DNA from: Oscillospiraceae bacterium
Lineage (GTDB): Bacteria > Bacillota > Clostridia > Oscillospirales > Acutalibacteraceae
Length of the DNA: 33,530 nucleotides
NCBI GenBank assembly: GCA_910574935.1
Contig: CAJTCU010000025.1
Coordinates: forward strand, 1 to 33,530
Reading direction: 5' to 3'
Shown piece after piece: positions 1 to 33,530 of the stretch. Each line of letters opens with the position of its first letter. Position 1 is the stretch's first letter. The notes under the pieces are model-generated. The model did no database searches and had not been told where the DNA came from. It saw only the letters and a program-made list of their open reading frames with translations. Made by a program: the position numbers and the translations under genes.

Positions 1-151
1 CTCTGTGCATACTGGGAATCTTCCTTATACGGCGCAGGATATCTCTCATAACATTCATTCATTTATGCGTCGGCTCCAGCATAATCCCTCTCGGGTTATT
101 CGTTTTTTCCTCCATCCGCTTCTTTCCTATCTTTCGGCGGAGGAGTAATAC
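1..151. repeat. Left copy of a 151-bp perfect inverted repeat
   Basis: Bases 1-151 are the exact reverse complement of 33374-33524; identity stops at base 152, where the two flanks differ. Read on the minus strand (outward), it carries a short reading frame starting MEEKTNNPRG, preceded by a GGAAAG-type ribosome site, with its stop overlapping the ATG of a second frame that leaves the window. It may extend beyond base 1. The sequence is certain; its origin (real duplication, fold-back, or assembly join) is not. Confidence 0.95.
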
Positions 152-706
152 AATAAATAACTATCGAGAAACTTCACAGACGCCTAGGTTAAACAACGTA
201 GTCGACATATGTATCGCCCTACATCTTCCATATAAAGTCAGCCGTAGGCTGATAGAGCTTGCCGGATACTCTCTTAATACTTCATCCGACAACAGATTTT
301 ATGATTTCATCCTTTGCAATTACTACTTACACTCAGTTAGGTTTTGTAGGAAAATGTTCGAAGACATGCAGTCTAGCGCAAAAAAGGCGCGCCAGGAGTC
401 TAGAAATCAGCAAAAAAAGTAATAATTTCTCGGCCAGCTCATTTGTGAAAAATCTATAATTGTCTTTTTATAGCGGCGCAAAATCAGTGATGTTTGCTGA
501 ATTCACGCCGTTTTTTATCTTTTTCCTAGTTCGGATTTGGTATTATATACTCCTTTTCACCTAGATAAATATCCCCAAAAGGATACCCAAAAAATTTGCC
601 GGGTAACTGTGCTATCATATTCTCAGAACAAGAGCTCACCCGGATAAGTGGCCACTCCGGTTTGAGTTCGCGGTTCAAAATAATTTTCCGAAAGGAAGGT
701 TTTAAT
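152..706. other. Gene-poor AT-rich stretch
   Basis: No convincing gene is seen here. Short plus-strand frames exist (for example one ending KKARQESRNQQKK at about 432), which could be the tail of a broken gene, but none has a recognisable domain. The only clear element is the plus-strand terminator at 474-516, which suggests that a gene once ended just upstream. Confidence 0.5.
474..516 (+). terminator. Intrinsic terminator, plus strand
   Basis: The arms CGGCGCAAAATCAG and CTGAATTCACGCCG pair with two internal mismatches and are followed directly by TTTTTT. It lies downstream of no recognisable intact gene, so it is probably a leftover of a truncated unit. Confidence 0.7.
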
Positions 707-1231
707 ATGATAATCATTTTATTTGGCTTGTGGGGCAGCAAGCGGGTTTTCAGGGTAAAAAGTACTGGCCAGTTGGACGTATTGGTTGTCCTTGAGCGGG
801 CAGCGCTCAAACTCGCCCACCTAAACGACAGCCCCGAATTGGTCGGCATTACAATCGAAGATGTCCTAACACTTCCAACAGAAGTGCAGCACTTAATGGG
901 CTTCCATGCGGAAGAAACTGGGGATGAGTATGAGCCTGGATTTCATGAATCTCATTACCGCAATGAGCATCTGGTCAAACCGCAGGCAGCGCGGGAAGAT
1001 GAAATAGCAGCATACATCAAGGGATACATGGAAGCCCAATATGAAAAGGGCGTCTCCGGTGTACGCGAAAACCCATCCTACCTTATTTCCTGCATGAAAG
1101 CAAGAACCTGGGCACACATCTTCCTAAGAGAGAGACGTTTAGTACTGTCTACCTTTATTGAAGAAATGGTTGAAAAAGATATCCAGTTCAACTTATGTCC
1201 CGATGAAAAAGAAAGCGAGGAAGACATATGA
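707..1231 (+). CDS. Hypothetical protein, 174 aa
   Basis: No recognised family. The frame stays open upstream to 596, but the ATG at 707 has a good ribosome site (AAGGAAGG, about 6 bases away), so it is chosen. The product starts with a short hydrophobic run (MIIILFGLWG) followed by a mixed charged, helix-rich body and an acidic tail (DEKESEEDI). There is no clear signal peptide cleavage site, no cysteine pairs and no nucleotide-binding motif. Its stop overlaps the ATG of the next gene (ATGA-type junction), so the two are probably co-translated and act together. The pair sits beside the serine recombinase and may be cargo of the element that the recombinase moves; that is inference. Confidence 0.6.
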   Translation: MIIILFGLWGSKRVFRVKSTGQLDVLVVLERAALKLAHLNDSPELVGITIEDVLTLPTEVQHLMGFHAEETGDEYEPGFHESHYRNEHLVKPQAAREDEIAAYIKGYMEAQYEKGVSGVRENPSYLISCMKARTWAHIFLRERRLVLSTFIEEMVEKDIQFNLCPDEKESEEDI

Positions 1232-1659
1232 CAAGAGAAATTAAGAAGACCGAGGCTTTGTCTCGGATGGAAATGCTGGGCCTTTCCTACCAGGCCAAAA
1301 CTCGATTTGAGAAGGAGGATAAAGTGAGCATCAGCGACGATATTACAGGCACTTCCTCCTGGGCCAAAGGTGACGACCTTAAACGAATCCGGCGGTTTGA
1401 GGAACAGTATAAGGTTCTGGTATATGCGGTTGTTCGCTCTCATACGCAGATTGGCACGATAGATTGCTACCTCTTCGTTAGCGATTACCAGGAAGAATGG
1501 AACCATGACAGGGCAGAATTCAGGCGCACGATACACGGTGATATTGAAGCAAAAAGGTTATTTGCGTATGCATATAATCATGATACTCCTGCCTTTTCCG
1601 ACTTTGGACACATGGGTGTTACCATCACAAAAGATTTGCGGTTATTCCGAATTTGGTGA
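1228..1659 (+). CDS. Hypothetical protein, 143 aa
   Basis: No recognised family. It starts inside the stop of the preceding gene (ATGA overlap), which supports translational coupling. The product is soluble, charged in its first half (KKTEALSRMEML, KTRFEKEDK) and richer in beta-type hydrophobic stretches in its second half (YKVLVYAVV, TIDCYLFV, MGVTITKDLRLF). No membrane segment or metal motif is visible. A small two-gene unit next to a recombinase could be a toxin-antitoxin or defence pair, but nothing in the sequence proves this. Confidence 0.6.
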   Translation: MTREIKKTEALSRMEMLGLSYQAKTRFEKEDKVSISDDITGTSSWAKGDDLKRIRRFEEQYKVLVYAVVRSHTQIGTIDCYLFVSDYQEEWNHDRAEFRRTIHGDIEAKRLFAYAYNHDTPAFSDFGHMGVTITKDLRLFRIW

Positions 1660-1698
1660 AAGATATAGCCACAACAGCGCAGCATTAGAAAACATAAA

Positions 1699-1872
1699 AT
1701 GAATCAAAACAAACATATCACGTATTCAAAAGAGACATCATCCTCCGTTCTCGATGGGAGAAAAATCATCTTCATAAACTCGTTTCCCCAATATGACGAG
1801 CAAAGGAAAGAGAAAGTCCATACCGAAGTCGAGCGGGGATTATATCAGGTGTTCAAAAATTATATATCTTGA
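1699..1872 (+). CDS. Small protein upstream of serine recombinase, 57 aa
   Basis: A 58-codon frame (MNQNKHITYSKETSS... to ...VFKNYIS) ends within the recombinase promoter region. The ribosome site is weak. The coding look is good: charged, with an aromatic-rich C-terminus and no rare-codon runs. Small genes immediately upstream of large serine recombinases are common in clostridial elements, and some such small proteins act as directionality factors. That role here is only a guess from position. The -35 box of the recombinase promoter overlaps its last codons. Confidence 0.5.
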   Translation: MNQNKHITYSKETSSSVLDGRKIIFINSFPQYDEQRKEKVHTEVERGLYQVFKNYIS

Positions 1873-1916
1873 AAAACGGGGGCTGCTGCGGTATAATCAA
1901 ACCGTTAGCGGCCCCC
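1869..1916 (+). promoter_or_regulatory. Recombinase promoter inside a long palindrome
   Basis: TTGAAA (1869-1874), a 17-bp spacer and TATAAT (1892-1897) form a near-consensus promoter for the recombinase. A long inverted repeat (GGGGGC...GCCCCC, 1878-1916, about 13 pairs with one bulge and an 8-base loop) covers the spacer and the -10 box. There is no T-run after it, so it reads better as an operator or 5'-UTR hairpin than as a terminator. Confidence 0.6.
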
Positions 1917-1943
1917 TTCCATAATGAAAGGGGTTTGTTCAAT

Positions 1944-3443
1944 ATGATTGACGCCATATACACCCGGCAGTCTGTAGACCGGGCAGACAGCATTTCCATT
2001 GAGAGCCAGATGGAGTTCTGTCAATATGAAACGAGGGGCGGCGAGTACAGATACTATAGTGACAGGGGCTTTTCTGGCAAGAACACCGACAGGCCGGATT
2101 TCCAGCGGATGATGAATGACATTAAGAACGGGGAAATCAAGCGCGTCATTGTGTACAAGCTGGATAGAATTAGCCGCTCTATCCTGGACTTTACCTCAAT
2201 GATGGAAGAGTTCCACAAGTACGGTGTGGAGTTTGTGTCCACCACCAAGAAGTTTGACACATCTTCCCCCATGGGGCGGGCCATGCTGAATATCTGCATC
2301 GTCTTTGCGCAGCTTGAGCGTGAAACTATCCAAAAGAGAGTGGCCGATGCTTATGCTTCCCGCTCAAAACACGGATTCTTTATGGGCGGTCCTGTTCCCT
2401 ATGGATATTCCATTGAGCCCTATGTTATTGATGGGATAAAAACCTCCCGATATGTAATTTCCCCGGAAGAGGCGGAAGTCGTTAGAGTTATCTACCAGAT
2501 GTATGCTCAGCCGCAGGTTTCTTTTGGAGACATCATGAGGTATCTTGGCGACAATAAGATTCGCACCCGGCGGGGTAAAGGATGGAACAGGACAAGGATT
2601 GCCGAGATAGTCAAAAACCCGATATACCTCCAGGCAGACTTGGACATTTACGAATTCTATAAAGGTCAAGGTACTCTCATAGTCAATGACCCCTCTGAAT
2701 TTATCGGGGCTAACGGATGCTACCTTTATGAAACCCAGGAAGACAAGCGCAAAACTCTGTCATTGGAAGGGCAAACGCTGGTGATTGCCCCTCACGAAGG
2801 AATCGTTCCGTCTGATATTTGGCTGGCAGCTCGAAAAAAGTGCCTCAACAATAAGAATGTCGGCATTCCAACGAAGGTTAAGAATTCCTGGCTGATTGGC
2901 AAAGCTAAATGCGGCAAATGCGGCCACGCGCTGAGTATCCGATTCTCAAAAAAGAATGGCGTGCGCTACTTCATGTGCGGGTATCACCTTAACGCCAGAG
3001 GATGTGACGGGTTTGGTACTCTACGCGCACCAGAGCTTGAAAAATTCGTATTGGATGCCATACGGGAAAGACTGAAATCTTTTGAAACACTTACTTCTTC
3101 CACAGAGTCAAGAGTGAATCCAAAATTGAATGGGCTTCGGGTCAAAGAGCACCAGTTGAGCGAAGAAATGAACACGCTTCTGGAGAAGGTCATCCAGGCA
3201 GATGGTGCACTTATGTCTCTCATAAATCAGAGAGCGTCCGACTTGGATGCACAGCTCAAAGAAGTGCAAAAAGAGATACGTGAAATTACCACTGCCACGC
3301 CAGCCACAGATGTCAAGACACTTACAGGATATTTTTCAAAGTGGGACGAACTTTCGATTGATGATAAAAGAAGCGTGGTGGACCTGGTGATTGCTCAGGT
3401 CAAGGCCACGAAAGACAGTGTCGAGATTGTGTGGAAGATATGA
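1944..3443 (+). CDS. Large serine recombinase (site-specific integrase), 499 aa
   Basis: Integrates or excises a mobile element by serine-nucleophile strand exchange. The start at 1944 is chosen for its AAAGGGG site; the frame is open to 1869. The N-terminal resolvase domain (about 1-140) shows Y6-T-R8-Q-S10, where S10 is the expected nucleophile, and the VYKLDRISRS active-site stretch. A recombinase domain (about 150-270) follows, then a zinc ribbon (C323, C326, C345, C354) and a coiled-coil-rich C-terminus. Length fits the 450-550 aa clostridial group. The gene ends 5 bp from the broken parM-like gene on the other strand. Because such genes usually lie at one end of their element, an attachment site is expected at about 3444-3480. 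No second recombinase of this type is seen in the window. Confidence 0.95.
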   Translation: MIDAIYTRQSVDRADSISIESQMEFCQYETRGGEYRYYSDRGFSGKNTDRPDFQRMMNDIKNGEIKRVIVYKLDRISRSILDFTSMMEEFHKYGVEFVSTTKKFDTSSPMGRAMLNICIVFAQLERETIQKRVADAYASRSKHGFFMGGPVPYGYSIEPYVIDGIKTSRYVISPEEAEVVRVIYQMYAQPQVSFGDIMRYLGDNKIRTRRGKGWNRTRIAEIVKNPIYLQADLDIYEFYKGQGTLIVNDPSEFIGANGCYLYETQEDKRKTLSLEGQTLVIAPHEGIVPSDIWLAARKKCLNNKNVGIPTKVKNSWLIGKAKCGKCGHALSIRFSKKNGVRYFMCGYHLNARGCDGFGTLRAPELEKFVLDAIRERLKSFETLTSSTESRVNPKLNGLRVKEHQLSEEMNTLLEKVIQADGALMSLINQRASDLDAQLKEVQKEIREITTATPATDVKTLTGYFSKWDELSIDDKRSVVDLVIAQVKATKDSVEIVWKI

Positions 3444-3448
3444 GTACT

Positions 3449-3685
3449 TCATAGTGATTGTAGTGCTTTGACGATGGCGAACAAAGTCAGGATGAAGAAG
3501 CGTTCGTCTTGGGTTTTATCCCGCATATAGGGCATGCGGTGGCTGGTGAGCGTCCAGAATTTCCCGGCGTACTCCAAAATCTCATCGGTCATGGGCGGCC
3601 TGACAGAGTGCTCGGTCAGGCCGGATACGAAGGTGAACCGGGGCGTTTTTATGGCATAGTTGCCGTGGTCGACGGCTATTAACAT
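3449..3685 (-). CDS. ParM/StbA-like actin ATPase, N-terminal fragment (78 aa)
   Basis: The product begins MLIAVDHGNYAIKT, the phosphate-1 segment of ParM-type bacterial actins, which form filaments that push plasmid copies apart. Clostridial homologues continue with the same TFVSGLTEHSVRPP and LEYAGKFWTL stretches, but for about 300 residues; this copy stops after 78 codons (...FAIVKALQSL). The start has a strong GGAGG site and an intact promoter. The break coincides with the end of the serine recombinase gene on the opposite strand, so insertion of that element at this codon is the simplest explanation. The fragment lacks phosphate-2 and the hinge and cannot be a working ATPase. It marks the host element as a plasmid or plasmid-derived. 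Confidence 0.75.
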   Translation of the reverse strand: MLIAVDHGNYAIKTPRFTFVSGLTEHSVRPPMTDEILEYAGKFWTLTSHRMPYMRDKTQDERFFILTLFAIVKALQSL

Positions 3686-3715
3686 AAGTATACCTCCAAA
3701 ATTTCATTTGCTGGG

Positions 3716-3744
3716 ATTACACCCATTACTGTACGCATTTGCAA
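3716..3744 (-). promoter_or_regulatory. Promoter of parM-like gene
   Basis: On the minus strand, TTGCAA (3739-3744), a 17-bp spacer and TGTAAT (3716-3721) lie 31 bp before the ATG. The promoter is intact although its gene is truncated. Confidence 0.5.
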
Positions 3745-3766
3745 CGAGAATACGCAAAATTTTTTC

Positions 3767-3799
3767 AAAATCAAAGGGGCGGCGCAATGCGTCACCCCT
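3767..3799 (-). terminator. Terminator after the primase operon
   Basis: On the minus strand the arms AGGGGTGACGC and GCGCCGCCCCT pair with one mismatch and are followed by TTTGATTTTG. It closes the operon that begins at 9784 and separates it from the parM-like gene. Confidence 0.65.
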
Positions 3800-3805
3800 C
3801 GTCAG

Positions 3806-4867
3806 TCAACTATTTCTATCCAGATTTGCTTTCAGCCGGGCCCAGATAAAGTCGTCCAACCCCTTGTACCTCGGGTCCCAGACGCAAGTCCCATACCGAA
3901 ACCCCATCCGGCCCAGCAAGGCCATGAGCTTATCATAGGCACTCTGCACATAGCAGTTCGCGATGTAGTCCATGTCGAACGCCGTTTTTATCTCCCGGAC
4001 GCCCTGGCTTTGCAACTCAGTTAGAGCTTCTTCCAGCCTTTGCAAGGCGTTTACCCCAGGCACTGCCAGAACGGTTAGCCCCGAAAGCGCATGGATAATA
4101 TCGGCCTTCATGGGCCCTTCGGTGAGAACTACCATCTTGCCCGGTTTCCCGGCTAAGTGCGTCCAAGCGGGCGACCCACAGCCGCCGCTAAGCTCCACGC
4201 TGGATATCCAGCGGAACTTGCGGTTCTCGGTGTTGTCCAACCGGAGCTGTAGGCCCTGAATCCGGCCCTGCATGTCTCGAACCGGTATGAGAACCCCCGA
4301 CCGCTGGTGGACAAACGACCACCAACCGGCTTTCGTGCGGAAGAATCCTGGCACGCCTTGCGGGTCAGCACTGGTCTCCAGAACACGCCGGACAAGCTCG
4401 GAGTTGTTCGCCAGCGGCATGGATTTGTAGCCCAACTGGGCGATATCACGGTCACTGAGGCCACGGTTGTGAAGATTTTCTCGATGAGCGTTCGCCAGCC
4501 CCAGCATGGAGAGGAGCGCGGAGTAAGTGCGGTGGCGGGTGGCGGCGTCTGCAATAAGAGTTTCCACATGCTGTTGATAACTCCTCTGTCCCTGTAAATT
4601 GGGCCGCTCATTCAAGCGTAACCGTTCTGCCAGCTCCCGCCACACCCGGTCACGGTTCGTGCCGGTGAACAGGGCGTACAGGTCGAAAATGCCTCCAGAA
4701 ACTCCGCACTTCGCGCACCGGAACACTTCTTTCTTGAAGTTGATATTCAGGTGCTTATCGCGCTCACCGTCACAGCACGGGCAGCGGACATAGCAGGAAA
4801 TCCGGCCAGCCGGGGGCTGGGGCAGGCCCAGCAGCACCACCATGTCCGTCATGCGGATCCGTTCCAT
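3806..4867 (-). CDS. DnaG-like primase with CHC2 zinc finger and Toprim-type domain, 353 aa
   Basis: Expected to make RNA primers for replication or transfer-strand synthesis of the element. Near the N-terminus is a CHC2-type zinc finger (C29, C32, C51, C54). A Toprim-like region follows, with the acidic motif VVLTEGPMKADI and a later FDMDY. Length (353 aa) is shorter than chromosomal DnaG (about 600) and lacks a helicase-binding C-terminus, as in phage or plasmid primases. The ATG at 4867 has GAGGAG 8 bases upstream and is preferred to the in-frame GTG at 4876, which is too close. It is the last gene of the recombination operon and starts 18 bp after the preceding stop. Confidence 0.85.
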   Translation of the reverse strand: MERIRMTDMVVLLGLPQPPAGRISCYVRCPCCDGERDKHLNINFKKEVFRCAKCGVSGGIFDLYALFTGTNRDRVWRELAERLRLNERPNLQGQRSYQQHVETLIADAATRHRTYSALLSMLGLANAHRENLHNRGLSDRDIAQLGYKSMPLANNSELVRRVLETSADPQGVPGFFRTKAGWWSFVHQRSGVLIPVRDMQGRIQGLQLRLDNTENRKFRWISSVELSGGCGSPAWTHLAGKPGKMVVLTEGPMKADIIHALSGLTVLAVPGVNALQRLEEALTELQSQGVREIKTAFDMDYIANCYVQSAYDKLMALLGRMGFRYGTCVWDPRYKGLDDFIWARLKANLDRNS

Positions 4868-4885
4868 GCGCTTCACTCCTCTTTT

Positions 4886-5563
4886 TTATGCTGACTGTTG
4901 CAGGGCAAAGTCCCGGATAAACTGTGCGGCAGCCCCAACTTTCTCCGTAGCAGGGAACTTCTCTGCAACCCACTTGATCGCTCCGGGGTCAAGCTGAAGA
5001 ACCTCGCCCAAGGTCTTGCCCTTGAACTTGGTGATGGGGTAGGGCACTTTCATGGCCTGCTCCAGTTTTTCCTCCTGGGTCAGCTCACGGGGAGCGGGTT
5101 CCTCAACGGCATAGGGTTCGGCGAGCGGTGCCGCATTAGTGGTCGGCACACTCTCAGAAACTGTGTCAGGGAACTCATCCCCGGCCATGGCGAACTGTAG
5201 GCCAAAGCCCGCATTTCTCAGCGCGATACCCACTGCCGCCGTTTGCGCCCACTCGCGGGGCGAAACAGACGGCTTGTCCTCCAGATACCCCCGGGAGGCC
5301 GTAGCCTCCGCCAAAAAGCAGTCTGCCGGGTCTTTGTAGCTGGGGTACACCCGGGCTGTGGCAACGAAACAATCTTTGCCGGGAGCGGCCTGCACAGAGA
5401 TACGGCCTTCCGGATATTTCAGCCGAAACCAGGCAATTTGCGCCATAACAGGCAGGCGCTTGCGGGTCTCTCCGGTGTTGAGGTCGGTGTAATCGACCGC
5501 ATAAGGGGTGGGGTCAAAGCCCTCCACAGCGTTGATTTTGTTCAAGATACTATTGCTTTCCAT
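4886..5563 (-). CDS. Putative single-strand annealing/recombination protein, 225 aa
   Basis: Not recognised with certainty. Residues 1-120 carry a pattern seen in clostridial mobile-element proteins that travel with YqaJ exonucleases (YTDLNTGETRKRLPVMAQIAWFR region, FVATARVY, AEATASRGY, VSPREWAQTAAVGIALRNAGFG). It resembles single-strand annealing proteins of the Rad52/Erf kind in spirit: a compact beta-rich N-terminal core, a proline/acidic linker and a small C-terminal helical domain (residues about 160-225). The start at 5563 is fixed by AGGAGG and overlaps the preceding gene by 14 bp. The neighbouring exonuclease, helicase and primase make a Red-like exonuclease/annealing pair the best working guess. 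Confidence 0.55.
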   Translation of the reverse strand: MESNSILNKINAVEGFDPTPYAVDYTDLNTGETRKRLPVMAQIAWFRLKYPEGRISVQAAPGKDCFVATARVYPSYKDPADCFLAEATASRGYLEDKPSVSPREWAQTAAVGIALRNAGFGLQFAMAGDEFPDTVSESVPTTNAAPLAEPYAVEEPAPRELTQEEKLEQAMKVPYPITKFKGKTLGEVLQLDPGAIKWVAEKFPATEKVGAAAQFIRDFALQQSA

Positions 5564-6017
5564 TCTGAAAAACCTCCTGCAAATTGATATAGGTATCGCG
5601 GTACTGCATCCAGACCGGCAGCAACGCGTTGATGTACTTGCCGACGGTCTGGCTGTACTGCTCGGGCTTGCTGGGCGAGAAACTGGAAAACTGCTTGCGC
5701 CCGGCTTGGACCACCTTTTCCAAAGACTGATGGGCCGTCTCCCGGAGCTTTTTGCCGTCGGCGTCGGTTTTTGCCCTAAATTGCCGCTCGTTGAGCACGG
5801 ACTTGATGTAGGCGTCAACCAGCTGGTAGTGGTAGCTCAGGTCATCCACCTTCATTCCCATGGGGGCACTCTTGGAGAAAGCCTGGAAGGTTTCCAGCAC
5901 GCAAATGCGGTAATTCAGTTCCTGTAAGGCCAGATTTTCCTTGGTCTGCATGGTGTGTTTGGCGATCCGGGAGTTAAAATCCGCCTGCTTTTCACGGTAT
6001 GTTGCGAGAATACTCAT
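5550..6017 (-). CDS. Hypothetical helical protein, 155 aa
   Basis: No recognised family. The whole product is predicted helical and charged (ATYREKQADFNSRIAKH, ENLALQELNYRICVLETF, KKLRETAHQSLEKVVQ), with no cysteine pairs, no membrane segment and no nucleotide-binding loop. The start at 6017 has AAGGAG; the stop lies 12 bp downstream of the RecD2-like gene, and its 3' end overlaps the annealing-protein gene. This tight packing between helicase and recombination genes suggests an accessory role on the same DNA substrate. Confidence 0.7.
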   Translation of the reverse strand: MSILATYREKQADFNSRIAKHTMQTKENLALQELNYRICVLETFQAFSKSAPMGMKVDDLSYHYQLVDAYIKSVLNERQFRAKTDADGKKLRETAHQSLEKVVQAGRKQFSSFSPSKPEQYSQTVGKYINALLPVWMQYRDTYINLQEVFQNGKQ

Positions 6018-6029
6018 TTTGACTCTCCT

Positions 6030-7595
6030 TTATGCATTTCTGATACGTTTTGCGAGGCAGGTGCCCCGCTTTTCGCCTACCAGAATTACCCGGCTCTTGC
6101 CACGGGTAATTGCTGTGTAAACGAGGGGCCGGGTCAGCATGATGTAGTGGGAGCGCTGCAGGTTAATGATGACCGATTGGTACTCCGAGCCCTGGGACTT
6201 GTGGACGGTAGAGGCGTAGCCCAAATCCAGCATGGGGAGCTGGGTGGGGTCGTACTCCACCTCGCGGCCGTCGCCAAAGTTTACCCGGATAGTGATACCG
6301 TCAGTGTCACGGAAAATGTCGGTGATGTAGCCCACATCGCCGTTGTTGACCTCGCCCAGATTCTTCGTCTGCATAACTCTGTCGCCCATACGGAAGACTC
6401 TCTTGCCATGAGTGGCCTCGGGCTTGCCGGGCGCGGGCGGGTTCACCAAATCACGTAAACGAAGGTTGAGGGCGTTGGCGCCGGTCGCTGTCTTCTTGCG
6501 GTAGGGCGTGAGCAGAGCCACATTGTCAAGGCCGTATTTCTTGACCTCTTGCAGGTACAGCTCCACCACCTTGTCGGCCGAAGTTTCAATATCTGGAGAC
6601 TCCACGAACTGGAAATCCTCACCGAACTCCAGATTGTGCACTCCCTGACGGACAGCCTTCGCGTTGACCGCGATACGGCTCCCCACCTGCTGGCGGAACA
6701 CCTTATTGAGCCTCGCCACAGGCACCTTTCCGCTGGCGATAATCTCGCTGAGCACCGCGCCGGGGCCCACTGACGGCAGCTGGTCGCTGTCGCCAATAAA
6801 TACCACTTGTGCCCCCAGGCTTATCGCGTCCAGCAGATAACCCGCCAGGTACACGTCCAGCATGGACACCTCGTCCACAAGGACAAGGTCAGCGTCCAGA
6901 AGCTCGGGCTCGTTGAAGTTTCCGTCCTCGTCAGCCATGAGGTTCAGGGCCTTGTGGATGGTTGAGGCCGGGTGGCCGGTGGCCTGTTCCATGCGCCGTG
7001 CCGCTCGCCCGGTTGGGGCACAACAACAGATTGTAGCTTCAGGGTTCTGGCGATGGTAGATGTCAAGAATTGCTTTTTGAATCATAGTTTTGCCCGTACC
7101 GGGGCCTCCGGTAATGACCGACAACCCTTGGGAAAGGGCCATTTTTACAGCCTGCCGCTGCTCCGGGGCAAAGCGGAGGTTTAGCTTTTCCTCCACACGG
7201 TTCAATGCCATTTCCAGATTCGTACATCCTTCAATAGGTGTATGCAAAAACTGCTGAACTCTCCGGGCCAAATGGCTCTCGGCATGGGCGGTCTTGGTAC
7301 GATAAACGTACTGGTCGTAGGTGGTAAGCTGTCCGCTCTCCACCAGCCGCGCCGCGCGGTTCGCCGCCATTTGGGTGGTGAGGGTGGATGTGTCCAGCAG
7401 CTTGAGGGCAGCCTTGAGAAAAGCGTGCTTCTCCAAGCAGAGATGTCCACAGCCTTCGGCCTCGGTCAGAGTGTAGAGTAAGCCCTCGTCCACCCGCTCG
7501 GTAGAGAGACGGTCGAAGCCCATGCTTGCAGCAATTTTGTCGGCAGTGAGGAACCCCACGCCTGACAGCTCGCACAGCCGGTAAAAGGTTTTCAT
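6030..7595 (-). CDS. RecD2-like ATP-dependent DNA helicase, 521 aa
   Basis: A superfamily 1B 5'-3' helicase. The N-terminal helical region includes a helix-hairpin-helix-like SGVGFLTADKIA (residues 11-22). It is followed by Walker A GGPGTGKT (163-170), Walker B LVDEVSMLD, GDSDQLPSVGPG, a late VHKSQGSEY and YTAITRGK motif VI. It is shorter than chromosomal RecD2 (about 740 aa) because much of the N-terminal part is missing, as in plasmid and phage forms. Two earlier in-frame ATGs (7604, 7601) sit directly on the AGGAG site; the ATG at 7595 has proper spacing and is preferred. It sits between the YqaJ exonuclease and the helical protein in one operon. Confidence 0.92.
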   Translation of the reverse strand: MKTFYRLCELSGVGFLTADKIAASMGFDRLSTERVDEGLLYTLTEAEGCGHLCLEKHAFLKAALKLLDTSTLTTQMAANRAARLVESGQLTTYDQYVYRTKTAHAESHLARRVQQFLHTPIEGCTNLEMALNRVEEKLNLRFAPEQRQAVKMALSQGLSVITGGPGTGKTMIQKAILDIYHRQNPEATICCCAPTGRAARRMEQATGHPASTIHKALNLMADEDGNFNEPELLDADLVLVDEVSMLDVYLAGYLLDAISLGAQVVFIGDSDQLPSVGPGAVLSEIIASGKVPVARLNKVFRQQVGSRIAVNAKAVRQGVHNLEFGEDFQFVESPDIETSADKVVELYLQEVKKYGLDNVALLTPYRKKTATGANALNLRLRDLVNPPAPGKPEATHGKRVFRMGDRVMQTKNLGEVNNGDVGYITDIFRDTDGITIRVNFGDGREVEYDPTQLPMLDLGYASTVHKSQGSEYQSVIINLQRSHYIMLTRPLVYTAITRGKSRVILVGEKRGTCLAKRIRNA

Positions 7596-7610
7596 TGTCA
7601 TCATCTCCTG

Positions 7611-8645
7611 TTATTTCGGTTGTACGGTCACCTTCATCTTCCGGCTCTCAGAGGCTTTCAGTACCTCGCTATAGATAGCCGGATATTTCTCCTTGAGTGC
7701 CTTTGAATCGGGCCGGCGGGTGGTGCGGGTCACAAAGTCAATGAGCAGCTTATCACCAGTAGTTTCCAGAACCGCGTGCTCATGCTCGCGCATGATTTCA
7801 GCAATGCGGACACTGTGCGCCTCTACTTCTTTCTCAAAGGTTTTCTTGTCCTGGTCGCACTCGCGGATCTTGTCTTGCAGCACGGCAATGCGCCGCAAAG
7901 CGGGCTCATACTTGCCGGAGAACTCCATAGTTGGCAGTCCCTTCACGCTGGGCCCGTAGATTTTTGCCAAAGATTCCAGCGCCAGCTTGGGCGCGACGCC
8001 GGACATCGTAGGCGGTTTGTCATGTTCAAGGCTCCAGATCCATTCCTCTAAGCGCTCAAAAATCATGTCCTCTTTGGCCTGGTCGCGGGTAATTTCCGGC
8101 ATAGCCATATTAAGGTCAGGGTTATTGCCCCAGATTGCGGAGAACGCACCCAGCTCTACGTCGGCAACTGCCATATAGAAACGTAACTGCAGCTCATAGT
8201 GCAGGGGAATGGCATCGTCGGCCCAATCGAAGGCTTTATGGTAAGTACAACTTTTGCACTCCAAGATTCCCGGCTCGCCGGTAGGTTTTGCGAAGCGCCG
8301 GTCGAAGTTCGCCAAGGCGTAAGGGTGGTCGGCGTGCTGGTACAGGTTGGTGTCGTCAGTTACGGTATACCCGGTCTTTTTGCCAAACCAGTGGGCGGCG
8401 ACAGGCTCCAAAAGGTGGCCCATCTCCATTTGACCGGCATTGGCGCTCTTGGACGGCTTGAGCTGTCCCTTCTTGATTTTCCACAGCTCCAGCGGCGTTA
8501 TCCAGGGCGAAAGGCCAAAGATAGCTGCCACATCACTACCGCCGACCGTGTACGGAATGTCACCCTTGGGGCCGTGCATACGGCAGTCGAGCCAGTCCTG
8601 TTCGCTCATGCTGGCGGTGTTGCAGAGGATAATCGGGTTTGCCAT
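7611..8645 (-). CDS. YqaJ-family (lambda-exonuclease-like) nuclease, 344 aa
   Basis: A 5'-3' double-strand DNA exonuclease of the PD-(D/E)XK superfamily that exposes single strands for annealing. Residues 35-49 show GGSDVAAIFGLSPW, the usual YqaJ opening. E80, D115 (NFDR) and E129-x-K131 (ILECKS) form the expected metal-binding set, with a downstream YELQLRFYM glutamine motif. The C-terminal 130 residues add a coiled coil. The ATG shares one base with the stop of the DUF932-like gene (TAATG), so translation is coupled. It pairs functionally with the putative annealing protein downstream. Confidence 0.9.
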   Translation of the reverse strand: MANPIILCNTASMSEQDWLDCRMHGPKGDIPYTVGGSDVAAIFGLSPWITPLELWKIKKGQLKPSKSANAGQMEMGHLLEPVAAHWFGKKTGYTVTDDTNLYQHADHPYALANFDRRFAKPTGEPGILECKSCTYHKAFDWADDAIPLHYELQLRFYMAVADVELGAFSAIWGNNPDLNMAMPEITRDQAKEDMIFERLEEWIWSLEHDKPPTMSGVAPKLALESLAKIYGPSVKGLPTMEFSGKYEPALRRIAVLQDKIRECDQDKKTFEKEVEAHSVRIAEIMREHEHAVLETTGDKLLIDFVTRTTRRPDSKALKEKYPAIYSEVLKASESRKMKVTVQPK

Positions 8646-9784
8646 TAGTAATCCACCCCCTTTGCCAGGTCATAGTCCGACCAGCGGAGGTTCAGGGCAC
8701 GGGCCATATTCTCCTCAACGGACAGGATCTTGCTCTCGGGAGCGCCCTGGGTCTTGAGGATGAAGGGTATCTCCTGCATGGCGAAGTATACGTCATGGGC
8801 CGTGGCGGTGTTTCCACCCAGAGCCATTTCGTACATGGCGATAGCCTCAACTGCGGCCTTTTTCGGCAGGCTCAGCTTCTTGCATACCCGGGTCATGGCG
8901 TTTATAGGGTAATCCAGCTCTACCTCCAGGAGCTTTTGCAGTTTGCCCACCAGGTCGCCGAACTGGGCGAAAACCTGGTCTAAGGCGCACTCGAAATCGG
9001 AAACCTTGCGGCCCTTTCTGTGGTCTACTGCTACGCACTCGCCGATGTGGATAGGAAACTGGCTACCTATGAGCAAGGCCGATACTTTTGCTGAAGCTGT
9101 GCCAGTGTCCGAAGTCATGAACCGGATGCCCGGTGTGAGCTTTGCGGCGAGGCTGGTTTTCCCCTGGGCCGCCAGCAGCTTGGCATAGGTGCCCAGCAGG
9201 TCTTCTTTCTGGTCGGGCATACTCCAGGATGCGCTGACTATGGAGTGGTCACAATAACCGCCCTCGAACTGGTTACCTGGGAAGCGTGCGTCCAGCTTGG
9301 CCTTGAGGGTCAGGAGCAGCTCATCCACCGGCAGCACAGCATAGTCGCTTTCACCCCCGGAATGGACTGCCGAAACCTTCTCGTCGCGGATAAGTAGCAG
9401 AGCTTCGTCGCCAAACAGGGTCATGCAGGCGTTGAGGATGTCGGCCAGCTTATCACGCTTGAGCTTGGGCAGGGCCGTGCCGCTGATTTTGGCCCGACCG
9501 AGAAGACTTTTGTAGGCCGTGTCTCGGACGGGATAGTAGCCGCTGTCCATCTTCATGGCGAGGCCCAGATTGTGTGCGGTGTCCTCTATCGCCTCGCGGC
9601 TGATGCCGGGGGCAAATGAGGAAAGGTCGCTGTAGAGCGGGGCGTTCTTGTCCAGGGGCTCCACACGGAGGTCTTTGACCCGGCGGCGTTCCCATTGGCT
9701 CTCTTTGGTCTGGTTCTCGTGGTATCCCAGCATGGCGGGGAAATCCGGGAACGTGGTGAAGAATTTGTCCTGGCAGGTTGACAT
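8645..9784 (-). CDS. DUF932-like protein, 379 aa
   Basis: Function unknown. The central part (SGYYPVRDTAYKSLLGRAKI, a conserved arginine region LLLIRDEKVSAVHS, and YAVLPVDELL) resembles DUF932 proteins found on phages and plasmids next to recombination genes. The C-terminal third is helical. The start at 9784 is set by AAAGGGAG; the frame is open to 9877, but that extension runs through the terminator in the leader. It is the first gene of the operon reading into YqaJ, RecD2, the helical protein, the annealing protein and primase, and is the gene directly controlled by leader L1. Confidence 0.6.
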   Translation of the reverse strand: MSTCQDKFFTTFPDFPAMLGYHENQTKESQWERRRVKDLRVEPLDKNAPLYSDLSSFAPGISREAIEDTAHNLGLAMKMDSGYYPVRDTAYKSLLGRAKISGTALPKLKRDKLADILNACMTLFGDEALLLIRDEKVSAVHSGGESDYAVLPVDELLLTLKAKLDARFPGNQFEGGYCDHSIVSASWSMPDQKEDLLGTYAKLLAAQGKTSLAAKLTPGIRFMTSDTGTASAKVSALLIGSQFPIHIGECVAVDHRKGRKVSDFECALDQVFAQFGDLVGKLQKLLEVELDYPINAMTRVCKKLSLPKKAAVEAIAMYEMALGGNTATAHDVYFAMQEIPFILKTQGAPESKILSVEENMARALNLRWSDYDLAKGVDY

Positions 9785-9837
9785 TTTGATACTCCCTTTC
9801 TTTTGCCAGTACCGGCCCGATTCGGTTGTGAGTGGAA

Positions 9838-9963
9838 ACAAAAAAGTGCCATCCGGGTTTGCTCTTGGCAAACTCAAATGACACTATGCTACTCTGTTAC
9901 TTTGTCCGTTTGGGGAACCTAATACTATAATGCTGTTTTATCAGGTTTTCTTGGCTTTGTCAA
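9838..9963 (-). promoter_or_regulatory. Leader L1: promoter, 5' leader and attenuator before the recombination operon
   Basis: On the minus strand, TTGACA (9958-9963), a 17-bp spacer and TAAAAC (9935-9940) are followed by a leader beginning TATAGTATTAGGTTCC, a small GTTCC/GGAC hairpin, the motif GTAACAGAG (9892-9900) and a terminator (9840-9885). The -35 lies inside the XRE gene and the -10 ends at its stop. Order and spacing match leaders L2-L4 even though the -10 is poor. Confidence 0.6.
9840..9885 (-). terminator. L1 attenuator/terminator
   Basis: AGTGTCATTTG pairs with CGGATGGCACT (inner pair GTTTGC/GCAAAC), then TTTTTTG. It also ends transcripts of the XRE gene. Confidence 0.75.
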
Positions 9964-10321
9964 TCTCCTTCTGCAGCTTCTTGGTAGCCTTGTCTCTCTC
10001 CTTTGACTGCTGGATCTGAAGCCTCAAGAGGGCGTATATCTTCTCGCGCTCGCCATCGGAGAGGTCTTCCATCATTTTGGAGAGCCTATTAGGCTGCTGA
10101 TCCGCCGAATGTTCCAGGATATCGCAGAAAACCGCGTCGGCGGGGACCTCCAGCACAGTGAGGATGCCTATAAGCTTATCCACGCCAGGATAATATTTCC
10201 CCCGCTCAACAGCGGAGATGTAGTGCTCATCTTTTCCCACCGCATTTCCAAGCTTCTTTTGTGATATTCCTTTATCTTTGCGGCACTCCTGGATGCGCCG
10301 GCCCAGCATAACTTTCCACAC
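9941..10321 (-). CDS. XRE-family HTH transcriptional regulator, 126 aa
   Basis: A DNA-binding repressor-type regulator. Residues 7-60 form a Cro/CI-like helix-turn-helix (GRRIQECRKDKGISQKKLGNAV, then HYISAVERGKYYP). The C-terminal half is helical, ending in a lysine-rich coiled coil (KATKKLQKEIDKAKK), likely for dimerisation or DNA contact. It lies between the toxin-antitoxin operon and the recombination operon, and its stop overlaps the L1 promoter, so it is a candidate regulator of that operon. An upstream promoter and a GTATAC/TTTCA-type inverted arrangement suggest autoregulation. The ATG has no strong ribosome site (AAGGTTGTG), so its level may be low. Confidence 0.88.
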   Translation of the reverse strand: MWKVMLGRRIQECRKDKGISQKKLGNAVGKDEHYISAVERGKYYPGVDKLIGILTVLEVPADAVFCDILEHSADQQPNRLSKMMEDLSDGEREKIYALLRLQIQQSKERDKATKKLQKEIDKAKKT

Positions 10322-10369
10322 AACCTTATACCTCTGCTCTTTGAAAATTCATCCCAACCTTGTAGCTTT

Positions 10370-10398
10370 AGTATACACGTTTCACGCTCATAAATTAA
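10370..10398 (-). promoter_or_regulatory. Probable promoter of the XRE gene
   Basis: On the minus strand, TTAATT (10393-10398), a 17-bp spacer and TATACT (10370-10375). Around it, TGAAAC and GTTTCA half-sites next to GTATAC-like boxes on both sides may be operators. Confidence 0.4.
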
Positions 10399-10452
10399 GG
10401 ACTTGAAACATTGGGTATAAATGTGTAACATCGGATTTTGAAAGAAAATTTT

Positions 10453-10487
10453 CAAAAAAGTTGGGCAGCTCGTGATTTGAGCCGCCC
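10453..10487 (-). terminator. Terminator after the PIN/RelB pair
   Basis: On the minus strand GGGCGGCTC pairs with GAGCTGCCC and is followed by AACTTTTTTG, 8 bp after the toxin stop. Confidence 0.8.
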
Positions 10488-10494
10488 TCATGGG

Positions 10495-10917
10495 TCAATT
10501 ATCACTTTTTTCGGAGAGAATCAAGTCCAGCATTTGCCGGGGCGTAACCACAAAGGGCTTCACCGGGAAATGCTTGAGATTACCGGTAACCAGGTAGGCG
10601 TCGTCAGTCTTCCGCTGTTCCATAACGACCTCGTAGAAGACCGCGTCTTTGGAGTCAGGAATGATATCTTCTATGGGCCCAGCGTCAACTGGAACCCCAC
10701 ACTTCACAATGGAATCCAGGATAATCTTGACCGCTCTCGGTTCAAACTTAAACTTGGGGCGGAATAAAACTTCGCTGTATTCAGCCAAGATTTCATCATT
10801 GTACAATGGGATAATACGCCCATTCCCAATTTCTTTCAGAATACCGTTCGGTGTGGAGTTGGCTTTAAGAGCAGCAGATACCAGAACATTGGTATCTATC
10901 ACGGCATAATATTTCAT
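10495..10917 (-). CDS. PIN-domain toxin (VapC-like RNase), 140 aa
   Basis: A metal-dependent ribonuclease toxin. The first acidic residue is in AVIDTNVLVSAAL; D-E residues follow in NDEILAEYSEVL, and the third cluster is KTDDAYLVTGNLKHFP with a late PFVVTPRQML. This is the PIN subclass often annotated as 'putative toxin-antitoxin system toxin component, PIN family'. The ATG overlaps the antitoxin stop (ATGA), giving coupled translation with antitoxin first. It is intact, unlike the second PIN gene at 24050-24453, with which it shares the opening IDTNVL-SAAL. Confidence 0.88.
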   Translation of the reverse strand: MKYYAVIDTNVLVSAALKANSTPNGILKEIGNGRIIPLYNDEILAEYSEVLFRPKFKFEPRAVKIILDSIVKCGVPVDAGPIEDIIPDSKDAVFYEVVMEQRKTDDAYLVTGNLKHFPVKPFVVTPRQMLDLILSEKSDN

Positions 10918-11222
10918 TCTGATCTCCTGCTGTCGCGCTCTCTCCTCGCCGCCGCGATCTCCTCGTTGATCTCCTCCAAGGTCATGTCAGCCGTACCGTT
11001 CCGCTGTGCCTCTGCTTGAGTCTCATGCAGCGCTTCCATAAGCCTGGAACTGCCGTTACCCTTAGGCAAAGTCATCCCAAAGGGTATGCCATTGACCAGC
11101 ACAGACCGTTTCAGAAACATCCTGACGGCTGTCGGAAGGTCTATCCCTAATTCCTCATACACTGAGGCCGCCTGTGCCTTGAGTTCATCATCGACACGCA
11201 CCTGTAACAGGCTGCTTGACAT
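10914..11222 (-). CDS. RelB/DinJ-family antitoxin, 102 aa
   Basis: A ribbon-helix-helix antitoxin. Residues 6-40 (LLQVRVDDELKAQAASVYEELGIDLPTAVRMFLKR) are the RelB/DinJ DNA-binding fold; the charged C-terminus (EEINEEIAAARRERDSR) should wrap the toxin. The second ATG (11222) is preferred because GGGGG lies 8 bases upstream; an in-frame ATG at 11228 is too close. RelB/DinJ antitoxins usually pair with RelE/YafQ toxins, so pairing with a PIN toxin is a mixed arrangement, though it occurs in clostridia. A palindrome on its promoter suggests autorepression. Confidence 0.85.
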   Translation of the reverse strand: MSSSLLQVRVDDELKAQAASVYEELGIDLPTAVRMFLKRSVLVNGIPFGMTLPKGNGSSRLMEALHETQAEAQRNGTADMTLEEINEEIAAARRERDSRRSE

Positions 11223-11249
11223 TTTCATGCCCCCAATCTGTATTTGTTT

Positions 11250-11286
11250 ATACTACAAGTATATGATATTCGAGCTGAAAAGTCAA
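11250..11286 (-). promoter_or_regulatory. Promoter and operator of the PIN/RelB pair
   Basis: On the minus strand, TTGACT (11281-11286), a 17-bp spacer and TATACT (11258-11263). The inverted repeat ATACT-3-AGTAT (11250-11262) overlaps the -10 box, as expected for an RHH antitoxin operator. Confidence 0.7.
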
Positions 11287-11307
11287 TAGCAACTTAGTGA
11301 TATAAGC

Positions 11308-11336
11308 AAAGGACACCGGCAAGCCGATGCCCTTTT
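11308..11336. terminator. Bidirectional-looking terminator
   Basis: AAAGGACACCGGC and GCCGATGCCCTTT pair with a 2-base loop, just after the Rpn-like gene on the minus strand. The T-tract is short on both sides. Confidence 0.6.
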
Positions 11337-11339
11337 AGA

Positions 11340-11915
11340 CTACTTTTCGTGGATTTCCGGAACTACTTTATCCAACTGAGCCAAGTAAAGAGAACTGGCA
11401 ACACCACACCCCTCGCTTGTCCCTCCGGCATTTACCCACCTGAGAAAGTCGCAAACATCAGGCGCGGCATTTGCCTCAGTAAAGCTCATATTCAGGATAA
11501 ATGCACTGGAACCGTCGTCAAATGGCGTATTGCCCAGAGTGCTGATTACTCTCCCGATCCGGCGAACCGCCTTTCCTCCGCCGAGCGGGTCATCCGTGCA
11601 GATGAAGATAATGCAGCTTTTCAGCGTCTCGTCCTCCAGGTTATCTGGGTTAAGGAAGTCCCTGTCCATAATGGCTTGGCTGGCCCGAAGGCGTTTTCCC
11701 AAGTCGTACTCCTCGACAAGCTGCAGGGAGATGTCGTAGGTCAGCCCATCGCGGGTAAAAGCATGGACGTGCGCGCCCAGTATCTGGTGCGTCGGCGCGG
11801 GAGTAATTTTGGTAATGCTCGTTTCCAGCAGACCCTCCAGCAGTGGGCGAATGTTTTCCGGCTCCTGCATGAAGCGGTGGAAAGCATCGTAATCGAAGTA
11901 AAATTTTCTGCTCAT
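11340..11915 (-). CDS. PD-(D/E)XK (Rpn-like) family protein, 191 aa
   Basis: The pattern LLEGLLETSITKITPAPTHQ, then a beta segment GLTYDISLQLVEEYDLGKRLRASQAIMDRDFL, then FICTDDPLGGGKAVRRIG resembles Rpn/PDDEXK_2 'recombination-promoting nuclease/putative transposase' proteins. These often report the state of proteins from mobile elements. The usual E-x-Q of the catalytic strand (IEMQ) is SLQL here, so the catalytic glutamate is missing and activity is doubtful. The start at 11915 follows AAGGAG; the gene lies 11 bp after the VWA gene and probably shares its transcript. A terminator closes the unit. Confidence 0.55.
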   Translation of the reverse strand: MSRKFYFDYDAFHRFMQEPENIRPLLEGLLETSITKITPAPTHQILGAHVHAFTRDGLTYDISLQLVEEYDLGKRLRASQAIMDRDFLNPDNLEDETLKSCIIFICTDDPLGGGKAVRRIGRVISTLGNTPFDDGSSAFILNMSFTEANAAPDVCDFLRWVNAGGTSEGCGVASSLYLAQLDKVVPEIHEK

Positions 11916-11926
11916 TTGCGTTCTCC

Positions 11927-14137
11927 TTATATTTTTATATGCTTCTTCACAACTGCCGTCAGCTTCCCCGGCAGTTGCTCCAAGTCCGTAATATCCAGGA
12001 AAGAATCACCATAGATCCGCTGGATATTGGGCTTATCATCGCCAATAGCGGCCGCCACAAAAACTACTCCCTTGCGCTGATACTCCTGCTTGATGCCCCT
12101 CAGATCCTCCTCGGCGGCAGTACCATCATAGCCGGTATCAGCAGGCTGACCGTCTGATACGAGAATCAGAATCTTGACCGCCTCCGGGCGCTTAGAAAGC
12201 CGCTCCGCAACAAACCTCAGAGCCGCGCCATCCCGGTTGCTGCCCCTTGCACCGATGTCCATAAGCCGGTAGCGATCGTCGCTGTCAAAGCCGTCGAACT
12301 CGGCATAAGAATACAGCTCGACTGTGTTCCAACCTGTAGAATGTCCATAGACCATTATAGGAATGTCCAGACTATCACAAAAATCGTGCAAGATAATAGC
12401 TGCCGCGCGGGCATAGGTGCAACGGTCTCCACTGCACATAGAGCCGGACTCGTCTACCAACAACCCAACGGCCAGCTCAGGTATCTCGTTGGGGAGGTTG
12501 TTCTTGTAGAACACCTTGCCATCATTCCGGCACAGAGCGTGGGTATCGAGCCTTCTGCCCATGACCAGCCCCGTTTGCTTGCCGCCCTGACGGTGTTCTT
12601 TGAGCTCCTTCTGAATGCTTCGCTGGAGCTGCTTGGAAATCGTCACCAGTCGGGGTGCGACGGTATCGTACTTTTCCATGAGGTCGGTGTCCACGCTGGC
12701 GATACGGTTGATTCTGATGTTCACGCCGCTATGAATGTCGCCGTAGGAGATGCTGTTGGCCATTTCGTTGAGCTCAGTAAGCCGCTCGTTTTCCAACTGT
12801 TTACAGGCGGCACGCTCGGCCATTTTGTCCAGCATACGGTCGATATCTGACGCGGCTTTGTCGTACTGCTCACGCTCGTAATCAGCGTTGTACTCAGCGG
12901 TGCCGCCTACCGGCTCAGACAGAGAGCTGGTCTGGTGGTAGGGAATACGACCACCCTCGGAGTCGGTGACGTCCTGCTTTCCGGTTTTAGTGCCCTCCCC
13001 TTCCAGGGGCGGTAAATCTTTGTCGGACTGTGCGGGGTCTTCCTCAGTGGGCTCGTCCTTGCTGTCATCAGATTCATCATTGCCCGCTTCAGCATCCTCA
13101 TGGGTCTTGGCACGGTTTGCCGCCGTCGCGGAAGCGCCCCCGGAGCTGCCTGCTCCTGGAACAGGCGTGCCGCCAGTGCCAACAGTAGTCGCGCCGGGCA
13201 TACCGCCTAAACTCTTTTTGACCGCGTCCGACATGGACTCAGCCGCCTCTTTTGCCGCCTTGAGCTTTTCACAATAGTCCTGGATATGCTCCCAACAGCG
13301 CACTAGAATCAGATTTACGGTGCGTAGCCGGGTCTTGGGGTCGGGGTCGGTTATCGAGCGGTCAAGCTGGGTTATAAGGTCGAAGATGGTCTGGATACGA
13401 ATATCGTCCAAATTCTCATCACCGTATTTGATTTCGCCGTACTTCACATAGGACAGCATGACCTCCAAAATACTCTGAAAAATGTGGCACGAACCGTCGT
13501 CCTCATATTGTTTCAGGTCAGTGACGGTGCCCATTTCTTCCCACATTTTTTCGCGCAAAACAGAAAGCCCAAAGCCCAGCGTACCTGGAAAATCGTTGAG
13601 CATACGGTTTTCAATGTAGCCATCCTCCAGCACGTTGGAGATAAAATGCGATACCTCCTTTACGGCCTCCAGATTCTTTGGGTCTGCCTTGAGGTATGCC
13701 CACATGGCCTTCTCATTGGCGAAGTCCTCTGACGTGTGCAGGGTGGGCGGTTCCGGATACCACATACCACGTTCCATATAGTTTGCCTGGGTCTGAGGCT
13801 GCAAAAAATCGGTATACAGCACATGGCCCAGCTCATGGGCGAACATCCCGCATACGATCTGATACCGGTTCTCTCGGCCCTTGGTCTTAGTCACCATCGG
13901 GTGGCCTGTGTTGATGTGTATAGTCATATTGTCCGTGCAGGCAACGCTGCCTGATTTGGGCTCCCAGCTTAGCTGCACTCTCACCTGGCGGCCGTACTTA
14001 TAGCGCCGTGTCTGGGCGGCGGCCATGTCCTCGAAATGTCCTGCCAGCACACGGCTGGTGAAGAACTGCCGGTCAGTTATCTTGCTCCGCTTCTCGTTGA
14101 GCAGCTTTTTTACCAGTTTGTGGTTTACTCTTGCCAT
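11927..14137 (-). CDS. Zincin-like + VWA-domain protein (CobT/NorD-like), 736 aa
   Basis: A large cytoplasmic protein. Residues 101-105 are HELGH, with a downstream conserved NVLEDGYIENRM (168-179) that could give the third metal ligand. Residues about 310-420 are a low-complexity Gly/Ala then acidic linker. A C-terminal VWA domain begins at about 555 and has the MIDAS motif DESGS (562-566), a later Thr, and SDGQP. CobT, NorD and related proteins normally work with a MoxR-type AAA ATPase as chaperones or metal inserters; no MoxR gene is seen here. Forms like this recur on clostridial plasmids, but the substrate is unknown. The ATG has GGAGG 8 bp upstream and follows a terminator, suggesting conditional read-through from the ssb operon. 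Confidence 0.75.
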   Translation of the reverse strand: MARVNHKLVKKLLNEKRSKITDRQFFTSRVLAGHFEDMAAAQTRRYKYGRQVRVQLSWEPKSGSVACTDNMTIHINTGHPMVTKTKGRENRYQIVCGMFAHELGHVLYTDFLQPQTQANYMERGMWYPEPPTLHTSEDFANEKAMWAYLKADPKNLEAVKEVSHFISNVLEDGYIENRMLNDFPGTLGFGLSVLREKMWEEMGTVTDLKQYEDDGSCHIFQSILEVMLSYVKYGEIKYGDENLDDIRIQTIFDLITQLDRSITDPDPKTRLRTVNLILVRCWEHIQDYCEKLKAAKEAAESMSDAVKKSLGGMPGATTVGTGGTPVPGAGSSGGASATAANRAKTHEDAEAGNDESDDSKDEPTEEDPAQSDKDLPPLEGEGTKTGKQDVTDSEGGRIPYHQTSSLSEPVGGTAEYNADYEREQYDKAASDIDRMLDKMAERAACKQLENERLTELNEMANSISYGDIHSGVNIRINRIASVDTDLMEKYDTVAPRLVTISKQLQRSIQKELKEHRQGGKQTGLVMGRRLDTHALCRNDGKVFYKNNLPNEIPELAVGLLVDESGSMCSGDRCTYARAAAIILHDFCDSLDIPIMVYGHSTGWNTVELYSYAEFDGFDSDDRYRLMDIGARGSNRDGAALRFVAERLSKRPEAVKILILVSDGQPADTGYDGTAAEEDLRGIKQEYQRKGVVFVAAAIGDDKPNIQRIYGDSFLDITDLEQLPGKLTAVVKKHIKI

Positions 14138-14165
14138 TTTGGGCCTCCAATTCGATTATGATAGG

Positions 14166-14193
14166 GAAAAAGGGCCAGACTTACCGCCTGGCC
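14166..14193 (-). terminator. Terminator before the VWA gene
   Basis: On the minus strand GGCCAGGC pairs with GTCTGGCC and is followed by CTTTTTCCC, between the 188-aa gene and the VWA gene. Confidence 0.7.
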
Positions 14194-14214
14194 GTTCCCA
14201 TTATTCCTGTGATA

Positions 14215-14781
14215 CTATTTTGCCTGAGTCAAGCAGATACTTGGCAAAGTCGTGCTCGGTTTGACCCGGAGGTAGACGTTGTCGCACAGAATTGCCATGG
14301 TATTTGTGGTGACAGCGTTATCTGGAAAGCCCGACACATACTGGTCGTAATACTCCTTGAAGTTCTGCTCAAATTCCTCGTCCTTAGCGAGGAACGGGAA
14401 CATAGCCATCACCACAGCGGCCCCATCCCTGCCTGCATTGTTCAGCACATAGTTTTCGCTGGTCTCGGTATTCTTGTCGTAGACCGTAGCCAGAATTGTT
14501 CCAGTACCGCTGTCAAAAACCGCCAGATGGTAAGCGTCCGGGCTCATGGAGGATTTGTATTCCGCCACGGAGCGGTGGTCGATCACGCCCACAGCGCCCT
14601 CGCCGGAACCGTTCATGCAAGCGCAAACGGCGTTCAGCGCTTTTATGACCGTGCAGCAGAGAGTCGCTTGCCTGCCGTCGCCGTATTTTGAAGCCACCGG
14701 GATCCTCTTGTTGGTGACCGTATCGAAAGGCGGCGGCAGCGGACGGCCGAAGTTGAAAAGGTTATTCAGGCCGGTACTCAT
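14215..14781 (-). CDS. Hypothetical protein, 188 aa
   Basis: No recognised family. The start at 14781 is chosen because TTAGGAG lies 9 bases upstream; the in-frame ATG at 14787 is too close. It overlaps the upstream gene by 20 bp. The product looks like a compact alpha/beta enzyme-like or regulatory fold (LCCTVIKALNAVCACMN, AYHLAVFDSGTGTILATVYD, GRDGAAVVMAMFPFL), with four cysteines but no clear metal motif and no membrane segment. Second downstream of ssb in a likely operon, so a role in element maintenance is possible but unproven. Confidence 0.65.
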   Translation of the reverse strand: MSTGLNNLFNFGRPLPPPFDTVTNKRIPVASKYGDGRQATLCCTVIKALNAVCACMNGSGEGAVGVIDHRSVAEYKSSMSPDAYHLAVFDSGTGTILATVYDKNTETSENYVLNNAGRDGAAVVMAMFPFLAKDEEFEQNFKEYYDQYVSGFPDNAVTTNTMAILCDNVYLRVKPSTTLPSICLTQAK

Positions 14782-15508
14782 TTTCATCAGCTCCTAACAT
14801 GATTTTTATGCCCTCGGCAAGGACTTTTGTCTTGAAACCAGCTCGGGCCAGTTCGGTGCAGATGTCCTGCCAGCTTTGGGCTACGGGAAGTTCCGTTTCC
14901 GATACCAGCAGATGGGTAAGGCCATTTTTCGCAGCCTCGTCGCACCGGGAGCCCAGATCGGACAGGTGTGCGTCCACCCACTGGAAAGCCAGGAGGGAGT
15001 AGTTGTCAGGCTCATTTTCCTCCGGCTCAGGGGCGGCTGGCGGCTTGGTAGGGGCAACGGTGATGCCCTCATACTTCAAGCCGGTCACCTGCAGGTTTTG
15101 GTACAGCACCTGTGCCCGGCGGTAGCCTCCAGCACGGTTCAGGAGGATGTACACCTCGTGGCCCTCCATGATTAGTTTCTGGGCAGAGGGAAACTCCCAT
15201 ACCCAGCGGGCATTTGGGTAATCCCGCGCTACCAGCTCAGTTATTCTCTGGCAAATCGTGGAGAACGCCAGGTTTTCCAGGTCGCGCTGGGTGGGCGTGG
15301 GGGCTGGGATAGGTTCTGCCGGTACGAACGGCACAAGTTGGGTGGACTTTGCCCTTTTGGATTTCACCAGAGTGCGTGCAACAACTGCCAGCCCATAGAT
15401 GATAAGAAAAATCACCATAGGCCAGAATCGGCACACATAACAGGCCATAATTGCCAGGCCAACGATTTTGAGCGAATCCAGAAGCGGGCTTCGTTTTGTC
15501 TCCTGCAT
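14762..15508 (-). CDS. Hypothetical membrane-anchored protein, 248 aa
   Basis: No recognised family. The ATG at 15508 has AAAGGAG; a longer frame to 15562 would run through a terminator and is rejected. Residues about 10-45 contain one or two membrane segments (VGLAIMACYVCRFWPMVIFLIIYGLAVVA). A basic patch, a proline-rich linker (PAEPIPAPTPTQ) and a soluble domain follow, with a conserved-looking NARWVWEFPSA, VYILLNRAGGYRRAQVLY and a second proline-rich linker. Topology suggests a cytoplasmic C-terminal domain. It lies downstream of ssb, separated by a terminator hairpin. Confidence 0.65.
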   Translation of the reverse strand: MQETKRSPLLDSLKIVGLAIMACYVCRFWPMVIFLIIYGLAVVARTLVKSKRAKSTQLVPFVPAEPIPAPTPTQRDLENLAFSTICQRITELVARDYPNARWVWEFPSAQKLIMEGHEVYILLNRAGGYRRAQVLYQNLQVTGLKYEGITVAPTKPPAAPEPEENEPDNYSLLAFQWVDAHLSDLGSRCDEAAKNGLTHLLVSETELPVAQSWQDICTELARAGFKTKVLAEGIKIMLGADENEYRPE

Positions 15509-15532
15509 GGCAGGCTCCTTTCTCCTGAACGC

Positions 15533-15571
15533 AAAAAAGCGCACAATAAGCAAAATACTCATTGTACGCTC
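15533..15571 (-). terminator. Terminator between ssb and the membrane protein gene
   Basis: On the minus strand AGCGTACAATGAG pairs with CTTATTGTGCGC and is followed by TTTTTTGCG. It resembles the second terminators of leaders L3 and L4 (AGCG-TACA ... GTGCGCTTTTTT). Confidence 0.75.
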
Positions 15572-15602
15572 TAAATACGCTCAGATTTCATTTTTGTGTG
15601 CC

Positions 15603-16067
15603 TTAATCGTTCTCGTCGAAGAAGGAGGCGCCGCCGAAAGGCTCGTAGCCAGTAAACTCACCGGGGGCCTCAGTAGGCAAGGGTGCCTTCTCGGGCTGAT
15701 GGGCCGGAGCGGAATCGCCCTCGGAATCATCTTTGGACTTGCCGCCCGCGTACTCAATGTCCTCTGCAACGACGTAGAGGTTCTTGCGGGTCTCGCCGTT
15801 TTTGTCTGTCCACACGTCCTCGTCCAGACGACCACGGATGTTGATGTACACGCCCTCCTTGAGCTGCATCTTCTTCACCCGGTCAACCATATAGTTGAAG
15901 CCCTTGACGTTCGGGTTGACCCAGCGCCGGTTGTCCTCGGCCTGGGAGTCGTATACTTTTTTGCCTACACGAAACCAGACAGCTTTCCCGCTATCTGATA
16001 CCTTGATGGCCGGCTCGTCCTGGTAGCCTTTGGAGACAACTGCCCCCGTGATTAGAACTGCTAACAC
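15603..16067 (-). CDS. ssb: Single-stranded DNA-binding protein (OB fold), 154 aa
   Basis: Coats single-stranded DNA during replication and transfer. The OB fold covers residues 1-110 (LITGAVVSKGYQ, GKAVWFRVGKKVYDS, VYINIRGRLDEDVWTDKNGETRKNLYVVAEDIEY). A disordered acidic/proline tail ends GGASFFDEND, a divergent acidic tip in the place where SSBs bind partner proteins. It starts with GTG after GAGAGGAG, so expression may be modest. It is the first gene after leader L2, and the hairpin TTGGCGCTACGCCA sits just before its ribosome site. Plasmid-type divergence from chromosomal Ssb (about 160 aa) is clear. Confidence 0.8.
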   Translation of the reverse strand: MLAVLITGAVVSKGYQDEPAIKVSDSGKAVWFRVGKKVYDSQAEDNRRWVNPNVKGFNYMVDRVKKMQLKEGVYINIRGRLDEDVWTDKNGETRKNLYVVAEDIEYAGGKSKDDSEGDSAPAHQPEKAPLPTEAPGEFTGYEPFGGASFFDEND

Positions 16068-16127
16068 TTTTGTGCTCCTCTCTGGCGTAGCGCCAATAAA
16101 TTTTTAAGCTCACGGCTTTCTGGAAAC

Positions 16128-16173
16128 AAAAAAGTGCCATTTGAATCCGCACGGTGCGGACGCAAATGACACT
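16128..16173 (-). terminator. L2 attenuator/terminator
   Basis: AGTGTCATTTG pairs with CAAATGGCACT, with an inner GTCCGCA/TGCGGAT stem, then TTTTTTG. Its outer arms and tail closely match L1. Confidence 0.85.
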
Positions 16174-16253
16174 CTGTAACTCTGATACTATGCTTCCAAG
16201 AGGAAACCATGAAACTGTATCTATAATATATCACAGTTCCCCCGGTTCGTCAA
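16128..16253 (-). promoter_or_regulatory. Leader L2: promoter, 5' leader and attenuator before ssb
   Basis: On the minus strand, TTGACG (16248-16253), a 17-bp spacer and TATATT (16225-16230). The leader starts ATACAGTTTCATGG, forms a GTTTCC/GGAAGC hairpin, carries GAGTTACAGAG (16172-16182) and runs into a terminator (16128-16173). The promoter overlaps the stop of the upstream membrane protein gene. Confidence 0.75.
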
Positions 16254-16698
16254 TCTTTTTCTTGGGTGGGACGGCGAGTTCCAAAGCAAGATATGAGAAG
16301 ATTTTGAAGATTCCGTCTTGCTCGTACACTGGTGTGCTGTTGGCAAGATATAGCATTACGGAGCTGTTTATCGGGAAATATTTACGGTTTGCTGGTAGCT
16401 GGATAATACCCTCTCCGGTTTCAAGCAGCAGATATTTTGGGCGCTTACGGATGCCTGTTGTAATTATCTCTTTGACCGTTCTGGTGGTGCAAATATACTC
16501 ACGGTGGGTGATCAGCGTACCGCTGATTAGCAAGAATAGCGCTATTGCAGCGAATGGGATTGCAAGATAAAAGTTGCTCATGGAGGCCCATACTATAATG
16601 AAAAGCACAAGTACCGCGCCGCCAACTACCATCCGCAAACCTATCACCCTCCGCAACGGCTCCGACAGTTTTTTGAATTTCTCACAGGTCGATTTCAC
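16231..16698 (-). CDS. Hypothetical two-span membrane protein, 155 aa
   Basis: No recognised family. Residues about 20-62 form two membrane segments (MVVGGAVLVLFIIVWA and LAIPFAAIALFLLISGTLI). A soluble domain of beta character follows (REYICTTRTVKEIITTG, KYLLLETGEGIIQLPANRKYFPI), ending in a basic/proline tail. The layout recalls small bacterial PH-domain or stress-sensing membrane proteins. Its ATG overlaps the stop of the 184-aa gene (ATGA), so the two are coupled. Its stop coincides with the L2 promoter. Confidence 0.7.
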   Translation of the reverse strand: MKSTCEKFKKLSEPLRRVIGLRMVVGGAVLVLFIIVWASMSNFYLAIPFAAIALFLLISGTLITHREYICTTRTVKEIITTGIRKRPKYLLLETGEGIIQLPANRKYFPINSSVMLYLANSTPVYEQDGIFKIFSYLALELAVPPKKKIDEPGEL

Positions 16699-17249
16699 AG
16701 CAACACCAGCCTCTTTTTTCTGAGCAGTGACAGCAGATCAGACACTACCTCGTCCCGGCAGCCCGCCGACTCCATCTGCTGCTCTAAGAGGTTATCCGCG
16801 ATGTTGTGAGGGTTATAGATTCTCTCCACCAGCGCCTGACGGTTTCTTGCCCGGAGTAGCTTGCGGGTGGGGTGGATGTCCCTGCTCCGTAAATATACCA
16901 GCTCGGCAACGGTCATGCGCAAGCCCGCCTTCTTCAGCCAGCAGAGAAGTTCTTTTTCCCCGGTGGTAAGCCCGATGTCCGGACGCCGTGTGGGGCAGAG
17001 GACACAACTGGTCAGTGCATAGTAGCGAAAGGCGGCAGAGTTCTCCTGCTGGATTTCTGCAAGTCCGGCCCGGGAGAGGCTTGTCAGCGCCATCTCCTCG
17101 GCCTTGGTCTGAGCGGACGCGAACTCGTACCGGCCCTTGCGCCAAAGCTCGGCCTGGAGGCCGGAGAGCTGGACGGTCTTGCCACAGCGGGTCACTTTGA
17201 GGGGCTTGTGCAGGCTGGATTTTGAGGTACCTTTGGATATGTAAATCAT
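16695..17249 (-). CDS. Hypothetical protein, possible winged-helix, 184 aa
   Basis: No recognised family. The start at 17249 follows AAGGAG. The N-terminal 60 residues contain a stretch compatible with a winged helix (VQLSGLQAELWRKGRYEFAS, EEMALTSLSRAGLAEI). A middle segment has LCPTRRPDIGLTTGEKELLCWLKKAGLRMTVAELVYLRSRDI, which reads like a second helix-turn-helix, and the C-terminus is leucine-rich and basic. There is no membrane segment. It is translationally coupled to the two-span membrane protein, so it could be its soluble partner or regulator. Confidence 0.65.
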   Translation of the reverse strand: MIYISKGTSKSSLHKPLKVTRCGKTVQLSGLQAELWRKGRYEFASAQTKAEEMALTSLSRAGLAEIQQENSAAFRYYALTSCVLCPTRRPDIGLTTGEKELLCWLKKAGLRMTVAELVYLRSRDIHPTRKLLRARNRQALVERIYNPHNIADNLLEQQMESAGCRDEVVSDLLSLLRKKRLVLL

Positions 17250-17310
17250 GGTTTTTGCTCCTTTTCGAGGATTTTATCATACTACACGAACTATGAAAGC
17301 ACTCTACAAC

Positions 17311-17652
17311 TTAAATCACATACAAAATTGCAAGGCAGGCCCCAATCACCACCAGCAGGCACAGCACCAGCGCTGCCACCTTTTTGATGATGCCCTTGTC
17401 CAAGCCATCCCGGCGGTGGCCTTCGTCTATGGGGAGGCGGTCATCATAGTAGCCGTCGTAACCGTCCTCGGCAGGTGGCTCGGGTTTCTTAGCTTTTTTA
17501 GGCCGAGCTTTGGTTTTTACAGGCTTTTCTTTCTTCCTTTTCTCCTCGACAGGCTTCCCCACAGTGCTTTCCAGTATGGGCTTCCCACATTCCGGGCAAA
17601 ATGATACGGCGCTGTCCGGGAGGGACGCGCCGCAATAGGGACAATATTTCAT
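17311..17652 (-). CDS. Zinc-ribbon protein with C-terminal membrane anchor, 113 aa
   Basis: Residues 4-7 (CPYC) and 19-22 (CPEC) form an N-terminal zinc ribbon typical of small clostridial membrane proteins. A lysine-rich linker (KRKKEKPVKTKARPKKAKK), an acidic/tyrosine stretch and a C-terminal membrane segment (VAALVLCLLVVIGACLAILYVI) follow. The start at 17652 has GGAAAGG; a longer frame runs through a hairpin and is rejected. It should be tail-anchored with the ribbon in the cytoplasm. The ligand is unknown. It has its own promoter and hairpin upstream. Confidence 0.8.
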   Translation of the reverse strand: MKYCPYCGASLPDSAVSFCPECGKPILESTVGKPVEEKRKKEKPVKTKARPKKAKKPEPPAEDGYDGYYDDRLPIDEGHRRDGLDKGIIKKVAALVLCLLVVIGACLAILYVI

Positions 17653-17675
17653 TTTCAACAGCCTTTCCACAATAA

Positions 17676-17750
17676 AGTTGAAAAGCCGGCCCGGGGGTAT
17701 CGGCCAGCTTTCCACGCTAATATTATAGCAGATTCTCATTTCCGTGTCAT
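17676..17750 (-). promoter_or_regulatory. Promoter with hairpin leader before the zinc-ribbon gene
   Basis: On the minus strand, ATGACA (17745-17750), a 17-bp spacer and TATAAT (17722-17727). About 10 bases later AAAGCTGGCC pairs with GGCCGGCTTT (17682-17711), followed by TCAACTTTATT. It is a terminator-like hairpin between promoter and gene, but its sequence is unlike L1-L4. Confidence 0.55.
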
Positions 17751-17800
17751 CGGCTTGACAATGCCATTTATGTGCCATTTTATGGGCACGTGTTACAGAG

Positions 17801-18370
17801 TTACTCGGAGAATACCTTTGACAAGTCAATATAGCAGCCGTCCAGTACATTCACTCGCAATATGCTGTCCGCCAAACCCAATTCCTTGACAGTAAAAGTA
17901 CCATTTTCCAGAAGAAAGGTCTGCACGATCCGGTTGGCAGGGTCTGCTATCCAATATTCCCTCACCCTCGCCGTCTGGTATAGGTTAAACTTTACCAGAC
18001 GGTCGTGGCGCTGACTGGAAGGCGAGAGGACCTCCAGAATAAAATCTGGCGCGCCCTTGCAGCCGATATCATCCAGCTTTTCCGGGTCACAGACCACCGT
18101 GATATCCGGCTCGACCATGGTGTCCGTATTCTCCGGCAGGTCTCCAGCGCTTTCAAACAGCCGCACCGCAAACGGAGCCGGGTAGACCTGACATTTCTTT
18201 CCCTCCAAAAAATTGCCCAGCTGACGGTTGAACTCAGAGACAATTTTCTGATGGATCCGCAAGGGGGTTGCCAGCATGACCGGCTCGCCGTCAATCAATT
18301 CATACCGCTCTTTTTCATCCCAGCCTAAGATATCCGCCAGTGTGTAATGTCTGTTTTCTGCTAGTGGCAT
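17801..18370 (-). CDS. Uma2-family (DUF820, PD-(D/E)XK) protein, 189 aa
   Basis: A Uma2 family protein, classed as restriction-endonuclease-like. The order of motifs fits: YTLADILGWDEKERYELIDGEPVML, PAPFAVRLFE, VEPDITVVCDPEKL, GAPDFILEVLSPSSQRHDRLVKFNLYQTARVREYWIADP. The metal set is D in VEPDI, E in ILEVLS and K in LVKFNLY. Substrates are unknown for the family. The start at 18370 follows GGAGGGG. It has its own promoter and is a stand-alone unit between the ligA operon terminator and the zinc-ribbon gene. Confidence 0.9.
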   Translation of the reverse strand: MPLAENRHYTLADILGWDEKERYELIDGEPVMLATPLRIHQKIVSEFNRQLGNFLEGKKCQVYPAPFAVRLFESAGDLPENTDTMVEPDITVVCDPEKLDDIGCKGAPDFILEVLSPSSQRHDRLVKFNLYQTARVREYWIADPANRIVQTFLLENGTFTVKELGLADSILRVNVLDGCYIDLSKVFSE

Positions 18371-18405
18371 TGTTACCCCTCCATTCAACATGGCTTTACG
18401 ATGAT

Positions 18406-18434
18406 ATTATATCAAAAAGCGCACTGATTAGCAA
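18406..18434 (-). promoter_or_regulatory. Promoter of the Uma2 gene
   Basis: On the minus strand, TTGCTA (18429-18434), a 17-bp spacer and TATAAT (18406-18411). The -10 lies in the perfect palindrome TGATATAATATCA. Confidence 0.65.
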
Positions 18435-18445
18435 TACTGAAAAGC

Positions 18446-18472
18446 AAAACGGCGTAGCCAAAGCCACGCCGT
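18446..18472 (-). terminator. Terminator of the ligA operon
   Basis: On the minus strand ACGGCGTGGC pairs with GCTACGCCGT around a TTTG loop, then TTTGCTTTT. It follows the last gene of the seven-gene unit by 11 bp. Confidence 0.8.
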
Positions 18473-18483
18473 CAAAAGATACT

Positions 18484-19170
18484 TTAGAACATTGCCACAG
18501 CCCCATACCTTGGCTCCACAGAGTATACCGGCTCGGGGACGCTCTCTTTTGCTTGTGCTGGAATCCGTTCCAGCTTGCGAGGGATCTCCTTTTGCGTTGT
18601 AGCATGCCTCGTGTACCAAGCCGTCAGCCACGCCTCATAGTGAGCCTTAGTAGTCAGCATCAGCCCGCTGAAGCTCTCATAGGTCATGCTCACCGAAACA
18701 TGGTTCTCAGGCTTGTTCCCAAAGCGCGGCACGATAAGCCCAGTCTTGTTGGTCTCACCGGGCCCGCTGCTGGCCACGAACAGAAAATTTCCGTTTTTGC
18801 CGCATACCAGTTCAGCCGTGCGAGAAAGGCTCATGTTATCAGGACGGGAGCGGTTGATTTTCGCCAACTTCTCAGCCGAAGTACCGCCCAGGCATTTGTA
18901 AAGGGGCTCCTTGTTGCTCTCTTTCAGGCGCTGGGCCATCATATGCCGTAGTTCGCCGGAACAGAGCTTCCGGCAAAGCTCCAGGAACTCGTCAACCGCC
19001 ATATAGATGTGGACGGAATTTGTCTGCCGCTGGCCTGCCGGGAGCTTCATGTCATAGGTTGCAAAGCCGAAATGCACCTTACCAAACTCGAAGGAATCGT
19101 TCAGGGTCTCAACAAAGCAGGCGCGGGCGTCTTTGCGAATTATTTGATGCTCGTTGCGGTCAGTGTCCAT
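18484..19170 (-). CDS. Hypothetical protein, 228 aa
   Basis: No recognised family. The start at 19170 follows GGAGG and overlaps the YgiT-like gene by 11 bp. The product is soluble; the first 70 residues look beta-rich (FEFGKVHFGFATYDMK, TNSVHIYMAVDEFLELCRKL). A central basic stretch (LAKINRSRPDNMSLSRTAELVCGKNGNFLFVASSGPGE) and a helical region (ESFSGLMLTTKAHYEAWLTAWYTRHA) follow, ending in a proline/acidic tail. Last gene of the ligA operon; its conserved place behind replication genes suggests an element-maintenance role. Confidence 0.65.
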   Translation of the reverse strand: MDTDRNEHQIIRKDARACFVETLNDSFEFGKVHFGFATYDMKLPAGQRQTNSVHIYMAVDEFLELCRKLCSGELRHMMAQRLKESNKEPLYKCLGGTSAEKLAKINRSRPDNMSLSRTAELVCGKNGNFLFVASSGPGETNKTGLIVPRFGNKPENHVSVSMTYESFSGLMLTTKAHYEAWLTAWYTRHATTQKEIPRKLERIPAQAKESVPEPVYSVEPRYGAVAMF

Positions 19171-19408
19171 TATATACCTCCATATCTGAATCGGGATAGT
19201 CCAGCATAACGACCTTCCCGGCAGTTTTTGGTGTGTCGTCCACCATCTTTTCCAGCTTTTGCATCACATGTCCCCTGTAAAGGACAGTGCCGCAATCCAT
19301 GCATTTGCAGCATGGAACACCATAGATAACGATGAACTGGCCATCCCGGGGTGTAACATTGTTGAAGGTATCCTTTCTTAGCAAGCCGCCACAGTGAGGA
19401 CATTTCAT
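19160..19408 (-). CDS. YgiT-type zinc-finger protein, 82 aa
   Basis: Residues 3-6 (CPHC) and 35-38 (CMDC), with a nearby CCKC, form the zinc-binding fold seen in the N-terminal half of MqsA/YgiT antitoxins. The DNA-binding C-terminal domain of MqsA is absent. The C-terminal 30 residues are a short helix (MQKLEKMVDDT) and an acidic tail. It overlaps the YkgJ-like gene by 4 bp upstream and the 228-aa gene downstream. No MqsR-like toxin is next to it, so a toxin-antitoxin role is not supported here. Confidence 0.75.
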   Translation of the reverse strand: MKCPHCGGLLRKDTFNNVTPRDGQFIVIYGVPCCKCMDCGTVLYRGHVMQKLEKMVDDTPKTAGKVVMLDYPDSDMEVYNGH

Positions 19409-20082
19409 GGTGATACCTCCTGCATTTCTTTTAGCGCTGCTACCAGCTTGAGGGTATTCTGCCTGTACTGCTCCACCAGCGGCCTGTCCAGGTCGAAGTC
19501 GGAGAACCTATACCAGAGGTACTGCATGATCGCACGTTTCTGCTCCAAGGCCGGGACCTTCCGCATAAGCAGGGCAATCACCGGCGCGGAACCTATGTCG
19601 ATCCGCATAAACTCTCTATCCTCCGGGGAGAAGTATTTCTTCATCCACCGCCCGGCTTGGACTTGACCTCCTTTGAAATGGTGCCTCCGTTCCATACTCA
19701 GCAGAAATTTGCAGCCCCCATCCGTCGTTGGCTCTGCCACAAAGGGGTAGAGCCGACAGGCAGTCGGCTTGGCCTGCTGGATGGTACAGCGGTTGTCCTT
19801 GAGGAAGATACAGTCGTCGTCCGGGCCAGTGGTCTTGAGCATATATACCGTATACCCCGATTTGTCCAGGGGTACCGGCTCGGCATACCGGACGAAGATT
19901 TCATCCAGGCAGGTGACCGACTGCCCACGGCCGCGGAGATATTTTGCCAGACGGTACGCGTCCAGTGTGTTCAGAGGTACGCTTTCCCGAAGGTGACGGC
20001 AGCAGGCTCCACAGTGCTTGCAGTGGAAGCTGACCTGTTCGGAGGATGAAACTTGTCTGGTGTTGGGGAGTTGAAAGCTCAT
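19405..20082 (-). CDS. YkgJ-family cysteine-cluster protein, 225 aa
   Basis: A putative zinc- or iron-chelating protein. The N-terminal cluster C20-x2-C-x2-C-C (HCKHCGACCRHL) and a downstream C-x-FL...C-x-IQQAKPTACRLYPF are the family pattern; the 4-5 cysteines hold a metal. YkgJ proteins are suspected Fe/Zn binders in modification or proteolysis pathways; no substrate is known. The C-terminal half is helical. It has an AGGACG site and lies 11 bp downstream of the 196-aa gene in the ligA operon. Confidence 0.85.
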   Translation of the reverse strand: MSFQLPNTRQVSSSEQVSFHCKHCGACCRHLRESVPLNTLDAYRLAKYLRGRGQSVTCLDEIFVRYAEPVPLDKSGYTVYMLKTTGPDDDCIFLKDNRCTIQQAKPTACRLYPFVAEPTTDGGCKFLLSMERRHHFKGGQVQAGRWMKKYFSPEDREFMRIDIGSAPVIALLMRKVPALEQKRAIMQYLWYRFSDFDLDRPLVEQYRQNTLKLVAALKEMQEVSP

Positions 20083-20093
20083 TTGACGTCCTC

Positions 20094-20684
20094 CTATTCC
20101 ACCCAGGCCCTGCCCGGGAGCGTATTCAACAACTTTTTTGCCTCTGCCTCGTCCTTTGCCGCAAAAGCCGCCTTGAGCCGCCGGTCCATGATTGCCGTCC
20201 GCTCGTCCAACTCCTGCACAATAGATGTCAGGCAGTCGTGGGCGGCCTTGATGTCGAAGAACGAGGTCAGCACCACCGTAACTGTCCGAAATATGCGGAT
20301 AAGCTCAGCTTTCGTCAGCCTACTCAGGCGCTTTTGAGCCTCCTGGACCGCTAAATCCTCATAAAATGGGTCTGCCATGTGGTAGTAATCCATCTCTACG
20401 GAGTCGAAGCCCAGGACGGTCGTGGTCTGTCCCAAAAGACAGACTGTCATATCGTCCCAGTGCTCCCGAAGGTCATACTCATTCAGCGCATCCAGCAGGG
20501 AGCCTGCACCAATGGCAAGCTCGTCGAACTGCTCCTTGTAGTCCTGATAGTACCCGTTTTCAGAGCTTTCGTAACCGAACGGGTCGCCGTTTTCCGCAAT
20601 CTCATACAATGTTTTCAGAATATCGTCCAGGTTCAGGTGCTGGAGCATGGACTTTCTCCAGAGGGGAACATCAGGCTGTTTCAT
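20094..20684 (-). CDS. Hypothetical acidic protein, 196 aa
   Basis: No recognised family. The start at 20684 is chosen for GGAGGGCG; it overlaps the preceding gene by 14 bp. The product is helical and acidic (LDDILKTLYEIAENGDPFGYESSENGYYQDYKEQFDELAIGAGSLLDALNEYDLREHWDD). A conserved-looking YYHMADPFYEDLAVQEAQKRLSRLTKAELIRIF and a long helix with many charged residues at the C-terminus follow. No cysteine motif or membrane segment is visible. Part of the ligA operon. Confidence 0.7.
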   Translation of the reverse strand: MKQPDVPLWRKSMLQHLNLDDILKTLYEIAENGDPFGYESSENGYYQDYKEQFDELAIGAGSLLDALNEYDLREHWDDMTVCLLGQTTTVLGFDSVEMDYYHMADPFYEDLAVQEAQKRLSRLTKAELIRIFRTVTVVLTSFFDIKAAHDCLTSIVQELDERTAIMDRRLKAAFAAKDEAEAKKLLNTLPGRAWVE

Positions 20685-21462
20685 GCCGGTCGCCCTCCTG
20701 CTTTGCGAGATATACGGCCATGTCACTCAACGCTCCGAGTAAGCCCTGGGAGAAAAACTGCCAATCTGCCGCTAACTGCATCACCTGTTTTGTCTGAAGC
20801 AGCTTGGCTCCTTTGAGGTTGAAAAACTCATAGGCCTCACCGTCGAATCCATCATAGGGCAGGCAAAGCACGCCTTCCTTTACGAGAACCAGAAACAAGC
20901 CCAAATGCTTATCTTCCGCAAGGGGGTAGGGCCAGCACAGGTCGTTCCCGTAGCGTTTCTTATAGTCTTCGCAAAACTCCATCAGGGCGGCGTGGGTGCA
21001 GGAACCCTCGTCAAAGAAATTGAAGAGCTCGTCCTTGGACTTCAAGTCCTCAAAGCACACTTCCAAGCCGTCAATCATGGCAGGCTCCGGCTGATGCTCC
21101 TTTTTATCGTAAACGCCCACCAGCCAAAGGCCCTCCGGGGCGATGATCTGCCGCATCCAGGCAAAGCCCAGGCCCTTACGGAGCAGATGCTCGCTGAGTT
21201 CCATTCCAAAGCCGTTCACCGTATTTCCTCCCTCGTCCGGGAGGGTGTCCTGCCAGTCCTCGGCAGGGAAGCCGCTGAGCTGCATGATTTGGCAGGCTTC
21301 ATGGAGTGGCAGAACCGGCTGGTCGGTGCACCAGAAGCTCTCATCCTCATATTTTGCCCAGCATGGGGCATGGCGGCCGAGATGCTTTTCAACCTCATCG
21401 GAAATAATTTCCGATACCTCCGGCCAGGGCAGAAGGTAGCAGGTTTTTTCAAACGCTTTCAT
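20671..21462 (-). CDS. Hypothetical protein, 263 aa
   Basis: No recognised family. The start at 21462 overlaps the stop of the 74-aa gene by 4 bp (ATGA). The protein is soluble, acidic and rich in aromatic residues (CYLLPWPEVSEIISDEVEKHLGRHAPCW, FWCTDQPVLPLHEACQIMQLSGFPAEDW). Its C-terminal part (LFLVLVKEGVLCLPYDGFDGEAYEFFNLKGAKLL) is a possible beta domain. No catalytic motif is evident. Part of the ligA operon; it may be the largest uncharacterised partner of that unit. Confidence 0.7.
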   Translation of the reverse strand: MKAFEKTCYLLPWPEVSEIISDEVEKHLGRHAPCWAKYEDESFWCTDQPVLPLHEACQIMQLSGFPAEDWQDTLPDEGGNTVNGFGMELSEHLLRKGLGFAWMRQIIAPEGLWLVGVYDKKEHQPEPAMIDGLEVCFEDLKSKDELFNFFDEGSCTHAALMEFCEDYKKRYGNDLCWPYPLAEDKHLGLFLVLVKEGVLCLPYDGFDGEAYEFFNLKGAKLLQTKQVMQLAADWQFFSQGLLGALSDMAVYLAKQEGDRHETA

Positions 21463-21683
21463 TTGATTTTCTCCTTTGTCATTTTATTTGCGGGGATGAT
21501 TTTTAAGATATACTGTGTGTTCATGGTCTCAAAGCGAATCTCACCGGGCGACACACGCCGCACATTCAAGACCGGGGTAGTTCTTCTCAAACCGTTACCC
21601 TCGTGGATCAGCGCCGGTTCGCCCACGGTGATGGGCCGTACCGGGCTGCCGGAGATGATACGGCTGATTTTTGTTGCTGTCAT
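21459..21683 (-). CDS. Hypothetical small protein, 74 aa
   Basis: No recognised family. The start at 21683 has AAGGATGG. The short basic product has a beta-rich middle (PITVGEPALIHEGNGLRRTTPVLNVRRVSPGEIRFETMNTQYILKI). It follows ligA by 67 bp; the gap holds a GAAAG..GCGGG/CCCGC..CTTTC hairpin without a T-run. It is coupled to the 263-aa gene by an ATGA overlap. Confidence 0.65.
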   Translation of the reverse strand: MTATKISRIISGSPVRPITVGEPALIHEGNGLRRTTPVLNVRRVSPGEIRFETMNTQYILKIIPANKMTKEKIK

Positions 21684-21750
21684 GGTTTCACCATCCTTAT
21701 ATAATAGAAAGCGCGGGACAGTCACCTGCCCCGCCACTTTCTGCCAGTTA

Positions 21751-23796
<2,046 letters not shown>

Positions 23797-23805
23797 CTAT
23801 GAATG

Positions 23806-23837
23806 AAAAAAGCGCACACGGGTTTACCATGTACGCT
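23806..23837 (-). terminator. L3 second terminator
   Basis: AGCGTACATGG pairs with CCCGTGTGCGCT, then TTTTTTCATTC. Confidence 0.8.
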
Positions 23838-23910
23838 TTTGTTGTCCCTCCGGGGAGCACTATTAACTTTTGCGCCGGATTTCCTCGGCTAAAGCGCAAA
23901 TTGCGCTCGC

Positions 23911-23947
23911 AAAAAGCGCCTGAAAGTAACGGAAACTTTCAGGCGCT
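23911..23947 (-). terminator. L3 first terminator
   Basis: AGCGCCTGAAAGT pairs perfectly with ACTTTCAGGCGCT around 7 bases, then TTTTGCG. Confidence 0.85.
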
Positions 23948-24049
23948 CTGTAACTCGGATTACTGTGTTTGATTGAAACTCAAACTTGATACTGTATGTC
24001 TATTATATCAGAGTTCATTTCAAAATGCAACTACAAAAATCCAGCCGGT

Positions 24050-24453
24050 TTATGTCATGTTGATAAATTCGGCCGGTGATAGAATTTTGGGGGTTTCCAA
24101 ACCTGATTCCCAAAAATCCTTATCGCCAGTAAGAAGAACATCAGCCTTTGCCTTAATCGCCGCTCTTAAAATAGGGCGGTCATCCGCATCTCTGACTTGT
24201 GATTCTGATATGCTTTCGTCTGTTGGGATGGGTACAAGCTCAAGTGTCAGCAAAGCGGTTGAAAGGAATTATTGAGGGCCGCCAAGCGTTTAGGGAATTT
24301 CTTGTTGAATATCCTTCTCATTTCATCAACATTTTGCTCACAAATTAACCCGCGGTTAGGATAGGAGGCCGCCTTTACGTAAGCCTGGTAGGGAACTCCG
24401 TTTGCGCTCAGAGCCGCAGATATGAGGACATTTGTGTCAATTAGAACCCTTAT
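24050..24453 (-). pseudogene. Decayed PIN-domain toxin gene (start lost and frameshift)
   Basis: The N-terminal half reads RVLIDTNVLISAALSANGVPYQ... and ends at a stop near 24249; the C-terminal half, ...DADDRPILRAAIKAKADVLLTGDKDF, continues in another frame to 24050. A one-base loss in the AATTCC run near 24261-24270 (minus strand) restores the frame if a T is added. The expected ATG, overlapping the antitoxin stop, is ATA here (24451-24453), so both start and frame are damaged. Together the halves hold all PIN acidic positions of a VapC-like RNase. The antitoxin next to it is intact. Confidence 0.8.
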
Positions 24454-24725
24454 ACATCTTCATCCTGATTTCGCAATTCTTTTACAAGCGCCATAACATC
24501 CTCGTCTGATATAATGCCAGCCTGCTCTGCTTCGCCTGCCATTTCATTCTGAAGCACCTGCATGGCATATACAGCCGAGTTGACAATACGGACAGCCCCA
24601 TCTTCCACAATAAAAGAAATGCGGTCTCCGCTTGCCACACCAAGGGCTTCACGAACGCCCTTTGGGATTGCGACCATCCCTTTTGCCATGATTTTTGCAT
24701 TGTCAACGAAAGTGTTTGATAACAT
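24450..24725 (-). CDS. AbrB/SpoVT-type (SpoVT-like) antitoxin, 91 aa
   Basis: A swapped-hairpin DNA-binding antitoxin. Residues 8-50 (DNAKIMAKGMVAIPKGVREALGVASGDRISFIVEDGAVRIV) are the AbrB fold, and an acidic helical C-terminus would bind the toxin. The ATG at 24725 has GGAGG 8 bases away; the GTG at 24734 overlaps that site and is rejected. The promoter is intact. Its partner toxin gene is broken, so the protein now acts alone, possibly as an orphan regulator or as protection against related toxins. Confidence 0.85.
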   Translation of the reverse strand: MLSNTFVDNAKIMAKGMVAIPKGVREALGVASGDRISFIVEDGAVRIVNSAVYAMQVLQNEMAGEAEQAGIISDEDVMALVKELRNQDEDV

Positions 24726-24821
24726 ATCTTCCACCTCCCCAAATATAGAAGAAGCATGGGTTTGCTCAAACTATAGCCTCTTGCTGTTTTGGAGCGCATC
24801 CACGTCCATCCATCTATTCTT

Positions 24822-24850
24822 ATTTTATCAGATTTTCACTGGGTATGCAA
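24822..24850 (-). promoter_or_regulatory. Promoter of the AbrB/PIN pair
   Basis: On the minus strand, TTGCAT (24845-24850), a 17-bp spacer and TAAAAT (24822-24827), about 100 bp before the ATG. Confidence 0.6.
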
Positions 24851-24894
24851 TCAATTTTTTGATCTAATCCGGCCTTACATGAATACTATTTGCA

Positions 24895-25647
24895 TCAGCT
24901 TGCCATCCTCTCCGCACTCCTCCACCGCATAGCCGCCCGAACAAACCCTTCCACGAACCCCCGCACTTCCTTCGGCGCGGAGCAGTCGCTGAAACCATAG
25001 AGCTGCTTGATCCTTCCAGCATCCATGTCGATTTCGGTGGTGAAGAAGGGCTTTTCCGGCTGGCTCGCCCGGCGGATAAAGAACACCATGCTCCGGCCAA
25101 GAACGTGCCGGTCATAGTAGCCGGCGTTCCCCACACAGTGATGCAGACTACGGCCCTCATTGATGAAGTCGTTCTTGGTTTGGGGGTACACAACGCAATA
25201 ATCCTCGCTTGCGTACTCCTGTGCCCACTCGTACAGGCCGTTCTCAATAGCGCGGGACAGCAGCAAGTTCTCCTTCTCTGTCTTTTGCGCGGCAAGCTGC
25301 TCTGACAAGAGGTCATGCTGGGCTTTCAGGTCTCGGGGCTCCAGAACAGCCTTTTTCTTCAGGTTGCAGCCCAAATTCTTGGCCATGTCCAGATAATCCC
25401 GGTACACAGTAATGGCATATGGTATTTTGCGTCTTCTCAGCCGGCTGTGGGCCAGAGTGCGCTGCTTTGTCAAATAACGCAAAATACGGCCAAGAGAGTT
25501 ATATCGTAGAAGTCCCTGCAAAGTGTGCAGCGAATCCCAGTCCAGGTTCAGACTGCATAACTGCCGAACCGTGTCCTCCGGCACCCAACGCCCTGCTTCA
25601 GCAACGACCACGATTTCCATGGTGGTTGCCTGTGTTTCCCGCAGCAT
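24895..25647 (-). CDS. PcfJ-like protein, N-terminally truncated, 250 aa
   Basis: The PcfJ-like core reads GRSLHHCVGNAGYYDRHVLGRSMVFFIRRASQPEKPFFTTEIDMDAGRIKQLYGFSD, and the preceding part (TTMEIVVVAEAGRWVPEDTVRQL, RYNSLGRILRYLTKQR) matches the middle of longer clostridial PcfJ homologues. PcfJ was named from a pheromone conjugative plasmid; its role is unsettled. Homologues are usually much longer, so the first 200-300 residues appear missing. The frame stays open only 16 codons above the ATG at 25647 and has no good ribosome site there. The break coincides with the start region of the plus-strand gene, so this copy is probably not functional. Confidence 0.65.
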   Translation of the reverse strand: MLRETQATTMEIVVVAEAGRWVPEDTVRQLCSLNLDWDSLHTLQGLLRYNSLGRILRYLTKQRTLAHSRLRRRKIPYAITVYRDYLDMAKNLGCNLKKKAVLEPRDLKAQHDLLSEQLAAQKTEKENLLLSRAIENGLYEWAQEYASEDYCVVYPQTKNDFINEGRSLHHCVGNAGYYDRHVLGRSMVFFIRRASQPEKPFFTTEIDMDAGRIKQLYGFSDCSAPKEVRGFVEGFVRAAMRWRSAERMAS

Positions 25648-25670
25648 TGAGAGATACTGCTTGTTTCTAA

Positions 25671-25804
25671 TTGATTTTCCTGTTTTGCTGTGCTATACTC
25701 AGCTTAGACTTTCAAAACTCTCCTGTGAGAAAGTCAATACAAGCTACAGTTTATTTCGCCAGGAAGGAGGCCGCAGGATGGGAACAAGCTGGAAATTTCT
25801 CTGA
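25671..25804 (+). promoter_or_regulatory. Promoter and leader with an 8-residue peptide
   Basis: TTGATT (25671-25676), a 17-bp spacer and TATACT (25694-25699) form a promoter. The leader holds a GACTTTC/GAAAGTC hairpin and a mini-gene at 25778-25804 (MGTSWKFL, then stop) with a strong AGGAAGGAGG site 7 bases before its ATG. The main gene starts 29 bp later with TTG. The layout recalls translation-attenuation leaders, or it is the relic of a longer gene. Confidence 0.5.
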
Positions 25805-25833
25805 TATAGCCTTATTATATTGGAGGGAAAACT

Positions 25834-26775
25834 TTGAATATTATCATTGACAAAAATCTCTTTCTCGCCTATTGTGGCCTGATTGCCAGCGGCTATGATT
25901 TGATGGATACTTCAGATCCCTTGGTACGGGAGGTTTGCCGGGCCGCAGAACAAGCTCGGTTGGAGAAAAGACTTTTGGATTATTTCTCCTATACACGAAC
26001 CGGGACTATATCGGTAAACCCATACTATCCCAGAGGATCAGAACTTTCTTCGGCCTGCTTTTTTCTGGAGAAACCTTTGTCTGATTTTCTGGAGTTCCTG
26101 CGCTCCTGCAATGCTCCGGAGGCGGAAGATCCAGAATTTCGGGCATGGATCGCAAGGCTGCCAGGGGTCATAAAAACACTGTCGGACGATCCAATTCTTT
26201 CAGCGGCATGGGAATTGTATTCTTGTGAGTTGGCGCAGAGGTTTTCCGGACTTTCGCCACAGATATTGGCGTTACAGCAGCGTCTGGACGATCTGCACTG
26301 GGGAAACGGAGTGCGGATTTTATTTGCTCCCAACCTGCTGCAATCCAAATATCTGGCTGATTTTTCGCTGGCAGACAGCAGGCTATATCTCATCGCAGGC
26401 GAATTTTCCGAATCAGCCGCCATACACGAATATCTCCATCCCCTGTTACAGAAACAGCGCGGCGCGGTCCTCCGGCTGCTCCGGGTCCATAGACTTGACC
26501 GATTTCTGAATACAGAAAAGGTGGCAGCACTGGGGTACCTGATCGGCATATCAGAGGAGGACCAGGCTCATGCGTTGGAAGAGTGCATCGTGCGGGCCAT
26601 TACCGGGGTTTTAAGCGGCGTTTCACCAGAAGAATACTGCAAAATGAACCTGGAGTATGGTTTTACTTCTTTGCCGGAGATGATGGAACGCCTGTGGCAA
26701 AATTCTCTGGAGAAGAAAACGCTGGAGGAAATTCTGAGTGATGTAATAAGTCCCTGTTTAACTATTGATAGATAG
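25834..26775 (+). CDS. Hypothetical metallopeptidase-like protein (HEYLH), 313 aa
   Basis: No recognised family. The product has HExxH at 198-202 (AAIHEYLHPLL) followed about 47 residues later by ALEECIVRAITG, which could hold the third metal ligand, so a zincin-type peptidase fold is plausible. There is no signal peptide, so it is cytosolic. The start is TTG at 25834 with TTGGAGGG upstream. It is the only plus-strand gene between 3.5 and 30 kb and sits between the PcfK-like and truncated PcfJ-like genes. It is probably inserted cargo with its own promoter and leader. Confidence 0.65.
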   Translation: MNIIIDKNLFLAYCGLIASGYDLMDTSDPLVREVCRAAEQARLEKRLLDYFSYTRTGTISVNPYYPRGSELSSACFFLEKPLSDFLEFLRSCNAPEAEDPEFRAWIARLPGVIKTLSDDPILSAAWELYSCELAQRFSGLSPQILALQQRLDDLHWGNGVRILFAPNLLQSKYLADFSLADSRLYLIAGEFSESAAIHEYLHPLLQKQRGAVLRLLRVHRLDRFLNTEKVAALGYLIGISEEDQAHALEECIVRAITGVLSGVSPEEYCKMNLEYGFTSLPEMMERLWQNSLEKKTLEEILSDVISPCLTIDR

Positions 26776-26791
26776 ATTTACAAATTCCAGT

Positions 26792-27280
26792 TCATCGGGG
26801 AATTGAAACTCCCGCCGCAAAGCAAGGGCGCACTTCTATACACGGTCTGCGGCCATATACTACTCTCTCTGCGAGACTCGGCCCGGACTTCCAGAAGTCC
26901 GGGCCGTTGATCTCAATGTCCATAATGAACCTGACGTCGGCATTGGGGAAATACGCCTTCACGATTCCCCGGTACACGTCGATGTAAGAAATGTGGTTGC
27001 CGACACCCTTGAGCACCTCCGTACAGCAATCGGAAAGTGTGCGCTTGGTCTTGTAGACCACCTCGGCGAACTCCGGCGATTCCTCGCAAAAATGGGTTAT
27101 TTGCGCGGCAACGTGGGTGGAAACGCACTTCTCTTTCTGACCGCCGGTGAAGGATTTCAGCTCGGCGGCGATTTTCTCCGCGGCTATGGACTGGAACACG
27201 TTGTTGTCAGTTTGGGGCTGGTAAGCCTGGATGGGGATGACTGTGCTCTCGGTGGGGGTACATTCAACTTCTGGATTCAT
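26792..27280 (-). CDS. PcfK/AcrIIA9-like protein, 162 aa
   Basis: Residues 37-129 (KIAAELKSFTGGQKEKCVSTHVAAQ, FCEESPEFAEVVYKTKRTLSDCCTEVLKGVGNHISYIDVYRGIVKAYFP, RFIMDIEI) match the fold annotated as 'PcfK-like' or 'Cas9 inhibitor AcrIIA9 family'. AcrIIA9 proteins block type II-A Cas9. Many relatives on clostridial elements have not been tested, so function here is open. The first 30 residues are a proline/threonine tail. The C-terminus (GRRPCIEVRPCFAAGVSIPR) looks unlike the family and may be altered by the nearby insertion. The start at 27280 follows AGGAGG and overlaps the upstream stop (ATGA). Confidence 0.65.
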   Translation of the reverse strand: MNPEVECTPTESTVIPIQAYQPQTDNNVFQSIAAEKIAAELKSFTGGQKEKCVSTHVAAQITHFCEESPEFAEVVYKTKRTLSDCCTEVLKGVGNHISYIDVYRGIVKAYFPNADVRFIMDIEINGPDFWKSGPSLAERVVYGRRPCIEVRPCFAAGVSIPR

Positions 27281-27675
27281 TTTGAGGCCTCCTGTTTCTT
27301 GATTTTCAGTTTCGTGCATATTGCCAGCTTTTCCCAGTTCAGCCGCTGACCGCAAGAATCATGGTACTTGGGCCGGTACAGCCCTTCCTTCTGGCCCTTG
27401 CGGCGCTGGGTGATGGTGTCGCGGCAGTGGGGGCAGATGTAGTCGATGTACTCTCTGTCCCTGGTTGTGCTGATGATGACGGGCTCTGCCTGTGTTTTCT
27501 GAAGTCGGCGGACTGCCTCATGCAGCATCCGTATGTCGAGGGCAAAGATGTCGTCAGGGTCGTCACGGTCAACAAAACTGACCTTGTCCCTGGCTTGGTC
27601 GAGCAGACTGGCGATGACTGCCTTGATTTCCAGGGCATCTTGTGGTTTGGTACTGTGTGCAAACGGTATTTTCAT
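27277..27675 (-). CDS. Hypothetical protein with zinc-ribbon-like motif, 132 aa
   Basis: No recognised family. Residues about 84-115 hold CPHC...HDSC, a possible zinc site. The N-terminal half is helical and acidic (DDPDDIFALDIRMLHEAVRRLQKT). The start at 27675 has AAGAAGGA; a frame open to 27753 runs back towards the terminator. It is the first gene of the PcfK/PcfJ-like unit under leader L4, now separated from its promoter by a MITE. Confidence 0.65.
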   Translation of the reverse strand: MKIPFAHSTKPQDALEIKAVIASLLDQARDKVSFVDRDDPDDIFALDIRMLHEAVRRLQKTQAEPVIISTTRDREYIDYICPHCRDTITQRRKGQKEGLYRPKYHDSCGQRLNWEKLAICTKLKIKKQEASK

Positions 27676-27743
27676 TGTAGAATCCTTCTTTTCCAGCTTG
27701 GCGCTGGGATAAAAATTTGTGGCCAATGGGCCTGATATATATG

Positions 27744-27780
27744 AAAAAAGCACGCAAAGATAAACTCCGCGTGCTTTTTT
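27744..27780. terminator. L4 second terminator (bidirectional)
   Basis: AGCACGCGGAG pairs with CTTTGCGTGCT and has an A-run on one side and a T-run on the other, so it can stop transcription both ways. It precedes the 132-aa gene and resembles the second L3 terminator. Confidence 0.75.
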
Positions 27781-27787
27781 GCCTGGG

Positions 27788-27952
27788 TAGGGCTTGTTTG
27801 AAAATAGAGGAAATGACGAATTTTTACCCAGAAGGGGTTCATTTCAAGGAAAAAACCGCAAAGCAATCTTCCGATTGGCGAGGATTTTTGACGCAGAAAG
27901 GGGCCCTTTCTGGGTAAAAAGACGGCGTTTCCGATTTTTCAAACAAGCCCTA
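27788..27952. mobile_element. MITE copy 1, 165 bp, inserted in leader L4
   Basis: The ends are TAGGGCTTGTTTGAAAA and TTTTCAAACAAGCCCTA, inverted repeats of one another, with long inner stretches also partly inverted. It is homologous along its whole length to the second copy at 30584-30748, in inverted orientation, and both are 165 bp. There is no coding capacity. TA at both ends could be a target duplication. It lies between the two terminators of leader L4. Confidence 0.85.
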
Positions 27953-28110
27953 GGCTCAGTATATAGTTGTGCCGGATTTCCCCGGCTAAAACGCAAAAAG
28001 CGCCTGAAAGTAGTAACTTTCAGAAGCTCGTAACTCGGAAACTGTGTTTGGTTGAAAGTCAAACCTGATACTGTATAACAAAGTATAGCATAGCCAGATG
28101 CGTTTTACAA
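27953..28110 (-). promoter_or_regulatory. Leader L4: promoter, conserved 5' leader and first attenuator
   Basis: On the minus strand, TTGTAA (28105-28110), a 17-bp spacer and TATACT (28082-28087). The leader starts ATACAGTATCAGGTTTGA and forms a GTTTG/CAAAC hairpin. It then carries GAGTTACGAG (28027-28036), a terminator (27995-28027: CTGAAAGT/ACTTTCAG, TTTTTGCG) and a GCCGGGGAAATCCGGC hairpin. Over about 110 bases it matches L3 closely. It is interrupted by a MITE before its second terminator. Confidence 0.75.
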
Positions 28111-28113
28111 GCC

Positions 28114-28419
28114 CTATTTCAGCAGCCGCGGATAGTCCGCCCGGCCATTCACAATGCGGTAGATGTACACGGTATCGTCAATGATTTTATACACGGCCAC
28201 ATATGTTTTTGTCAGCACCAGCTTACGGAAACCATTCCCGGCAAGAATCGGGTCCGGGTGTGTTTGCCCCAAGAGAGGAAAGTCCGCCAGGCGGTTTATA
28301 GTGTCCTCCATCGCCGCGTAGACCTTCCTTGCAGAGGCCGGCCCTACATTTGCAATGTGGAACTTCACGATCTCTTCCATGTCCTGGGCGGCGGGGGCCA
28401 GATAGACCAGCTTACTCAT
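28114..28419 (-). CDS. RelE/ParE-family toxin, 101 aa
   Basis: The RelE/ParE fold is shown by YLAPAAQDMEEIVKFHIAN, SARKVYAAMEDTINRLADFPLLGQ, GFRKLVLTKTYVAVYKIIDDTVYIYRIVNGRADYPRLLK. The basic C-terminal strand fits the ParE/RelE plasmid-stabilisation group. The start at 28419 lies inside the end of the antitoxin gene (8-bp overlap), giving coupled translation. Targets are either ribosome-bound mRNA (RelE) or gyrase (ParE); the sequence does not decide. Its stop lies next to the L4 promoter -35 box. Confidence 0.85.
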   Translation of the reverse strand: MSKLVYLAPAAQDMEEIVKFHIANVGPASARKVYAAMEDTINRLADFPLLGQTHPDPILAGNGFRKLVLTKTYVAVYKIIDDTVYIYRIVNGRADYPRLLK

Positions 28420-28681
28420 GGGCACGGAGCAGCGCCTCCATCCTCTCGTGCATTTCCTCGGCCGAGACGGTGGGCTCACCGTTCAAGCGGCTCAGCTCCG
28501 CGGCATAAATCTGGTCCCGGTGCCGGAACATCTTTTCCCGTTCCTCGTATGCCTCCATGCTCATGAATACGCCGTCATCTTCCCCCTTATTGGTGATGAA
28601 TATGGGCTCACCGGACTCTTTTGCTAACATGGAGATCTGCGTGTATTCGTTCCGCAAAGCGGAAGATGGTCTTATTTTCAC
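28412..28681 (-). CDS. Phd/YefM-family antitoxin, 89 aa
   Basis: Residues 1-50 (IRPSSALRNEYTQISMLAKESGEPIFITNKGEDDGVFMSMEAYE) are the Phd/YefM DNA-binding fold; the C-terminal helices (DQIYAAELSRLNGEPTVSAEEMHERMEALL) bind the toxin. It starts with GTG at 28681 after AGGAGG. The promoter carries TTGATA-6-TATCAA over its -10 box, a likely autorepression operator. Antitoxin-first order and overlap with the toxin are typical. Confidence 0.85.
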   Translation of the reverse strand: MKIRPSSALRNEYTQISMLAKESGEPIFITNKGEDDGVFMSMEAYEEREKMFRHRDQIYAAELSRLNGEPTVSAEEMHERMEALLRAHE

Positions 28682-28704
28682 GGGTGGCGCCTCCTATCTG
28701 GCTA

Positions 28705-28741
28705 TTGATAATATTATATCAAAGTTCTCGGAGAAATACAA
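28705..28741 (-). promoter_or_regulatory. Promoter and operator of the Phd/RelE pair
   Basis: On the minus strand, TTGTAT (28736-28741), a 17-bp spacer and TATAAT (28713-28718). The inverted repeat TTGATA-6-TATCAA (28705-28722) covers the -10 box. Confidence 0.7.
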
Positions 28742-28744
28742 GGG

Positions 28745-29539
28745 TCAATCTACAACAGGGCGACCATGCAGTACAAACCGGGCGTTATAAAACTCATAGC
28801 TGCAGGTGGAGAGGGTAACGATCCTGTCCGCTGCTGTTGGCGTAACATGGCTCTCAAACAGGGATTTGTTCTTTGCGCTATCAAGCCACTCTCCAAACTC
28901 TGCGTTCGATGCAAAATTTACCTGCCATGCGTCCCCGTCTACGCCGGACACATACCCAGCAAAGAACTCCACAGTATAAGTGCCGCCCGGCGTGAAAAGC
29001 TGGGCATTAGGGTGCTCATCATAATATGATTGGTCTTTGTAGCCCATCAGGTTCTGGAACATGGTGCCATTATCCATGTGGTGCCCATATATAATGGTAT
29101 GCCGTCCTGAGAAGTCGGACTGGTTATGGCAGTCCATGAAAAGACAGCCGAAACTGTTCCACTCGCCGGTGAATAGGTGATGAAGGTAGTAGTCATTGTC
29201 GCTGTGCTGGGCCACGGGGTAGTCGATATTGGTGCCGTCGATGGAGAGCCACGCAACGATTTCCGGGTTGACTGCCCGAAGGGACTTGAAATCAACTTGC
29301 AGATCTGGAAGGGAAGTGGGTTCCGGCTCAAAAGATGGAGAAGGGAAAAGTTCTGGCGAGCTTGACGTGTCCGGCTGGCTGGTCGGGTCTGGTGTGGGAA
29401 CTCGCACGAACTGACGTAATTCATCATAGGCGTTGACACTCACATTGTCCTCGCGGATGGGCACATAAACCTGCCACGCTGTCACACCGGCAACTGCAAG
29501 TAGAATGAGCGCTGCCATAAACATAATCAGTTTCTTCAT
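28745..29539 (-). CDS. Class B sortase, 264 aa
   Basis: A membrane-anchored transpeptidase that attaches surface proteins to the cell wall. An N-terminal membrane anchor (residues 3-22) is followed by a proline/serine/threonine-rich stalk (48-80) and the sortase fold with H153 (YGHH), C246 (TLSTCSYEF) and R254 (NARFV), the full catalytic set. Length and YGHHM / TLSTC motifs place it in class B. The ATG at 29539 is preferred to the in-frame GTG at 29548. It lies 10 bp downstream of the tyrosine recombinase. No substrate gene with a sorting signal is in the window. Confidence 0.92.
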   Translation of the reverse strand: MKKLIMFMAALILLAVAGVTAWQVYVPIREDNVSVNAYDELRQFVRVPTPDPTSQPDTSSSPELFPSPSFEPEPTSLPDLQVDFKSLRAVNPEIVAWLSIDGTNIDYPVAQHSDNDYYLHHLFTGEWNSFGCLFMDCHNQSDFSGRHTIIYGHHMDNGTMFQNLMGYKDQSYYDEHPNAQLFTPGGTYTVEFFAGYVSGVDGDAWQVNFASNAEFGEWLDSAKNKSLFESHVTPTAADRIVTLSTCSYEFYNARFVLHGRPVVD

Positions 29540-29549
29540 ATGCTCCACC

Positions 29550-30380
29550 TCACAGCTTGTTGGCCTTGTCTTTCATGGCCTGGGCGGTTGGGTTGGTGTA
29601 GAGCATGGTTACTTGAATAGAGCTGTGTCCAGCTAAATTACTGACCTCGTGAATTGAGAATCCGCTTTCCAAAGCATGAGAACAGAAAAAGCGTCTCAAA
29701 GTTTTAAGAAAAATATCATTTGAATATTTGTTAAATATCTGGTTGATTCTGGATGGGGTCAGCTTCTCACTTTGCCTGCTGACAAAGAAGTATGGACTGT
29801 CGGAGTTGCGCTCCTTCAGGTATTCCCGCATGGCATACACGATTTTGTCGTTAATGTACACCAGCCGCTGCTTGTCGCCTTTGCCGATAACGCGAATCTC
29901 TCTGGCGGTCAGGTCAACCTGGTCTAGCTTGAGGTTGGCACACTCACTTCTCCGGATACCAGAGTAGGCGAACAGGGTTACGATGGCATAGTCTCGCTTG
30001 CTGCCGCTCTCAAGCAGGCGCTGGCGTAACGCTTCTACATCTTTCTTGGTGACGGTGCTGGGGCTGGCATACTGTAACTGAATTTTCATAAAGTCGTTCT
30101 TTAGCACGACAGTCTCCGTCTGCTGGCCGGATTCTATCAGCCAATCGTTGTAGCTCCGTAGAGAGGACAGGTGGTGGTTGACAGTCTTAGGATTGTAGCC
30201 CTTGATGTTACGCATATAGGAAATGTATTCCAGCACATTGGCCCGGTAGAGCTGACTGGGACGCTCGTCAAATGTCTCCTCGCACCACCGAAAATATTGC
30301 GAGATGTTTTGGCAGTAAACTGAAACTGTTCCGTGGGATTTCCCCATAGCGTGTAGGTAGAGAGAAAATAATTTTAACAT
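29550..30380 (-). CDS. Tyrosine recombinase (XerC/D-like) with altered active site, 276 aa
   Basis: Catalyses site-specific strand exchange, probably for integration, excision or dimer resolution. A SAM-like core-binding domain (1-95) precedes the catalytic domain with R143 (GIRRSE), K167 (GKGDKQR), R229, H252 (AGHSS) and nucleophile Y261. The usual H-x-x-R-H box reads K226-T-L-R229-R230, so both histidines are missing. Relatives that share the downstream HALESGFSIHEV..AGHS..T.LYTNPT block normally have HxLRHFF. Activity may therefore be low or lost. Its ribosome site lies in a perfect hairpin directly before the ATG. It sits at the right edge of the element part, beside apparently chromosomal genes. 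Confidence 0.88.
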   Translation of the reverse strand: MLKLFSLYLHAMGKSHGTVSVYCQNISQYFRWCEETFDERPSQLYRANVLEYISYMRNIKGYNPKTVNHHLSSLRSYNDWLIESGQQTETVVLKNDFMKIQLQYASPSTVTKKDVEALRQRLLESGSKRDYAIVTLFAYSGIRRSECANLKLDQVDLTAREIRVIGKGDKQRLVYINDKIVYAMREYLKERNSDSPYFFVSRQSEKLTPSRINQIFNKYSNDIFLKTLRRFFCSHALESGFSIHEVSNLAGHSSIQVTMLYTNPTAQAMKDKANKL

Positions 30381-30423
30381 AGAATCGCCTCCAAACTACA
30401 TCACACAGCTTGGAGGCGATTCT
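30381..30423 (-). promoter_or_regulatory. Perfect 14-bp hairpin that hides the recombinase ribosome site
   Basis: In the minus-strand RNA AGAATCGCCTCCAA (30410-30423) pairs without mismatch with TTGGAGGCGATTCT (30381-30394) around a 15-base loop. The GGAGG in the 3' arm is 7 bases from the ATG at 30380, so the folded RNA should block translation. There is no T-run, so it is not a terminator. Confidence 0.75.
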
Positions 30424-30583
30424 TGCAACCGAAATATTTGCTCAGGCTTACCAATTATATATTTTTTAGGTAGATATCGCCTCTTGAGGAGGAAATATTA
30501 TTTTGAATAACTCGTTTCAGGCCCGCCTCCCTATAATTTTGTCTAACTCAAAGGGGAATGGGAGACTATTTGCATGGGTGGGC

Positions 30584-30748
30584 TAGGGCTTGTTTGAAAA
30601 ATCGAAAACGCCGTCTTTTTACCCAGAAGCAGCCATCTTCTGCGTCGAAAATCCTCGTAATACGCAAGTATTCCTTGCGGTTTTCTCCTTGAAGCTGACC
30701 GCTTCTGGTCAAAAATCCGTCATTTCCTCTATTTTCAAACAAGCCCTA
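30584..30748. mobile_element. MITE copy 2, 165 bp
   Basis: It has the same terminal inverted repeats (TAGGGCTTGTTTGAAAA) as the copy at 27788-27952 and the same length, in inverted orientation, with about a dozen scattered differences in the middle. Non-coding. It lies between the tyrosine recombinase and an integrase remnant. Confidence 0.85.
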
Positions 30749-30828
30749 AATAAAAATCATATTTTAAAAATCCCGCTGTTGCGCAATGACTTACTAACAC
30801 ATCGGTGTTCCCGTAAACTTGGTTGTAA

Positions 30829-31150
30829 GCGGAGATATCCGCGAAACCAGGTAAAGGAGCAAAAGGAACGAACACAGAGCAATACATCCAGAGGATGCGG
30901 GAAGACATATATCTGCACAGGCTTGCGGAAGGCACTCATTGGAACTATTATGGGATTATCCGAATCTTTCTGAAGCACTCCGAAAAAGAAGTAGAAGAAT
31001 TAGACGAGCACATTCAACGTGCATCAGGCGGCGATACGTTTTTTCTTTGCCGTTACACTAAACCGGGGTATGAACTACTTATGGCAAAGTGTTTTTATGT
31101 CGGACGATTCACTGCAAAAGGCTCCGCCTAACCAGTTACTCTCTTTTTGA
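30829..31150 (+). pseudogene. Remnant of a tyrosine integrase (core-binding domain only)
   Basis: The first frame reads TEQYIQRMREDIYLHRLAEGTHWNYYGIIRIFLKHSEKEVEELDEH, the SAM-like N-terminal domain of integrases such as those linked to IS91-type elements. After about 31030 the homology continues in another frame as AIRFFFAVTLNRGMN, which is the later part of the same domain, so some 25-30 residues were lost with a frame change. It stops at 31150 with no catalytic domain. There is no start codon with a ribosome site. A dead fragment that marks an old insertion boundary. Confidence 0.6.
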
Positions 31151-31220
31151 AAGCAAAGAAGAAAAATGGCTAAGATCGTTGATGTCTTACCTGCGCTGCT
31201 TTCGTGCCTCCCGGACAGGA

Positions 31221-32246
31221 TCATTTCATCGTCATCTCACTGTCCTCTGGCAGACTTACCGGCACAGCCGCTGGCTCGCTCAGATACCAGTAAGCGGTGG
31301 TGGTATAGTCGTCGTACCTGGGCCCTGTCCAGCCCAGGTTGTCCATCACCATACGGAAGTCCCGCTCAAAATACACCGGGTCCTTCACGTGCCAGCGGTA
31401 CAGGAGGAACCGCTGTTGCTGGTTGTAAAGCTCCGTGTCGCTGCCAAGAATGGCATACATACCCACATACAGCCCGGAAAAGGTCTGGTATCTGTGCTGA
31501 TACACGTCGTTGCCGAAAGCGTAGGCCCCACAGAAATAGTCCTCGGTGCCGGTGTAGTTCAGGCTGGGATATTCGTCGCCGTCAATATACATCTTGGCCT
31601 CCCCCTCCACCCAGCAGGTGTTGTGGCCGTTCACTCCACAGGCCAGGGTCATACCTGCAAAGCATCCCCTGCCCTTGATTCCATCGATAACAATATAGCT
31701 CCTGCCCCGCTGTACCGGGTGTTCCTGGCGGTAGGCGGCGTGGAAATAGCCGCTGTCCTCAGGCACAGCGCCGTGCCAGCCGGAGATCATATAGAAAAGT
31801 GTCTGCTTCTCCGCCCCACGGTTCTCCATGGTTATGCGGCAGCGCTTCTTAAATGGCATCTCCCAGTAGCAGTTATAGCCCCTGCCCGGCGCCACCAGCA
31901 CCATGGCCGAGTTCAGCACCGGGTAGTTCCCATCCCTGTCGGCAAAGTTCTCGTCATAGGCGCACCCGAAAAACGCCGAAATTGGTGCCTCCACCGAGGG
32001 GTTCTCCATATTGTCCCAATAGATGCGCAGGATAAATGAGTGGCCGATATAGCCGGTGAACCAGATGTGGGTTATCATGCCGGGACCCTGGGTGTCACAG
32101 AGGGTGGCAGTTTCACCGGGCTGGATGTCGATACAGGGCCTCAGCTTCTCACAGTCGCCGCCGCGGGTTCCGCCGCCCTTGGTACCTGTGGGGTTCTCGG
32201 CGGAAAAGCCGAAGGTGGTTCGGTCGTGCATAGTGTAGACTGACAT
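31221..32246 (-). CDS. DUF2961 / GH172-family glycosidase, 341 aa
   Basis: The conserved DUF2961 core shows GPGMITHIWFTG, LRIYWDNMENPSVEAPISAFFG, YNCYWEMPFKKRCRITMENRG, and the signature GTEDYFCGAYAF. GH172 enzymes act on fructo-furanosides (difructose anhydrides) or arabinofuranosides. There is no signal peptide, so it is cytoplasmic and would act on imported oligosaccharides. The start at 32246 has AAGGAG; a frame open to 32351 has none. The acidic catalytic residues cannot be assigned with certainty by eye. It probably belongs to the chromosome next to the element. Confidence 0.9.
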   Translation of the reverse strand: MSVYTMHDRTTFGFSAENPTGTKGGGTRGGDCEKLRPCIDIQPGETATLCDTQGPGMITHIWFTGYIGHSFILRIYWDNMENPSVEAPISAFFGCAYDENFADRDGNYPVLNSAMVLVAPGRGYNCYWEMPFKKRCRITMENRGAEKQTLFYMISGWHGAVPEDSGYFHAAYRQEHPVQRGRSYIVIDGIKGRGCFAGMTLACGVNGHNTCWVEGEAKMYIDGDEYPSLNYTGTEDYFCGAYAFGNDVYQHRYQTFSGLYVGMYAILGSDTELYNQQQRFLLYRWHVKDPVYFERDFRMVMDNLGWTGPRYDDYTTTAYWYLSEPAAVPVSLPEDSEMTMK

Positions 32247-32395
32247 TTTTACACGCTCCTTATTTGCAGAATAGTCGAATTCTATACCAGAAAACGAACT
32301 TGCTGATGTATTTACGTAACACAGTAAAATGAAAGGCATAGATATTCGCATGATTATTTATAAGCACCACGTTCTACCGACAGTTTATTTCAGCC

Positions 32396-33373
32396 TTATT
32401 TGTCAAAGTGTGCGGAAACATCCCGGAGTTTCTCAATAATGGGTAAATGCTGAGGACACATTTCCTCACATTGACCGCACGCAATACAATCTTTGGCAGC
32501 GCCAAAAGACTTCGTGATACTTGTATAGTTTGAAAAGTTTATCGTCCAGCCCTTTTCCTCTAAGTGCTCCCGCATATCTTCGTTATATAGGGAGAAATAC
32601 TGGGGGATGGCTATTTTCTGTGGGCAGCCCTCGGTGCAGTAGGAGCAGCCGGTGCAAGGCACGGCGATCTGGCTGTTGATGATGTCGGCGGCCTTCATCA
32701 CCATATCCTTCTCCTCCTCGGTGAGGGGCTTGAAGTCCTCCATGAAGCTGAGATTGTCCTCCATCTGCTTAAGGGTACTCATACCGGAGAGAACAACCTT
32801 TACCCCCGGCAGGCTGGCCGCAAAACGGATGGCCCAGCTGGCCGGGGAGGCGTCCCCGGCGTGGGACTTAAACAGTTCCTCAACCTCGGCGGGCACCTTT
32901 GCCAACGTGCCACCCTTTACTGGTTCCATTACTATGACCCATTTGCCGTGTTTTACTGCCACATCATAGCACTTCTTTGACTGAATCCATGGGCTCTCCC
33001 AGTCCAGATAGTTGATCTGGAGCTGGACAAACTCGATAAAGGGGTACTTGGTGAGGATCTCATCCAGCAGCTCGGCAGTGGCATGGAAAGAGATGCCCGC
33101 CGTTTTCACCAGTCCCTTTTCCTTCTTGGCTTTCAGCCAGTTAAAGCAGTCGAACTGCTCGTACTTGGGGTAGCTGCCCGCCTCAATGCCGTGGAGCATA
33201 TAGTAGTCAAAATACTCCACGCCGGTCTTGCGGAGCTGCTCGTTAAATACGGCATCGCGGTCCTCAAGGCTATTGAAGAAGCCATTGTGCAGCTTGCTGG
33301 CCAGGGTGAATTTGTCCCGAGGGTAGCGGCTGGTGAGGACTTCCTTGACGGTTGGTTCGCTTTGGAACCCACA
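32396..33373 (-). CDS. Aldo/keto reductase with C-terminal 4Fe-4S domain, 5'-truncated
   Basis: The TIM-barrel part (FTLASKLHN, EYFDYYMLHGIEAG, GISFHATAELLDEIL, FVQLQINYLDWES, VIVMEPVKGGTLAKVP, SGMSTLKQMEDNL) is followed by two ferredoxin-type clusters (CTGCSYCTEGCP and CIACGQCEEMCP). The reading frame is open from 33373, but about 45-50 N-terminal residues with the start and the catalytic Asp/Tyr of the first strands are absent. The frame runs into a stop just inside the 151-bp repeat at 33374. The in-frame GTG at 33220 is internal, not a true start. It is broken exactly at the repeat edge. Confidence 0.85.
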   Translation of the reverse strand, partial: CGFQSEPTVKEVLTSRYPRDKFTLASKLHNGFFNSLEDRDAVFNEQLRKTGVEYFDYYMLHGIEAGSYPKYEQFDCFNWLKAKKEKGLVKTAGISFHATAELLDEILTKYPFIEFVQLQINYLDWESPWIQSKKCYDVAVKHGKWVIVMEPVKGGTLAKVPAEVEELFKSHAGDASPASWAIRFAASLPGVKVVLSGMSTLKQMEDNLSFMEDFKPLTEEEKDMVMKAADIINSQIAVPCTGCSYCTEGCPQKIAIPQYFSLYNEDMREHLEEKGWTINFSNYTSITKSFGAAKDCIACGQCEEMCPQHLPIIEKLRDVSAHFDK

Positions 33374-33524
33374 GTATTACTCCTCCGCCGAAAGATAGGA
33401 AAGAAGCGGATGGAGGAAAAAACGAATAACCCGAGAGGGATTATGCTGGAGCCGACGCATAAATGAATGAATGTTATGAGAGATATCCTGCGCCGTATAA
33501 GGAAGATTCCCAGTATGCACAGAG
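33374..33524. repeat. Right copy of the 151-bp perfect inverted repeat
   Basis: Exact reverse complement of 1-151. On the plus strand it carries MEEKTNNPRGIMLEPTHK (33410-33466) with an ATGA overlap to a second frame from 33463 that leaves the window. Its inner edge is the break point of the aldo/keto reductase gene. Confidence 0.95.
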
Positions 33525-33530
33525 AGCTTC

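Follow-up and report, generated by a model that had tools for sequence, protein, structure and literature searches.

A repeated promoter-leader-terminator arrangement precedes DNA-processing operons of a clostridial element: a candidate transcription attenuator family

Results

Four leader sites and the operons they precede

The stretch of DNA analysed here (33,530 nucleotides in full, hereafter the window) carries on its minus strand four sites, L1 to L4, at each of which a promoter is followed by a leader of ~57 nt and an intrinsic terminator, T1 (Table 1). The leader is composed, in this order, of a near-repeat R1, a covarying hairpin H1 and a near-repeat R2, the latter being followed by T1. 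A first-pass annotation, made from the sequence alone, had reported these four sites, and all four were found where it had placed them. It had likewise reported promoters with a 17-bp spacer, which by eye holds for each site (L1 TTGACA/TAAAAC, L2 TTGACG/TATATT, L3 TTGCAT/TATAAT and L4 TTGTAA/TATACT), and a terminator ~50 nt past each promoter, a distance which proved to be conserved.

L1 is located upstream of the DUF932-yqaJ-recD-primase operon, with ~68 nt between T1 and the DUF932 start; L2 is located upstream of ssb (~45 nt from T1), L3 upstream of ligA (~211 nt from T1) and L4 upstream of pcfK/pcfJ, the pcfK-like gene lying ~745 nt and pcfJ ~2.35 kb downstream. Pfam and NCBIfam scans of the DUF932 gene returned no match, and its gene family is present in all sixteen elements compared below. 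A fifth leader copy is found in the same genome, on contig C14.

Table 1. Leader sites, second terminators and selected downstream genes in the window
Feature	Coordinates	Strand	Details
L1	9840..9963	minus	promoter 9935-9963, R1-H1-R2 9885-9936, T1 9840-9885
L2	16128..16253	minus	promoter 16225-16253, R1-H1-R2 16173-16227, T1 16128-16173
L3	23911..24030	minus	promoter 24002-24030, R1-H1-R2 23947-24004, T1 23911-23947
L4	27995..28110	minus	promoter 28082-28110, R1-H1-R2 28028-28082, T1 27995-28028
T2 of L3	23806..23840	minus	second hairpin resembling an intrinsic terminator, after T1 and before ligA
T2 of L4	27744..27780	minus	second intrinsic-terminator-like hairpin
DUF932 gene	8645..9796	minus	first downstream of L1; name taken from the first-pass annotation
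YqaJ recombinase and RecD2-like helicase genes	6030..8645	minus	L1 operon
ssb	15603..16067	minus	first gene downstream of L2
ligA (NAD-dependent DNA ligase)	21751..23709	minus	first gene downstream of L3
pcfJ-like gene	24895..25647	minus	L4 operon

With regard to the short motifs initially noted, ATACAGTATCARGTTTGA, which had been assigned to L3 and L4, is exact at these two sites only, versus an expectation of 0.04 occurrences at ≤3 mismatches. The 11-mer GAGTTACAGAG, described as a motif at the terminator, is indeed exact at L2 and L3, but it is really repeat R2, the partner of which, R1, lies upstream. Taken alone this 11-mer is weak evidence, because it is not enriched in the window relative to shuffles (nine occurrences versus 6.6 at ≤2 mismatches); its C20 match falls by eye inside an ilvN-like gene and was rejected. 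The proposed division into two subtypes is real and is best displayed by T1, i.e., AGUGUCAUUUG..AUGGCACU in L1/L2 versus AGCGCCUGAAAG..CUUUCAGGCGCU in L3. Among 300 genomes of the family, the strict pattern ACAGTATC..GAGTTACAGAG was matched in the window's own genome only. Its sole IMG/VR match (L005), which sits in a phage-like structural gene region, was discarded, as was a match to a second pattern (L171) among phage structural genes, which search model R2 misses; a third pattern yielded no matches.

The leader family in related elements

The first-pass annotation had suggested a covariance model and a search of relatives as a check on its claim of a single leader family heading DNA-processing operons. 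Both covariation and many further copies in relatives were found, and the observation made at L1 to L4 is thereby confirmed and much strengthened. The same leader is present in 48 of 59 related loci, and 60 sources yielded 83 model matches at E≤1e-3, each oriented as the VWA gene, with records titled Lachnospiraceae, Oscillospiraceae, Clostridiaceae and Eubacteriaceae being represented. Beyond the window there are 79 leaders, of which 39 are followed by ssb and 35 by DUF932; the rest comprise one ssb behind an insertion, three other genes and one leader truncated by the locus end. The genes behind 3/79 of these leaders, and behind 5/14 further matches, were not placed.

Sixteen elements, most of them picked because they had leader matches, were compared in detail and carry two to five leaders each, all 48 of which precede one of five operon types (ssb, 16; DUF932, 16; ligA side, 13; pcfK/pcfJ, two; LPD11, one). 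In G310, the ligA-side leader is present on another contig. DUF932 lies directly behind another gene, without a leader, in three loci (L032, L045 and L047). A distant relative (L060, 39% VWA) possesses an ORF that by eye is ssb-like and is preceded by a terminator-like sequence, with no recognisable R1-H1-R2. In Megablast searches the window matched neither plasmids (25 of its 33.5 kb used as query) nor phages (23.7 kb used), and one leader had no match in plasmids. At the protein level, VWA retrieved 15 plasmid records, none reaching 80% query coverage, and DUF932 retrieved three phage records.

Several copies per element of a discrete RNA of ~90 nt with conserved unpaired repeats would suit a model, raised in the first-pass annotation, in which the released short RNAs are themselves functional as trans-acting sRNAs or sponges. 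We regard this as very unlikely, as the leaders are upstream of, and co-directional with, few operon types (48/48 and 75/79, the insertion case counted), and complementary sites in the elements do not on average exceed shuffled controls (longest exact complement 11.3 nt versus 11.0 nt for shuffled leaders). Antisense-RNA immunity of the P4 CI / C4 type involves a trans RNA complementary to the leader, and the same pairing search yielded no such antisense RNA in the elements on average. One exact complement of 17 nt to a leader occurs in G316.

Leader architecture

The promoters of 61 distinct leaders display a -35 TTGAC- (56/61), a TGn extended -10 (59/61), TATAAT at -10 (44/61) and a spacer of 17 bp (58/61; range allowed 16-18). 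T1 has a mean pairing probability of 0.96 across these 61 leaders, and H1 is energetically weak (0.60); R1 and R2 resemble each other more than in shuffles (similarity 7.1 versus 4.2). In sequence alignments both H1 and T1 covary, and none of 500 shuffles matched the observed covariation score, for fitted and unfitted alignments alike.

R1-H1-R2 is separable from T1. Model R3, comprising R1-H1-R2 with T1 left out, was trained on 50 leaders, excluding L3 and L4, and at E≤0.5 in 1.0 Mb it recovered all 48 of the 48 leaders plus the C14 copy, with no other match. The untrained sites L3 and L4 were detected at E 4e-7 and 2.6e-6, and the training-set members L2 and L1 at E 1e-5 and 0.008. R3 is a stronger test of the window leaders than the 11-mer. 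In L008, R1-H1-R2 is kept and T1 is altered. A near-consensus promoter with a strong terminator in nearly all copies could also represent a constitutive throttle, whereby T1/T2 let through a fixed small fraction of transcripts and expression increases solely through copy number; this is improbable in our estimation, since it gives no reason why R1, R2 and H1 should be conserved independently of T1.

A second terminator-like hairpin (T2) follows 29 of the 32 non-ssb leaders scored (ligA/pcf/LPD11, 15/16; DUF932, 14/16). Tandem terminators behind an RNA element are also what would be anticipated if R1-H1-R2, at the 5' end, modified RNA polymerase without any factor, in the manner of put or canT, with T1/T2 serving as insulators against upstream or host polymerase. 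Such a scheme would further accord with the position of R1, which in 60/61 leaders lies 8-11 nt past the -10, at the very 5' terminus of the RNA, with the lack of a NusG paralogue in the stretches compared, and with Tn916 canT, which has been proposed to work as RNA alone (PMC11658703). However, near-repeats around one small hairpin resemble protein sites more, and the active canT fragments described there are far longer, at 341 and 452 nt (PMC11658703). Moreover, upstream polymerases would also transcribe R1-H1-R2, and a purely internal RNA signal would therefore not insulate. On balance, we consider factor-independent action unlikely.

Search for a factor and for known regulatory classes

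The first-pass annotation had proposed a shared trans-acting antiterminator. One leader family across operons agrees with this proposal, but no trans-acting factor was found. Inside the element stretches compared there is no NusG paralogue (PF02357), and no indication of a LoaP/specialised-NusG system; in eleven genomes, PF02357 is represented by one gene each in nine, by none in G306 and by eleven in G303. Among the conserved gene families of the elements, no outstanding candidate for a cognate RNA-binding protein emerged. Two conserved orphan families were considered as candidates. The predicted fold of fam6 (16695-17249) is good (pLDDT 92), with no PDB neighbour at E≤0.001; fam12 (18484-19170) could be modelled only poorly (pLDDT 58), and its best match, a PURA repeat, lacks significance (E 0.067). 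Of the leader-bearing stretches compared, fam6 is not seen in G317, nor fam12 in G305, G310 and G311, which counts against the shared-factor explanation for these candidates.

An Rfam scan of the window returned no matches, and two leaders searched in E-value mode produced ten and eight matches, all under the gathering scores, the best being EF3314_EF3315 (22.7 bits versus a gathering score of 100). No antiterminator helix competing with T1 was detected: the top covarying pairs are H1, T1 or within-T1-arm links, the remaining pairs do not line up into a helix, and upstream pairing of the T1 5' arm is 0.33, versus 0.46 with shuffled upstream sequence (12/61 exceed the control). The leaders thus do not appear to follow the alternative-hairpin logic of riboswitches or T-boxes.

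Ribosome-mediated attenuation via a leader peptide is scarcely credible, as a Shine-Dalgarno-like site with a start codon occurs inside the leader in only 1/64 cases and no point in its favour was found. Genes of the ssb type are typical of plasmid leading regions (PMC11541004), as would befit single-stranded DNA (Frpo-type) promoters expressed on entry into the recipient. Nevertheless, we deem this highly improbable, given that a canonical double-strand promoter is present and that neither strand of the promoter region shows excess folding as ssDNA (mean z 0.27 and 0.08; 1/61 below -2 per strand).

Discussion

To our knowledge, how large gut-Clostridia ICEs silence, and then co-express, their DNA-processing genes is largely an open question. 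The explanation we judge best, and probable by a modest degree, is that transcription ends at T1 unless a trans-acting factor recognising R1-H1-R2 intervenes. Every copy would then act as an attenuator, in which RNA synthesis starts from a strong extended -10 promoter of the sigma-A type. This RNA would have R1 (AGUWUC..) at its extreme 5' end, followed by H1, the near-repeat R2 and directly T1, and in non-ssb operons mostly by T2 ahead of the first gene. In the default state, we infer, the RNA would be released at T1. The presence of the same leader before separate DNA-handling operons suggests that one factor switches them together; we infer a factor common to these operons, its likeliest form being a protein reading the single-stranded repeats that flank H1, which would allow RNA polymerase to pass T1 and T2. 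The ssb, DUF932-yqaJ-recD-primase, ligA-side and pcfK/pcfJ genes would consequently be switched on together, probably upon element excision, replication or entry into a new cell. Points that speak against this reading are that the search returned no factor, the three loci with a leaderless DUF932, the distant relative L060, the energetic weakness of H1 and the leaders ahead of unplaced genes.

A more far-reaching version, which we put forward tentatively and hold to be possible rather than probable, is an element-wide processive antitermination regulon of a clostridial ICE, in which one factor acting on the 5' R1-H1-R2 of two to five transcripts would carry polymerase through tandem terminators and so turn loose the operons for ssb, recombination, ligase and pcf all at once, as might happen when the ICE reaches a recipient without opposing control. 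The tandem T1/T2 arrangement is consistent with processive antitermination. A compact ~57-nt leader common to these operons offers a directly testable handle on the switching, and a dedicated antiterminator, if one exists, would add a new RNA-binding regulator to those governing horizontal transfer.

Comparison with known systems

The leader family appears to be new, within the known kind of transcription attenuation and antitermination; such a leader was not found in the passages of the literature covered, including motif-discovery work and a premature-terminator survey. In lambda N/nut, HK022 put, EAR and LoaP, an RNA element near the promoter allows intrinsic terminators to be passed, yet their sequence and order of parts presumably differ from those described here, where, in addition, the stretches compared are devoid of a NusG paralogue.

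Tn916 canT resembles the present case in that an ICE employs an RNA signal and has intrinsic terminators that separate the promoter from DNA-processing genes, but there a single long RNA, active at 341-452 nt, is used at one place (PMC11658703), whereas the leaders here are short and repeated, each equipped with a promoter and terminator of its own. Plasmid pLS20 is also a Gram-positive conjugative element with an RNA component near the promoter and terminators to pass, but conAn serves a single long conjugation operon and needs the ConAn1 protein in addition to the conAn2 RNA (PMC8955417).

EGeRS1 of the pLS20-family plasmids is similar to the leaders in that a Gram-positive conjugative element repeats one structured sequence before several of its establishment operons, and in that EGeRS1-B blocks transcription from upstream. 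It is, however, a multi-hairpin sequence of 420-750 bp, and EGeRS1-B showed no constitutive sigma-A promoter (PMC8708921), whereas the leader here, at ~95 nt with its own promoter, H1, near-repeats and T1, does not belong to this class as there described. EGeRS2 of p576 similarly places strong promoters before several establishment operons of one element that are switched together, but does so through promoter repression by a ribbon-helix-helix protein, in contrast to the conserved signal in the transcript before a terminator found here (PMC8708921). If the regulon outlined above proves true, it would constitute a third way to time establishment genes, beside EGeRS1/EGeRS2 and ssDNA promoters.

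Leaders of the window and the element carrying them

Inspection of the sequence upheld the first-pass annotation in its placement of four minus-strand leaders, L1 (DUF932 operon), L2 (ssb), L3 (ligA) and L4 (pcfK/pcfJ). In each, a 17-bp-spaced promoter and a short leader precede an intrinsic terminator. The window, at 33,530 bases, makes up the entire contig C25 of a draft genome, and its Pfam content marks it as an integrative element, with a serine recombinase at one end, a tyrosine integrase and sortase at the opposite end, and YqaJ, a RecD-like helicase, a CobT-like VWA protein, SSB, LigA and PcfJ in between. The paired inverted GGGCTTGTTTGAAAA repeats appear MITE-like, one pair being located between the first (T1) and second (T2) terminators of L4. 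At L3, the second copy of the TGCTCCCCGGA/TCCGGGGAGCA pair around T2 includes a Shine-Dalgarno-like GGGGAG, which makes an extra translational layer possible. A fifth leader, on contig C14 of the same genome, probably belongs to another copy of the element that has decayed.

Features of the window and of related sequences
Feature	Position	Remarks
Gene named DUF932 in the first-pass annotation	8645-9796	no match in Pfam and NCBIfam scans
PIN_3/RelB	10495-11228	toxin-antitoxin pair adjoining L1
fam12, highly conserved orphan protein	18484-19170	13/16 elements; low-confidence model, mixed strands and helices
TGCTCCCCGGA and TCCGGGGAGCA on either side of T2 of L3	about 23740-23860	minus strand
Inverted GGGCTTGTTTGAAAA repeats, two pairs	27790-27950 and 30586-30746	each 161 bp end to end
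ParE/Phd-YefM	28114-28681	toxin-antitoxin pair adjoining L4
Fifth leader of own genome	L071 (contig C14), about 7.6-16.6 kb	precedes ligA and yqaJ matches broken into pieces
Leader outside this element type	L164 (G737), 1501-1595	before short ORF, tyrosine-recombinase-like fragment and small excisionase-like ORF (ORF reading)
Actin-like gene and small partner	L105:1753-3021	behind primase gene in relatives; not seen in window

Leaders in related loci

Relatives were collected with the VWA protein as query (57 loci in GTDB genomes, three in IMG/VR), and a search model made from 51 leaders (model R1) was run over 60 sources, i.e., the window and loci L007-L065, L006 being excluded as it repeats L010 (Acutalibacter sp. 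1XD8-36, in G300). This returned 83 matches at E<=1e-3, all oriented like the VWA gene, in the window and 48 of the 59 loci. The next gene after the 79 leaders outside the window is ssb (39) or DUF932 (35), the remaining five representing one ssb behind an insertion, one leader cut by the locus end and three extra leaders. The latter (L036, L042 and L062) lie between the VWA and DUF932 genes, their downstream gene not being placed. Eleven loci lack a match at this threshold: in L032, L045 and L047 no leader intervenes between DUF932 and the gene directly ahead of it, in seven no start of ssb or DUF932 was found within the stretch examined, and in L060, a distant relative (VWA 39%), an ORF that we read as ssb-like is preceded by a terminator-like sequence without the conserved upstream part of the leader.

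The operons served were compared in 16 elements, i.e., the window, 14 of the 24 match-bearing genomes (picked on contig size) and G334; as most were chosen for having matches, the presence of leaders in 16/16 is not an unbiased rate. Their 48 leaders precede ssb (16), DUF932 (16), the ligA side (methylase, f27/f36 and ligA; 13), pcfK/pcfJ (two) and an LPD11 operon (one), at 68-197 nt from DUF932 and, in 15/16 elements, about 45-113 nt from ssb. In G303 a ~2-kb insertion, possibly a group II intron, separates leader and ssb (L124-L126; L013); it carries a 432-aa ORF of family f70, which recurs in G308 and G312. The 24 match-bearing genomes gave 79 matches in all, 41 of them inside the compared elements. 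Fourteen of the rest were examined separately: eight on the ligA side (one, of G310, on another contig), one at pcf and five with no placeable gene (G301 one, G313 one, G305 three). Most of those then left fall in loci already counted among the leaders outside the window.

A second model (R2) matched 24 of the 25 genomes behind related loci at E<=0.01, with 2-7 copies each, and at E<=0.001 4/245 genomes of the class and 5/295 of the order, own genome included, in samples that overlap and with search filters that lose weak matches. Some related loci occur in MAGs titled Bacteroidales, which are perhaps mis-binned. The leader is not strictly limited to this element type, given the copies in L164 and in L165 (G691), the latter near a distant relative of u20671.

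Promoter and leader anatomy

The best-scoring promoter against the consensus hexamers, spacers of 16-18 being allowed, was taken for each of 61 distinct leaders. The -35 box reads TTGAC- in 56/61 and the -10 box TATAAT in 44/61, with TGn before the -10 in 59 and a 17-bp spacer in 58. Repeat R1 (AGUWUC; distinct from model R1) begins 8-11 nt past the -10 in 60/61 leaders, corresponding to the RNA 5' end, and is followed by hairpin H1, repeat R2 (AGU..CAGAGUU) and T1. The two are near-repeats of each other (local score 7.1 versus 4.2 shuffled): their similarity exceeds its own shuffled mean in 53/61 leaders and is reached by <=5/100 shuffles in 40/61, while in L031 and L040 they are, by eye, identical over 16 nt.

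A third model (R3) was trained on the R1-H1-R2 part of 50 leaders, with T1 removed and no ligA/pcf/LPD11-type leader of the 16 elements included; the T1 sequence differs in that subtype. Over 52 sources (1.0 Mb) its 49 matches at E<=0.5 were 48 leaders and the C14 copy, with no others, and the 16 ligA/pcf/LPD11-type leaders outside its training scored E 1.6e-7 to 0.18. It rescued none of the eleven matchless loci (best E 1.1). Two copies in L008 retain R1-H1-R2, with T1 altered in one and quite different in the other; model R2 matches them at E 7e-6 and 0.0017, and model R3 does not find them.

Covariation and folding

H1 and T1 covary: 225 cells changed on both sides in the fitted alignment versus 75 shuffled, and 129 versus 46 in an unfitted MAFFT alignment, 0/500 shuffles reaching either. 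For H1 alone, unfitted, the values are 78 versus 32 (0/500), its count of pairs changed on both sides being matched by 48/500 shuffles. In a covariation scan of the leaders the top ranks went to pairs of H1, pairs of T1 and links inside the T1 arms, and no third helix emerged. Folding gave a mean pairing probability of 0.96 for T1 and 0.60 for H1, and the T1 5' arm pairs less with real than with shuffled upstream sequence. On these results, termination looks like the default state, with the repeats, conserved and unpaired, resembling a putative binding site.

T2 was defined as a hairpin and T run between T1 and the gene of -9 kcal/mol or better. It is present in 15/16 ligA/pcf/LPD11-type leaders (mean -18.8 versus -2.7 shuffled) and 14/16 DUF932-type leaders (-17.1 versus -1.1), falling below threshold in the G300 LPD11 leader and, among the DUF932-type, in window L1 and G317; ssb leaders offer scant room for it. 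This placing of tandem terminators behind an RNA element at the 5' end suggests processive action by whatever allows polymerase past T1.

Candidate switching factors

No NusG paralogue was found inside the compared element stretches, no antisense RNA against the leader stands out in the elements searched, and the leaders hold neither a leader peptide nor an ssDNA-promoter fold. Two conserved orphan families tested as candidate factors, fam6 and fam12, showed no telling fold, the best PDB match of the fam12 model, a PURA repeat, not being significant; neither was seen in every compared leader-bearing stretch. These results favour a putative RNA-binding factor, encoded by the element or its host, and the mechanism as a whole, default termination relieved by such a factor, is somewhat more likely than not.

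Comparison with known systems

No Rfam family reaches its gathering score on the window or on two leaders scanned, and the leader is undescribed in the literature searched, including keyword passages of four surveys. The closest described case there is EGeRS of pLS20-family plasmids, likewise one sequence repeated before several operons, namely establishment operons; the mechanism of EGeRS1 is unknown and EGeRS2 is repressor-controlled (PMC8708921). Antitermination in Gram-positive conjugative elements is represented by canT of Tn916 (PMC11658703) and by conAn (PMC8955417), but each of these acts on one long transcript.
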